Shown here: positions 1 through 51,018 of the stretch, one piece after another
Layout: each line of letters opens with the position of its first letter
Position numbering within the stretch: the first letter of the stretch is position 1
Assembly (NCBI GenBank): GCA_022447625.1
Contig: JAKVAX010000023.1
Span: 1-51,018 of the forward strand
Reading direction: 5' to 3'
Source: Flavobacteriales bacterium
Lineage (GTDB): Bacteria; Bacteroidota; Bacteroidia; Flavobacteriales_D; Sanyastnellaceae
DNA: 51,018 nt
The notes under the pieces: model-generated
The model's input: the letters and a program-made list of their open reading frames with translations, nothing else
Told to the model about the DNA's origin: nothing
The model's database searches: none
Translations under genes and position numbers: made by a program

Positions 1-93
1 AGCAGGAAATAAGAACACTTGTAAACCTATAACAGTATTTTAGTACAAACACTGTCAACTTTTTTTAGGACGGGTCAGGCCTGACTTTCTAAT

Positions 94-128
94 GCCTTAA
101 GCCTTAGGCCATAGGCCTTAAGCCTAAA
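94..128. repeat. Five-unit degenerate heptamer tandem repeat upstream of gpsA
   Basis: The bases read as five consecutive 7-mers: GCCTTAA, GCCTTAG, GCCATAG, GCCTTAA, GCCTAAA. The tract ends 16 bases before the gpsA start codon, so it lies in the promoter or leader. A perfect 12-base palindrome, GTCAGGCCTGAC, sits just before it at 74-85. No function is known. The same 7-base periodicity with different sequence recurs in other intergenic regions of this window. Confidence 0.75.
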
Positions 129-144
129 ACTCTATCTTCGCTAC

Positions 145-1155
145 ATGACCGAAAACGCATCGAGAAAGAAACGAGTTGGAGTATTAGGAGGCGGTAGCTG
201 GGCTACGGCGATCGTCAAGATGCTCAGCAATAACCTTGATACGGTTCATTGGTGGATGCGCAGTGAGCAGTCTGCTGATCACTTGCGCAAGTTTGGTCAT
301 AACCCGAAATATATTCAGAGTATCGCTTTTGATATGGAGCAGGTGCAAGTGAGCACCAACATGCAAGAGGTGATCGATGCTTCTGATATCTTGATCATTG
401 CGATTCCTTCGGCGTTCCTGGATTCAGCGGTGAAACAATACAAACCTCAAGGACTTGATCAGAAGATTCTCTTCAGTGCGATCAAAGGGGTGATTGTAGA
501 GTACGATTCGATTCCAGCGCGCTACTTGCACAAGGAGTTTAGAACCCCCTACGAACAGATCGGTATCATCGCCGGTCCATGTCACGCAGAAGAGGTGGCA
601 AGCGAAAAGCTATCTTACCTGACTTTGGCTTGTCCGAACCTGGATATTGCAGCTGAGATGGCCGAATTGCTTCAATGCCGATACATCAAAACCAGCATTA
701 GTGAAGATGTGTTTGGAACGGAGATTAGTGCCGTCCTGAAGAACGTCTACGCTGTGGCGGCTGGGATTTGTCATGGCCTAGGTTACGGCGATAACTTCCA
801 AAGTGTGTTGATTGCCAATGCGATTCAGGAAATCAAGCGCTTCGTAGACGCGATTCACGAAGTACACCGCGATGTGAAGTCGAGCGCTTACCTCGGTGAC
901 CTTCTAGTAACTGGATATTCACCTTATTCTCGAAACCGTACGTTCGGTACGATGGTTGGAAAGGGATATAGCGTGAAAGGCGCGATGATGGAGATGAACA
1001 TGGTAGCAGAAGGCTACTACGCCGCACGCGGAATTCATGTGATGAACGAGAAGTTCAAAGTCGACATTCCTATCGCCGAAGCGGTGTATCGAATCCTGTA
1101 TGAAAAGATCAGTCCAGTGATCGAAATGCGCTTGTTGGCCGATCGCCTCAGCTAA
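145..1155 (+). CDS. gpsA: NAD(P)H-dependent glycerol-3-phosphate dehydrogenase
   Basis: This cytosolic enzyme reduces dihydroxyacetone phosphate to sn-glycerol 3-phosphate, the backbone for phospholipid synthesis. The 336-residue length fits the family. The N-terminal Rossmann motif VGVLGGGSWATA (about 11-22) binds the nucleotide. SAIKG (about 111-115) and the Lys of AVLKNVYAVAAG (about K199) match the conserved active-site lysines. SRNRTFG (262-268) is the family's C-terminal SRN-x-x-FG substrate motif. The segment before it, TGYSPY, departs from the usual TC-S form, as far as I recall of the family. The ATG at 145 is the only start that keeps the whole Rossmann strand. It stands alone on the plus strand, 74 bases before the next gene. 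Confidence 0.95.
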   Translation: MTENASRKKRVGVLGGGSWATAIVKMLSNNLDTVHWWMRSEQSADHLRKFGHNPKYIQSIAFDMEQVQVSTNMQEVIDASDILIIAIPSAFLDSAVKQYKPQGLDQKILFSAIKGVIVEYDSIPARYLHKEFRTPYEQIGIIAGPCHAEEVASEKLSYLTLACPNLDIAAEMAELLQCRYIKTSISEDVFGTEISAVLKNVYAVAAGICHGLGYGDNFQSVLIANAIQEIKRFVDAIHEVHRDVKSSAYLGDLLVTGYSPYSRNRTFGTMVGKGYSVKGAMMEMNMVAEGYYAARGIHVMNEKFKVDIPIAEAVYRILYEKISPVIEMRLLADRLS

Positions 1156-1229
1156 GAATCCACGGAAAGGGGATTTCGCCCTACATCTTAAACAACCAAA
1201 CGGCCGTAAATTACGTCTGTTTTATAGCC

Positions 1230-4200
1230 ATGAACTACCGTCTTATCCATCGGCTCCTGATCAAAGGAGTGGGCCTTTGGTGTGCACTGCTGTTTGCACA
1301 CCTAGGACTTGCTGCGCCGGAGTTTGTGAAGAACGACGGACAATGGGATGAACACATCAGGTACCGCACCGAATTACCGGGCGCCACCTTGTGGATGGAA
1401 GACAATGCGCTTACCTATCTATTGCTTGGTCATTCCTGGACCAGCTTTGGCCATCCAATTGAAGGTTTAGAAGACGACTATTCGGCACATGCTTACCGCA
1501 TGCGTTTCTTGGGTGCTTCGATTCCCACGATTAGTGGAAAAGACCCCTACTCACAATCATATAACTATTTCCGCGGTAGCGATGAAAGCCGCTGGAAACA
1601 AGGGGTGAAGGCCTTCGAGAGAATCAAATACACAGACCTGTATCAGAACATTGACCTGCTGATCTATAGCAAGGGTAGTAACCTCAAATATGATGTCAAT
1701 GTGCGACCGGGAGGAGATGTTTCAGACGTGAAATTCGGGTACGAAGGTGTGGATGCGTTGGAACTTGTTTATGGTCAGTTGAGAATTGAGACTTCCGTTC
1801 GAACCATTGTGGAGATGCGGCCATATGCCTATCAATTGATTGATGGGAAGCTCATTGAAGTCGACTGCGAATTTGTGGTTGACGGGAATGAGGTAAGCTT
1901 TGATGTGGGGGAGTACAACCCCTACTACGCGCTGGTCATTGATCCTGAGATCACGTTCGCCTCTTACATCGGATCAACAGCTTCGAATTTTGGTTTCACA
2001 GCAACAGACGACCCAGATGGAAATTTGATCGCAGGAGCCTGCATTTTTGGCGCCGGCTATCCCACAACCATTGGAGCAATTCAGGATTCTTGGGATATCA
2101 TCACCAACGGCTATTGCGACGTGGGTATTTCGAAGTTTTCTGCCGACGGTTCTCAGCTGATGTACAGCACGTATCTCGGGGGTGATGGCTTAGAAATGCC
2201 GCACAGTATCATTGCAGATGACGATGGTAATTTTGTGGTGATGGGAACCACGGGAAGCCTAAATTTCCCGACTTCAGGAGGCGCCTATCAACCCACACTC
2301 AATGGAGGTCCGCCCTTCCCGTTCAGTACGTTCTTTGTGAATGCGACACACCAAAATGGATGTGATTTCTTCGTCACGAAATTCAATGGTGACGATAGTG
2401 GTTTGCTAGCATCGACTTACATCGGAGGTAATGATACTGATGGTTTAAACGTCGCAGACAAACTCTTCTACAACTACGGTGATTCATTTCGGGGTGAAGT
2501 CATCATTGATGCGTCTGGAAGTATCGTTGTCGCTTCTACCACTTACAGCAACGATTTCCCGATGGGCGCTCCATCACCATTGATGTCGAACACTGGAATG
2601 CAGGATGGAATTGTCTTTCGCCTGAATGAAGACTTGACCGCCTTGCAATGGGCTTCATATATCGGAGGTACAGCAGATGATGCAGCCTACAGTGTGCAGC
2701 AAGACAGCAACGGCGGTTTGATTGTGACGGGTGGAACCAAGAGTTCATTCATTGATCAATGGGGCACGCCCTCTGTAGATGACACTTACAACGGAGATGT
2801 AGATGCTTTTGTCGTGAGGTTTAGTCTGGATGGAGGCAATGTTGAAGCCGCAACTTACCTAGGAACGACAGCCTATGAACAAGCCTATTTCGTTCAGTTA
2901 GATGCCGACGACAATATCTACCTCATTGGTCAAAATGAAGGTGATCTAGAGATTATTGGAGGTGTGTATGGGAACCCGGGAAGTGGACAGTTCATTGTGA
3001 AATACGACTACAACCTGTCTGCTATTCAATGGCAAACGACCATCGGAACCGGCAGTGGAGCTATTGATATTAGTCCGACAGCATTCTTGGTCAGTGACTG
3101 TGGTCAGATCTATTTCTCTGGTTGGGGTGGAATGACCAATGCACTCAATTCTGATTATGCCAACCAAAGCACGACCATTGGTTTGCCGATCACGCCGAAT
3201 GCCCAACAAACAGATACCGATGGTAGTGATTTCTACTTGGCTGTTCTTACCGCTAACGCGGAAGACCTAATGTATGCGACCTTCTTTGGTGGAGGAACAA
3301 GTAGGGAACACGTTGATGGGGGGACATCCAAATTCGACAAGGATTTCTCTGTCTATCAATCCGTTTGTGCGGGTTGTGGAGGAAATGATGATTTTCCAAC
3401 CACCCCCAATGCTTGGAGTAACGACAACGCCAGCGTCAATTGTAACCTAGGTGTCTTCAAATTCGACCTTGGACGCATCGAGGCCCAAATTGACATTGAC
3501 GGGCCAGCCGAAGTATGTGAGGGAAGCATCGCTGAATTCGTAAACAATACTTCTGGAGGCGATAGCTACGAGTGGTTCTTTGGAGACGATAATAGCAGTA
3601 CTCAGTTCGAACCAGATCATATTTATGAAGCAAACGGCACCTTCGAAATCACCCTCATTGTTAGCGATTCTGGTGACTGCTTAGAGTCTGACACCGCCTA
3701 CCTTCAGATCGAAGTATTACCCGGAGTCAATCCGACTTTAGAAGAAATTGATCCGATTTGTGAAGGCGATAGTGTTCAGCTTTTTGTCAATGGAAGTGAT
3801 AATGTTTACTGGTTAGATGATCCGACGTTGAGCGATACTTCCATCCCCAATCCATGGGCAACACCCGATGCACCAACGACCTACTACGCCGTTGACTTTA
3901 ACGATTGTGAAACGGATACCATTGGAGTGGTGGTAGATTGGATCCAAGTGGTGACGAATATTTCAGATGATGTCACGATTTGTGTTGGACAATCGACAAC
4001 ACTCACCGCAGAAGGAGGTGTTGATTATGTATGGACCCCAATTACTGGATTGGGAAGTCCGTTGAATGCTGAAACCACGGCCTCTCCTGAAGAAACCATC
4101 ACGTACACCGTTGAGATTACCACGGCTGATGGATGCTTGGCAGAAGAGTCAGTTACGGTCAACGTAGACCAGGATTTCCCAGGTGGAAATGTCTATGATC

Positions 4201-5129
4201 CGGTGGCGGTTTGTAACGGTCAGTATACCACTCTCGAAGCCCTAGACGGCATTAGTTGGAGTTGGGAACCAGCGGAATATTGTGATAATCCGAACTCTCA
4301 GACGCCGATTGTCACGGTTCCAGACACGACTCTTTTCACCGTCGAAGTCACCAATGCCTGTGGCACAGGAGAAGATCAAGTTTGGGTGAACGTCATCATT
4401 CCCAATGTTGAAGTGGGGAATGACGGTTCAGTGTGTTTTGGCGAATGGTACCCCGTTTCCGCTTGGGGTGCTGAGACCTACCAATGGCAACCTGCCTATT
4501 TGGTTGCGAATGATGAAGCTGAACAGACCTTTGTTCGTCCGGTGGATGATCAAGTCTTCACCGTCTACGGTACAGATGAGTATGGTTGTGTCGCTAGCGC
4601 GGAAGTGTTTGTAGACGTTCTTCCGTTGCCGTACGTGAATGCAGGTCCGGATCGTGTGCTGGAGTACCTCGAGTCAGACTACCTCTTCGGAACCGTCGAC
4701 GATACTGAATTCTGGTGGGAACCAGAGCTCTACATGGACTGTCCAGATTGCCTCACGCCGATCATCACTCCGCCCGAGAGTTTATGGTACGTGCTGCACA
4801 CGATTGATGCCAACGGATGTATCGGTAAAGACAGCGTATTCGTTGATGTATTCAGTCCGATTTATGTACCAAACACCTTCACCCCAGATAATGACGGCAT
4901 CAACGACATCTTCCTACCAGTAGGGGCCAACATCCGTGGTTTCCGCATGGAGATTTACAATCGTTGGGGTGAGCTAATCTTCGAAACAGAAGACCCAGAA
5001 AAAGGGTGGAACGGCTCCGTCAGAGGCGGCGAACATTACGTTCAAATCGACACCTACGTATGGATCGTGTACCATGATACCAAGGAGGGTAGGGAGAAGT
5101 TGGTTGGGCATGTGAATGTGATTCGGTAG
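1230..5129 (+). CDS. Large secreted SBBP/PKD protein with CHU_C gliding-type C-terminal domain (T9SS type B cargo)
   Basis: A 1299-residue exported protein, probably cell-surface or released. Residues 1-28 form a signal peptide ending near LGLAAP. Residues about 32-230 resemble the DUF7948 head (EFVKNDGQWDEHIRY). Residues about 240-740 hold repeated strand units of the SBBP type (for example MYSTYLGGDG and LASTYIGGND), typical of a beta-propeller. A PKD domain follows at about 757-835 (YEWFFGDDNSS, then HIYEANGTFEITLIV), then several Ig-like Cys-containing repeats. The last about 88 residues, beginning YVPNTFTPDNDGINDIFLP, are the gliding-motility-associated C-terminal domain that directs proteins through the type IX secretion system. 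Likely an adhesin or surface structural protein; the ligand cannot be read from sequence. The 13-base motif occurs three times in this gene (1569, 3251, 4592). Confidence 0.9.
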   Translation: MNYRLIHRLLIKGVGLWCALLFAHLGLAAPEFVKNDGQWDEHIRYRTELPGATLWMEDNALTYLLLGHSWTSFGHPIEGLEDDYSAHAYRMRFLGASIPTISGKDPYSQSYNYFRGSDESRWKQGVKAFERIKYTDLYQNIDLLIYSKGSNLKYDVNVRPGGDVSDVKFGYEGVDALELVYGQLRIETSVRTIVEMRPYAYQLIDGKLIEVDCEFVVDGNEVSFDVGEYNPYYALVIDPEITFASYIGSTASNFGFTATDDPDGNLIAGACIFGAGYPTTIGAIQDSWDIITNGYCDVGISKFSADGSQLMYSTYLGGDGLEMPHSIIADDDGNFVVMGTTGSLNFPTSGGAYQPTLNGGPPFPFSTFFVNATHQNGCDFFVTKFNGDDSGLLASTYIGGNDTDGLNVADKLFYNYGDSFRGEVIIDASGSIVVASTTYSNDFPMGAPSPLMSNTGMQDGIVFRLNEDLTALQWASYIGGTADDAAYSVQQDSNGGLIVTGGTKSSFIDQWGTPSVDDTYNGDVDAFVVRFSLDGGNVEAATYLGTTAYEQAYFVQLDADDNIYLIGQNEGDLEIIGGVYGNPGSGQFIVKYDYNLSAIQWQTTIGTGSGAIDISPTAFLVSDCGQIYFSGWGGMTNALNSDYANQSTTIGLPITPNAQQTDTDGSDFYLAVLTANAEDLMYATFFGGGTSREHVDGGTSKFDKDFSVYQSVCAGCGGNDDFPTTPNAWSNDNASVNCNLGVFKFDLGRIEAQIDIDGPAEVCEGSIAEFVNNTSGGDSYEWFFGDDNSSTQFEPDHIYEANGTFEITLIVSDSGDCLESDTAYLQIEVLPGVNPTLEEIDPICEGDSVQLFVNGSDNVYWLDDPTLSDTSIPNPWATPDAPTTYYAVDFNDCETDTIGVVVDWIQVVTNISDDVTICVGQSTTLTAEGGVDYVWTPITGLGSPLNAETTASPEETITYTVEITTADGCLAEESVTVNVDQDFPGGNVYDPVAVCNGQYTTLEALDGISWSWEPAEYCDNPNSQTPIVTVPDTTLFTVEVTNACGTGEDQVWVNVIIPNVEVGNDGSVCFGEWYPVSAWGAETYQWQPAYLVANDEAEQTFVRPVDDQVFTVYGTDEYGCVASAEVFVDVLPLPYVNAGPDRVLEYLESDYLFGTVDDTEFWWEPELYMDCPDCLTPIITPPESLWYVLHTIDANGCIGKDSVFVDVFSPIYVPNTFTPDNDGINDIFLPVGANIRGFRMEIYNRWGELIFETEDPEKGWNGSVRGGEHYVQIDTYVWIVYHDTKEGREKLVGHVNVIR

Positions 5130-5193
5130 ACGGTGGGCGGTGGACAGTTGACGGTTGACGATAGACCGTGGACCGTGGACTGTTGACGGACTA
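5124..5193. repeat. Degenerate heptamer tandem repeat, CNGTKGA family
   Basis: Starting in the last codons of the preceding gene, the DNA reads as about nine or ten 7-base units: CGGTAGA, CGGTGGG, CGGTGGA, CAGTTGA, CGGTTGA, CGATAGA, CCGTGGA, CCGTGGA, CTGTTGA, CGGACTA. The stop codon TAG lies inside the first unit. Related units in reverse orientation occur at about 49037-49060 and 50655-50680. No coding or terminator role is visible. Confidence 0.75.
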
Positions 5194-5197
5194 ACCA

Positions 5198-5251
5198 ACT
5201 AACCATGCTAACCGCCGAAGGCGGACTAATCATGCTATCCGCCGAAAGCGG
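5198..5251. repeat. Two tandem 27-base hairpin units (ACTAAYCATGCTA + CCGCC hairpin)
   Basis: Units 5198-5224 and 5225-5251 each start ACTAAYCATGCTA and end with a short GC stem: CCGCC-GAA-GGCGG in the first, CCGC-CGAAA-GCGG in the second. A third unit is at 50461-50487 with CCTCCGGAGG in the stem position, and the ACTAACCATGCTA half recurs at 50488 and, reversed, near 49015-49027. Stem changes that keep pairing suggest that the hairpin rather than the base sequence is preserved. The remaining bases to 5328 show no further feature. Confidence 0.65.
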
Positions 5252-5328
5252 CCTATTAGAACCACTCATCAAGAATTCCCGGAACATTCGAATCCTTTGC
5301 TTAGTTTCGTTCCAAACCTGTTCCGATT

Positions 5329-7512
5329 ATGAAAAATAAATTTCTCTATTTCGTCTTTGCTGCGCTTATTTTTGCAGCCGGATGTGGTGATCCAGCGCCA
5401 CCAGCAGATGATACTAAAGCAAGCAAACCTATGCCTGAAGCTCCTGTAGCTAAAATGCAGCCAGAAGAGATGACCATTCACGGGGATACTCGTGTAGATA
5501 ACTACTTCTGGATGCGCCTATCTGACGATCAGAAGAAAGCGGATACGCCTGATGCACAGACACAAGATGTACTCGATTATTTGAATGCTGAAAACGCATA
5601 CAAAGACACGGTACTAAAAGATACTGAAGGACTTCAGCAGAAGCTCTTTGATGAAATTGTTGGTCGTATCAAACAAGACGATCAAAGTGTTCCTGTAAAG
5701 GTTGACGGATACTGGTACTACACTCGTTACGAGGAAGGACAAGAGTACCCTTACCACTGCCGTAAGAAAGAAAGCCTAGAAGGTGAAGAAGAAGTGATGA
5801 TGAATGTCAATGAAATGGCAGAAGGTTATGCTTACTACGCAGTAGGTGGACGCTCTGTTAGTCCTGACAACAAGCTTCTCGCCTTTGGAGTTGACACGGT
5901 AAGCCGTCGTCAATACACCGTACACATCAAGAACCTCGAAACAGGGGAGATCTTCGACGATATTATTCCTGAGACTACGGGAGGGGCAACTTGGGCCAAC
6001 GATAACAAGACGTTATTCTACACGAAGAAAGATCCTGTTACACTCCGTTCATACCGTGTATACAAGCACGTGATTGGAACTGACGCATCAGAAGATGAGT
6101 TGGTATTCGAAGAGGCCGACGAGACCTTCTCTTGTTACGTATGGAAGTCAAAGTCGAAAGACTACCTCATGATCGGAAGCTATGCAACGCTTTCATCAGA
6201 GGTACGCTTCGTGGATGCGAACAACCCAAATGGAGAGTGGCAAATCATTCAGCCTCGTGAGCGCAACTTGGAATACAGTGTGGCACACTACGGAAATGAT
6301 TTCTACATCGTACACAACCAGGATGCGAAGAACTTCAAGCTGTCGAAAACGTCAGTGAACAATACAGGTAAAGACAACTGGGAAACAGTGATCGAACACC
6401 GCGATAACGTCCTACTTGAAGGAATTGAGATCTTCAAAAACTTCCTAGTAGTAGACGAGCGTATTGAAGGGTTGACAAACCTTCGTGTGATGCCTTGGGA
6501 CGGTGGTGATGAGCACTACCTTGAATTCCAAGATCCAGCATACACGGCGTACATCGCAGGTAACCCAGAGTTTGATACAGAGGTGCTACGTTACGGGTAC
6601 AGCTCGATGACGACACCGAATTCGACCTACGACTACGATATGACGTCGAAGGAGCGCACGCTGCTCAAGCAGCAGGAAGTGATGGATCCCAACTTCTCTT
6701 CTGACAACTACGCGAGTGAGCGCATCATGGCTACTGCCGCTGATGGAACGAAGGTTCCAATGTCAATCGTTTACCGCAAGGGAATGCAGAAGGATGGAAG
6801 CAATCCACTTCTTCTCTACGCTTACGGTTCTTACGGAGCATCAATGGACCCATACTTTAGCTCAGTTCGATTGAGCTTGCTAGACCGCGGATTTGTTTAC
6901 GTGATTGCCCACATTCGTGGAGGTCAAGAAATGGGACGTCAATGGTATGAAGATGGGAAGCTTCTCAAGAAGAAGAACACATTCACAGACTACGTTGATT
7001 GTGCAGACCACTTGATCGCTGAGGGGTACACTTCTGCAGATCACCTCTACGCCATGGGTGGAAGCGCCGGTGGACTATTGATGGGTGCAGTGGTAAATAT
7101 GCGTCCTGAGCTCTTCAACGGAGTAGTAGCTGCAGTACCTTTCGTAGACGTTATTTCAACCATGTTGGATGAGAGCATTCCTTTGACAACGGGTGAATTT
7201 GACGAGTGGGGTAACCCGAAAGATGAGGAGTACTACCACTACATCAAGTCGTACTCACCATACGATCAGGTGGAAGCAAAAGATTACCCGAACATGCTGG
7301 TTACAACCGGATACTGGGATAGCCAAGTTCAGTACTGGGAACCTGCGAAATGGGTAGCGAAACTTCGCGAAGTGAAGACCGACGATAACACCTTGTTGTT
7401 ACACTGCAATATGGACGTTGGACACGGAGGAGCTTCTGGTCGTTTCGAACGATTTAAAGAGACAGCGATGGAATACGCGTTCTTCATGATGCTTGAGGGC
7501 ATTGAAGAATGA
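5329..7512 (+). CDS. Prolyl oligopeptidase family (S9A) lipoprotein, oligopeptidase B-like
   Basis: A 727-residue serine peptidase that probably trims short basic or proline-containing peptides in the periplasm. The N-terminus MKNKFLYFVFAALIFAAGC ends in a lipobox (FAAGC), so it is predicted to be lipid-anchored, unlike cytosolic E. coli oligopeptidase B. Residues about 45-450 form the seven-bladed propeller. The alpha/beta-hydrolase domain follows, with nucleophile Ser579 in GGSAGG, Asp664 in TTGYWDSQV and His699 in VGHGG, all in the expected order. YGSYGAS and AHIRGGQEMGRQWYEDGK are typical S9A blocks. Specificity between oligopeptidase B and prolyl endopeptidase cannot be settled, but the C-terminal blocks look more like oligopeptidase B. 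A terminator follows. Confidence 0.92.
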   Translation: MKNKFLYFVFAALIFAAGCGDPAPPADDTKASKPMPEAPVAKMQPEEMTIHGDTRVDNYFWMRLSDDQKKADTPDAQTQDVLDYLNAENAYKDTVLKDTEGLQQKLFDEIVGRIKQDDQSVPVKVDGYWYYTRYEEGQEYPYHCRKKESLEGEEEVMMNVNEMAEGYAYYAVGGRSVSPDNKLLAFGVDTVSRRQYTVHIKNLETGEIFDDIIPETTGGATWANDNKTLFYTKKDPVTLRSYRVYKHVIGTDASEDELVFEEADETFSCYVWKSKSKDYLMIGSYATLSSEVRFVDANNPNGEWQIIQPRERNLEYSVAHYGNDFYIVHNQDAKNFKLSKTSVNNTGKDNWETVIEHRDNVLLEGIEIFKNFLVVDERIEGLTNLRVMPWDGGDEHYLEFQDPAYTAYIAGNPEFDTEVLRYGYSSMTTPNSTYDYDMTSKERTLLKQQEVMDPNFSSDNYASERIMATAADGTKVPMSIVYRKGMQKDGSNPLLLYAYGSYGASMDPYFSSVRLSLLDRGFVYVIAHIRGGQEMGRQWYEDGKLLKKKNTFTDYVDCADHLIAEGYTSADHLYAMGGSAGGLLMGAVVNMRPELFNGVVAAVPFVDVISTMLDESIPLTTGEFDEWGNPKDEEYYHYIKSYSPYDQVEAKDYPNMLVTTGYWDSQVQYWEPAKWVAKLREVKTDDNTLLLHCNMDVGHGGASGRFERFKETAMEYAFFMMLEGIEE

Positions 7513-7568
7513 TCCGTATCTTTAGACTAACCTAAGGACGAAAGTTCTACGGGTTTTGATATTTGAAG

Positions 7569-7593
7569 AAGTCCCGCTTTTGCGGGGCTTTTT
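7569..7593 (+). terminator. Rho-independent terminator after the S9A peptidase gene
   Basis: Stem CCCGC / GCGGG around a TTTT loop, extended by A-T and G-T pairs, followed directly by a run of five T. It ends the peptidase transcript 57 bases after the stop codon. Confidence 0.85.
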
Positions 7594-7705
7594 CATTTCG
7601 CTGGTTTTCAGTCTTACAGGGCATTTTTTCGACGAATGGTGAATTTGACCCGATGTAAAGGGTTATATTCGCGCTGAGCACTGAGATAAACTTAATCAAA
7701 TCACT

Positions 7706-10700
7706 ATGCATTCGTTCTCGCTGAATGTCAACCCATGCTTGTCATGCGTTGTCTTATTCCTATTTTTAGGACTTAGCCTAACTGCAAATTCACAAACCTA
7801 CACATGGGACTATCTAGGTAGTCAAGGAGTATCTTCTGGAACAGGAGAGTGGACGGAATTGGAATACAATCCGGTATCCGGTGAGCTATACCTAGCATTT
7901 CAAGATGAAGCCAACGCTGAGAAGATCACTGTCATGAAACATGATGGTGTTTCATGGTCAACAGTTGGGTCAGCCGGCTTTTCAGAAGGACAATCATTTC
8001 ACCCAGATCTTGAATTTGACAGTTCCGGGAATCCATATGTTGCGTACCGTTCTTTCCCAGGGGGGGCATATACAGTAGAAACCTTCGACGGTTCAAGCTG
8101 GTCTCCGGTAGGGACCGCTGGGTTTACCAATTTCTGTAATGGAGGAGGTACCTTGGCTATCGATCCAACGAATAACGACTTGTACTTGGCATATCCAGAT
8201 CTGGATAATGGAATGAGCAATCGTTTGAGCGTTCAAAAATGGGATGGTTCAAGCTGGAGTTTTGTCGGAAGTCAAGGAATAACAGCTGACGGTACCGGTT
8301 TTCCAAGCATCGAGTTCGATGCCTCAGGAACTCCACATGTATTGTATCGTTCGAATTCTTCGTATTCGTTGACATTATTGACGTTTGACGGCACGAACTG
8401 GAATACGGTCGGAAGCTCGAATTTCTCGAGTGCATCTCCGAGTGCCTATGGCGCTGCGTTGAAATTTAACCCTGTTTCGAATGAACCATGGGTAGTGACT
8501 AGAGGTAACGGCAATGTCCATTTCGCCTATCGATTTGACGGAACATCGTGGGTTGACGAAGGCCTCCCTTCGTACTCCTACTCTAGCTCTTCGAGACGAA
8601 TCTTTCTTGAATTTGATGCCGCTGGTAATGCCTATTTCGCTTTCAGAAGAAATGCTGGCACCCCTGTATTTACGATCAGCGTAGTCAGCAACGCTACAGG
8701 CACTTGGGACTATGCTGGAGACAGCACGATTCCTGAAGATTTAGCCGATTATCCATCAATGGAAATATCTCCTATGGGTGAACCGGTCATCGCATTCAGA
8801 GATGACAGTGGCGCTGGTGCAGGTAAAATTTCAGTGATCATGGCTTCGGTATCTATTGAAGGCTGTACCGACCCAACCGCCTGTAACTACAACTCCGAGG
8901 CAACTCAAGACGATGGTTCATGTTTAACAATTCAAGGTTGTACTGATGCATTGGCATGTAATTATGACGCTAGCGCGGAATGTGAAGATGGTTCGTGTAC
9001 GTACCCAGACCTTGGCCTTGATTGCGATGGCAATTGCGTTCCTAGCGTATTGATCACAGTTGATAGTGGAGCACCTGCTTCAATGGCGGGCTTATATGAC
9101 GTGGCATCGGATTGTGATTTTTCTGAAGGAGGAGCCTGGTTCGGAGGAGTAGACTACATGGTTTGTTTCCGAAAAGATGATGGTTCTGATTGGAGAATTT
9201 GGAATACAGGATGTGGTTGGGAAATTGGACGAATTGAGTCTGGTTCTTGGGAACGTTATGCGAGATATTATACAGGCCAGTGTAACCTCATTCCTGATGA
9301 ACAATTAGGATTTGAGGCATTGACTACCACCACCTTCTACGACGGATTTGGACAACTTATCGTTGGTATTGAATCTGAATTGTTTGGTCTTGAGGGATGT
9401 ACTGATCCATCTGCATGTAACTATGATGCGAATGCTCAATGCGATGATGGTTCATGTCTGACAATTCAAGGTTGTACTGATGCATTGGCATGTAATTATG
9501 ACGCTAGCGCGGAATGTGAAGATGGTTCGTGTTTGCTACCAGATGGTTGTACAGATCCAGAAGCTTACAACTATGATCCAGCCGCGACTTGTGATGATGG
9601 AAGCTGTACAGAATTTGGTTCAGCCTTAAATTTCAACGGAGTTAGCGGTGCTTTTGACGCGGTGAACATTCCAGTGGATGCTACAGTTTCCTTCGGTTCT
9701 GGAGCGTTTACCATCGAAACATGGTTCAGAATGAACTCTACTTCTGATTTTTCTTCCCTCCTTGCTGCCTACATGGTTTCGAACGGAGGGTGGGCCTTCC
9801 ACCGGGATGATCCAGAAAGTGGGTCCAATAATGTGCGTTTCATTGTAGGGAACGCCGCTGCTACCGGGACTTTCGAAAGTATTTATACAGGGCCTCTGAA
9901 CTTTGGAGAATGGTATCATATCGCCGGTGTTCGCGATGATAATGAGTTAAGGCTATATCTCAACGGGGTTCTCATTGGTTCGGTACCTTCATCTAGAAAT
10001 ATTCCCACACATCCTCTGCTTTTAGGAAAAAGGTATGTTGAGGTTCCACAATGGGGACACAACGGAGATCTTGATGAGGTACGTCTATGGGATCGAGCAT
10101 TGAATGAGGATGAAATTAATGCCCGCATGAATTGTGAGTTGAACGGAGATGAACCAGGATTGGTCCGTTACTACAAATTCAACCAAGGAGAAGCGTTTGG
10201 AGATAATACGTCAATCACTACGGCCACAAGTGATCATATTGCGAACCCGGTTGATGGAACGTTGTCAGGTTTTGCTTTGACAGGATCAGTAGCCAATTTC
10301 GTGGTTGGTCAAGACCTTACTGATCCTTGTTTACCATTGATCGAAGGATGTATGGATCCAACAGCGTGTAATTATGATGCAACGGCTCAAACGGATGATG
10401 GGTCGTGTTTAACTATTCCAGGTTGTATTGATCCAACTGCATGTAATTATGACGCTAGCGCGGAATGCGATGATGGCTCATGTATTCTACCTGATGGATG
10501 TACAGACGATACGGCATGTAACTACGACCCAGCAGCCCTTTGTGATGACGGTTCATGTGATTTCACATCATGTGTTGGATGCACTGATCCGTTAGCAGAC
10601 AACTACGAAGCAGATAACACCGTTGACGATGGGTCTTGTACTTACTGTCCGGCAACACTGACTTACAACACCACAATCGCGGAGCCGATTGTCATCGGAG

Positions 10701-11809
10701 ACGGGATCTCGAATAACCATATGGCTCAATCAGCGAACTGCAATGTTTCAGCTTCGATAAAGGCCGTTGAGCGTTTCGTAGGAGACATCATCCCAACTGA
10801 CGGACTTTACCGCGTACAAACAGGTGAATCTCCGGTCTCAGGGATTGATCCAACTCCTGATCCGGGAACTGCACGTTGGAATTATCTATTCAGTGTAAAC
10901 CTTGGCTCTTTCACCGCTGAAGACGTGAAGATTTACCTAGACCTTGATTTCGATCCGGCGGTTGGAGCTGGATCCGTATACACGGCAGATGTGTCACAAG
11001 TGCTCATCGACAATGGACTTGGCGGCTCATCCCTTGCACAAGACAGTCAGAACCTCGGGTTTGGTTTTTGGCAGTTGCTTGGTGATCCAGCTATTCTACC
11101 GTTCGATCCTTTCGCGAATGGCTTATACGATCTTACGATTCGTGTAGAATCATTAGCAGGAGTAGAATTGGTGAACGCAGCGATTCAAGTAGAAACATTC
11201 ACCTTAGGTTGTACAAACCCGATCGCATGTAACTACGATTCAAACGCAACAGACGACGATGGTTCATGTCTAGACATCCTCGGCTGTACCGATAGTGGTG
11301 CATGTAACTATGACCCAGCTGCTAATTGCGACGACGCTAGCTGTGAGTACACTTCTTGTCTCGGTTGTACTGATCCAACCTCATGTGATTACGATCCAAC
11401 GGCATCGATCGATGACGGTTCATGTTTGATCTTCCCAGGCGATGCCTGTGATGATGGTAATGTCTACACAGAAAATGATCAAATACAAGCTGATTGTGGA
11501 TGTGAAGGAACACCAATTGACACAGATGGAGATGGAATTTCTGATGAAGATGAAATCAACATCTACGGCACAGACCCTAACCTCCAAGATTCAGACTACG
11601 ATGGACTTACCGACGGACTAGAAATTAATCTTGCCGGCACGAACCCACTAGATCCAGATGGTGATGACGACGGATGTGGAGACGCAGAGTCATTCGCTGG
11701 TCTTTGTCCAGGTCAAGAAGACTGTATTGGAGACTTCAACAACGATGGCATTGTCAACGGAGCTGATCTACTGACTTTCCTAGGAGTATTCGGTACTCCG
11801 TGTGAATAG
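7706..11809 (+). CDS. Large secreted Cys/Asp-rich repeat protein with propeller, LamG-like and TSP3-like domains
   Basis: A 1367-residue exported protein. Residues 1-30 are a signal peptide (ending LTANSQ). Residues about 31-385 contain repeated blades such as WDGSSWSFVGSQG followed by PSIEFDASGTPHVLYR, consistent with a propeller. From residue about 386 there are about twelve copies of a roughly 24-residue unit, GCTDPTACNYD-x-x-A-x-x-DDGSC, probably Ca-binding and disulfide-bonded. A LamG/concanavalin-like domain (ALNFNGVSG to KFNQGEAFG) occupies about 640-830. DTDGDGISDEDE and following DxDxDG runs (about 1271-1320) are thrombospondin type 3-like. The end, DFNNDGIVNGADLLTFLGVFG, is a dockerin-like tail seen in secreted Cryomorphaceae-type proteins; I infer that it is a secretion or anchoring signal. 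No enzyme activity is evident. A TATATTCG box near 7664-7674 may be its -7 element. Confidence 0.88.
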   Translation: MHSFSLNVNPCLSCVVLFLFLGLSLTANSQTYTWDYLGSQGVSSGTGEWTELEYNPVSGELYLAFQDEANAEKITVMKHDGVSWSTVGSAGFSEGQSFHPDLEFDSSGNPYVAYRSFPGGAYTVETFDGSSWSPVGTAGFTNFCNGGGTLAIDPTNNDLYLAYPDLDNGMSNRLSVQKWDGSSWSFVGSQGITADGTGFPSIEFDASGTPHVLYRSNSSYSLTLLTFDGTNWNTVGSSNFSSASPSAYGAALKFNPVSNEPWVVTRGNGNVHFAYRFDGTSWVDEGLPSYSYSSSSRRIFLEFDAAGNAYFAFRRNAGTPVFTISVVSNATGTWDYAGDSTIPEDLADYPSMEISPMGEPVIAFRDDSGAGAGKISVIMASVSIEGCTDPTACNYNSEATQDDGSCLTIQGCTDALACNYDASAECEDGSCTYPDLGLDCDGNCVPSVLITVDSGAPASMAGLYDVASDCDFSEGGAWFGGVDYMVCFRKDDGSDWRIWNTGCGWEIGRIESGSWERYARYYTGQCNLIPDEQLGFEALTTTTFYDGFGQLIVGIESELFGLEGCTDPSACNYDANAQCDDGSCLTIQGCTDALACNYDASAECEDGSCLLPDGCTDPEAYNYDPAATCDDGSCTEFGSALNFNGVSGAFDAVNIPVDATVSFGSGAFTIETWFRMNSTSDFSSLLAAYMVSNGGWAFHRDDPESGSNNVRFIVGNAAATGTFESIYTGPLNFGEWYHIAGVRDDNELRLYLNGVLIGSVPSSRNIPTHPLLLGKRYVEVPQWGHNGDLDEVRLWDRALNEDEINARMNCELNGDEPGLVRYYKFNQGEAFGDNTSITTATSDHIANPVDGTLSGFALTGSVANFVVGQDLTDPCLPLIEGCMDPTACNYDATAQTDDGSCLTIPGCIDPTACNYDASAECDDGSCILPDGCTDDTACNYDPAALCDDGSCDFTSCVGCTDPLADNYEADNTVDDGSCTYCPATLTYNTTIAEPIVIGDGISNNHMAQSANCNVSASIKAVERFVGDIIPTDGLYRVQTGESPVSGIDPTPDPGTARWNYLFSVNLGSFTAEDVKIYLDLDFDPAVGAGSVYTADVSQVLIDNGLGGSSLAQDSQNLGFGFWQLLGDPAILPFDPFANGLYDLTIRVESLAGVELVNAAIQVETFTLGCTNPIACNYDSNATDDDGSCLDILGCTDSGACNYDPAANCDDASCEYTSCLGCTDPTSCDYDPTASIDDGSCLIFPGDACDDGNVYTENDQIQADCGCEGTPIDTDGDGISDEDEINIYGTDPNLQDSDYDGLTDGLEINLAGTNPLDPDGDDDGCGDAESFAGLCPGQEDCIGDFNNDGIVNGADLLTFLGVFGTPCE
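8927..8998 (+). repeat. 72-base perfect direct repeat inside the repeat-protein gene (second copy 9461-9532)
   Basis: Bases 8927-8998 and 9461-9532 are identical over 72 bases, including synonymous positions, and both encode one GCTDALACNYDASAECEDGSC unit. The other units of the protein differ at many third positions, so this pair has been duplicated or converted recently. A third, diverged copy at about 10410-10475 shares its middle part. Each of the three carries the 13-base motif. Confidence 0.9.
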
Positions 11810-11826
11810 GACTTTAAACTACGTGC

Positions 11827-11858
11827 AAAAAGCCTCCCGCATTCCGGGAGGCTTTTTT
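11827..11858. terminator. Rho-independent terminator after the repeat-protein gene
   Basis: AAAAAGCCTCCCG, a short CATTC loop, then CGGGAGGCTTTTTT. The stem is eight G-C-rich pairs flanked by A/T runs on both sides, so it would work on either strand. It separates the secreted-protein gene from the DUF6495 gene and argues that the true start of the latter lies after it. Confidence 0.92.
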
Positions 11859-11888
11859 ATTTCAATCAACCCTCCGACCTTTGCGGCC

Positions 11889-12371
11889 ATGCGCTATCGT
11901 AAACTACATCTCGAAGAATTAGAAGAGCTCCGAAGTGAATTCGTCCAGTTCCTTGCAGCCAACTCGATCCCAGCTGATGAGTGGGAAGAGCTAAAGAAGA
12001 AAGACAAGGAGAAAGCTGAAACACTCATTGAGATGTTCTCAGATATCTTTTGGGAGAAGGCATTGGGAAATATCCAATGCGTAGAGCTACGTGAACCGAA
12101 AAGACTTCGTGTGGTTCGCTTCGAAGAAGAAGAAGCCAAGCTCATCGAAATGCGCATTCCAAATGGTTCATCATTAGACTTCACGAATGGAGCTGATATC
12201 ACTGCGTTGAGTCAAGGGAAGATTGATTTAGCAGCGGAGAATCTGGAGATGTATACGGGGCAGAGAGCTTATAGTGGAAAGCGGAATGAGGAGTTGTTTG
12301 GGTTTATTGTGCAGGGGGCTCAGCCTTGTAAATTGGTGGTTTGGGAAACCCTCCGTCGAATGATCAAATAA
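11889..12371 (+). CDS. DUF6495 family protein
   Basis: A 160-residue soluble acidic protein of unknown function, restricted to Bacteroidota as far as I know. The sequence from MRYRKLHLEELEELRSEF, through WEKALG (DIFWEKALGNIQ), to the end matches what I recall of the DUF6495 family. The open frame extends upstream to 11802, but those codons run through the terminator stem and give a non-conserved tail, so ATG 11889 is preferred. CGACCTTTGC ends five bases before this ATG and resembles a degenerate -7 box (TAnnTTTG), which would make the mRNA nearly leaderless. There are no membrane segments and no catalytic motif. Confidence 0.75.
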   Translation: MRYRKLHLEELEELRSEFVQFLAANSIPADEWEELKKKDKEKAETLIEMFSDIFWEKALGNIQCVELREPKRLRVVRFEEEEAKLIEMRIPNGSSLDFTNGADITALSQGKIDLAAENLEMYTGQRAYSGKRNEELFGFIVQGAQPCKLVVWETLRRMIK

Positions 12372-12579
12372 CAACACACAACGCCCTGCGGGCCCTCCCT
12401 CCCCCGCCACCACCGGCCGAGGCTAAGGTCTGGCCTCGGTGGGAGATTGTCAAGAACTATTTTACGGGTGTCGACGAAAACTTTACCAGCGTTCTGGCTT
12501 TAGATTCACAACCAAATTAGTGATTCCAATCCCTTGATCCACAATCGTTTCACCTGCGTAGATGATTACTTTACGAACG
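12372..12579. other. Convergent intergenic region with a GC hairpin and an orphan coding-like frame
   Basis: Bases 12417-12439 form CCGAGGC-TAAGGTCTG-GCCTCGG, extended by CACC/GGTG after a GG bulge; no T run follows, so it is a weak terminator candidate. On the minus strand, directly after the stop of the HAD gene but in another frame, 33 or more sense codons run from about 12583 to a TAA at 12483-12485. They read FDVRKVIIYAGETI and end NLVVNLKPERW. No in-frame start codon is visible. Confidence 0.45.
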
Positions 12580-13230
12580 TCAAACGAGGTAGGAAAATAC
12601 CTCTGTAAACTCCTCCTCTGGAAGCTCTAAATGATAAGAATGCAGACCTGCTTTTAACGCACCTTCAACGTGCTGAACCGAGTCATCTACAAAAAGAGTG
12701 CGCTTAGGGTCTAACCCATGAAGTGCGCAAACGTGAAGGTAGGTTTCTGGATACGGCTTCTTCTTGCCTAGCACATTACTGTAATGCACTTTGTCAAAGC
12801 CCGCTCTGAAGTAATCAAGCCCCATTCGTCGATCGATGATCTGCTCGAATTCCGCAACGTGAATGGCATTTGTATTGCTGAGTAGGAACATGCGATACTT
12901 GTCCTTCAGTTGGTGGACGAAGTCTACACGTGCTTTTGGGATGTCGAGAAGGATGACGTTCCAAGCATGTAGGACTTGCTCTTTAGTGACGCCTTCAGGA
13001 ACATATTGATGCAAGGCATCAATGAAATCTTTGTTGGAAATATTCCCAGTCTCTAAGCGGTCGAATAAATCAGTCTGGCTAGCCTGAGAATAGATCTCTT
13101 GAAAATTGTTCATCCCGAGATCTTGGAAAGCTCGGTGGGGGGCGAAATAGTCAATATCAAAAAGTACTCCTCCGAAGTCGAGGATGATCGCGTCTAAGTC
13201 TTGTGGATTTGGAAGCTGCTTTGTGCTCAT
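12580..13230 (-). CDS. HAD-family hydrolase (YihX-like phosphatase)
   Basis: A 216-residue haloacid-dehalogenase-type hydrolase, probably acting on small phosphorylated metabolites in the cytosol. Motif I is IILDFGGVLFD with nucleophile D18; the usual second Asp of DxD is Gly, as is common in the DxGxV subgroup that includes YihX. Motif II is LLSNTNAIH, the Lys of motif III lies in LGKKKPYPETY, and motif IV is FVDDS. The cap is the small helical insertion between motifs I and II. ATG 13230 gives an ATGA overlap with the stop of the upstream HU/SPOR gene, so I prefer it to the ATG five codons earlier. Translational coupling to that gene is likely; the substrate is unknown. Confidence 0.88.
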   Translation of the reverse strand: MSTKQLPNPQDLDAIILDFGGVLFDIDYFAPHRAFQDLGMNNFQEIYSQASQTDLFDRLETGNISNKDFIDALHQYVPEGVTKEQVLHAWNVILLDIPKARVDFVHQLKDKYRMFLLSNTNAIHVAEFEQIIDRRMGLDYFRAGFDKVHYSNVLGKKKPYPETYLHVCALHGLDPKRTLFVDDSVQHVEGALKAGLHSYHLELPEEEFTEVFSYLV

Positions 13231-14309
13231 TTGCGCTTCAACCAAGCATTTGGATTGTGGTCGTTACGAATGTCAGTAAGTGCCTTGGTCGCTGAAGTGC
13301 GGTTGGCGTAGCTACAATAGGCTACCATGTGAAGGTCTCCTTTCATTCCGAAGATACTAGCGTCATATCCTTCTGATTGGAGCTGGCTTACAAACTCTTC
13401 CGCGTTAGCGTGCTCGCGGAAAGCACCACCAACGACGAAATACAAGTTCAACGACGATGTAGATGCCTCAGGTGTAGCAACAGGAAGCTCAGCTTCAGGT
13501 TGCTCGAGATCAATGCGGACGCCATCAGGACTGATTTCATCATCGACGAACGAGTAGTAGAATGATGAAAGCGATGGGTTTTGCTTTACCTGCTCTTCCA
13601 AGATGTTGACATCGTTTGGAGGGGTCAGGCGAATATCTTCTTCCTCAAAGCGAGGAGTGTAGTCAGAGGCAGTTTCAGACATGTTCGGGAACATGGTCAG
13701 TTCAGCACCTTGAGGAGGGGACTGAATGAGATGTCCACCGAAGAGTAGGAATGGGATGGCTGCTGCGGCTGCAAGATTGCGAAGGGTTCTGTATCGACGT
13801 CTTGAATCTTCGTTTTCAATGCGCTCTACAGCGGGTTTGGCAGCTGCGATGGTAACAACCGGAGTTTCTTCTTCAACTTTCTCCGCTTGTCCGACCGGAT
13901 TCAGCGTTACGGCTTCCAGTCCGATGGCGCGAGTGTCGAAATTGGTCTCGGCAGCTGGTGAGAATTGAAGCGAACCTTCATTGTCTTTAAATAGGATGCC
14001 GACACCTTCGAATTGAACTTGCTTGCCCGCCGCTAATTGACGTTCTAGCCAGGCAACTTCAGAACGGATCAACGTCATCGCCTCAGCATACGACTTTCCC
14101 TCACGCATGCGTATGTCTTGTGCAAAGACACCGTCGTTATGAAATAGACGTGCATTAAACGATACCGACTTCCCAGGAGGAAGAATGACGCGCGTACGCT
14201 CATTTAAACGCGCAGATACATCGTTAGTCACAAAGCCACCGAGCTCTGGAATAACAACGCACTCATGTTCAAAGAGTAAGTTCGCAAGATGTTGTTGTAG
14301 GTATCCCAT
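13227..14309 (-). CDS. HU-CCDC81 and SPOR domain protein
   Basis: A 360-residue membrane-anchored protein thought to bind peptidoglycan. Residues 1-60 and 62-130 match the paired bacterial HU-CCDC81 domains (MGYLQQHLANLLFEHECVV, PELGGFV). A single hydrophobic stretch, LAAAAAIPFLLFGGHLI (about 176-193), is the likely transmembrane helix, giving a cytoplasmic N-terminus. Residues about 285-358 form a SPOR domain (LYFVVGGAFREHANAEEFV), which in known members binds denuded glycan strands at division sites. The acidic stretch between helix and SPOR is a flexible spacer. It lies between kdsB and a HAD phosphatase in one minus-strand run. A role in division or envelope organisation is inferred from the family. 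Confidence 0.88.
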   Translation of the reverse strand: MGYLQQHLANLLFEHECVVIPELGGFVTNDVSARLNERTRVILPPGKSVSFNARLFHNDGVFAQDIRMREGKSYAEAMTLIRSEVAWLERQLAAGKQVQFEGVGILFKDNEGSLQFSPAAETNFDTRAIGLEAVTLNPVGQAEKVEEETPVVTIAAAKPAVERIENEDSRRRYRTLRNLAAAAAIPFLLFGGHLIQSPPQGAELTMFPNMSETASDYTPRFEEEDIRLTPPNDVNILEEQVKQNPSLSSFYYSFVDDEISPDGVRIDLEQPEAELPVATPEASTSSLNLYFVVGGAFREHANAEEFVSQLQSEGYDASIFGMKGDLHMVAYCSYANRTSATKALTDIRNDHNPNAWLKRK

Positions 14310-14357
14310 TCTTAAGCGAAGATAAGAATCCTATCTGGTTAAATCTAGCCCCTGAAA

Positions 14358-15104
14358 CTAGCTGTAGACGCCAGAAGCGATGATTTTAGCCAGATCATCG
14401 GGTGTGTCAACTGCTGGTGATTCATACTTGGTAATACCACAATAGATTGATTTCCCGCGTTCAAGCCATCGAAGCTGCTCAAGCTTTTCTGATTGTTCGA
14501 GCACACCCTCTTCCAGGTGAACTATTTCTCGTAAAACCTCAGTTCGGTAAGCGTAAAGTCCAAGATGCTTGTAGTAATCATGTGAGTTTACCCAATCTTG
14601 AATCTTGCTTTCTCGCATGTATGGAATCGGACTACGACTGAAGTACAAAGCTTGCATCTGACTTCCCATGACCACCTTGACCTTGTTCGGGTCTAACAAG
14701 ACTTCCGGATCTTCGATACGCTTGACAAGGGTGGCTATTTCAACTTCTTCTTTGGCAATGAGCTGAGCTAATTGATCAAGTTGATCAGGCGACACAAAGG
14801 GCTCATCTCCCTGAATGTTGATTACCGCTTCCGCGCTAGCGTCAATCTTTTCAAAAGCTTCATGACATCTCTCTGTTCCACTATCGTGGGAAGGAAGAGT
14901 CATGATACTCTTACCGCCAAATTCATTCACATGGACAGCAATACGCTCGTCGTCTGTGGCTACCCAGACTTCGTTGATTGATGAACAAGAAAGCGCCTGT
15001 TCATAGACCCGTTGGATCATACTCTTGCCAAGAATATCAGCAAGTGGTTTGCCAGGAAAACGCGTGGAAGCGTAGCGAGCAGGGATAATTCCGATTATAC
15101 GCAT
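14358..15104 (-). CDS. kdsB: 3-deoxy-manno-octulosonate cytidylyltransferase (CMP-KDO synthetase)
   Basis: This enzyme activates KDO with CTP to CMP-KDO for lipid A-core assembly in the cytosol. The 248-residue length is typical. The N-terminal nucleotide-binding signature IPARYASTRFPGKPLADI (about 7-24) is diagnostic, and INIQGDEPFV (about 95-105) holds the metal- and substrate-binding QGDEP motif. YFSRSPIPYMR and HLGLYAYR are further family blocks. The ATG at 15104-15102 shares its last T with the TAA of the upstream TonB receptor gene, so the two are probably co-transcribed and translationally coupled. Confidence 0.96.
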   Translation of the reverse strand: MRIIGIIPARYASTRFPGKPLADILGKSMIQRVYEQALSCSSINEVWVATDDERIAVHVNEFGGKSIMTLPSHDSGTERCHEAFEKIDASAEAVINIQGDEPFVSPDQLDQLAQLIAKEEVEIATLVKRIEDPEVLLDPNKVKVVMGSQMQALYFSRSPIPYMRESKIQDWVNSHDYYKHLGLYAYRTEVLREIVHLEEGVLEQSEKLEQLRWLERGKSIYCGITKYESPAVDTPDDLAKIIASGVYS

Positions 15105-17518
15105 TAGAACGAAAGGGTGTACTGCAAGGTAGTAAGTCTTGGGGCTTCTATCGCTAACGGACGAATAGCATATTCCTCATTAGTCAAGTTCCAAACAACC
15201 AGGGAGATACGTTGTCCTTCAGAGAAGGTATACCCCAATCGGAGGTCAAAAATGTGAACAGGATTATTCCTGTTTTCCATCCAATCAGCCAATCCCCAGT
15301 TAATACTTGGGTCAAAAGTCGTGACATCAATGAAGGCCACGTCGATGTTTTCGATAGGCGTGTTGAATCGGTAACTCAAACCAAGCATCCATTGATCGCG
15401 TCTCACTTCAACATCGCCACGGATGAGGTGTTGCATGCGGTATTTGAGGATATTGTTGGTGGTGTCAGAGCTCGTACTGAGGTAAGTTACAGGAAGGTCG
15501 ATGTCTTCACTGAAGTTCCCATCGGCATAGGCGAGGTCAGGGTTCAAAGTGATTGGAAGGGTGTATGTGTAGCCAGCGAGAAGATCAAATTCATATGGTC
15601 CGATTGATCCAGTTCCGAGGATGGAGAACTCGGCCCCTTGGACTTGGCTTCTTCCGGTGTTCAAACTGCGGAATCCGAACCCGTACAGGTTGTCAAGTCC
15701 TTGTGATGCCGCCCACTGACCAAAGGTGAACTCAATGAAGTTCTCATATTCTTGTGTAAAGAGGGCGATATCAGCAAAGCCTTTGAATTGACCAATCTTA
15801 AATCCTTGTTTGAACCCGACTTCGGCATTGTAAGAAGTCTCTGCAATGAGATCGTCGGTCGGATAAATGACCAATGAACCCACGGCAGTCTGGATGAATT
15901 TCTCTGCAATACTCGGGAAACGGAATCCTTGACCGAAACTAGCTCGGATGTAGCTGGCAATACCCATCTGGTAATTCACTCCAGTTCTGAAAACCGGCTT
16001 CGCATCGCTGTCTTTATTAATTTCAAAGTACTCGTATCGAATCCCTGCAGACACGGTCAATCGATCAAGGAAGGTCTTGTCAACCTGCAAGAATCCAGCA
16101 TAGTTTGCGGCTTCGTTAATGCCATCTTCATTGCTGCCACGGTAGAGTTGCGATTCACCATAGGTGCGTTGACCCATCAGTCCGGTGGTCACCTTCATGT
16201 TTCGGATGCCAAAGCGATCGAAGTTCTGCTGGAAGGTATATTGACCAAAGTAGACATCGGAGAAGTTCCCTTGGTTGTTCTCGTTGTCATTGTCTAGGTT
16301 CTGCCAGCGCATGCGCAGTTTATGTGAACTGCCTTTTGGTGTATAATATTCAATAAACGGATCTACCGTGCCAATCACTTGCTTCGTGCGTGTGGCAGAA
16401 CCTTGGTAGGCCTGATACAGACCACTGTCGGCATTCTCCCATACCAGAGTAGTCAAAGACTCTCCTTTGAGCCAATTGGCATTGATCCCCATGGATAGTC
16501 CTGGGTACTTTTTGCTTCGATACCTTGTATTGATATTCAGTCGACCACGGGTTTCCCCAGCGAAGCGATCCACGTTGAATGGGTTGTATGCTGAAGAAGC
16601 AGTATCTGCTGTATTTCCTAGAGAGTCACGTGAGATAATCGGACCTAAATAACCGTCGTCGGCAAGGAAATTTCCACCAATAACGAGGTCGAATTGACCG
16701 ATTTGACGAGAGTGGAGAAACTGAAGACCAGACTTCATGAGGGAGCCATCCCAGTACTTCGCATCTGCGGTTTGAGGGTCGCTGTAGAAGCCGTAAAAGG
16801 CAGTAAACTTTGTTTGAGGTTCACCCTTTGGATAGGCCGTTCGTAGGTTGATCGCTCCACTTAAGGCCGCGCTTCCGTAGAGAACACTGGACGCACCCTT
16901 GATGACTTCTACTTGTTCGACGTTTTCGATGGGTAAGAATCCCCATGACGGACGACCAGCGTCACCACTTAGAATTGGCAAGTCGTCAAGAAGAACCATG
17001 ACGCGGCTACCTGCACCAAAGCTATATCCGCTTCCAGATCGAATTTGTGGTTCGTTGTCTACGATGCTGACTCCAGGTGTTTGTTGAAGCACCTCGTCAA
17101 GATTGGTCGTGTTACGGTTTTCAATAACTGATGGCTTAAGTACCTCCATAGAAACCGTAACTTCACCTAGGTCTTGTTCGAATTTACCGGCACTTACAAC
17201 CACAATTCCCACTTCAATGCTTTTCTCATTGAGGCTGATATCAATCACTTTAGTTTCTCCTGAGGCCAGCGTAATTGTTCGCTTCTGGTCTGCGTAGCCA
17301 ATAAATGAATAGGTCAATTCGTGTTCACCAGCAGGAAGTTCAATTGAGTACTTTCCTTCAATGGATGAGCTGGCACCTACTTGATCTTGATTGATAATCG
17401 TAGCGCCCGGGATGATGTCTCCAGTTTTCTTATCCGTGATCGTACCGGTGATACGCGCAGATTGAGAGACCGCCAAAAATGGCAAGCAGAGCACAAAAAG
17501 GGTAGTAAGTAGCCTCAT
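15104..17518 (-). CDS. TonB-dependent receptor with carboxypeptidase-like N-terminal domain
   Basis: An 804-residue outer-membrane transporter for an unidentified ligand, powered by TonB-ExbBD. MRLLTTLFVLCLPFLAVSQ is the signal peptide; the open frame extends 66 codons upstream, but those codons lack conservation features and ATG 17518 begins the signal peptide. Residues about 23-100 are the CarboxypepD_reg-like domain (ITGTITDKKTGDIIPGATI). The plug begins near residue 130 (NTTNLDEVLQQTPGVSIVD; EQVEVIKGASSVLYGSAALS), and the rest is the 22-strand barrel ending in an aromatic strand (TLQYTLSF). There is no SusD partner, so it is not a classic polysaccharide-utilisation system. The ligand could be a siderophore, cobalamin or a peptide. 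Confidence 0.93.
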   Translation of the reverse strand: MRLLTTLFVLCLPFLAVSQSARITGTITDKKTGDIIPGATIINQDQVGASSSIEGKYSIELPAGEHELTYSFIGYADQKRTITLASGETKVIDISLNEKSIEVGIVVVSAGKFEQDLGEVTVSMEVLKPSVIENRNTTNLDEVLQQTPGVSIVDNEPQIRSGSGYSFGAGSRVMVLLDDLPILSGDAGRPSWGFLPIENVEQVEVIKGASSVLYGSAALSGAINLRTAYPKGEPQTKFTAFYGFYSDPQTADAKYWDGSLMKSGLQFLHSRQIGQFDLVIGGNFLADDGYLGPIISRDSLGNTADTASSAYNPFNVDRFAGETRGRLNINTRYRSKKYPGLSMGINANWLKGESLTTLVWENADSGLYQAYQGSATRTKQVIGTVDPFIEYYTPKGSSHKLRMRWQNLDNDNENNQGNFSDVYFGQYTFQQNFDRFGIRNMKVTTGLMGQRTYGESQLYRGSNEDGINEAANYAGFLQVDKTFLDRLTVSAGIRYEYFEINKDSDAKPVFRTGVNYQMGIASYIRASFGQGFRFPSIAEKFIQTAVGSLVIYPTDDLIAETSYNAEVGFKQGFKIGQFKGFADIALFTQEYENFIEFTFGQWAASQGLDNLYGFGFRSLNTGRSQVQGAEFSILGTGSIGPYEFDLLAGYTYTLPITLNPDLAYADGNFSEDIDLPVTYLSTSSDTTNNILKYRMQHLIRGDVEVRRDQWMLGLSYRFNTPIENIDVAFIDVTTFDPSINWGLADWMENRNNPVHIFDLRLGYTFSEGQRISLVVWNLTNEEYAIRPLAIEAPRLTTLQYTLSF

Positions 17519-17595
17519 CTGAAGGTTTTGGTTCACACAAGTATAATAAAAGCCCACGACCATAAAATCGTTGTTGAGGCAAACGATTGTCAACC

Positions 17596-17603
17596 TATCC
17601 TTG
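17596..17603 (+). promoter_or_regulatory. Possible -7 element of dprA
   Basis: TATCCTTG differs at one base from the Bacteroidota -7 consensus TAnnTTTG and ends four bases before the dprA ATG. If used, the transcript would be essentially leaderless. No convincing TTTG -33 element lies at the right distance. Confidence 0.35.
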
Positions 17604-17607
17604 CCGT

Positions 17608-18714
17608 ATGGATCGCTTAGAAATATTTGCCAAATCGATCGCTCTAGGCATGATTGAAGGGGTAGGGCCAGCCACTGCACGGAAGCTTTTGTCGCTTGCT
17701 GGTGGAGTAGATGCACTGTTTGAAACCACCGTTTCTCAGCTTGTGAAATTGGAAGTTCCCTTAAAACTTGCTCAGGCCGTTCATGAAAGCGGACTGCTCA
17801 ACTTGGCCCGTTATCAGGCAGAAATTGTCCTAGCCCATGGAGGCGAGGTGTCGCATCTTGGAGGTGAAGGGTATCCTGCGCGACTTGCAAGTTGTGCTGA
17901 CCCGCCGGTTGTGCTCTATAAGAAAGGTAGCGCTAATCTCGACGCTCCTCGTTTGATCTCTATTGTAGGTACACGAAAGGTGACTGAATATGGGAAGAAG
18001 ATTACGGATCAATTTATCGAAGATTTAGCGCCATATGAGGTGACCATTGTGAGCGGACTAGCCTATGGAGTCGATATTCAAGCGCATCGTTCAGCTTTGC
18101 GTCATGGGGTGCCTACGATTGCGTGTTTAGGTCACGGACTGGCGACAATGTACCCCGGAGAACACATGCCTGAGGCACGGAAAATGTTAGAAGATGGAGG
18201 GGCTTGGGTAAGCGAGTTTCCCTGGAAGTCGAAAGCATCACCAAAGAACTTCCCTTCGCGAAATCGAGTGATTGCGGGTCTGTCGGATGCTACAATTGTA
18301 ATTGAAAGTGCCTCTAAGGGAGGTTCGATGATTACAGCTCGAATTGCTTCATCATACCATCGAGAAGTCTTCGCAGTACCCGGACAAATCACACGAGAAC
18401 AGTCTTCGGGTTGCCATCGATTGATACGTTCTATGATTGCCCATTTGTTAACTGATGTGCGTCAGCTGGCAGGAGAATTGGGCTGGGAGAAAAAGAGGGT
18501 GGAGAGCCAACAATTGCAACTTAACCTCGAAATGGAGGGAGAGGAAAGAAGCCTATACGAGGTCATTCTAGAGAAGGGACCCATTCATGTTGATCTTCTT
18601 CAACACGCCCTAGGAATGACGTCTTCAGAGATCAGCAGTTTGTTATTCCAGATGGAGATGAAGGGGCTTATTCGCCTTTTGCCTGGACAGCGTTGGGATC
18701 TTTTGAGGTCATAG
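17608..18714 (+). CDS. dprA: DNA-processing protein DprA
   Basis: DprA binds incoming single-stranded DNA during natural transformation and loads RecA on it. The 368-residue protein has an N-terminal helix-hairpin-helix region (MIEGVGPATARKLLSLAG), then the Rossmann-like DprA domain with SIVGTRKVTEYG, VSGLAYGVDIQAH, NFPSRNRVIAGL and VVIE-type strand ESASKGGSMITA, and a C-terminal winged-helix domain (about 300-368; ILEKGPIHVDLLQHALG). An upstream TTG at 17587 is in frame, but ATG 17608 is preferred because the family starts here and a possible -7 box lies between. Its 3' end overlaps the convergent gene at 18668 by 47 bases. Confidence 0.95.
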   Translation: MDRLEIFAKSIALGMIEGVGPATARKLLSLAGGVDALFETTVSQLVKLEVPLKLAQAVHESGLLNLARYQAEIVLAHGGEVSHLGGEGYPARLASCADPPVVLYKKGSANLDAPRLISIVGTRKVTEYGKKITDQFIEDLAPYEVTIVSGLAYGVDIQAHRSALRHGVPTIACLGHGLATMYPGEHMPEARKMLEDGGAWVSEFPWKSKASPKNFPSRNRVIAGLSDATIVIESASKGGSMITARIASSYHREVFAVPGQITREQSSGCHRLIRSMIAHLLTDVRQLAGELGWEKKRVESQQLQLNLEMEGEERSLYEVILEKGPIHVDLLQHALGMTSSEISSLLFQMEMKGLIRLLPGQRWDLLRS

Positions 18715-19051
18715 CGTTCTTATCGAAGAATACTTGAGCCTGAACCAATCCATTGTGAATGGTGTTCAGCAAGAACTTAGTTCGTAGATCGCGCTCTTCG
18801 TCTGAATCAGCTTCCTTGATCAGCGAGAGATTGTCATTCAATTCTTGCATGAACGACGGCTGAGTGTAAGGCTGAAGATCGTGGAGGTAACGTTCAAGAA
18901 GGAGGTAGTTAGCTGACCATCTGCGCTCTGAAACGTAGCGTAGCGCTTCCGCGTTAGCGCGTTCAAAACGATTGGCAATCATCTCAAGGATCTGCTTCCT
19001 AAAGTCACTGTCGTACCCTGAGATCTTTGTAAGTAAGTGATAGTTGATCAT
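18668..19051 (-). CDS. Small helical protein, probable degenerate Hpt-like domain lacking the phospho-His
   Basis: A 127-residue all-helical soluble protein that I do not recognise by name. It aligns without gaps over its first half with the Hpt protein encoded just upstream: KISGYDSDFRKQILEMI against ALSRHNQSFIREILEVY, and the shared Trp at 45 against 46. At the position of the phospho-accepting His (H54 in the neighbour), this protein has Glu53. I therefore infer a paralogous Hpt fold that cannot be phosphorylated in the usual way. The start at 19051 (MINYHLL) fits the domain; an ATG at 19099 would add 16 non-conserved residues. The gene order suggests co-transcription with the Hpt gene. 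Confidence 0.6.
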   Translation of the reverse strand: MINYHLLTKISGYDSDFRKQILEMIANRFERANAEALRYVSERRWSANYLLLERYLHDLQPYTQPSFMQELNDNLSLIKEADSDEERDLRTKFLLNTIHNGLVQAQVFFDKNAMTSKDPNAVQAKGE

Positions 19052-19147
19052 CGCTTTCGTTTTTCTTACTACAACATTAGAAGAAAACAAGCGCGACAAG
19101 CGTAGGATGCGAACTGTGGGTATTGTCAGATAAATCTGACGTTGGGA

Positions 19148-19492
19148 TTAAATGTATTTCGTGAGCTCAATCTTCACTTCACGAATGCAATCTTCGCACA
19201 TCGTAGAGGCTGAAGAGAACAATGGAGGAATCTCATTTATATCTCCTTCGTCTTTTACGAGGTGCTCGATTTCCTGGAACTTACGGTACCCTTCATCGAA
19301 ACCGATAGTGAATGAGGATGACTTGAGTTTGTGAGCATAGTAACGAACGGTAGACCAGTCTTCAGAATCGACTGCCGAGCGCATCATATCAATATCCTTT
19401 GGGGTGTTCGTAAGATACACCTCCAGAATTTCTCGGATGAAGCTCTGGTTATGACGCGAGAGGGCCTTTAAATTTTCTAAGTTGATCAGCAT
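19148..19492 (-). CDS. Hpt (histidine phosphotransfer) domain protein
   Basis: A 114-residue single-domain phosphotransfer protein that would carry a phosphoryl group between a hybrid sensor kinase and a response regulator. The motif YYAHKLKSSSFTIG (H54, numbering from MLINLENL) is the classic Hpt active site, His followed by Lys-x3-Ser. The preceding FIREILEVYLTNTP helix and the later EIEHLVKD helix complete the four-helix bundle. An in-frame ATG at 19507 would add five residues. No kinase or regulator is encoded nearby, so its partners lie elsewhere. It sits 97 bases upstream of the degenerate Hpt-like gene and just after a Na+/H+ antiporter gene on the same strand. Confidence 0.85.
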   Translation of the reverse strand: MLINLENLKALSRHNQSFIREILEVYLTNTPKDIDMMRSAVDSEDWSTVRYYAHKLKSSSFTIGFDEGYRKFQEIEHLVKDEGDINEIPPLFSSASTMCEDCIREVKIELTKYI

Positions 19493-19538
19493 TGGTCTAA
19501 TTACCATCTCTAATGTACGATTCTACTACTAATTATTA

Positions 19539-20870
19539 CTATCCTTTTGTTTCATCCTCCTCAGAAGTTCTTCCTTCTGACTCCTCTTCATCTATTTCAT
19601 ATTGCTCATTGCTCTCAATGATCGTAAGGTCCCCTGTGGTCCTACTTCGCTCAACCTCAGAGATTCCCAGTCCATTTTGGATCAAAGAGATCGTCATAAT
19701 CAACGACGATATAAAGATTACTTGCAGTAGAATACCTCGGTCGAAACTTTCCGTCGCATATTCAGGATATGCGCTATAAATCTGGAAAAAGAGAAGAATG
19801 GTGATCAATCCTCGAGGGGCGATATAGAGCAGAGGGAAGATGTTTTTCTGCTGGAAAACCCACAAGAATAACAGCCTTACCAGATACAAACACACCGTGA
19901 TGATTAATGAGTAAAACAAGACGGTCCAACTCAAGATCGACGCAATCGATACGGTAATACCGAAGATCACGAAGAAGAATGTGCGTATCACAAACGCTGA
20001 CTCCAAGGTCAATAAGTGGAACTCATTGTGCATTTGATGAATGCGGTCAAAGTCTACGAAACGTCGAATTCCTTTAAACCAGAACAGCTTCGGGTTATTA
20101 ATCATCAAACCAAAAGCGAGAATGGAGATTAGCGGCGAAAGGTGATAGATTTTCTGTACAGCATAAATGAGCAGGAGAATCGCAATCGTTAGGAAGATCT
20201 TTGCGTCTCCGGTAATCTTCTGAATCACCCAAGTGAGGGCATAAACCACCATGATAGCGAAGAAAATGGTCAACCCGATGTTTGAGAAGACATTTCCAAC
20301 GACGGCACCCATCTTGTCACTACCCGCATTTCCGAGGAGCAAGTAGAAGAGCATGATTCCCAGGATGTCAGAGAAGGTACTCTCGTAGACCATGAATTCT
20401 TTCTGGTCTTCTTCCAAACCACCCACACTCGGAATGATGATCGCGCTACTCATAATACTCAGCGGAACAGCATAAACCAAAGAGGTGAAGAAGTCATCAA
20501 TCATCGTGAAATTGATGAAAGCGGCGATCAAGAAACTAGATCCAATAAGGGCTGCGAGGGCCACCACCATACTCTTCCAGATGATGGGCCATTTCTCTTT
20601 CGTGAGTTCAAGATCAAGGGCTGCTTCTAAGACAATGAAGATCAACCCAACGGTTCCCAAAATCTCTAAAACCAATCCTTCAAAGGGAATTTCTTCCACT
20701 CCCATTGACTTCAGACCGTAGTTGACTGCAATTCCAAGTACGATCAAAAGCAGAACGCTTGGGATGTTCGTCTTCTTCGAAATCAATTGGAAGAAGTAAG
20801 ACAAAATAATCACCAAGCTGGCGCCAATCATTAGCCCGTAGGCACTACTAATGACAAGAATGGTGTTCAT
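19539..20870 (-). CDS. Cation:proton antiporter (CPA family)
   Basis: A 443-residue inner-membrane protein with about twelve hydrophobic segments, beginning with MIGASLVIILSYFFQLI and ending with FISSLIMTISLIQNGLG. The pattern ISKKTNIPSVLLLIVLGIA, followed by LGTVGLIFIVLEAALDLEL in the next helices, is typical of CPA1/CPA2 Na+(K+)/H+ exchangers. The C-terminal about 40 residues are a short acidic cytosolic tail without a TrkA-N or TrkA-C regulatory domain. It probably extrudes Na+ for pH or salt homeostasis. Its ATG shares one base with the TAA of the upstream secreted-protein gene, suggesting an operon. The ion specificity cannot be settled. Confidence 0.88.
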   Translation of the reverse strand: MNTILVISSAYGLMIGASLVIILSYFFQLISKKTNIPSVLLLIVLGIAVNYGLKSMGVEEIPFEGLVLEILGTVGLIFIVLEAALDLELTKEKWPIIWKSMVVALAALIGSSFLIAAFINFTMIDDFFTSLVYAVPLSIMSSAIIIPSVGGLEEDQKEFMVYESTFSDILGIMLFYLLLGNAGSDKMGAVVGNVFSNIGLTIFFAIMVVYALTWVIQKITGDAKIFLTIAILLLIYAVQKIYHLSPLISILAFGLMINNPKLFWFKGIRRFVDFDRIHQMHNEFHLLTLESAFVIRTFFFVIFGITVSIASILSWTVLFYSLIITVCLYLVRLLFLWVFQQKNIFPLLYIAPRGLITILLFFQIYSAYPEYATESFDRGILLQVIFISSLIMTISLIQNGLGISEVERSRTTGDLTIIESNEQYEIDEEESEGRTSEEDETKG

Positions 20871-21649
20871 TATTTACCGCTTGATTTTGGTCCTTCTTCC
20901 TCTTCCACTACTGACAACGAGAGTGCATCGTAAAGCCCTTTGGCTGCCTCGATAAACTCGTCGCGAGAAAAGATGATAGGATCGTAGTCATAATCATTTA
21001 ATGGACGTTTCACCACACCCCCAGTGCGATGTGTTCCGTCTGCGTTGTACATGTCGTAGTGAATGCGCACAAAGAACGCCGCTCCTGCAGGATTGATCTT
21101 GATCGGGGTTCCGAGATTCACAATGTCAACTTCAGAAATAACCAAGGTATAATCGCTGTTGGTTTGTGCTGCAAGTTGCTGCATTAAACCTCTATCAATC
21201 ACCGCCGACATGTAGCGCGTGATGGTGTCTTCAAATTGTTGGATTTCACCTCCAATAACACGGCTGCCATGAATTTCTGCAGCTTGATCGGTCATCGCTG
21301 GAATCGGCTGGTACTTGTAGCCTACTTTCTTGTAATACTCCTCCAAGGCTTCTGGCCATTCATCTTCCCAGCCAAAAATGTCAGACTCCGTTCGGTCTGG
21401 TGCTGAAATACGAAGGGCATGACAGAATCCACCGGCAAGGGCGTATTTCACTTCTTGAGTGGTCATTCCATTCTTGATGCACATGTCGCGATGAAGGTCA
21501 GAGATCAGCATGCGCGGCTCAAAAGGCACAATCGTCACTTTCGCCTGTACTCCATCGTGAATATTGTAGTAAAAGGCGCGTGTATTGTCTTGTGCGCTAG
21601 CGCGGAAGCAGATGACCCCAAAGAGGATAAACAGCAGGTGTCTAAGCAT
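20870..21649 (-). CDS. Secreted protein of unknown function
   Basis: A 259-residue protein with a clear signal peptide (MLRHLLFILFGVICFRASA, cleavage before QDN), so probably periplasmic or surface-exposed. I do not recognise the family. The body is mixed alpha/beta with a recurring FVRIHYDMYNADGTHR-type strand and a Gly-rich loop. It may share a fold with periplasmic proteins that bind nucleotides or lipids, but no motif supports a specific call. It overlaps the antiporter gene by one base, which suggests a linked role in envelope or ion homeostasis. The 13-base motif covers the last residues of the signal peptide (21595-21607, coding F-R-A-S). Confidence 0.7.
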   Translation of the reverse strand: MLRHLLFILFGVICFRASAQDNTRAFYYNIHDGVQAKVTIVPFEPRMLISDLHRDMCIKNGMTTQEVKYALAGGFCHALRISAPDRTESDIFGWEDEWPEALEEYYKKVGYKYQPIPAMTDQAAEIHGSRVIGGEIQQFEDTITRYMSAVIDRGLMQQLAAQTNSDYTLVISEVDIVNLGTPIKINPAGAAFFVRIHYDMYNADGTHRTGGVVKRPLNDYDYDPIIFSRDEFIEAAKGLYDALSLSVVEEEEGPKSSGK

Positions 21650-21749
21650 ATAAGAGCAAGATAAAGTAGTTAGTCAAGCTCTATACCTCGAGGTACAGCA
21701 ACTTGCCAACACTTCATTGTGACGGAATTAGCGACGAAGGGTCACTTGA

Positions 21750-23081
21750 CTACAAAGCGTCTGTAAGCCAGCGATAGATGTCGTTCCCTATGGCGAAAAC
21801 CATCAAACCAAGAAGGATGATAACCCCTACCATTTGAGCTCGTTCTAGGAACTTCTGTGGTGCGGGTTTACCTGCTACCATTTCATAGAGGAGGAAGGCC
21901 ACGTGACCTCCATCCAATGCCGGAATAGGTAGAAGATTCATAAAGGCAAGAATCAACGAAAGGAAGGCAGTAGTTCGCCAGAATATCTGCCAATTCCAAG
22001 AAGCATCGAAGATACTTCCTAGGGTGATGAACGAACCAATCTGGGTTGCGCCAGATTTGGAGAATAAGAAGCGCAATGATAGCACGTACCCTTCCAGAAT
22101 TTCTTTCGCCTCAACAAACCCGGCAGGAATAGCCGAGCCAAAAGAAAATGAACGGTGCTGGTAATTGAAGTCTTTCAGGTTGTTTGGTGTTAACGGAAGG
22201 AACCCGATCGTACCATTGGTGTCGGTCATACATGTGACCGTTGTTTCAATTCCATCTCGAATAACGTGCACATCGATTTCCTTGTTGATGTTCTTGTTGA
22301 TCTCTGTCGCAATTTCCTGGAAGTAGCTTCCGCGCATGTCATTGATACCAACAATTTGGTCTGCCTGTTGAAGCCCCCCTTTGATTGCTCCGCCATCGGC
22401 AACAAGCGAATCAATGATTGTAGGGAAGCGAAGTAAGAATGGCTGGCGTACGTTGCTGTCAATAAAGATCTGACCAAGGTCTTCAGGCATCTCAAGAACA
22501 ATCTCTTGTCCGTTACGATCTACTGTTACGTTCGTGACTGTTTCACTGAAGATAGAACGACGAATGTCGTCGTACTCTATAGTTGGCGCTCCGTTTAGTG
22601 CTACAATGTTATCTCCTTCCTGAAAGCCCAAGAATTCAATACGATCTTCAAAGTGCAAGCCGTAAGGAACATCTTCAACCTTCAAATAGTCCTCTCCCCA
22701 AACGAAGAAAACCATCGCGTAGATAAAGAACCCGAGTATCAAGTTGACCGTCACACCACCAATCATGATGATCAATCGCTGCCACGCTGGCTTCGAACGG
22801 AATTCCCATGGTTTTGGCTCCTCTTTCAAGGCCTCCGTATCCATTGACTCGTCAACCATCCCGGCGATTTTCACATATCCGCCAAGGGGTAGCCAACCGA
22901 TACCATATTCGGTCTCTCCTCGTTTTACTTTGAAAAGGCTGAAACCTGGATCGAAGAAGAGGTAGAACTTCTCAACACGGGTCTTGAACCACTTGGCTGG
23001 CGCGAAGTGACCAAGCTCGTGAAGGACAACAAGTATAGAAAGGCTCAAAATGAGCTGGGCTGCTTTTATCAGTGCTACCAT
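21750..23081 (-). CDS. rseP: RIP metalloprotease RseP (site-2 protease)
   Basis: An inner-membrane zinc protease that cuts transmembrane anti-sigma factors and remnant signal peptides. The 443-residue protein has HELGH (H21, E22, H25) in its first helix, as required for zinc binding, and NLLPIPALDGGH near residue 385, where the Asp is the third ligand. Two central PDZ-like regions (about 130-200 and 210-290; for example FQEGDNIVALNG) separate the two halves. Four hydrophobic segments are visible, at about 5-25, 105-130, 365-390 and 415-435. No obvious anti-sigma factor gene is nearby. It is transcribed divergently from the PBP1A gene. Confidence 0.95.
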   Translation of the reverse strand: MVALIKAAQLILSLSILVVLHELGHFAPAKWFKTRVEKFYLFFDPGFSLFKVKRGETEYGIGWLPLGGYVKIAGMVDESMDTEALKEEPKPWEFRSKPAWQRLIIMIGGVTVNLILGFFIYAMVFFVWGEDYLKVEDVPYGLHFEDRIEFLGFQEGDNIVALNGAPTIEYDDIRRSIFSETVTNVTVDRNGQEIVLEMPEDLGQIFIDSNVRQPFLLRFPTIIDSLVADGGAIKGGLQQADQIVGINDMRGSYFQEIATEINKNINKEIDVHVIRDGIETTVTCMTDTNGTIGFLPLTPNNLKDFNYQHRSFSFGSAIPAGFVEAKEILEGYVLSLRFLFSKSGATQIGSFITLGSIFDASWNWQIFWRTTAFLSLILAFMNLLPIPALDGGHVAFLLYEMVAGKPAPQKFLERAQMVGVIILLGLMVFAIGNDIYRWLTDAL

Positions 23082-23212
23082 TCGAATATGATGTTCAATT
23101 CTTCCACTATAACATTGGAAGCGACTTGCGGTTTAGTCTGTTAGCGACCCGCAAACTTACGCAAATCCATGGGCAGTTCTTTCTCAATTTGTGTGAATAC
23201 AATCGAATCCTA

Positions 23213-23225
23213 TTCCGCGCTAGCG
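23213..23225 (+). repeat. Intergenic copy of the 13-base repeated motif TTCCGCGNTAGCG
   Basis: This copy lies between the rseP and PBP1A starts, outside any gene. Other exact copies in TTCC orientation start at 1569, 13398, 14829, 18947, 27563, 37373, 40215 and 43429. Copies in the reverse orientation (CGCTANCGCGGAA) start at 3251, 4592, 8968, 9502, 10453, 21595 and 26895. The position N is C in most, T in five, A at 27563 and G at 1569. Two related copies, GCTAGCGCCGAA, are at 38132-38143 and 39342-39353. Function unknown. Confidence 0.9.
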
Positions 23226-23289
23226 AATAATTGGAAAAGACCCGCACTTTTTCATTTGTCCAAAGAATAGAAACGAATTCCTAGAAATT

Positions 23290-23297
23290 TACCTTTG
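23290..23297 (+). promoter_or_regulatory. -7 promoter element of the PBP1A gene
   Basis: TACCTTTG is an exact match to the Bacteroidota -7 consensus TAnnTTTG and lies 16 bases before the ATG, predicting a leader of about ten bases. A TTTG -33 partner at the ideal distance is not evident, so strength is uncertain. The rest of 23082-23289 holds only the 13-base motif at 23213. Confidence 0.6.
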
Positions 23298-23313
23298 CAC
23301 CAAGTCTGTAACT

Positions 23314-25776
23314 ATGGCTAAGAAAAAAGCATCCATCCCAAAGAGCAAGGTTCGCAAGTTCTTGTTCATCTTCTGGTTGATTGTTCTATCACCTTTTTTA
23401 GGCATTGCGCTTTTGTTGCTCATCGCTTCAAATAGTGACCTTCCGTCAACAGAAGCGTTGTCGAACCCAAAGACTAACCTCGCCACTGAAGTATTCACTT
23501 CTGATGATGAGGTCATTGGTCGTTACTACCGTGAAAATAGATCTGATATTCGATACGAAAATCTTCCGCCTCATTTGGTGGATGCCCTTGTAGCAACAGA
23601 GGATGCGCGCTACTGGGAACATTCTGGAGTGGATTTTATTGGACTAGCCCGTGCAGCAGCTTATATGGGCAAGAAGGGTGGAGGTTCTACCATAACACAA
23701 CAGCTAGCTAAACTTCTTTTCACCGAAGAATATGAAAACATCGGTTTTTTGGAACGCGCATTTCTTCAAAAACCGAAAGAATGGATCATAGCAGCACGCT
23801 TGGAGCAACAGTACACGAAACAAGAGATAATCGCCCTCTACTTGAATCGTTATGACTTCTTAAATCAAGCTGTGGGGATTAAATCTGCAGCTTACATCTA
23901 CTTCGATAAACCAGTTGACGAGTTGAATGTCGAAGAGTCAGCAATGCTTGTAGGGATGTTGAAGAATTCATCGCTATACAACCCTATTCGTAGAGAAGAA
24001 TTGGTTCATAAACGTCGTGAAGTAGTTTTGAGTCAGATGGTGCGCTACCAATACTTGTCGCAGGAAATGTACGATAGCCTTCGCGTAACGCCGCTTGAAC
24101 TCGATTTTCAACGTGTCAGCCACGATGAAGGTTCGGCACCGTACTTCCGAGAAGTACTGCGTTTAGAGTTGAAACAAATTCTGAACGAAACCAATGACGA
24201 TGGATCATACAAGTATGCCAAAGCCGATGGTGAGCCGTACGACTTGTACAGTGATGGACTAAAAGTCTACACGACCATCGATGCGCGCATGCAAGAGTAT
24301 GCTGAGAATGCCGTTCAAGACCACCTAGCTGGAGAACTTCAAGAAGATTTTTGGAAAGACCTCAAGAAACGCCGTGATAAGAACTACCCATTCTATAACG
24401 GGATAAAAGACAAAGACCGCGAGCGCATTATGAGTTTTGCGGTAAAGCAATCTGAACGCTACAAAAAGGCGACCGGTCAGATGTGTCCTGATTGTAAACG
24501 ACCTAAGTTCTACATCAATGAAAAGAATGTTGAAGGAGTTCCTCATTTCTACTGTGACCCAGAAAAGGGTGGTTGTGGTCATGAATGGGTAAAACTCAGT
24601 GACGCGGAGATTGAAAAGCAGTTTGAGACTCCGACAGAGATGAGGGTCTACAGCCATTCTGGGCCGATCGACACGGTCATGTCTCCCATTGATTCAATTA
24701 AATACCACAAAAGTTTCCTACATGCAGGGGTGGTGTCTATTGAACCGCAAACCGGTCATATCAAAGCATGGGTGGGTGGAGTGAACTACAAGTTCTTCCA
24801 GTATGATAACGTGAGACAATCGCACCGTCAAGTTGGTTCTACCTTCAAACCCTTTGTATACGCCACGGCATTGCGTCTTGGAAAACATGGGTGTACAGAG
24901 TATCCGAACCAAAAGGTAGTGATTGAAATGCCTGACGGACAACCACCATGGTCTCCTGATAACTCTGACTTTAAGTATGGAGAGATCGTGACCATGAAGT
25001 ACGCCCTGGCAAATTCAATGAACACCATCACCGCGAAATTGATCAAAGAGTTCGGTACTGATCCGGTGGTGACTACTGCACATGATATGGGTATCGAGTC
25101 AGAAGTACCAAGCGTTCCATCGATTGCCCTTGGGGTAGCAGAATTGTCTTTGCTAGAGATCACTTCCGCCAACGCCACCTTTGCAAACAAAGGAGTTTAT
25201 ATCGAACCCACCTTCATTACGCGAATTGAAGACAAGAATGGCAACGTCATTTACGAGCCTGAAATGAACATTCGCCAAGGGATCGATGAGTACACAGCCT
25301 ACAAAACGCTTCATATGATGAAGGGTGTAGTTGATGGTGCTTACAATGAAGAACTTGGAAAGACCAGCGGTACTGGGGTGCGTTTGCGGATGGACCTAAA
25401 GGCACGAGAATACGATGGCATCAAAGTGCCAATGGCCGGAAAGACGGGAACAACTCAAAACAATACCGATGGGTGGTTCATTGGATTGACGCCAAATCTT
25501 GTAACAGGTGTATGGGTTGGAGCGGCTGATCCAGCGGTTCGTTTCTCTACGACTTCAAAAGGTCAAGGTGCAAACACGGCACTTCCGATTTATGGATTCT
25601 ACATGAACTCAGTGTACGATGATAAGAAGATTGCCTTATCGCAAGAAGACTTTGAAGTGCCAGAAGGACTAGATGTCGAAATGCTTGATTGTAGAACCTA
25701 TAAAGATGCTGGCAATTCTGTTAACTTTGGATCGGATGTAGAAGAGTCTTTTGAAGACGAAGATTTCTTCGAGTAA
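23314..25776 (+). CDS. Class A penicillin-binding protein 1A, with an unusual Cys4 insert
   Basis: An 820-residue bifunctional peptidoglycan synthase anchored by one N-terminal helix (FLFIFWLIVLSPFLGIALLL). The glycosyltransferase-51 domain (about 70-245) has catalytic Glu96 in ATEDARYWEH and GGSTITQQLAKLL. The transpeptidase domain (about 450-760) has Ser509 in the SxxK motif STFKP, an SxN motif (SMNT) and KTGT at 710-713. Between them, at about 390-428, is a segment with CPDC, a spacer, then C-x7-C (YCDPEKGGCGH), a spacing typical of a zinc ribbon. I know of no such insert in ordinary flavobacterial PBP1A proteins. The CoA-transferase genes follow after nine bases and may be co-transcribed. 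Confidence 0.93.
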   Translation: MAKKKASIPKSKVRKFLFIFWLIVLSPFLGIALLLLIASNSDLPSTEALSNPKTNLATEVFTSDDEVIGRYYRENRSDIRYENLPPHLVDALVATEDARYWEHSGVDFIGLARAAAYMGKKGGGSTITQQLAKLLFTEEYENIGFLERAFLQKPKEWIIAARLEQQYTKQEIIALYLNRYDFLNQAVGIKSAAYIYFDKPVDELNVEESAMLVGMLKNSSLYNPIRREELVHKRREVVLSQMVRYQYLSQEMYDSLRVTPLELDFQRVSHDEGSAPYFREVLRLELKQILNETNDDGSYKYAKADGEPYDLYSDGLKVYTTIDARMQEYAENAVQDHLAGELQEDFWKDLKKRRDKNYPFYNGIKDKDRERIMSFAVKQSERYKKATGQMCPDCKRPKFYINEKNVEGVPHFYCDPEKGGCGHEWVKLSDAEIEKQFETPTEMRVYSHSGPIDTVMSPIDSIKYHKSFLHAGVVSIEPQTGHIKAWVGGVNYKFFQYDNVRQSHRQVGSTFKPFVYATALRLGKHGCTEYPNQKVVIEMPDGQPPWSPDNSDFKYGEIVTMKYALANSMNTITAKLIKEFGTDPVVTTAHDMGIESEVPSVPSIALGVAELSLLEITSANATFANKGVYIEPTFITRIEDKNGNVIYEPEMNIRQGIDEYTAYKTLHMMKGVVDGAYNEELGKTSGTGVRLRMDLKAREYDGIKVPMAGKTGTTQNNTDGWFIGLTPNLVTGVWVGAADPAVRFSTTSKGQGANTALPIYGFYMNSVYDDKKIALSQEDFEVPEGLDVEMLDCRTYKDAGNSVNFGSDVEESFEDEDFFE

Positions 25777-25785
25777 ACCCTTTCC

Positions 25786-26490
25786 ATGGCACTTAACAAA
25801 GTTGTGGCAAACGTCGAAGAGGCGTGCGCCGGCATTCAAAGCGGAATGACCCTTATGCTTGGAGGTTTCGGCCTCTGCGGGATTCCGGAAAACAGCATTG
25901 CCCAGCTGGTGAAAATGGGCGTCAACAATTTGACATGTATCTCCAACAATGCAGGGGTCGATGATTTCGGTCTTGGCTTGTTGTTGCAAGGACGTCAGAT
26001 TAAAAAGATGATCTCTAGCTACGTGGGTGAGAATGATGAATTCGAGCGCCAAATGTTGAGCGGAGAACTCGAAGTTGACCTCATTCCTCAAGGATCACTC
26101 GCTGAACGTTGTCGTGCTGGAGGAGCTGGAATTCCAGCCTTTTTCACACCGGCCGGCTACGGTACCGAAGTAGGTGAGGGAAAGGAAGTACGCGAGTTCA
26201 ACGGTAAACCACACATCCTTGAAACGGCATTGACTGCTGACTACGCCATTGTTAAAGCATGGAAAGGAGACACCGCTGGAAACTTGATTTTCAAGGCGAC
26301 GGCGCGCAACTTCAATCCGATGATGGCTATGGCAGGCAAGATTACCATTGCCGAAGTAGAAGAATTGGTGCCCGTAGGAGAACTCGATCCAAACCAGATT
26401 CACACCCCAGGAATCTTTGTTCAGCGCATCTTCCAAGGGGAACGATACGAGAAACGAATTGAACAACGAACTGTCCGTCCAAGGGCTTAA
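25786..26490 (+). CDS. 3-oxoacid CoA-transferase subunit A
   Basis: The alpha chain of a two-chain family I CoA-transferase that moves CoA from succinyl-CoA to acetoacetate or a related 3-oxo acid in the cytosol. The 234-residue chain has the N-terminal glycine-rich signature [16 protein letters not shown] (about 22-37) and [14 protein letters not shown], both typical of SCOT/AtoD subunits. [14 protein letters not shown] is the conserved block lining the CoA site. It is followed after nine bases by subunit B. Substrate choice between acetoacetate and 3-oxoadipate cannot be read from this sequence alone; the absence of aromatic-degradation genes nearby favours ketone-body type use. Confidence 0.93.
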
Positions 26491-26499
26491 CTCAGCACC

Positions 26500-27153
26500 A
26501 TGTTAGATAAAAACGGAATTGCACAACGCATTGCCCAAGAGCTCGAAGACGGTTACTACGTAAACCTTGGAATTGGTATTCCTACACTCGTGGCCAACTA
26601 CATTCCTCAGGGAGTAGATGTTGAATTTCAATCAGAGAATGGAATCCTCGGCATGGGGCCTTTCCCATTAGAAGGAGATGAAGATGCCGACTTGATCAAC
26701 GCAGGAAAGCAAACCATCACGGCCATGCTAGGAGCAGTGTATTTTGACTCCGCTACGTCATTTGCCATGATTCGCGGTCAGCACGTTCAATTGACCGTTC
26801 TTGGTGCCATGGAGGTATCTCAAAACGGAGATATCGCGAACTGGAAGATTCCAGGACGTATGGTAAAAGGTATGGGGGGCGCGATGGATCTTGTCGCTAG
26901 CGCGGAAAACATTATTGTGGCAATGATGCATACCAACAAACGTGGTGAATCGAAGCTACTCGCAGATTGTTCGCTGCCATTAACGGGTGTTGGATGTGTG
27001 AAGAAGGTCGTGACCAACCTCGCAACCATCGAAATTACGGATGGTGCATTCCACCTTTTAGAACGTGCACCGGGAGTGACCGTTGATGAAATCGTAGCTG
27101 CTACTGCCGGGAAACTAGTAGTACCAGATGAGGTTCCTGAAATGAAGCTCTAG
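26500..27153 (+). CDS. 3-oxoacid CoA-transferase subunit B
   Basis: The beta chain carrying the catalytic glutamate. The 217-residue protein has SENGILGMGP, in which Glu46 forms the glutamyl-CoA thioester, and LGAMEVSQNGDIANWKIPG, a highly conserved block of this subunit. The start GYYVNLGIGIPTLVANYIP is likewise typical. It pairs with the upstream subunit A. Its stop overlaps the stop of the convergent folB gene by four bases (27150-27153). One copy of the 13-base motif at 26895-26907 encodes Ala-Ser-Ala-Glu within VASAEN. Confidence 0.94.
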   Translation: MLDKNGIAQRIAQELEDGYYVNLGIGIPTLVANYIPQGVDVEFQSENGILGMGPFPLEGDEDADLINAGKQTITAMLGAVYFDSATSFAMIRGQHVQLTVLGAMEVSQNGDIANWKIPGRMVKGMGGAMDLVASAENIIVAMMHTNKRGESKLLADCSLPLTGVGCVKKVVTNLATIEITDGAFHLLERAPGVTVDEIVAATAGKLVVPDEVPEMKL

Positions 27154-27500
27154 CGCGTAACTTCTACCGCAACACTTTCTACATCACCACCGATCGGCGG
27201 AGCGATTTTAATCAGCTCCACGGTAACTTCGTGTACTCCTTCAATCTCGCTTTTGATGCCTTCGGCAATGCGAAACGCCACGTGTTCGATCAGCTTTGAT
27301 CGCTTCATGCCTTCGCGGTATACAACATCATGCACAGCTACGTAATCCACTGTGTCTTCGAGTGCGTCAGTTTCAAATGAACGACGCATATCGGTAGTCA
27401 AGCGCACGTTAACAATGTAGTCACCGCCAATCTTCGCTTCCTCTTCCATGCACCCATGCTTGGCATGGAGACGGATGTTATTGACTTTGATGACTCCCAT
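27150..27500 (-). CDS. folB: Dihydroneopterin aldolase
   Basis: Converts 7,8-dihydroneopterin to 6-hydroxymethyl-dihydropterin and glycolaldehyde in folate synthesis. The 116-residue protein has the family pattern NNIRLHAKHGCMEEEAKIGG near its start (with the catalytic Glu), DTVDYVAVHDVV in the middle and the LIEHVAFRIAEGI helix that forms the active-site wall. The Lys expected near the end is in ELIKIAPPIGGDVE. Its ATG shares one base with the stop codon of gltX, so the two are probably translated from one mRNA. Confidence 0.93.
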   Translation of the reverse strand: MGVIKVNNIRLHAKHGCMEEEAKIGGDYIVNVRLTTDMRRSFETDALEDTVDYVAVHDVVYREGMKRSKLIEHVAFRIAEGIKSEIEGVHEVTVELIKIAPPIGGDVESVAVEVTR

Positions 27501-29020
27501 TACGCAGTGATTCTGGCTAGTCCGTCACGCATTCTCTTCAGGGTTTCTTCCTTCCCAAGGAATTCCGCGATAGCGAACATAGAAGGACCACCGCCTTCAC
27601 CTGTCACCAACAAACGGAAATTCGGAAGCACAGCACCCATGCCCAACTCATTCGACTCCAAGTATCCTTTGAAGCCTGTTTCAATAGATGCGGCATCGAA
27701 AGAATCAATACCATCAAGCACGGTAATCAAACCTTCCATGATTTGAGGAGTGGCTTCTTTCCATTTTTTGCGAAGTGTCTTTTCATGGTAAGTTTCAGGA
27801 GCTGCGAATAGATAATCGGCGGCAATCAACTCATGAGCAAATGCGCTTCGTTCGGCCATCATAGCTGCGATTTGAACGCACTTATCAGCACTCAACTCAA
27901 CGCCTTGTTCATCGAGCATTGACTGAATCATGCTTCCTAATTCCTCATGGCTTTTCGCTCGTAAATAGTGTTCATTGAACCACTTGGCCTTGTCAGGGTT
28001 GAAGCGTGCTCCAGACTTGACAACGCGTTCTAGAGAGAATGCTTTGATCATCTCGTCGTTCGAGAATACTTCTTGCTCATCTCCAGGGTTCCATCCTAAC
28101 ATCAGCAACATGTTGATGAAGGCCTCAGGGAAGTATCCGCTTTCACGGTACCCTGAAGAAACATTCCCTGATTTAGGATCATTCCATTCCAGCGGGAATA
28201 CAGGGAAACCTCCTTTATCGCCATCGCGTTTGCTGAGCTTACCGTTTCCTGTAGGCTTCAGGATCAACGGCAAATGAGCGAATTTCGGAGCTTCCCAGCC
28301 CAACGCACGGTATAAAAGAATATGCAACGGTGCCGATGGCAACCACTCTTCACCGCGAATCACATGCGAAATCTCCATCAAGTGATCGTCTACAATATTC
28401 GCCATGTGATAGGTCGGGAACTGATCGCGTTTTAGCAGAACTTTATCGTCAAGAACCTTGGTCTGAATGCGAACCACACCGCGAATCTCGTCTTCAAATA
28501 CCACCTCTTCATCGGCCGGAATTTTGAAACGAACGGTGACTGGAATATCTGAAGCAAGCAACGTCTCTACCTCGTCTGCGGGCAAACTCAAAGAGTTACG
28601 CATGTCCATGCGCGTAGATGCGTCGTACTGCCAAACAGATTTGTTGGCCTCAGCTTCCGTCCGCTTCGCAGCAATTTCTTCCGGGGTGTCAAATGCATAG
28701 TAAGCATCACCATTCTCGATCAATTGCTTCACGTATTGGCCGTTCAATTCCATGCGTTCAGATTGACGGTAAGGACCAAAATCTCCACCGTATCCAACAC
28801 CTTCATCTGGTTCAATCCCACACCATTTCAGCGCTTCTAAGATGTAATCTTCAGCACCAGGAACGAAGCGAGTTTGATCAGTGTCTTCAATACGAAGAAT
28901 GAACTTCCCTCCATGGTTGTGAGCAAAAAGGTAATTGTAGAGCGCCGTTCGCACACCTCCCATATGAAGTGGCCCTGTTGGACTCGGAGCGAAACGTACA
29001 CGTACTTGATTCGTTGCCAT
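27500..29020 (-). CDS. gltX: Glutamate--tRNA ligase
   Basis: Charges tRNA-Glu with glutamate in the cytosol. The 506-residue class I synthetase has the HIGH-type motif in [19 protein letters not shown] (about 11-29) and the KMSKS-type motif KLSKRDG (about 255-261). [21 protein letters not shown] is the conserved block before it. The C-terminal about 170 residues form the helical anticodon-binding domain. Whether it is discriminating or also charges tRNA-Gln cannot be told here. TATCTTTG at 29041-29048 on the same strand is a good -7 element, 20 bases before the ATG. The gene precedes folB with a one-base overlap. Confidence 0.96.
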
Positions 29021-29040
29021 AGTTGCGTTCTCTGAGGGCG

Positions 29041-29048
29041 CAAAGATA
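29041..29048 (-). promoter_or_regulatory. -7 promoter element of gltX-folB
   Basis: On the minus strand this reads TATCTTTG, an exact match to TAnnTTTG, followed by C as in many Bacteroidota promoters. It predicts a leader of about 15 bases. No clear TTTG -33 box is visible upstream. Confidence 0.55.
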
Positions 29049-29108
29049 GTATTATCATCTTCTACAGTTGCTTTTCTTCGCCTCCGGCGGAACGCTTCGC
29101 TTCACTTT

Positions 29109-29126
29109 AAACGTTTATAAACGTTT
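29109..29126. promoter_or_regulatory. Two AAACGTTT palindromes one helical turn apart, between gltX and ssb
   Basis: AAACGTTT occurs at 29109-29116 and 29119-29126, ten bases centre to centre, so both face the same side of the helix. The pair lies 68 bases before ssb and 89 before gltX, where a dimeric repressor could act on either gene. A longer version, TTAAACGTTTAA, is at 50735-50746 upstream of dinB. This is a candidate operator only. Confidence 0.35.
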
Positions 29127-29193
29127 ATTCCTCGTCGACATCGAAAAAAGTATATCACCTTGCACCTCGAAACATTAATTAAAACGCATCATT

Positions 29194-29532
29194 ATGAGCG
29201 CAATTCGCAACAGGGTGAGCCTAATCGGTCGATTGGGAAAAGACCCAGAAACCAAAGCTTTCGACAGCGGAAAGCAGAAAACCAGTTTCTCATTGGCAAC
29301 GAAAGAAGTCTACAAGAAGGATGGGGAGAAAAAGGAAACCACCCAATGGCATAATGTGGTCATGTGGGATGGCCTTGCTAAGACAGCTTCAGAGTATCTG
29401 ACCAAAGGACAAGAAGTTGCCATCGAAGGGAAGGTGACTTACCGATCCTATGATGACAAAGAGGGGAACACCCGCTACATCACTGAAATAGTTGCTTCTG
29501 ACATGCACATGTTGGGTAATAAAGCTAGCTGA
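29194..29532 (+). CDS. ssb: Single-stranded DNA-binding protein
   Basis: Binds and protects single-stranded DNA in replication, recombination and repair. The 112-residue protein has the OB-fold opening IRNRVSLIGRLGKDPETKAF, the WHNVVMWDGLAKTASEYL block and the GKVTYRSYDDKEGNTRYITEIVASD end. It lacks the long disordered linker and acidic PF tip of classic SSB that recruits partners. It is therefore a short form, and a second SSB is likely elsewhere in the genome. It stands alone, divergent from gltX, with a strong hairpin just after its stop. Confidence 0.9.
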   Translation: MSAIRNRVSLIGRLGKDPETKAFDSGKQKTSFSLATKEVYKKDGEKKETTQWHNVVMWDGLAKTASEYLTKGQEVAIEGKVTYRSYDDKEGNTRYITEIVASDMHMLGNKAS

Positions 29533-29538
29533 AGCTTG

Positions 29539-29564
29539 TTAAGTGGGAGGAAACTCCCACTTAA
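29539..29564. terminator. Bidirectional hairpin between ssb and the DUF3857 gene
   Basis: An 11-base-pair perfect stem, TTAAGTGGGAG / CTCCCACTTAA, closes a GAAA tetraloop. It starts seven bases after the ssb stop and overlaps the stop codon of the convergent gene. The T run is poor, but the very stable stem between convergent genes makes termination or 3'-end protection likely. Confidence 0.75.
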
Positions 29565-31540
29565 TCTTCACTTTCGATGAATTGCTTCAAAAGGTCTTCT
29601 TTCAAGGGGAAGTAAAAGATCATTGGCAGCTTCGAAACGATGTCGTTCAAATGGTTGCAAGCCAATTTGAATTCTTCCGGCTTGATTTCGTCGACATGTG
29701 TCTTGTAGGTGTGATTCATAATCACCGTTTTGTCGTCAGGCATGTTGATGCTGCGCTCAAAGGTGAATGCAGCATTTTCCATGGTCATAACTTCATCCTC
29801 CACAAAGAGTTCCTCAGGGAAGTGGATGGTGACTTTCTCCTGCACATCTGATGGGTGGGGAACGTATACCGGATATTCTTTCTTATCACACACTGCGGTA
29901 GATACGTAATTGTACATCGAAAGAGGCTCGTATTGGAATTGATTCTGACGCACCCATTCGCCTTGTTCCAATGACCAGAAGTCATTGATCAAGTAACGCT
30001 CCTCAATAGTGAGGACATTGTTTTCAATATCGTCGTTGACTTTCAATCTGCTAGAGGCTTCGATATTTGGGAAGATAGAAGCATTGATTAGTCTGAATTC
30101 TTCCGTCAAATCAACTAATGAGTAGTACTCAAGAATGTTTCTGAAGTAGTCGGCATTAGAACCACCGTACTCTGTGACGACCACAAATTCAGCTAGATCC
30201 TCGAATGAAGGAATATTCAATGTTTCATCAATTCGAATGGTGGATTTCGAATGGTTGATATCCATAGCGGTCAATTTCGAATTGCCTGGTTTGATAATCA
30301 GCGATGTCATGAAGTCAGGCTGGCTCAAGGTCTTGAAGTCACCTCCTTGGAATGGTGACGTAGGATCTACCCAGTATTCCTTGCCTTTGTATTCGAAGTG
30401 AACGATGACATGATCGAATAGCGTTGGTGAGGGATAGAGAGATTCAATCCCTTTCATCAATCCGGTATTCACTAATACAGGGTAGCATTTATCTACTCCA
30501 ATACTGTGGAAGAGCGCACTCATGAGCAACGATTTATCTTTGCAGTCTCCGAAGCGCTGCGCAATAACTTGGTCAGGTGGGAATGGCTGAATGCTTCCGA
30601 TTCCTGTTTCGATGCCCATGTAACGAATGTCATCTTGTACGAAATCAATGATCGCATTCATTTGTGCTTCCTGGTCAAGCCCTTCAAGTCCGATTTCATT
30701 TTTGATTGCCGAGAAGTCTAAGTTCTCATCGTACTGGAAAATATTGACCGCCCAATCACTGACTCCTTTCCAGTCTGTATCAGTGGTGAAAATAAGATGG
30801 TCATAAACCAAATACCAAGGCGGCACAGACTCTTCGAGGATTTCACCTGGGATCTCGTTTCGGACAATCGAAATTTCATCGTGCCCTTCAAAGCCCTTCG
30901 CTTTTTTCAACTCGTCTTCGCAACCTTGGCAACGAACCTTATATTTTTGATCGTCAGTGATTAATCGTATCGAATACCTTCCGGTAGGTTCGCTTGAAAC
31001 TAGGTCGTAGTAGCGGAAATGAGAGTTGTCGAAGATCGGATTGTCGCCATAGATGGTATATGCGTAATCCAGAATGTCACCTTTTCGAATGTCGTTTAGG
31101 ATTTCATAAGCCGTAATGACCCCAGTGTAGATTCCAAAACCAAGCGATTCCTCAGTATTGAGCTTCTCGAATGTAAGTTCATCCGTTTTATCAATCTCGT
31201 TCCCATTACGAATAATCTTGAAGTGGTGGAACTCCACTTTTTGATAGGCCGGATCATAAGAGATGTAGAGCTCCGAGGCGTTCCGAACACCACCCTGAGT
31301 GAGCACTTCTAAGACTACTCGTGAGAAATCAGCTTGCTGATTCAGATTCACCTGTGTGTCGACGAGCTTGCCATAGACACCGCTAGACACATCATATTTA
31401 GAAATAGCATAATCAGGAATCTCAACTTCATTGACCCACTCAGGAGTAGGAGCGAGCATAAATTCATCTAGCTGGGCTTCAATATGTTCGGTAAGAAGGC
31501 ATCCGAAAAGGAATAAAATGGCTGAGCGAAAAATCGTCAT
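29561..31540 (-). CDS. DUF3857 and transglutaminase-like domain protein, secreted
   Basis: A 659-residue exported protein, probably periplasmic. The signal peptide is MTIFRSAILFLFGCLLTEHIEA. Residues about 50-220 correspond to DUF3857 (DFSRVVLEVLTQGG; HFKIIRNGNEIDKTDELTF). The transglutaminase-like core at about 290-400 keeps the full triad: Cys in QRFGDCKDKS, His in FDHVIVHFEY and Asp in YWVDPTSPF. It may cross-link or hydrolyse peptide amides, but the substrate of this Bacteroidota family is not known. The C-terminal region resembles the DUF3858-type beta domain. Its gene is single, convergent with ssb and divergent from sdhCAB. Confidence 0.9.
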   Translation of the reverse strand: MTIFRSAILFLFGCLLTEHIEAQLDEFMLAPTPEWVNEVEIPDYAISKYDVSSGVYGKLVDTQVNLNQQADFSRVVLEVLTQGGVRNASELYISYDPAYQKVEFHHFKIIRNGNEIDKTDELTFEKLNTEESLGFGIYTGVITAYEILNDIRKGDILDYAYTIYGDNPIFDNSHFRYYDLVSSEPTGRYSIRLITDDQKYKVRCQGCEDELKKAKGFEGHDEISIVRNEIPGEILEESVPPWYLVYDHLIFTTDTDWKGVSDWAVNIFQYDENLDFSAIKNEIGLEGLDQEAQMNAIIDFVQDDIRYMGIETGIGSIQPFPPDQVIAQRFGDCKDKSLLMSALFHSIGVDKCYPVLVNTGLMKGIESLYPSPTLFDHVIVHFEYKGKEYWVDPTSPFQGGDFKTLSQPDFMTSLIIKPGNSKLTAMDINHSKSTIRIDETLNIPSFEDLAEFVVVTEYGGSNADYFRNILEYYSLVDLTEEFRLINASIFPNIEASSRLKVNDDIENNVLTIEERYLINDFWSLEQGEWVRQNQFQYEPLSMYNYVSTAVCDKKEYPVYVPHPSDVQEKVTIHFPEELFVEDEVMTMENAAFTFERSINMPDDKTVIMNHTYKTHVDEIKPEEFKLACNHLNDIVSKLPMIFYFPLKEDLLKQFIESED

Positions 31541-31655
31541 TATTCAGTTCAATTAGCAATGCAAAATAGGCAATGTACTAGCCTGAATTGCCGACTTTGC
31601 ATTAAACTTAGGACAAACCAGAGACTATCAAGAACATTTCTAAATAGGAAGTGCT

Positions 31656-31687
31656 TTTGGTTGTATATCTATTGAGGTCTAATTTTG
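31656..31687 (+). promoter_or_regulatory. Promoter of the sdhCAB operon
   Basis: TTTG at 31656-31659, then exactly 20 bases, then TAATTTTG at 31680-31687, an exact fit to the Bacteroidota primary sigma consensus TTTG-N(19-21)-TAnnTTTG. The expected start is about 20-25 bases before the sdhC ATG. It is the best promoter in the window, fitting for a housekeeping respiratory operon. Confidence 0.85.
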
Positions 31688-31715
31688 AGCTCGCAAAAGA
31701 CAAGCGAAAAATATC

Positions 31716-32438
31716 ATGAGTCGTTCTGCTATTCTTAAGTCATCCCTAGTCAAAAAGTACTGGATGGCACTCACAGGGTTATTTCTTTGCCTCTTCCTCG
31801 TAGGCCACTTGGTAGGAAATCTTCAGTTGTTTATCCCTGGAATGGAAGGGCAACTCCAATTCAACGAATACGCTAAATTCATGACCTCGAATCCGGCGGT
31901 CAAGATTCTATCGTACGTTACTTACTTCAGCATTTTATTCCATGCGTTTGATGGAATCAAGCTGACCTTCGAAAACAGAAAAGCACGTCCTGTCAAGTAT
32001 GCTTACAACAAACCAGGAGAGAATTCAGGATGGGCATCACGCAATATGGCACTCCTTGGAACAGTTCTTCTTGCGTTCATCGCAACGCACATGACGAACT
32101 TCTGGGCGAAGATGCATTTCACAGAAATGCCAATGCAAACTGTAGACGCAGAAGGAGCGATGCTTATGGAACCGTTGAAAGACCTCCACACTGTAGTGAT
32201 GGCATTCTTTAATCCGTCAGTAAATAACATGGCCTTGGTGGCAATGTTATTCTACGTGATCTCAATGATCGCCATTGCCTTCCACCTTTGGCATGGATTC
32301 CAAAGTGCATGGCAAACACTTGGTGTAAACCACAAGAAATACACTCCACTTATCAAATTGATTGGAAAAGGCTTCAGTGTACTCGTGCCACTGTTGTTCG
32401 CTGTTATTCCGATCTATTTGTACATCACTCAGGCTTAA
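31716..32438 (+). CDS. sdhC: Succinate dehydrogenase cytochrome b subunit (b558 type)
   Basis: The 240-residue membrane anchor that binds heme b and passes electrons from the iron-sulfur subunit to menaquinone. Five hydrophobic helices are visible, starting with KYWMALTGLFLCLFLVGHLVGNL, which carries the first conserved His. Further likely heme-ligand His residues lie in YFSILFHAFDGIKL, FIATHMTNFWAKM and AIAFHLWHGFQSA. A single fused anchor, with no SdhD gene, is the two-heme type B arrangement expected in Bacteroidota. It is the first gene of sdhCAB. Confidence 0.95.
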   Translation: MSRSAILKSSLVKKYWMALTGLFLCLFLVGHLVGNLQLFIPGMEGQLQFNEYAKFMTSNPAVKILSYVTYFSILFHAFDGIKLTFENRKARPVKYAYNKPGENSGWASRNMALLGTVLLAFIATHMTNFWAKMHFTEMPMQTVDAEGAMLMEPLKDLHTVVMAFFNPSVNNMALVAMLFYVISMIAIAFHLWHGFQSAWQTLGVNHKKYTPLIKLIGKGFSVLVPLLFAVIPIYLYITQA

Positions 32439-32474
32439 TGAACGTTTTCGTTCAGCGCTGGTAATATCACCGTT

Positions 32475-34475
32475 ATGGCACTCCAATCGAACATTCCGGA
32501 AGGACCACTCGCAGAGAAGTGGGAGAAACATAAGAACAACATTCGGCTGGTCAACCCAGCGAATAAGCGTTTGATCGACATCATTGTCGTTGGTACAGGA
32601 CTTGCAGGAGCCTCTGCAGCAGCATCGTTTGCTGAGATGGGGTACAATGTGAAAGCATTCTGTTTCCAAGACTCACCTCGCCGTGCACACTCTATTGCAG
32701 CACAGGGAGGGATCAACGCAGCAAAAAACTATCAGAACGACGGTGACTCCGTTTACCGCCTGTTCTACGATACGATTAAGGGAGGTGACTACCGCTCACG
32801 TGAAGCGAACGTTTACCGCCTGGCAGAAGTATCAGCAAATATCATTGACCAGTGTGTGGCTCAAGGTGTACCATTCGCACGTGACTACGGTGGCCTACTC
32901 GATAACCGGTCATTCGGTGGAGTATTGGTGTCTCGTACTTTCTACGCGAAAGGGCAAACAGGCCAGCAGCTGCTCCTAGGAGCTTACAGCGCGCTATCAC
33001 GCCAAATCTCGAAGGGAAAAGTACAGATGTACAACCGCCACGAGATGCTAGACGTGGTAATTGTAGATGGCAAGTGTCGTGGAATCATCGCTCGTAACCT
33101 GGTAACGGGAGAAGTTGAGCGCCACGGAGCACATGCGGTCGTGCTAGGATCAGGTGGATACGGAAACGTATTCTTCCTTTCTACCAATGCGATGGGATCC
33201 AACGTCTCTGCCGCATGGAAGGCACATCGCAAAGGAGCTTACTTCGCGAACCCTTGTTACACACAGATTCACCCAACTTGTATCCCTGTTTCTGGAGACT
33301 ACCAGTCGAAGTTGACGTTAATGTCAGAGTCGCTTCGTAATGACGGCCGAATCTGGGTTCCTAAAAAGAAGGAGGATGTTGAAGCGATCCGAAACGGTTC
33401 GAAACGTCCAGTTGATCTTAGCGAAGACGAAAGAGATTACTACCTCGAGCGTCGTTACCCTTCATTCGGTAACCTCGTACCTCGTGACGTAGCCTCTCGC
33501 GCGGCGAAAGAGCGTTGCGATGAAGGTTTCGGTGTGAACAAGACAGGTGAAGCAGTATTCCTTGATTTCTCGAGTGCAATCATGCGTTACGGGAAAACAG
33601 AAGCGAATATCCAGGGTGTGAAGAACCCGAGCGAAGATCAAGTTCGCCAGTTAGGAGAAGACGTGGTTCGTGCAAAGTACGGTAACCTCTTCCAGATGTA
33701 CGAGAAGATCACTGATGACAACCCGTACAAGACGCCAATGAAGATTTACCCAGCGGTACACTACACGATGGGTGGACTTTGGGTAGACTACAACTTGATG
33801 ACCTCGGTTCCAGGTTTGTACGCTGCTGGAGAAGCGAACTTCTCTGACCACGGTGCCAACAGACTAGGAGCTTCTGCATTGATGCAAGGACTTGCTGATG
33901 GTTATTTCGTGATTCCTTACACAATCGGTGAGTACCTCGCTGATGACATCCGTACCGGAGCTATTTCGACAGACACTCCTGAATTTGCGCAAGCAGAGAA
34001 AGAAGTAAAAGATAAGATCAACGCCTTCATCAACAACAATGGTGATACGCCAGTAGATGACTTCCACCGTAAGTTGGGTCGCATAATGTGGGACAACTGT
34101 GGTATGGCTCGTAACGAGCAAGGCTTGAAGAATGCGATCAGTGAAATCCAGAAGCTACGAGAAGAATTCTACCAGAAGGTTCGTGTACCTGGAAGCGCTG
34201 AAGAACTCAACCCAGAACTAGAAAAAGCGCTACGAGTAGCTGACTTCCTTGAACTAGGGGAGCTCATGTGCCGTGACGCTCTGGAGCGCAATGAGTCTTG
34301 CGGAGGACACTTCCGCGAGGAATACCAGACGGAAGAGGGTGAAGCTCGTCGCGACGATGAAAACTATACTTACGTAGCCGCTTGGGAATTCACAGGAACA
34401 CCTTCTGAAGCACAACTTCACAAGGAAGACCTCGTATTCGAAAATGTAGAATTGAAACAACGCAGCTACAAGTAA
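32475..34475 (+). CDS. sdhA: Succinate dehydrogenase / fumarate reductase flavoprotein subunit
   Basis: The 666-residue catalytic subunit that oxidises succinate to fumarate with covalently bound FAD. The N-terminal dinucleotide fold is [39 protein letters not shown] carries the His that attaches FAD. The active-site loops HPTCIP and the [12 protein letters not shown] block are present, as is [16 protein letters not shown]-like [18 protein letters not shown]. The length is that of the long Bacteroidota form rather than the 588-residue E. coli protein. It is 36 bases after sdhC and 21 before sdhB. Confidence 0.96.
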
Positions 34476-34496
34476 GCTGCCTAAAGCATAAAGGAT

Positions 34497-35249
34497 ATGA
34501 ACCTTACGCTTAAAATTTGGAGACAGTCAGGTCCGAACGATAAGGGTCGAATGGAAACTTACCAAGTGTCTGATATCTCACCAGATATGTCTTTCCTCGA
34601 AATGATCGATGTATTGAATGATCAACTCGTTCGTGAAGGAAAAGACCCAGTAGCATTCGATCACGACTGTCGTGAAGGGATCTGTGGTATGTGCAGTATG
34701 TACATCAACGGTGAAGCACACGGCCCAGGCCGTGGAGTGACGACATGTCAATTGCACATGCGTTCGTTCAAGGATGGTGAAACCATTTATATCGAACCAT
34801 GGCGTGCAGCGGCATTCCCAGTGATCAAAGACTTGGTTACTGATCGTAGTGCTTTCGATCGTATCATCCAGGCTGGAGGATACGTATCAGTGAACACTTC
34901 AGGTAATACGCAAGATGCCAATGCACTTCCAATTCCAAAAGAGAACGCAGACAAGGCATTTGATGCCGCAACCTGTATTGGATGTGGAGCATGTGTGGCT
35001 ACGTGTAAGAACTCTTCTGCGATGCTCTTCACTTCTGCGAAAGTTTCTCAGTTGGCGTTGCTTCCACAAGGAGAGGCGGAGCGTGAGCGCCGTGTACTTC
35101 GAATGGTTAATCAAATGGACCTTGAAGGGTTCGGAAACTGCACGAATACAGGAGCATGTGAGGTAGAATGTCCGAAAGGAATTAGCCTGGAGAACATCGC
35201 TCGAATGAACCGTGAATTCTTGAAAGCTTCGATTTCTTCGGAATCATAA
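34497..35249 (+). CDS. sdhB: Succinate dehydrogenase / fumarate reductase iron-sulfur subunit
   Basis: The 250-residue electron-transfer subunit. The [2Fe-2S] ligands are in [16 protein letters not shown] and the later TCQLHMRSF. The two ferredoxin-type clusters are supplied by [17 protein letters not shown] and by [16 protein letters not shown], which fits one [4Fe-4S] and one [3Fe-4S] centre. It completes sdhCAB and is followed by a strong terminator. Confidence 0.96.
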
Positions 35250-35269
35250 GCTGAACCATACGATATGCA

Positions 35270-35301
35270 AAAGCCCGGTCGATTCGATCGGGCTTTTTTT
35301 G
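35270..35301 (+). terminator. Rho-independent terminator of sdhCAB
   Basis: A nine-pair stem, GCCCGGTCG / CGATCGGGC with one G-T pair, around an ATT loop (35273-35293), followed by seven T. It separates sdhCAB from the ATPase gene, so that pair needs its own promoter or readthrough. Confidence 0.93.
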
Positions 35302-35352
35302 TTCTGAACGACTTGACGCTAAAACTGTTATGTAGGCGTGAAAGCATCAGAA

Positions 35353-36924
35353 ATGGAAGCCACGACCGCAGCGCCTCAGACTGCGATGAAAGCCAGAATA
35401 GACGCACTGGCATCGGCTATGTGTAAAGGATTGTACGAGCGTGATGAGGTCATGCGTCTCGCGTTGTTGACGGCAATCTCGGGTGAAAGCATTTTTTTGC
35501 TGGGCCCTCCTGGCGTCGGGAAAAGCTTGATTGCACGTCGTCTGAAGTACGCATTCAGTGAAGGCAAGACCTTCGAGTACCTTATGACGCGATTCTCTAC
35601 TCCAGATGAGGTTTTTGGACCTATTTCGATCAAACGGCTGAAGGAAGACGATCAATATGAACGACTCACTGAGAACTACATGCCTGATGCCAGTGTGGTT
35701 TTCTTAGATGAGATCTGGAAGTCGAGTTCATCAATCCAGAATGCCCTTTTGACCATCATTAACGAACGTGTTTACCGCAATGGTCAACAAGAATTGCCCG
35801 TGAACATTCGTGCCATTATCACAGCTTCAAATGAATTGCCGGATGCTGGAGATAGCTTTGGCCCACTGTGGGATCGTCTATTGGTTCGATATGATATTCA
35901 AGGAATTCAGAGCGGAAAGAACTTCCGCGCGATGATTACTGACACAGACGAGGTATACGAAGATCCAGTTCCAGCGGAGCTGAAGATTTCAGAGCAAGAA
36001 CTGAACGACTGGAATCAAGCGATTGATCAAGTGGCTATTCCTGAAGAAGTGGTGACTTCGTTGGAGATGATTAAGCAGCGCATCGAAAAACGTAATGTGA
36101 AGAACCCCAATGAAGCCCCTATCCTTATTTACGATCGAAGATGGAAGAAGACCATCCGCTTGTTGCGCACGAGCGCTTTCTTGAATGGAAGATCGAAGGT
36201 AGATCTGATGGACCTCTTCTTGACGATGCATTGTCTCTGGAATAATCCTGGGCAGATTACTCCGCTGCGAGAGATTGTCGCACGAACTGTGCGCGAGCAT
36301 GGCTACAGCATTGCGCTTCCACTAGGTCAACTCTCTTCAGAAGTGGAAGCCTTCGAAGACGAAGTGAACGAGGAAACGACAGTGAAGTTAACGGAGGAAC
36401 AAGAAATCTTGACACCGTTCGATGATGTGTGGTACAAGCTGATTAAGCCAGATGCGCAGTTTGAGGGAATCCTGTTGAAAGTGAATGATTTCAATCGTTT
36501 GCAAACAGGGGATTTCGAGGTGACTAATTTTTACGACGCCAGTGGAAACTTGGTCAACCGACTGCAAGCGTCGAAATCATCTAAAGCCTTCGAGATTGTC
36601 ATCAAATACAACTCTCTCGATCTTATCTATAAACTCCACACGCACAAAGCTGAGAAGATCCGTAAAGTGAAACGCAAAGCACATAAGATGCTCGTGAACC
36701 ACTGGAATGATCGGTACCAATTACTGCATCAAGATGTGTCAAAAGCATTGACGAAAGTGGAATCTTCCAAGCCTGAGCATTGGCAAGAGATGCATGATCA
36801 TTTGTTTACTTCAGGACGTCTGGTGCCGTTGGTCAAAGCAAATATGGAAGAAGTGGCAGATGAGCTCAATAAGTTGAAGCTTCGCCTTGAGAAGTTGCGA
36901 TTCGACTATGAAGAACAGCAATAA
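35353..36924 (+). CDS. MoxR-family AAA+ ATPase, RavA-like
   Basis: A cytosolic AAA+ ATPase thought to act as a chaperone or remodelling enzyme with the VWA protein encoded next. Numbering from ATG 35353 gives 523 residues. GLYERDEVMRLALLTAISGES leads into Walker A GPPGVGKS, with Walker B VVFLDEIWKSSS and sensor ITASNELPDAG. This opening matches E. coli RavA closely. The C-terminal half is a helical region plus a small beta domain like the RavA LARA domain (VWYKLIKPDAQFEG to about 440). A GTG at 35338 and an ATG at 35386 are alternative starts; the conserved part begins near MKARIDALASAM at the latter. It overlaps the next gene by 17 bases. Confidence 0.85.
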   Translation: MEATTAAPQTAMKARIDALASAMCKGLYERDEVMRLALLTAISGESIFLLGPPGVGKSLIARRLKYAFSEGKTFEYLMTRFSTPDEVFGPISIKRLKEDDQYERLTENYMPDASVVFLDEIWKSSSSIQNALLTIINERVYRNGQQELPVNIRAIITASNELPDAGDSFGPLWDRLLVRYDIQGIQSGKNFRAMITDTDEVYEDPVPAELKISEQELNDWNQAIDQVAIPEEVVTSLEMIKQRIEKRNVKNPNEAPILIYDRRWKKTIRLLRTSAFLNGRSKVDLMDLFLTMHCLWNNPGQITPLREIVARTVREHGYSIALPLGQLSSEVEAFEDEVNEETTVKLTEEQEILTPFDDVWYKLIKPDAQFEGILLKVNDFNRLQTGDFEVTNFYDASGNLVNRLQASKSSKAFEIVIKYNSLDLIYKLHTHKAEKIRKVKRKAHKMLVNHWNDRYQLLHQDVSKALTKVESSKPEHWQEMHDHLFTSGRLVPLVKANMEEVADELNKLKLRLEKLRFDYEEQQ

Positions 36925-38560
36925 ACTTTCCGAAGAGCTGCGCCAAGAGCTCGCTGATGCCGTAGATCGATTTATATCCTACGGAGCCATCATGGATCGT
37001 CAAACTCGTCGATACATCGCTGCTTGGGTACAAGAAAAATTGATTCCCGGAGTCGCAGATCTTGACGAACTGGATCCAGAGTATTTCCGCTATTTTGAGG
37101 AGGCAATAGGTCATGTACTCGAGGATGAATTACTTCAGGAGATCTGTCAGAGCCATTCAAACCTCGCCGTTCAAATTGTGAAAGATATGTTGGTGTGGTT
37201 CCGAAGGTCATTTTCTATGATGGAAGAAGGCCATGCGTTTGAAGAAGAACAAGTTGCCCTGGAGTCTTGGACGGTTCGTCCAATGGAGCACGTGTTTGAG
37301 CGGTGGGGCTTCTTTCGGAAAACAATTGCGAATTACTACACCTCAGATGAGATCGATAGCTCGTATCATACTTTCCGCGTTAGCGAGATCAAACAACAGA
37401 GTAACTGGGGAGAGCTGAGGCCATCGCTTCGTTTAGAAATTGAGCGACTATTTGATGATCTGCTGCGCCAATGGGACGCCATGATGTACGCTAAGATCCT
37501 AGCTTTTCGTTTGAAGCGTGCCGATAAGCTCATCAATGATTTGGGTGAGAATCTTCTAGGGAAAGCCAGAGAATTCAAGCAGCTGAACGAGCTCATTGAG
37601 CCGTTTGCAGGATATGCTTCAAGGTATTGGGACCTCAGTCGCGACCTCTGGTCGGATAGCAGCTTTGATGTCATCGAGAAGTTCCGAGATCTCTTGGAGA
37701 AAGAGGACGAGATCAAGGCGTTGGCTGATATGCTCGGCAAGATGCGTCAAGCAGACCTTTTGACCGAGGAAGATGAGTTCACACAGATCACCGAATACGA
37801 AGCAGAAACCCGTGATCCGAACCGTAAGGAAGAGGTGATAGGGGTGTTTGAAAGCAATGATCTGAACCATTTGATTTCTTCTGAGGCTGCGCTACTGGCT
37901 GACGAAGCAACGGAGAGCATCTTTCTTAAGAAGTTTGCTGATCAAGCCCTGTTGACTCAGCAGTTTGAAACGAAGGTCACGACGTCGAATACAGATCAAG
38001 AAAAGATCAAGTACGAGCGAACTAAGAAGAAAGAGAAGGGTCCTTTCATTATTTGTGTAGACACCTCTGGGTCGATGGAAGGGAAGCCTGAGATGATTGC
38101 GAAGGTGCTCTGTTTTGCGATTATGAAAATGGCTAGCGCCGAAAATCGTAGAGCCTATTTGATCAACTTCTCGACTGGCATCAAGACCCTTGATCTACTC
38201 AACATCTCTGATGATCTTGACGGCTTGGCTGAATTCCTTCGCATGTCTTTTATGGGGGGCACAGATATTTCGCTGGCATTGCATGAGGCATTGACTCAAC
38301 TACAAGAAGAGAGCTATGAAGATGCCGACGTCTTGGTGATTTCAGACTTCATCATGTACAAGTTAGACAGCGATGTCTCCCGTAGAATGGAGTTTCAACA
38401 AGTGAATCACAACACGCGTTTCCATAGTTTGATCATTTCTGATGAAGGAAACCAAGCCATCATTGATCTATTCGACAATGTGTGGTTTTACGATCCGGAA
38501 CAAAAAGGGATTCTTCGAAGTATTCGAAATGAGCTGGCGAAGGTGATAGAAGACTACTGA
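36908..38560 (+). CDS. VWA domain protein, ViaA-like partner of the RavA-like ATPase
   Basis: A 550-residue protein with a mainly helical, acidic N-terminal about 350 residues and a C-terminal von Willebrand A domain. The metal-ion-dependent adhesion site is complete: DTSGSMEGK (about 385), a Thr in FMGGTDISLAL and an Asp in VLVISDFIMY. In E. coli, ViaA stimulates RavA and the pair affects respiratory complexes and aminoglycoside uptake; that role is inferred here. ATG 36908, inside the 3' end of the ATPase gene, is preferred to an upstream TTG, and the overlap suggests coupled translation. One exact 13-base motif (37373) and one variant (38132) lie in this gene. Confidence 0.83.
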   Translation: MKNSNKLSEELRQELADAVDRFISYGAIMDRQTRRYIAAWVQEKLIPGVADLDELDPEYFRYFEEAIGHVLEDELLQEICQSHSNLAVQIVKDMLVWFRRSFSMMEEGHAFEEEQVALESWTVRPMEHVFERWGFFRKTIANYYTSDEIDSSYHTFRVSEIKQQSNWGELRPSLRLEIERLFDDLLRQWDAMMYAKILAFRLKRADKLINDLGENLLGKAREFKQLNELIEPFAGYASRYWDLSRDLWSDSSFDVIEKFRDLLEKEDEIKALADMLGKMRQADLLTEEDEFTQITEYEAETRDPNRKEEVIGVFESNDLNHLISSEAALLADEATESIFLKKFADQALLTQQFETKVTTSNTDQEKIKYERTKKKEKGPFIICVDTSGSMEGKPEMIAKVLCFAIMKMASAENRRAYLINFSTGIKTLDLLNISDDLDGLAEFLRMSFMGGTDISLALHEALTQLQEESYEDADVLVISDFIMYKLDSDVSRRMEFQQVNHNTRFHSLIISDEGNQAIIDLFDNVWFYDPEQKGILRSIRNELAKVIEDY

Positions 38561-39099
38561 TTTGGCGGTTTACGTAAAGTGGAATGGCTACGGAATCCAT
38601 TGGGCTCGATGTAGCGGTTGGCTTCTAACTCATCTTCGCGCGCGTCTCTGATAAAGAGAATTTGCCCTTCGAACCAGAGATCAACTCCGGCCATGGCGTG
38701 ATTGCAATCCACCACGAAGTAATTCTCACCCTTCTCTATAATCTTACCGGCAAACGCCTCGCCCGCGTTCGTGTTCATCTGAATGAGATCATCTACTTCG
38801 TAGTTGTCGAACGGGTACCTCGGATTCTCTTGCAGTTCATCGGTAAATATTTGCTTGATCTGCCCTTGGTCGTGATTACCATAAGCATCTGCACTAGCGA
38901 TTCCGAACGCGAATTGCTGTCCTTCGCGCAAGGGAGACAGGTTTTCTTCGAATACAGGTAGCATAGCTCCCGAACCGAATAACCACTTCATTGGCCACTG
39001 TTCGTCCATCTCCTCCAATAGCTCTCCTTGCGCATTGCCTTGACGCAATTGGTACTTGATTTCAATGATTTTTTCCTTACCTACCTTCCGTATTTTCAT
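38554..39099 (-). CDS. FKBP-type peptidyl-prolyl cis-trans isomerase, SlyD-like
   Basis: A 181-residue cytosolic prolyl isomerase/chaperone. It opens with the FKBP strand IIEIKYQLRQGNAQGELLEE, then PMKWLFGSGAMLPVFEENL (the GxGxLIPGFE-type block), then REGQQFAFGIASADAYGNHDQ, after which the SlyD insert-in-flap domain follows (to about 145). The strand VVDCNHAMAG-DLWFEGQIL returns to the FKBP fold. The long His/Cys-rich metal tail of E. coli SlyD is missing; the tail here is short and basic. Its stop overlaps the convergent ViaA-like gene by seven bases. Confidence 0.9.
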   Translation of the reverse strand: MKIRKVGKEKIIEIKYQLRQGNAQGELLEEMDEQWPMKWLFGSGAMLPVFEENLSPLREGQQFAFGIASADAYGNHDQGQIKQIFTDELQENPRYPFDNYEVDDLIQMNTNAGEAFAGKIIEKGENYFVVDCNHAMAGVDLWFEGQILFIRDAREDELEANRYIEPNGFRSHSTLRKPPNQ

Positions 39100-39208
39100 G
39101 TTCTTTTAACAACCGTTATCGCTGAAAGTTGTATTCCCAGTTTAATTGTTAAACTATTTGAAATCAACAGTTTTAGTCTGTATCATATAGCTACAAATCT
39201 GTATTTCG

Positions 39209-39216
39209 TATCTTTG
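39209..39216 (+). promoter_or_regulatory. -7 promoter element of the metal-handling operon, leaderless start
   Basis: TATCTTTG is an exact TAnnTTTG match ending six bases before the ATG at 39222. A transcript starting at the usual distance would begin at or within a base or two of the start codon. The upstream GTG at 39216 overlaps the box and cannot be on that transcript. No TTTG -33 element is visible, which would suit an activated promoter. Confidence 0.6.
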
Positions 39217-39221
39217 TGAAG

Positions 39222-39617
39222 ATGTTGACGCGCATTTCATCAGCTCTTTTCTTGGTATGGTACGCTGCCATTACCACCGGTTTTCAGGTCCATTTGCATT
39301 ACTGCTGTGGTCATCTGGCTGGTATTGAGGTGCATTCTATGGCTAGCGCCGAAGAGGATACCTGTTGCGATTCACATCAGACTGCATGTTGCTCAAAGAA
39401 GGGGTGTTGCTCTTCTGAAGATGTTGTTCTGGCCTTTGATGAAGACAAGCAGTTCTTCGGAGCTAGTGCAGCACTTTCTAAGATTCAGTATGTATCAAGC
39501 ACTGACTTCTATGAAATAGAAATCGACGTGCAACGTACAGCGCATCAAACAGTGCACGTGCTTCCGCACGGCCCTCCGCTGTATCTTCTCTACGAACAAC
39601 GCCTTCATTATGGATGA
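39222..39617 (+). CDS. Small secreted Cys/His-rich protein, HYC_CC_PP type
   Basis: A 131-residue exported protein with a signal peptide (MLTRISSALFLVWYAAITTG). It has the signature features of the HYC_CC_PP family as I recall it: HLHYCCGH after the signal peptide, a CC pair within a run of Cys (CCDSHQTACCSKKGCCSS) and HGPPLYLLY near the end. Eleven or so Cys and several His suggest that it binds a soft metal such as copper in the periplasm. Start 39222 is chosen because the promoter box overlaps the earlier GTG. It is the first gene of a three-gene set with an HMA protein and a TonB receptor; one 13-base motif variant occurs at 39342. Confidence 0.78.
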   Translation: MLTRISSALFLVWYAAITTGFQVHLHYCCGHLAGIEVHSMASAEEDTCCDSHQTACCSKKGCCSSEDVVLAFDEDKQFFGASAALSKIQYVSSTDFYEIEIDVQRTAHQTVHVLPHGPPLYLLYEQRLHYG

Positions 39618-39671
39618 TGAATAAAGTGACCTTCAATTCTATCGATTGACACTTTATTTAAATCCATTATC

Positions 39672-40169
39672 ATGAAATTCATTCTTAATCTTACTGCAGT
39701 CCTCTTTTTTGGGCTCTTTATTCAAACGGCTACAGGCCAAGTTGTTACCGAGAAATTCTGGGTAGGTGGGGTATGCGATATGTGCAAAGAACGCATTGAA
39801 ACTACCCTCGATACGAAAGGTGTGAAAATGGCGGAATACGACCTCCAGACTAACACACTTGAAGTTACCTACGCATCAAACAAGATCTCTTCAAATCAAA
39901 TCCATAAACTGCTAAACGCGAAGGGGCATGATACCTCTAAGTCAAAAGCATCAGACGAATCTTATGACGAGGTTCATGGCTGTTGCAAGTACCGCGAAGC
40001 AGAGAAGTCTAGTTGTTCTAAGGATTGCACTGACATAAAGTGTGATGATAAGAAGGACAAGAAGTCACGTGCTGACAAGGATTGTAAGGACAAAGACTGC
40101 AAAGACAAGAAGGGTAAGGAAGAAGACGATCACGATCACGATGAAGACGACGATCACGGCGATCATTAA
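39672..40169 (+). CDS. Secreted HMA-domain metal-binding protein with Cys/His/Asp-rich tail
   Basis: A 165-residue periplasmic metallochaperone-like protein. Residues 1-22 are a signal peptide (ending TATG-QVV). The HMA domain at about 23-88 has the metal-binding loop GVCDMCKERIETTL, where CxxC binds Cu(I) in known relatives. A linker with HGCCKY follows, then a low-complexity tail rich in Cys, Lys, Asp and His (KDCKDKDCKDKKG, then DDHDHDEDDDHGDH). The tail would bind additional metal. The last 29 bases are shared with the next gene in another frame, so the His/Asp tail and the start of the receptor's signal peptide are encoded by the same DNA. Confidence 0.88.
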   Translation: MKFILNLTAVLFFGLFIQTATGQVVTEKFWVGGVCDMCKERIETTLDTKGVKMAEYDLQTNTLEVTYASNKISSNQIHKLLNAKGHDTSKSKASDESYDEVHGCCKYREAEKSSCSKDCTDIKCDDKKDKKSRADKDCKDKDCKDKKGKEEDDHDHDEDDDHGDH

Positions 40170-42438
40170 GCCACTCGGGCTGGTCCTTGCCTTTTCCTTT
40201 TTATTCCTAAGCGATTCCGCGTTAGCGCAGAAGAACTACCCAAAATTCGTCAAAGGGAAGGTCATGACGCCTTGTCCTTCTGGAGGGCCTACACCTGACC
40301 CATTGCCTGGGGCGAATGTCTATTGGAAGGGAACACAGGTAGGCGAGATGACGGACGCCTACGGCTTCTTCAAAATTCGCACAGACCAAGCTACCGACAC
40401 GCTGGTATTCTCTTTTGTGGGCTATACCACCGGATACGTCTTGTACGAAGGTCAAGACTATTTAGAGGTGACCTTAGCCGCAGGAGAGTTGATTGACGCA
40501 GCCGAAGTGGTGAGCGATGGCGGGAGCACCAGAATGGAGATGCTTGACCCCCGCGTTGCTCAAACCATTGATAGACGCGAGTTAACTAAAGCGGCCTGTT
40601 GCAATCTGAGTGATAGCTTTGAAACAAACGCTAGTGTTGATGCCTCATATACGGATGCTGTTACAGGTTCAAAGCAGATCAAAATGCTCGGACTCGATGG
40701 CAAATACGTTGAAATGACCAAGGATAATCTACCGGCCATTCGCGGCTTAGCGACCATCTTTGGACTGTACAATGTACCGGGTCCTTGGGTAGATCAGATC
40801 CATATTTCGAAAGGGGTAGGGTCAGTAACCAGCGGATATGAGAGCATTACAGGACAGATCAATGTCTCATTGAAGAATCCGGTAAATGCTGAGAAGTACT
40901 ATCTGAATTTGTACGGGAATCAAGGAGGGCGAACAGAACTCAATTTCCATACACGTCAGAATGTAGGTCGCAAGTGGGGGACAACCATCATGCTTCACAC
41001 GGAATACGGTAACCTTCAAATGGACAACAACGAGGATGGTTTCATGGATAATCCGTTGAAGGAAGACCTTGTTTTCCGAAATCAATGGATGTACGCAGGA
41101 GATCGGGGCTTGGAAGGGCAGTACGCACTCACGGCAGTCACACGAAATATTCAAGGTGGACAGTTGAGCAGTCTAGCCACTGGTGATGGTGGTTTCGATG
41201 CCCTTTGGAGGTCTGAGATTGACATGAAACAGCTGCAAGCCGCTGCCAAAACGGGGTATGTATTTCCTGGTCAAAACTGGAAGAGCTTTGGCTCACAATT
41301 CTCAGGAGAGTACTACGAACAGAACTCGAACTTTGGTGAACGCACCTACCGCGGAGTGCAACGCTACTTTAGAGGAAACGTGCTTTACAGTTCGATCATT
41401 GGCAATACCAATCACAAGTTCACCACGGGTGTTAGTTATATCTACGACAGCTATGATGAAGACCTCGATAGCCTGAACTACGTTCGAACAGAGCAGGTTC
41501 CAGGTGCGTTCTTTGAGTATACCTGGTCGAATATTGAGCGTTTTACCCTCGTGGCTGGGATGCGTGTTGATGACAACAACCTGTACGGGTTGTTCTGGAC
41601 CCCTCGGATGCATTTCCGCTACAGTTTAACCGAGAACACTTCGATAAAAATGGTGGGTGGACGAGGCTACCGTACTGCCAATGTGATCATGGAGAACATG
41701 GGCCAGTTGGCGAGTAATCGTCGATGGGTGTTCGAAAGCCAAGCGAATCTACCAGGTTTCGGGCTTCGTCCTGAAGTAGCTTGGAACTACGGAGTGAACT
41801 TCTTGCACAGATTCAGATTGGCATATCGCGATGCGACCCTCTCGCTTGATTTCTATCGTACCGATTTTGAAGATCAAGTGATTACCGACTTAGAGAATGC
41901 ACGCGAGGTGCGCTTTTACAATTTGGAAGGCAGTAGTTTCTCAAACAGTGCGCAAGCTGAGTTCAGCTGGTCTCCGATACGAAGAGTTGATGTGCGTGTG
42001 GCGTATCGTTGGCTAGAGGTGAAGACTGACTTTAAGCAAGGTCGAGTTGATCTACCGTTGGTGTCGACACATCGTGCGTTCACCAACATTGGATACGAGA
42101 CTAAGAAGAACGACAAAGAAGCACAATGGAAATTTGACGTTACGTTCCAGTGGATTGGTGATCAACGTATTCCGAGCACAGCTTTGAATGATGAGGAATT
42201 CCAATTGGAGGAACGGAGCGATGACTACTTCTTGTTGAATGCGCAAGTGACGCGTGTTTTCTCAAAGTCATTTGAGGTATATGTTGGTGGAGAAAACCTA
42301 CTCAACTTCCAACAACCGAATGTTGTTCTATCTGCAGAAGATCCATACAGTGAATTCTTTGATGCTTCACTTGTTTGGGGACCGGTATTCGGTTCCATGG
42401 TATACGGCGGCTTGCGTTGGATGCCTTGGAGTGAATAA
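40141..42438 (+). CDS. TonB-dependent receptor, probable copper or other metal importer
   Basis: A 765-residue outer-membrane receptor. ATG 40141 begins a good signal peptide (IIKPLGLVLAFSFLFLSDSALAQ) and overlaps the HMA gene by 29 bases; the open frame upstream is only the other frame of that gene. A CarboxypepD_reg-like domain follows (DPLPGANVYWKGTQVGEM). The plug contains ELTKAACCNLSDSFETN, a CC-containing block seen in receptors that travel with HMA and HYC_CC_PP genes, and then DGKYVEMTKDNLPAIRGLA. The barrel extends to a final aromatic strand (GGLRWMPW). Copper as ligand is inferred from the neighbours and the Cys pair. A bidirectional terminator follows. Confidence 0.88.
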   Translation: MKTTITAIIKPLGLVLAFSFLFLSDSALAQKNYPKFVKGKVMTPCPSGGPTPDPLPGANVYWKGTQVGEMTDAYGFFKIRTDQATDTLVFSFVGYTTGYVLYEGQDYLEVTLAAGELIDAAEVVSDGGSTRMEMLDPRVAQTIDRRELTKAACCNLSDSFETNASVDASYTDAVTGSKQIKMLGLDGKYVEMTKDNLPAIRGLATIFGLYNVPGPWVDQIHISKGVGSVTSGYESITGQINVSLKNPVNAEKYYLNLYGNQGGRTELNFHTRQNVGRKWGTTIMLHTEYGNLQMDNNEDGFMDNPLKEDLVFRNQWMYAGDRGLEGQYALTAVTRNIQGGQLSSLATGDGGFDALWRSEIDMKQLQAAAKTGYVFPGQNWKSFGSQFSGEYYEQNSNFGERTYRGVQRYFRGNVLYSSIIGNTNHKFTTGVSYIYDSYDEDLDSLNYVRTEQVPGAFFEYTWSNIERFTLVAGMRVDDNNLYGLFWTPRMHFRYSLTENTSIKMVGGRGYRTANVIMENMGQLASNRRWVFESQANLPGFGLRPEVAWNYGVNFLHRFRLAYRDATLSLDFYRTDFEDQVITDLENAREVRFYNLEGSSFSNSAQAEFSWSPIRRVDVRVAYRWLEVKTDFKQGRVDLPLVSTHRAFTNIGYETKKNDKEAQWKFDVTFQWIGDQRIPSTALNDEEFQLEERSDDYFLLNAQVTRVFSKSFEVYVGGENLLNFQQPNVVLSAEDPYSEFFDASLVWGPVFGSMVYGGLRWMPWSE

Positions 42439-42455
42439 ACGAATTGAAAGGAATA

Positions 42456-42483
42456 AAAAAGGAGGCTCTCAGGCCTCCTTTTT
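42456..42483. terminator. Bidirectional terminator between the receptor and the T9SS-cargo gene
   Basis: AAAAAGGAGGC, a TCTCAG loop, then GCCTCCTTTTT: an 11-pair stem with A and T runs on either side, placed between convergent genes. Confidence 0.93.
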
Positions 42484-42497
42484 CGTTTGTCAGATAA

Positions 42498-43301
42498 TCA
42501 TCGTACGATGAATGTCTTAGTAATGTGTTGGCTTTCTCTGGCAATATCAATCAAGTAAACACCGCTTTTGAGTTGGGAGACATCAATGACACCACCGGTG
42601 AATTCTTGTGCAACGATTTTTCCGTTTTCGTCATAGATAACCATCGGAAGGTTCGGTTCCACTCCTTTGACGTACAATTGTTCAGAGGCTGGATTGGGAT
42701 AGATCTCTATCTCGGGAGCGAGATCTTCGCTCACTGAAATAGCATCATCAAACCCCATCGCGTCAACAGAAATCCATGTTTCAGGACTTCCCTCTAAGAA
42801 GATTTCACCATAACCCGCTTGTACATACACACTGACATCAGTGATTACCGGCTCAATCTGATTGAGGGTCATGGTCACTTCTTGCCATGTTTCAATGCTC
42901 TCTCCAGAGGCCCATTGGGTGATGTACACCGGCAAACCGTTGTTCGAGAAAATGAGCTGGACTTTGACAGAGTCTTGTCCTTCAATGTTGCATTTCACAG
43001 CGAAATTGAAGGTGGGAGGTATGGCGTCACATGAGGCTACCTGAAAGGCTAATCCAGGTGCGGCTTCAAAGAAGTTAAATGGGAACACCTGCATCGCTAC
43101 TTCACCTTCGTAGGCTGAAGAGTCAGGGAAGGTATTCTCGAATAGTTGACTGTTCATCACATCCCAGTCTACCGGATTGAAGTTCCAGACACCAACTTCC
43201 CAGTCTTCGAAACCGGCATTGGAGAATTCTGGGTATTGAGCAGAAGAGGAAAATGAGACCAAGACGAAGATCGCTGAGAGTAGCGTGTTGAGTTTAAGCA
43301 T
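42498..43301 (-). CDS. T9SS type A-sorted secreted protein
   Basis: A 267-residue exported protein. The signal peptide is MLKLNTLLSAIFVLVSFSSSA. The body (about 22-190) is beta-rich and starts EFSNAGFEDWEVG, as in carbohydrate-binding or PCMD-like secreted domains that I cannot assign further. The last about 75 residues, EIEIYPNPASEQLYVKG through GKIVAQEF to SGVYLIDIARESQHITKTFIVR, form a textbook type A sorting domain for the type IX secretion system. It is expected on the cell surface or released. It is a single gene, convergent with the metal-receptor gene. Confidence 0.9.
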   Translation of the reverse strand: MLKLNTLLSAIFVLVSFSSSAQYPEFSNAGFEDWEVGVWNFNPVDWDVMNSQLFENTFPDSSAYEGEVAMQVFPFNFFEAAPGLAFQVASCDAIPPTFNFAVKCNIEGQDSVKVQLIFSNNGLPVYITQWASGESIETWQEVTMTLNQIEPVITDVSVYVQAGYGEIFLEGSPETWISVDAMGFDDAISVSEDLAPEIEIYPNPASEQLYVKGVEPNLPMVIYDENGKIVAQEFTGGVIDVSQLKSGVYLIDIARESQHITKTFIVR

Positions 43302-43346
43302 CGTTGAGGTTTTTATGAAGATGCGAGTTCTGGGTTGAATAGTTGC

Positions 43347-44414
43347 CTAGAACAATCGCATTTGGTCAGAAGGGATTTCGAATTGACTCAAGTCTAAAGA
43401 AGATGGAGGTGGAGCATGGAGGTATTGTTTCCGCGCTAGCGATACCATAGCTTTCACCTGTTCCGCAATTCTGCCTTCGCCGCGCATTCGATCTCCAAAA
43501 TCACTGGCATTAAGGGTTCCGCTGTGAGTTTCGCGTATCTGGTTGAGCACCTTGTTGGCGCGATCGGGAAAAGCTTCCCAAACCCAGTCTTCGAAGATGT
43601 CGCTGATCTGACCATTCAATCTGACCAGAATGTAGTTGACACTGTAAGCCCCACGTTGCCCTACTTCCTTGACAAGGTTAAAGACTTCATAATTATTCAA
43701 CCCTGGGATGATCGGAGCCATGTTCACATTCACGGAGATTCCTTCCTTAGTCAGTATTTCAAGTGCTTTCAGACGCTGTTTGATTGTCGATGTTCTCGGC
43801 TCCATGGCGCGTCGTAAGTCTTCGTTGAGGGTGGTAATAGATAGGGTCAGTCTGAGCAGATTAAGCTCGTTGAGCTCTTTGAGAATGTCGAGATCCCGGA
43901 GGATGAGGGCATTCTTAGTGATCAGTCCTACTGGGTTTTTGTATTTCAGGAATGTTTGGAGGAGCTGCCGAGTGATCTTGAACTTTCTTTCTGCCGGTTG
44001 GTAGCAATCGGTATTACCGCTGAGTGGTACCAATTCGGGTTGGTATCCCCTGCGTTCAAACCACTTCTCTAACATTTTCGGTGCGCTGGGTTTGTAAAGA
44101 ATGGTTCGCTCAAAATCTTCACCTGCGCTATAGCCCCAGTATTCATGGCTGTTTCGGGCGTAGCAATAGACGCAACCGTGCTCGCACCCTTGGTAGGGGT
44201 TGATTGACCACGTGAAGGGTACATCCGGACTATTATTCTTGGTCACAATGGTCTTGGGGAAGACTTCAATGTAGCGCGTCTTATTGTCCTCAAACGCTTC
44301 GCCTTCGAGGGCGCAGTGCTCGAGGTAGTCATCCAACACCTCATATTCATGCTGAAAGAATCGGTTGTGTGGGTTGGTGGTGGAACCGCGTTGTGCTCTA
44401 TGTTTTTTCATCAT
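43347..44414 (-). CDS. Radical SAM protein, PA0069 family (SplB-like)
   Basis: A 355-residue iron-sulfur enzyme. CEHGCVYCYARN (Cx3Cx2C) binds the [4Fe-4S] cluster that cleaves S-adenosylmethionine; NPYQGCEHG and PLSGNTDCYQPAE are typical of the PA0069 group. The barrel continues through GLITKNALILRDLDIL and ITTLNEDLRRAMEPR. No member of this group has a firmly established reaction that I know of, but SplB-like ancestry and this gene's overlap with dnaE suggest a DNA-repair role. The ATG shares one base with the dnaE stop codon, so the two are co-translated. One 13-base motif (43429) lies near its 3' end. Confidence 0.9.
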   Translation of the reverse strand: MMKKHRAQRGSTTNPHNRFFQHEYEVLDDYLEHCALEGEAFEDNKTRYIEVFPKTIVTKNNSPDVPFTWSINPYQGCEHGCVYCYARNSHEYWGYSAGEDFERTILYKPSAPKMLEKWFERRGYQPELVPLSGNTDCYQPAERKFKITRQLLQTFLKYKNPVGLITKNALILRDLDILKELNELNLLRLTLSITTLNEDLRRAMEPRTSTIKQRLKALEILTKEGISVNVNMAPIIPGLNNYEVFNLVKEVGQRGAYSVNYILVRLNGQISDIFEDWVWEAFPDRANKVLNQIRETHSGTLNASDFGDRMRGEGRIAEQVKAMVSLARKQYLHAPPPSSLDLSQFEIPSDQMRLF

Positions 44415-47400
44415 TATCCCCAGCGGCTTGATCGTTGACGGTCTTGTTTTTGTTGGATGAGGCGTTTCTCAAAGGCCTTTGATTCGGCATACCTCGGATC
44501 TTCGATGACGGGGCATTTTTCCATGTAATTCGCCTCTACAGAATAGCAGCCAAACTCTTCAATCACCTTTCCTCTGACGATATATATTCCGCGACCGCGG
44601 AAGGGGTATTTATCGGCAATGTCAGGGAAGTGCACCGTGTCAAGCCAGTCGCCATTGCGATCAGTGAATGTGCCGAAGAACATGCGCTGTTTTTTAGCGG
44701 TGCTTGTGAGCTTAGCAGTGGTCAAGTACCCAGCTACGGACACTATTTTCCCGTTGTGTTTTTCTAAGTCACGTGCATCTACGGTGTCTTCGATGAGTTC
44801 ATTCAACAGCTCAAAGGGATCACATAGGGGAAAGCCAAAGAGTTCCATCTGGTCAAAGGCATCTTCATACGGTGCTGTGTAGAGTTCCGGGAGACTAAAC
44901 GAACGTGGCGACGAACGAAAGAGTGTTTTCACGGGGTTCTTCTTTGGAATGTGCCCGAGTAACAAATGGGCGTTCCAGAGTAGTTCTTTTTTGTCTTTTC
45001 GCGTGAACCGGAGGGCGTTGCATCGAATCAAGAGGCTAAGCTGCTCAATGGAAACGGGTACCCGATCAATAAATTCCTCCATGGTGCTGAACGGACCATT
45101 TTCTTTCCGATCAATCAAAAAGCGTTCAATGGTTTTGTGCTCGAGACTCTTCACCAATCCAAACCCCAAGACAATGATCTTTCCAAAGATCACGGAAACG
45201 GCTTGTCCACGATTGACGCAGGGTTCTTGTATTTCTGCGCCGTGCATGCGCGCCTCGTGAATGTAGAGCTCGGTGCGATAGAAACCACCAAAGTTGTTGA
45301 TGGTGGCGACCATGTATTCGAGGGGGTAGTAGGCTTTCAAAAAGAGACTCTGATAACTCTCGACTGCGTAGGAAGCGGAGTGTCCTTTGGCGAAGGCATA
45401 GCCGGCAAAGCTTTCGATTTGACGCCAAATTTCTACAGAGACATCGTCAGGGTGTCCTTTCTCGCGACAATTGGAGAAGAACTTCTGCTTGGCTTTATCG
45501 AATTCCGCGCGTGAGCGAAACTTACCTGACATCCCTCTACGCAAGACATCGGCCTCGCCCAGCGTCAACCCAGCGAAGTAGTGTGCCACCTTGATGACAT
45601 CTTCTTGGTAAACCATGATGCCGTAGGTTTCGGGCATAATATCAATCATGACCGGATGTGCTTCTTCGCGTTTCTCTGGGTGCCGGGTACGAAGGATATA
45701 CTCACGCATCATCCCACTACGCGCTACTCCCGGACGAATCACTGAACTCGCAGCCACCAGCCCGAGGTAGTCATCCACAAGGAGCTTGCGCATCAACATG
45801 CGCATCGCCGGAGATTCGACATAGAAGCAGCCGATGGCGTTGGCAGTTCGAAGGAGTTCTTTGATGCGGTCATCTTCCTTGAACCGCTTCATGTCATGAA
45901 TGTCAATGGGCGGTACTTCGGGTTGGTTGTAGCGAACGATGTCAAGTGTTTCCTTGATCTTCCCTAGGCCTCGCTGAGAGAGGATGTCGAACTTATATAG
46001 GCCGGCATCTTCAGCAATTACCATATCGAACTGCGTGGTTGGGTACCCTTTGGGTGGGAGGAAGGTGGCTACATAGTTCCGAACATCATGTTCTGTGATT
46101 AAGATCCCGGCGGCGTGGATGCTGATGCTATTTGGAAAGCCATGAATCCGCTCGCTATATCGAATGACGAGTCGTGAAAGTTCATCTAATTCTTGCATGC
46201 GCAACCCACCGACAGCGAGGCGGTCAATCTCATGCTTGGGAAGTCCGAACACCTTACCAAGTTCACGAACGACAGCTCGGTATTGGAAGGTGTTATAGGC
46301 ACCTAGGAGGGCTACATTGTCAAAGCGATTGAAGATGTATCTGGTGATGTCTTCACGGTCAGTCCATGAGAAATCGATGTCGAAATCTGGTGGATTTTGT
46401 CGGTAGAGGTTGATGAATCGCTCAAAGTAGAGATCGAGTTCGATGGGGTCTACATCGGTGATTCGCAGCAAATAGGCCACCACACTATTGGCTCCACTGC
46501 CTCGTCCGACATAAAAGTATCCCTTGCTTCGCGCGTAGCTTGTAATGTCCCAATTGATCAAGAAATAGGAGGTGAATTTCTTCTCTGAGATGATCTCAAG
46601 TTCTTTCTCTAATCGACTCAGAATTTGCTCGCTTGGTTCAGGGTATCGGTAGTGCAATCCTTCCGCGCAGAGCTTTCGAATCAAGGCCTCGTCTTCGTTA
46701 TGATCACCGGTGTAGGTGCTTTGGTTTTTATGTGGTTTATCGGTTCCGAACTCAAAGTCAAAACGACATTCCGCGATCAGCGAATCAAAACGCTGCAGCA
46801 ATTCAGGGTAATCCGCATAGGCGGCCTCCACTATCTCGCGAGGATGGTAACGGTCTTCTAAGGAAGCCTCTTGCACCTTCGGAAGTTTACTCAGCAAGGT
46901 GTTGTTATCGATAGCGCGCAGCAGGCGATGCGTATTGAAATCGCGCTTATTTCGAAAGCTCATAGTAGGCAATGCCAAGGTTTTATCAGGCTGCAGATAG
47001 TCAGGCTTTTCGGAAGCCGTCAAGGCAATGTGATAGCGCGTCAGGTCGCGAATTTCAAGTTGAATGAATTCATTCTCTTTTAACTCTATTCGCTGTTCGC
47101 GGAATGGGTAAACGACATAACAGTTCGGCAATTCCGGCGCTCGGTCTGGAAACTCTTTCTTCTCCATCAAATGCTCAGACAGATGCATGTTGATCTCTCT
47201 AAACCCCTCATTGTTTCGGGCGATAGCCAAGTACTTGCGCGTAGCACCATTGCGAAAGTCAACTCCCAACACCGCCTTCATCTCTTTTTGCTGCGCCATC
47301 CGCACAAAATCAAGACTTGAAGAGGTGTTGTTGACATCACTCAATAAGGCATAGGAGAACCCACCCTCGAGGTAATGCGAGAGAACTTCTTCAGGAGAGA

Positions 47401-47434
47401 GGATGCCGTAGCGGAGGGAGTAGTGGGAGTGCAT
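44414..47434 (-). CDS. DNA polymerase III alpha subunit, DnaE2/error-prone type
   Basis: A 1006-residue replicative-type polymerase, shorter than the about 1160 residues of standard DnaE. It begins with a PHP domain (MHSHYSLRYGILSPEEV; HSH metal motif). The palm has GRGSGANSVVAYLL and the catalytic Asp pair in PDFDIDFSW. MVYQEDVIKVAHYFAGL, an HhH region and a C-terminal OB fold (IVSVAGYLTTAKLTST) follow. Size and position beside dinB and an SRAP gene suggest translesion synthesis in the DNA-damage response rather than chromosome replication. The open frame continues 107 codons upstream through the opposite-strand four-helix gene, but ATG 47434 begins the PHP motif and is the true start. Confidence 0.88.
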   Translation of the reverse strand: MHSHYSLRYGILSPEEVLSHYLEGGFSYALLSDVNNTSSSLDFVRMAQQKEMKAVLGVDFRNGATRKYLAIARNNEGFREINMHLSEHLMEKKEFPDRAPELPNCYVVYPFREQRIELKENEFIQLEIRDLTRYHIALTASEKPDYLQPDKTLALPTMSFRNKRDFNTHRLLRAIDNNTLLSKLPKVQEASLEDRYHPREIVEAAYADYPELLQRFDSLIAECRFDFEFGTDKPHKNQSTYTGDHNEDEALIRKLCAEGLHYRYPEPSEQILSRLEKELEIISEKKFTSYFLINWDITSYARSKGYFYVGRGSGANSVVAYLLRITDVDPIELDLYFERFINLYRQNPPDFDIDFSWTDREDITRYIFNRFDNVALLGAYNTFQYRAVVRELGKVFGLPKHEIDRLAVGGLRMQELDELSRLVIRYSERIHGFPNSISIHAAGILITEHDVRNYVATFLPPKGYPTTQFDMVIAEDAGLYKFDILSQRGLGKIKETLDIVRYNQPEVPPIDIHDMKRFKEDDRIKELLRTANAIGCFYVESPAMRMLMRKLLVDDYLGLVAASSVIRPGVARSGMMREYILRTRHPEKREEAHPVMIDIMPETYGIMVYQEDVIKVAHYFAGLTLGEADVLRRGMSGKFRSRAEFDKAKQKFFSNCREKGHPDDVSVEIWRQIESFAGYAFAKGHSASYAVESYQSLFLKAYYPLEYMVATINNFGGFYRTELYIHEARMHGAEIQEPCVNRGQAVSVIFGKIIVLGFGLVKSLEHKTIERFLIDRKENGPFSTMEEFIDRVPVSIEQLSLLIRCNALRFTRKDKKELLWNAHLLLGHIPKKNPVKTLFRSSPRSFSLPELYTAPYEDAFDQMELFGFPLCDPFELLNELIEDTVDARDLEKHNGKIVSVAGYLTTAKLTSTAKKQRMFFGTFTDRNGDWLDTVHFPDIADKYPFRGRGIYIVRGKVIEEFGCYSVEANYMEKCPVIEDPRYAESKAFEKRLIQQKQDRQRSSRWG

Positions 47435-47470
47435 TAGAGGAAGAATTAGAATGAGAATGAAAATGAGAAG
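47435..47470. repeat. Left flank of the four-helix gene: degenerate hexamer repeat, inverted copy of 47826-47855
   Basis: The DNA between the dnaE start codon and the four-helix coding region reads as GAGGAAGA-ATTAGAATGAGA and continues in hexamers AATGAA, AATGAG, AAGTAG. The reverse complement of 47826-47855 contains the same GAGGAAGA and ATTAGAATGAGA blocks, separated by six extra bases. The first codons of the four-helix gene lie within this tract. Confidence 0.75.
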
Positions 47471-47819
47471 TAGAGTGAAGCTGGATGACAGATTAGTTGC
47501 TTTTTCATGTGACGTTTGTAACGAATTGGAGAACTGTGATTCAAGTTTTGCGCAGGTGAACCTTGTCAAGCAGCTTACGAGATCTGCAACCTCAGTGACC
47601 TTGAATTTTAGTGAGGCATTATCAGCCGAGTCTCCGAAAGACGACATCCACAAAATGAAGGTTGGGCTTAAAGAGCTCAATGAAACCAGATATGGACTCC
47701 GAATACTGTTAGGTATTAAGGGGAGTGGCAGTTCAGAGATTGAACGCCTACTCATAGAATCAGGAGAATTGGTAGGAATTTTCGTTGGGTGTATACGAAC
47801 AGCTGAGAAACGACTTTAA
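47451..47819 (+). CDS. Four-helix bundle protein (23S rRNA IVS protein family)
   Basis: A 122-residue helical protein of the family first known from intervening sequences in 23S rRNA genes. Recognisable parts are VKLDDRLVAFSCDVCNELEN, LVKQLTRSATSVTLNFSEA (the usual QLxRSxxSxxxNxAEG block), HKMKVGLKELNETRYGLRILL and the C-terminal ESGELVGIFVGCIRTAEK. These are basic, probably nucleic-acid-binding pentamers; their role is unknown. It is the only plus-strand gene in a minus-strand cluster, wedged between SRAP and dnaE and flanked by inverted hexamer repeats, as if inserted. In-frame ATGs at 47457 and 47463 are alternative starts. Confidence 0.85.
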   Translation: MRMKMRSRVKLDDRLVAFSCDVCNELENCDSSFAQVNLVKQLTRSATSVTLNFSEALSAESPKDDIHKMKVGLKELNETRYGLRILLGIKGSGSSEIERLLIESGELVGIFVGCIRTAEKRL

Positions 47820-47825
47820 GTCACA

Positions 47826-47855
47826 CTCTCATTCTAATTCTCACTCTTCCTCCTC
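47826..47855. repeat. Right flank of the four-helix gene: inverted hexamer repeat
   Basis: Read on the minus strand, the hexamers are AGGAGG, AAGAGT, GAGAAT, TAGAAT, GAGAG. It pairs with 47435-47470, so a transcript through the insert could fold with the four-helix gene in the loop, as in rRNA intervening sequences. It runs into the 3' end of the SRAP gene. Confidence 0.7.
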
Positions 47856-48631
47856 GACTCTCCCATTCCAAACAACTTCACCTCCTCATAAATCTCATAC
47901 TCGTACTCCTTGTAGATGCGTTCTCCGACGGGTTTGATCAAGTCCATACCGTTGGCGCGGGGATTCTTGATGGCGGGGTCAATCGGGTAGGCATTCATGA
48001 GGGAAGCATCGTATGGGTCAAGCATGGCGGTTACTTCGCTGAGTGGGAGTTCGGTGTCGAGCCAAGCGCGTTCTTGTTCTGGCCTGAGTACGACCGGTGA
48101 GCGGTGGTGTCCGACACGTTGGAGGAGGTCATTTGAAACGGTGGTGATCACGGCGAAGGACTTGATGACTTCTCCGGTTTGCTGATTCACCCATTCATCC
48201 CAAATACCGGCCATCGCGAACGGACGAACCTTGTCTTTCAGGTAGACGACAAAGGGTTTGCTGAGCTTTTCCTTTTTGGGTCCTTCAATAAAGGCATCTG
48301 CAACGACAAGGCAGCGCTTTGAGCGAATCGACTTGCGGAACATGGGTTTGTTAATGATCCCTCGCATTCCTGTGTAGGCGGGATTGTCTTCCTTATTGTG
48401 GTCTCCTTCGGCGCGGGCATTGATCATATAGAATTGCTTTTGCGCCCAGAAGGGAGTAAATCCAAACTGGAAGAATTGGAGCTCAGCAGGAGCTTCATTG
48501 GTAATCACGGGTGCTTTTTCACCGTGCGACACATTCGTATTGGACGTAAACAATCCCGGGTTAGGAGTACTTACATTAAATCGTTTTTCGATGGCTTTGA
48601 TCGAAGAAACTGTGATGTACCTTCCACACAT
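47834..48631 (-). CDS. SOS response-associated peptidase (SRAP; YedK/HMCES family)
   Basis: A 265-residue protein of the family that covalently captures abasic sites in single-stranded DNA. After Met removal, the N-terminal Cys of MCGRY forms the thiazolidine link, so the start is fixed. INARAEGDHNKE, RCLVVADAFIEGP (Glu of the usual GFYEW block, which is altered here) and GHHRSPVVL supply the other conserved Asn, Glu and His. FAMAGIWDEW is intact. The C-terminal about 45 residues beyond the core are charged. It sits between dinB and dnaE on the same strand; the four-helix insertion now separates it from dnaE by about 400 bases. Confidence 0.92.
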   Translation of the reverse strand: MCGRYITVSSIKAIEKRFNVSTPNPGLFTSNTNVSHGEKAPVITNEAPAELQFFQFGFTPFWAQKQFYMINARAEGDHNKEDNPAYTGMRGIINKPMFRKSIRSKRCLVVADAFIEGPKKEKLSKPFVVYLKDKVRPFAMAGIWDEWVNQQTGEVIKSFAVITTVSNDLLQRVGHHRSPVVLRPEQERAWLDTELPLSEVTAMLDPYDASLMNAYPIDPAIKNPRANGMDLIKPVGERIYKEYEYEIYEEVKLFGMGESRRKSEN

Positions 48632-48707
48632 GGGGGTTGGTTTGAGAGGGCATTAATTAAACAATAGAACAATCAAACATGCCAACCGTGAAACAATGAA
48701 AATGGGG

Positions 48708-48853
48708 TCAAGCTGTTCTTTTGTTCTTCGCGGTCCGAATACTTGCAATGAAGATCGCGATTAATTCGCTGGTTTCGTCACGCATTTTTTTGTGAGGTTA
48801 ACAATCCTTGAAGCGTAGATGACCAGTCGTTCGTCAAGCTTTTGGTAAGTCAT
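48708..48853 (-). pseudogene. Remnant of a four-helix bundle gene with an internal deletion
   Basis: On the minus strand an ATG at 48853 opens a frame reading MTYQKLDERLVIYASRIVNL, which matches the first helix of the intact neighbour (KLDDRLVAFSC). It ends at a TAA after about 30 codons. In another frame the next bases read MRDETSELIAIFIASIRTAK to a TGA at 48708, matching the last helix (ESGELVGIFVGCIRTAEK). The two middle helices, about 60-70 residues, are missing. So the gene has lost its centre and frame. It is not close enough to the 47451 gene to be its recent copy. Confidence 0.78.
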
Positions 48854-48982
48854 GGTGGAATAGTTTTAGTTTGCTCAAGGTATATCGTATTCGTTCGCTT
48901 TAACATCTTCATCGTTTTCATTTTATATCTGATCATCTTCAATTTGTAGTCGCAAAATCACAAGACTCGTGGTGTTGAAGAG

Positions 48983-49027
48983 GACGCATATATGCGTACT
49001 TACCAATCAAAGTTTAGCATGGTTAGT
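48983..49027 (-). repeat. 45-base palindrome element, copy 1 (inverted relative to copy 2)
   Basis: On the minus strand it starts ACTAACCATGCTAAA, has a middle GATTGGTAAGT, and ends with ACGCATATATGCGT, a perfect 14-base palindrome. The plus-strand copy is at 50488-50532. Together they bracket dinB. It begins 29 bases after the dinB stop codon. Confidence 0.75.
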
Positions 49028-49055
49028 TTATTCCAAACTGTCCACTGTCCACCAA

Positions 49056-50270
49056 TCACTGCCTCCTATTCGCCAGCAAAAGTGGTGGTTCTCCATTGAA
49101 TGGATTGGTTCTTCCAATGGTTCGGGCGTGGAGTCCGGCGGCGGTAACGATGGCTCGATCTCCATACCGGAGGCGCATTTTGTCCATGGCTTGGTAGAGG
49201 CGTATACGTTCTTCGGTGTCTTCGAAGAGATTGATCTGGTAGCCGCCGCCAACGAGGTGGCTGTAACGAACACCGATCAATCTTACGAGGAGACGACGGT
49301 TGTAGAGACGTTCAAAGAGCTCTAGAACCCGTGGGACAAGAATGTGGTCTGCAGCGGTGTAGGGGATGCGTGTTTGCAGACTGTAGGTGTTAAAGTCTGA
49401 ATAGCGCACCTTCACTGTGACGCAGGAAGTAAGTTTACTTCCACGGCGAAGCTGAAATGCTAGGTTCTCAGCCATGGCAAGGAGAATACCTCTCAGCTTA
49501 GCAGTGTCGGTGGTATCTTTATCGAAGGTGCGTTCAGTAGAGATCGACTTTCGTTCAGCGTAGGGGATCACCGGACTTCGATCATCGCCTCGGGCTTTTT
49601 TCCAGATCATGACGCCGTTCTTTCCGAGCACATTTTCCATCAGATCTGGGGGCATTTCCTGGATGGTACGGATGACCCTTACACCGAGATTACGCAGCGT
49701 TTGGTAGGTCTTTTCACCCACCATCGGAATTTTCTTTACCGATAAGGGGGCCAGGAAGGGCTGTTCCGTTCCTCGTTGGATGTGCAGTTCGTTATTCGGC
49801 TTCGCTTCACCGGTAGCCACTTTGGCCACGGTTTTACTGGTTGAAAGTCCGAAAGAGATCGGCAATCCTGTTTCGCGAATGATGCGTTGTCTAAGTTCAT
49901 GGGCAAACTTCACGCAGCCGAAGAAACGGTCCATTCCAGTAAGGTCAGTGTAGAACTCATCGATGGAAGTCTTTTCAAAGATGGGTACGTCTTCACGGAT
50001 GATTTCGGTAACCATATCTGAATACTTCAGGTAGTTTCCCGAGTTTCCTCGGATAACGATCGCTTCTGGACAGAGTTCTTTAGCCATGCGCATGGGCATT
50101 CCTGAGTGCACACCAAAGGTGCGCGCTTCATAGCTACAAGACGCCACAACGCCACGGTCACTTGTACCTCCGATAAGAATTGGACGTTGATTGAGACGGC
50201 TGTCGGAGAGACGCTCGACAGAAACAAAAAAGGTGTCGAGGTCTAAGTGCATGATGGATCGCTCCTCCAT
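49056..50270 (-). CDS. dinB: DNA polymerase IV (Y-family translesion polymerase)
   Basis: A 404-residue error-prone polymerase that bypasses damaged bases. The catalytic motifs are present: HLDLDTFFVSVERL near the start (first Asp pair) and SIDEFYTDLTGMDRFFG (Asp-Glu) at about 110. CSYEARTFGVHSGMPMRMA is the Y-family fingers block, followed by HhH and little-finger regions; LGVRVIRTIQEMP and RVLELFERLYNR are recognisable. The C-terminus ends NRRQ without a classic clamp-binding QLxLF motif, though QINLFED at about 360 could serve. An internal ATG at 50252 (MHLDLD) is an alternative start. Likely induced by DNA damage, by analogy; no LexA box could be recognised. Confidence 0.93.
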   Translation of the reverse strand: MEERSIMHLDLDTFFVSVERLSDSRLNQRPILIGGTSDRGVVASCSYEARTFGVHSGMPMRMAKELCPEAIVIRGNSGNYLKYSDMVTEIIREDVPIFEKTSIDEFYTDLTGMDRFFGCVKFAHELRQRIIRETGLPISFGLSTSKTVAKVATGEAKPNNELHIQRGTEQPFLAPLSVKKIPMVGEKTYQTLRNLGVRVIRTIQEMPPDLMENVLGKNGVMIWKKARGDDRSPVIPYAERKSISTERTFDKDTTDTAKLRGILLAMAENLAFQLRRGSKLTSCVTVKVRYSDFNTYSLQTRIPYTAADHILVPRVLELFERLYNRRLLVRLIGVRYSHLVGGGYQINLFEDTEERIRLYQAMDKMRLRYGDRAIVTAAGLHARTIGRTNPFNGEPPLLLANRRQ

Positions 50271-50393
50271 ACAAGAGAATTTTGGTGGTAAAACGTCTAG
50301 GTAATTTGCTGGAAGATGCTCATCTAATCAGCTTTGCTAAATTAATAAGAATGTGCATAAAATTAGCAAGGGTGTGAAAAAGAATTTTTCAAC

Positions 50394-50421
50394 GAGTGAT
50401 GAGAGACGAGTGACGAGAGCC
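50394..50421. repeat. Four-unit heptamer repeat, GAGWGAY family
   Basis: GAGTGAT, GAGAGAC, GAGTGAC, GAGAGCC in direct succession. It is related in composition to the AGACGAG repeat at 50901. Confidence 0.75.
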
Positions 50422-50460
50422 TTGAATCGATAATCAATAGCTGATAACCAATAACTAAGA

Positions 50461-50487
50461 ACTAATCATGCTATCCTCCGGAGGCGG
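50461..50487. repeat. Hairpin unit, third copy of the 5198-5251 family
   Basis: ACTAATCATGCTAT followed by CCTCCGGAGGCGG; the CCTCCGGAGG part is a perfect palindrome where the other copies have a CCGCC stem. The next ACTAACCATGCTA follows at once and starts the 45-base palindrome element. Confidence 0.65.
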
Positions 50488-50532
50488 ACTAACCATGCTA
50501 AATCCCGATCGGTGATGACGCATATATGCGCA
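50488..50532 (+). repeat. 45-base palindrome element, copy 2
   Basis: ACTAACCATGCTAAA, then CCGATCGG (palindrome, 50505-50512), GTGATG and ACGCATATATGCGC. It matches the minus-strand copy at 48983-49027 in order and spacing, with substitutions in the middle. It lies 218 bases upstream of the dinB start. Confidence 0.75.
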
Positions 50533-50561
50533 CCCTAATGCCATTATAAAAACCGCTTCTT

Positions 50562-50582
50562 CGAACCACGAACCACGAACCA
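50562..50582. repeat. Perfect heptamer repeat CGAACCA x3
   Basis: Three identical CGAACCA units followed by CGG. It is the cleanest of the heptamer tracts together with 50901-50928. Confidence 0.9.
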
Positions 50583-50802
50583 CGGAAATAATGATTAATA
50601 AGTAATGAATAATGAACAGGTAGTTTGACCATTTAATTCACCATTCAGTATTCATTCTGTCCACAGTCCACCGTCAAGTACCAAATTCCCATCATCCATA
50701 AAGCAAGAACCAACGCCTACAAAGTTGTGCTGAGTTAAACGTTTAAAATGCTTGAAATCAGAAGGTTTGCTTATAAATTGTGCTGCGTCTGGGGGTGGGT
50801 GG

Positions 50803-50821
50803 GCCCGCGGGAGCGGCGGGC
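50803..50821. other. GC-rich hairpin
   Basis: GCCCGC and GCGGGC form a six-pair stem around a seven-base loop within a G-rich tract (GGGGGTGGGTGGGCCC). No T run follows at a terminator distance. Its composition is unlike the surrounding AT-rich sequence. Confidence 0.5.
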
Positions 50822-50900
50822 TCAAGGTGGGTGGTGGATTTTTAATTTTCTGAAGAGCTAACCGTAACTGTCTTTGGCCAGAAGAACTTACAAAGGGTTT

Positions 50901-50928
50901 AGACGAGAGACGAGAGACGAGAGACGAG
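50901..50928. repeat. Perfect heptamer repeat AGACGAG x4
   Basis: Four identical AGACGAG units in succession, ending AGG. Copy number of such a perfect short tandem array is expected to vary between strains. Confidence 0.92.
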
Positions 50929-51018
50929 AGGGTATGTTCAAATAACTGTGTCTGTTTATTAATTCTCAATCCAAGGTTTTATCCGTTCTGGGTAATTCAA
51001 GAGAAGGTCTCGTTGTAT

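What the first reader, a model, noticed from the sequence alone, without database searches (positions are those of the whole stretch)
1569..43441. A 13-base motif, TTCCGCGNTAGCG, is repeated 16 times across the window
Exact copies (one free base at N) start at 1569, 13398, 14829, 18947, 23213, 27563, 37373, 40215 and 43429 in this orientation and at 3251, 4592, 8968, 9502, 10453, 21595 and 26895 in the other. A 12-fixed-base pattern should occur about 0.006 times in 51 kb on both strands. Three copies are in paralogous repeat units of one gene, so at least 14 are independent. The motif is read as Ala-Ser/Asn-Ala-Glu, Phe-Arg-x-Ser, Ser-Ala-Leu-Ala and Ser-Leu-Ala-Arg, so protein constraint does not explain it, and one copy is intergenic. 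Two relatives, GCTAGCGCCGAA (38132, 39342), change bases 4 and 13 together. A 16-base inverted arrangement of the TTCCGCG arm lies at 44587-44602. The two orientations are about equal (9:7), which argues against a strand-polar Chi or KOPS role and is compatible with a protein-binding site, a nucleoid or segregation site, a DNA-uptake-like signal or a HIP1-like iterated palindrome.
Basis: partly seen in the sequence, partly recalled or inferred. Interest (0 to 1): 0.85.

Follow-up and report, generated by a model that had tools for sequence, protein, structure and literature searches.

The report
Genome-wide tagged DNA hairpin signal
The repeated 13-base word is the commonest form of a tiny fold-back DNA hairpin with a fixed three-base tag in front, scattered about a thousand times through the genome of this bacterium and closely guarded by evolution, while relatives carry the same design in a different spelling; what reads it is not known.

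Summary
In detail: 16 exact copies in the window, 667 in the 3.9 Mb genome (reversed-pattern control 1). The 13-mer is not a linear word. It is the commonest version of a hairpin, TTC-[3-bp stem]-GNTA-[stem']. Compensatory forms exist genome-wide: TTCGGCGNTAGCC occurs 82 times, the two one-sided forms together only 9.

Copies are randomly spaced, neutral to replichore and to coding/intergenic position, and born by substitution, not insertion. A congener 91% identical keeps 50 of 54 intact, against 36.5% of control 13-mers. Other relatives have different "dialects" of the design: CATC + 6-bp hairpin (G048, 598 copies), CATC + 5-bp hairpin (G016), CATTT + varied mini-hairpins (G028).

It fails tests for REP/RAYT elements, Chi/KOPS and HIP1, and resembles DNA-uptake-sequence dialects only in behaviour. 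Best reading: a structure-coded self-DNA signal, read as folded single-stranded DNA by an unidentified protein, most likely in DNA uptake or strand exchange. The fold is shown; reader and function are inferred.

The parts
1569..1581 (+). leader-hairpin TTC-CGC-GGTA-GCG
   Evidence: kept in G047
3251..3263 (-). leader-hairpin TTC-CGC-GTTA-GCG
   Evidence: kept in G047
4592..4604 (-). leader-hairpin TTC-CGC-GCTA-GCG
   Evidence: kept in G047
8968..8980 (-). leader-hairpin TTC-CGC-GCTA-GCG, in a protein repeat unit
   Evidence: not aligned
9502..9514 (-). leader-hairpin TTC-CGC-GCTA-GCG, in a protein repeat unit
   Evidence: kept in G047
10453..10465 (-). leader-hairpin TTC-CGC-GCTA-GCG, in a protein repeat unit
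   Evidence: kept in G047 with another loop base
13398..13410 (+). leader-hairpin TTC-CGC-GTTA-GCG
   Evidence: kept in G047
14829..14841 (+). leader-hairpin TTC-CGC-GCTA-GCG
   Evidence: kept in G047
18947..18959 (+). leader-hairpin TTC-CGC-GTTA-GCG
   Evidence: kept in G047
21595..21607 (-). leader-hairpin TTC-CGC-GCTA-GCG
   Evidence: kept in G047
23213..23225 (+). leader-hairpin TTC-CGC-GCTA-GCG, intergenic
   Evidence: kept in G047
26895..26907 (-). leader-hairpin TTC-CGC-GCTA-GCG
   Evidence: kept in G047; ungapped in G048 as TTCGGCACTAGCC
27563..27575 (+). leader-hairpin TTC-CGC-GATA-GCG, in the Glu/Gln-tRNA synthetase-like gene
   Evidence: kept in G047
37373..37385 (+). leader-hairpin TTC-CGC-GTTA-GCG
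   Evidence: kept in G047
38131..38143 (-). compensatory form TTC-GGC-GCTA-GCC
   Evidence: the same form, at the same spacing from the next one, is in G047 sample L153
39341..39353 (-). compensatory form TTC-GGC-GCTA-GCC
   Evidence: the same form is in G047 sample L153
40215..40227 (+). leader-hairpin TTC-CGC-GTTA-GCG
   Evidence: kept in G047
43429..43441 (+). leader-hairpin TTC-CGC-GCTA-GCG
   Evidence: kept in G047

Best explanation
The motif is a dispersed chromosomal signal coded by structure: a short unpaired 5' leader (TTC here) directly followed by a DNA mini-hairpin (3-bp stem, GNTA loop). SHOWN: genome-wide copies, leader, arm covariation, strong conservation, origin by substitution, neutrality to replichore, and different dialects of the same design in relatives. 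INFERRED: a trans-acting protein reads the leader plus the fold on single-stranded DNA and tolerates either strand. The most likely setting is natural transformation or single-strand exchange, where either strand of incoming or resected DNA is single-stranded and a mark about every 4-6 kb would label DNA as self. Dialects would arise as reader and sites co-evolve, as with DNA uptake sequences, with sites kept by biased uptake/recombination (molecular drive), by selection, or both.
For: Genome counts 667 in G000 and 770 in G047; 0-4 per genome in the others of the two samples (114 family genomes incl. G000; 395 phylum genomes incl. G000). Covariation: paired stems other than CGC 36 against 4.9 expected in G000 and 50 against 6.7 in G047; genome-wide G-C swap 82 and 99 copies with only 9 and 9 one-sided forms; an orthologous site switched T:A to C:G on both sides. 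G048 arms complementary in 72 of 75, shuffled mean 11, max 22. Leaders reappear without being required. Loops in G000/G047 (GNTA), most in G016 and part in G028 are of GNA/GNNA/GNAB type; a paper says GNNA and GNAB tetraloops form stably in DNA (PMC8373063, one passage); G.T wobble shows no clear excess in the stem. 50 of 54 sites kept against 138 of 378 control 13-mers. No gap at 20 of 22 G000/G047 site alignments against G048. Three of 18 sites have a G048-type hairpin at the orthologous spot in the same orientation, control 17 of 2100. Orientation 60:58; gaps fit an exponential, p = 0.77. ComEC in 11 of 11 genomes.
Against: No reader was identified and no uptake data exist. Divergence is not significantly lower near sites (256 of 1000 shifts reach the observed value). 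ComEC is equally present in genomes where no dialect was seen. Sites are not depleted in coding DNA, unlike Haemophilus and Neisseria uptake sequences (passage of PMC7811141). G016 and G028 show an intergenic excess (16 of 82 and 33 of 100 sites, coding fractions 0.907 and 0.807). G048 loops (TTTT, TTCT, TTTC, TTTG) are not of the GNNA class. The single G000 hairpin is only modestly stable against shuffles (z -1.85 and -2.30 for two loop forms). In G028 stems vary little, so arm shuffling is a weak test: one of three loop lengths stays within the shuffled range. Only 6 of 9 G048 sites align without a gap to G000/G047. Samples of 26-60 kb from ten other family members gave no clear dialect, although G028-like dialects would mostly be missed at that size (3 of 20 subsets detected).
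Confidence: 0.4

Rival explanations
1. A recombination/repair signal of Chi type: an end-processing nuclease or single-strand handler recognises leader plus hairpin on the resected strand.
For: Densities of about one per 5.3-6.3 kb for the main forms in G000, G047 and G048 resemble the density of E. coli Chi (recalled). Conserved, coding-neutral, substitution-born.
Against: No replichore polarity (60:58). Stem sequence is free if paired, whereas Chi is read as a linear word (recalled).
Confidence: 0.2
2. REP-like elements of a Y1/HUH transposase (RAYT) or its domesticated relative, which recognises a 5' tetranucleotide plus hairpin.
For: Same design of tag plus hairpin as REPs; CGTC-tagged REPs are reported from Bacteroidetes, and REPs can lie inside genes (PMC3733652). 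Y1_Tnp found in 26 of 114 family genomes including G000, G047, G048, G016 and G028.
Against: G000 and G047 share the dialect, but their single Y1 proteins look of different types by eye (E 9.2e-26 and 3.0e-4), and neither 3.3-kb locus holds a dialect site. Sites are mostly not insertions (20 of 22 ungapped), are not mainly extragenic in G000, and are kept at one position.
Confidence: 0.1
3. A nucleoid- or chromosome-organising protein binds the sites as duplex, cruciform or transiently single-stranded DNA.
For: Even genome-wide spread and neutrality to strand and gene.
Against: A duplex reader does not require arm complementarity; 3-bp arms are too short to extrude a cruciform (inference).
Confidence: 0.15
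4. An RNA-level element (transcript hairpin for decay, pausing or binding).
For: Most copies lie in genes, so they are transcribed; hairpin plus tag could bind an RNA protein.
Against: Copies lie in both orientations to genes, with the antisense excess explained by codon usage. No clear G.T wobble excess (11 of 56 and 14 of 67 non-Watson-Crick cells against 1 in 6 if all mismatch types were equal). GNTA is not the RNA GNRA type (recalled). Rfam has no hit in the window.
Confidence: 0.08
5. Mutational bias alone: template switching makes quasi-palindromes perfect, without function.
For: Would yield perfect arms.
Against: Does not explain fixed leaders, loop classes, dialects or 50 of 54 sites kept.
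Confidence: 0.03

Closest known systems
DNA uptake sequence (DUS) dialects of Neisseriaceae; USS of Pasteurellaceae
   Same: Short dispersed signal on both strands; lineage-specific dialects (PMC3630211, abstract and passages).
   Different: DUS/USS are sequence words; here stem sequence is free if paired. Density is lower. No depletion in coding DNA in G000, G047 or G048. No match to the pilus/secretion ATPase family T2SSE in G048 and G016.
REP elements with GTAG or CGTC tags, and RAYTs
   Same: Unpaired tag at one end of a short hairpin; CGTC type reported in Bacteroidetes (PMC3733652).
   Different: Tags are TTC, CATC, CATTT; stems 3-6 bp in most sites; arise by substitution; mostly inside genes; strongly conserved between G000 and G047; no dialect site beside the Y1 gene in G000 or G047.
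Chi sites and KOPS
   Same: Dispersed, over-represented, in coding DNA (recalled for Chi/KOPS).
   Different: No polarity; fold rather than word.
HIP1 of cyanobacteria
   Same: Highly repeated short word in genes (recalled).
   Different: HIP1 is a duplex palindrome (recalled); here a hairpin with loop and an asymmetric leader.

Membership tests
REP/RAYT elements | 5' tag plus hairpin | tested here: met
   but tags differ from GTAG/CGTC
REP/RAYT elements | mobile: present as extra inserted DNA | tested here: not met
   20 of 22 G000/G047 site alignments ungapped against G048, and 6 of 9 G048 sites ungapped the other way; 3 losses in G047 by single substitutions
REP/RAYT elements | mainly extragenic | tested here: not met
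   77 of 93 G000 sites in predicted genes, coding fraction 0.825; intergenic excess, still a minority, in G016 and G028
REP/RAYT elements | cognate Y1 transposase flanked by the repeat | tested here: not met
   for G000 and G047; the G048 and G016 loci hold one dialect site each, the G028 loci hold CATTTGC words
DUS/USS | dispersed on both strands, lineage dialects | tested here: met
DUS/USS | defined by a linear sequence | tested here: not met
   stem sequence free if paired
DUS/USS | type IV pilus uptake machinery | tested here: inconclusive
   T2SSE over cut-off in 5 of 114 family genomes, among them G000, G047, G028; no match in G048 and G016; Riemerella, another flavobacterium, has a SusC-type outer-membrane protein among its transformation genes (PMC8459023 table passage)
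DUS/USS | raises DNA uptake | not testable with these tools
   needs experiment
Chi/KOPS | polar towards origin or terminus | tested here: not met
   60:58 against local GC skew in G047
HIP1 | duplex palindrome | tested here: not met
   free base at position 8 (35 of 93 copies not C); conserved one-sided TTC

The most novel reading that the evidence does not exclude
Members of a family of Flavobacteriales mark their chromosomes with a structure-coded signal: a lineage-specific 5' leader plus a DNA mini-hairpin about every 4-6 kb, kept inside genes by selection or drive, and read as folded single-stranded DNA for self-recognition in gene exchange or strand processing.
Probability: 0.5. Interest if true: 0.95.

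Novelty: categorically new. Interest (0 to 1): 0.86.

Why it matters
Known dispersed chromosome signals (Chi, KOPS, DUS, HIP1) are sequence words, and known tagged hairpins (REPs) are treated as mobile and mainly extragenic. Here hundreds of host-maintained sites, mostly in genes, are defined by a fold plus a tag, with dialects changing between close relatives. That would mean a protein surveys single-stranded chromosomal DNA by shape, and it offers a direct handle on uptake specificity or single-strand processing in Bacteroidota, where no such signal turned up in the open-access searches made.

Tried and rejected
Strand polarity: the G047 list looked all-plus; the sequence shows both strands mixed, so that was a listing effect. 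Antisense excess (59:18) is explained by codon usage (share of the main antisense frame 0.59 expected). RAYT/REP origin: rejected. Type IV pilus link: not supported. Recombination footprint near sites: identity gradient not significant. Ten other family genera by k-mer and leader scan: nothing firm (G002 with 16 kb and G068 with 20 kb only); the G014 (WTC-GCGAAGC) and G045 (CATC hairpins) hints are unproven. Flank extension of the G000 stem beyond 3 bp: no pairing excess apart from the fixed leader bases meeting an A-rich flank. Rfam: 0 hits in the window. Papers: ten searches. PMC3733652: first of eight parts and passages read. PMC6006769, PMC8373063, PMC3630211, PMC7811141, PMC8459023, PMC8383284: passages only. 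All others: search listing only.
Full report
What was checked. The 16 copies are real and far above chance (0 in 100 shuffles). The window lies in a 3.9 Mb draft genome (G000, 76 contigs) with 667 copies, 360 and 307 by strand; the pattern read backwards occurs once. Among 114 family genomes, a congener G047 (one 4.1 Mb contig) has 770, the third genus member G048 has 1, and the rest 0-2. In 395 genomes drawn from the phylum, all but G000 have 0-4.

Anatomy. In 451 kb of G000 the 12 fixed bases are sharply bounded: 93 exact copies against 26 with one mismatch, 12 of these in loop positions 8-9. Read as single-stranded DNA the word is TTC-CGC-GNTA-GCG, a 3-bp hairpin with a 4-base loop and an unpaired 5' leader; the DNA fold gives this structure at -2.7 kcal/mol, modest against shuffles (z -1.85 and -2.30 for two loop forms). 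Of 461 TTCnnnGnTAnnn words in 470 kb, 133 have fully paired arms; 36 of these are not CGC/GCG, against 4.9 expected if arms were independent; in 660 kb of G047 it is 50 against 6.7. Control leaders CTT and GAA gave 5 of 247 and 9 of 343 paired words in G000. Genome-wide, the swapped form TTCGGCGNTAGCC occurs 82 times in G000 and 99 in G047, and 0-1 in each of 12 other family genomes. TTCSGCGNTAGCS totals 758 and 878, leaving 9 and 9 one-sided forms by subtraction. One orthologous site changed on both sides of a pair between G000 and G047. This is compensatory covariation. The two 'relatives' at 38131 and 39341 are such forms.

Placement. Sites are not tied to genes: 77 of 93 (G000), 63 of 70 (G047) and 48 of 60 (G048) lie in predicted genes, at coding fractions 0.825, 0.853 and 0.813 (genes predicted by my own ORF and codon-score script). 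Reading frames follow codon usage; 125 gaps pooled from G000 and matching G047 stretches fit an exponential (KS p = 0.77). Orientation against local GC skew in the G047 sample is 60:58, stretches with |skew| below 0.01 left out. In G016 and G028 more sites are intergenic than the coding fraction predicts (16 of 82 at 0.907 coding; 33 of 100 at 0.807, chance hairpins included).

Evolution. In regions shared with G047, 52 of 56 aligned sites are intact; 3 were lost by one substitution, 1 lies in a poorly aligned stretch, and 7 further sites were unaligned. With wider flanks required, 50 of 54 are kept against 138 of 378 same-phase control 13-mers; in the other direction 51 of 58 against 155 of 406. 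Motif positions are 98.8% identical, flanks 92.2%. GC-rich paired stems other than CGC were identical at 13 of 14 sites from G000, and at 13 of 17 from G047 with 1 more changed but still paired; unpaired TTCnnnGnTAnnn words of G000 were identical at 54 of 174. Against G048 (60-75% identity in these alignments) 20 of 22 G000/G047 site alignments, some of them two copies of one site, show no gap around the site; of 9 G048 sites aligned the other way 6 show none. So sites mostly arise in place by substitution. At 3 of 18 unique positions G048 has its own leader-hairpin within 20 bp in the same orientation; random aligned positions 17 of 2100; by my arithmetic the chance is about 4e-4. Some sites thus appear to have persisted through a dialect change; three cases is few.

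Dialects. G048: CATC-CNNCGC-TTYT-GCGN'N'G, 598 copies of the searched form, none in G000 or G047; arms complementary in 72 of 75, shuffled mean 11, maximum 22, with 13 different arms. G016 (another genus): CATC-CNNCC-[GTTA, GATA, GTTTA, GTTCA...]-GGN'N'G with an A-rich tail; 32 of 175, 24 of 232 and 6 of 213 words paired for loops of 4, 5 and 3 bases, about 1 or fewer expected each. G028: CATTT followed by very varied mini-hairpins with GAA, GAAT, GTA, GATA, CTTGT or TTTAT loops; summed over loop lengths 3-5, 44 paired matches for 107 CATTTGC words against 32 for 342 control words, although arm shuffling alone is exceeded for only two of the three loop lengths. Starting from hairpins alone, ATTT precedes 41 of 92 in G028, 0 of 168 in G000 and 1 of 218 in G016. 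The leaders of the other dialects also reappear without being required: T and C at 71 of 71 in G048, TTC at 98, 95 and 100 of 102 in G000. Ten further genera sampled at 26-60 kb gave no firm dialect. Resampling at 60 kb gave a strong signal in 20 of 20 subsets for G016 and G048 (in G048 sometimes from tandem arrays) but only 3 of 20 for G028, so absence is not shown.

Why DNA. Loops in G000/G047 (GNTA), most in G016 and part in G028 are GNA, GNNA or GNAB; a paper states that GNNA and GNAB tetraloops form stably in DNA (PMC8373063, one passage). The G048 loops (TTTT, TTCT, TTTC, TTTG) and the CTTGT and TTTAT loops of G028 are not of that class. G.T pairs are not clearly in excess among non-Watson-Crick cells (11 of 56 and 14 of 67), and orientation to genes is free. 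This favours DNA without proving it.

Function. REP/RAYT, Chi/KOPS and HIP1 each fail a tested defining feature (see membership test). DUS/USS fit in behaviour (dispersal, dialects) but not in being a linear word. T2SSE, the pilus/secretion ATPase family, has no match in G048 and G016, yet a flavobacterium, Riemerella, transforms using ComEC, DprA, ComF and a SusC-type outer-membrane protein among other genes (PMC8459023, table passage), and ComEC is in 11 of 11 genomes examined, with and without a dialect. I therefore favour a single-strand reader acting in uptake or strand exchange, at modest confidence; the absence of a significant divergence dip near sites gives it no support. The hairpin-plus-leader signal itself I hold at about 0.95.

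Noticed in passing
window 5198-5255, 50461-50508, and 49015-49027 (- strand, converted): Hairpin repeat ACTAAYCATGCTA, often in tandem units of about 27 bp with CCGCC-n-GGCGG; 10 copies in 470 kb of G000 and 14 in 660 kb of G047. REP-like and distinct from the motif.
   Followed up: partly
L186 (G045 contig C3) 6929-10074: 45 near-identical units at about 71-bp spacing with variable stretches between, CRISPR-array-like.
   Followed up: no
L195-L197 (G043): TTTGGCCYA occurs 18 times in 60 kb against about 0.85 expected, with no hairpin; possibly another kind of dispersed word.
   Followed up: partly
G048 stretches L022-L041: Over-represented GATCCCC-like words of short-unit arrays.
   Followed up: no
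L178-L180 (G031) and L187-L188 (G044): Words TTCCGGACA (G031) and TCATNTCCAC (G044) over-represented in small samples, some copies followed by AATCAT.
   Followed up: no
window 7706-11809: Large protein with many repeats of about 25 residues (11 aligned copies of 67 nt).
   Followed up: no
L009 (G047 320001-340000): Low-GC stretch (0.349) that still carries three motif sites.
   Followed up: no
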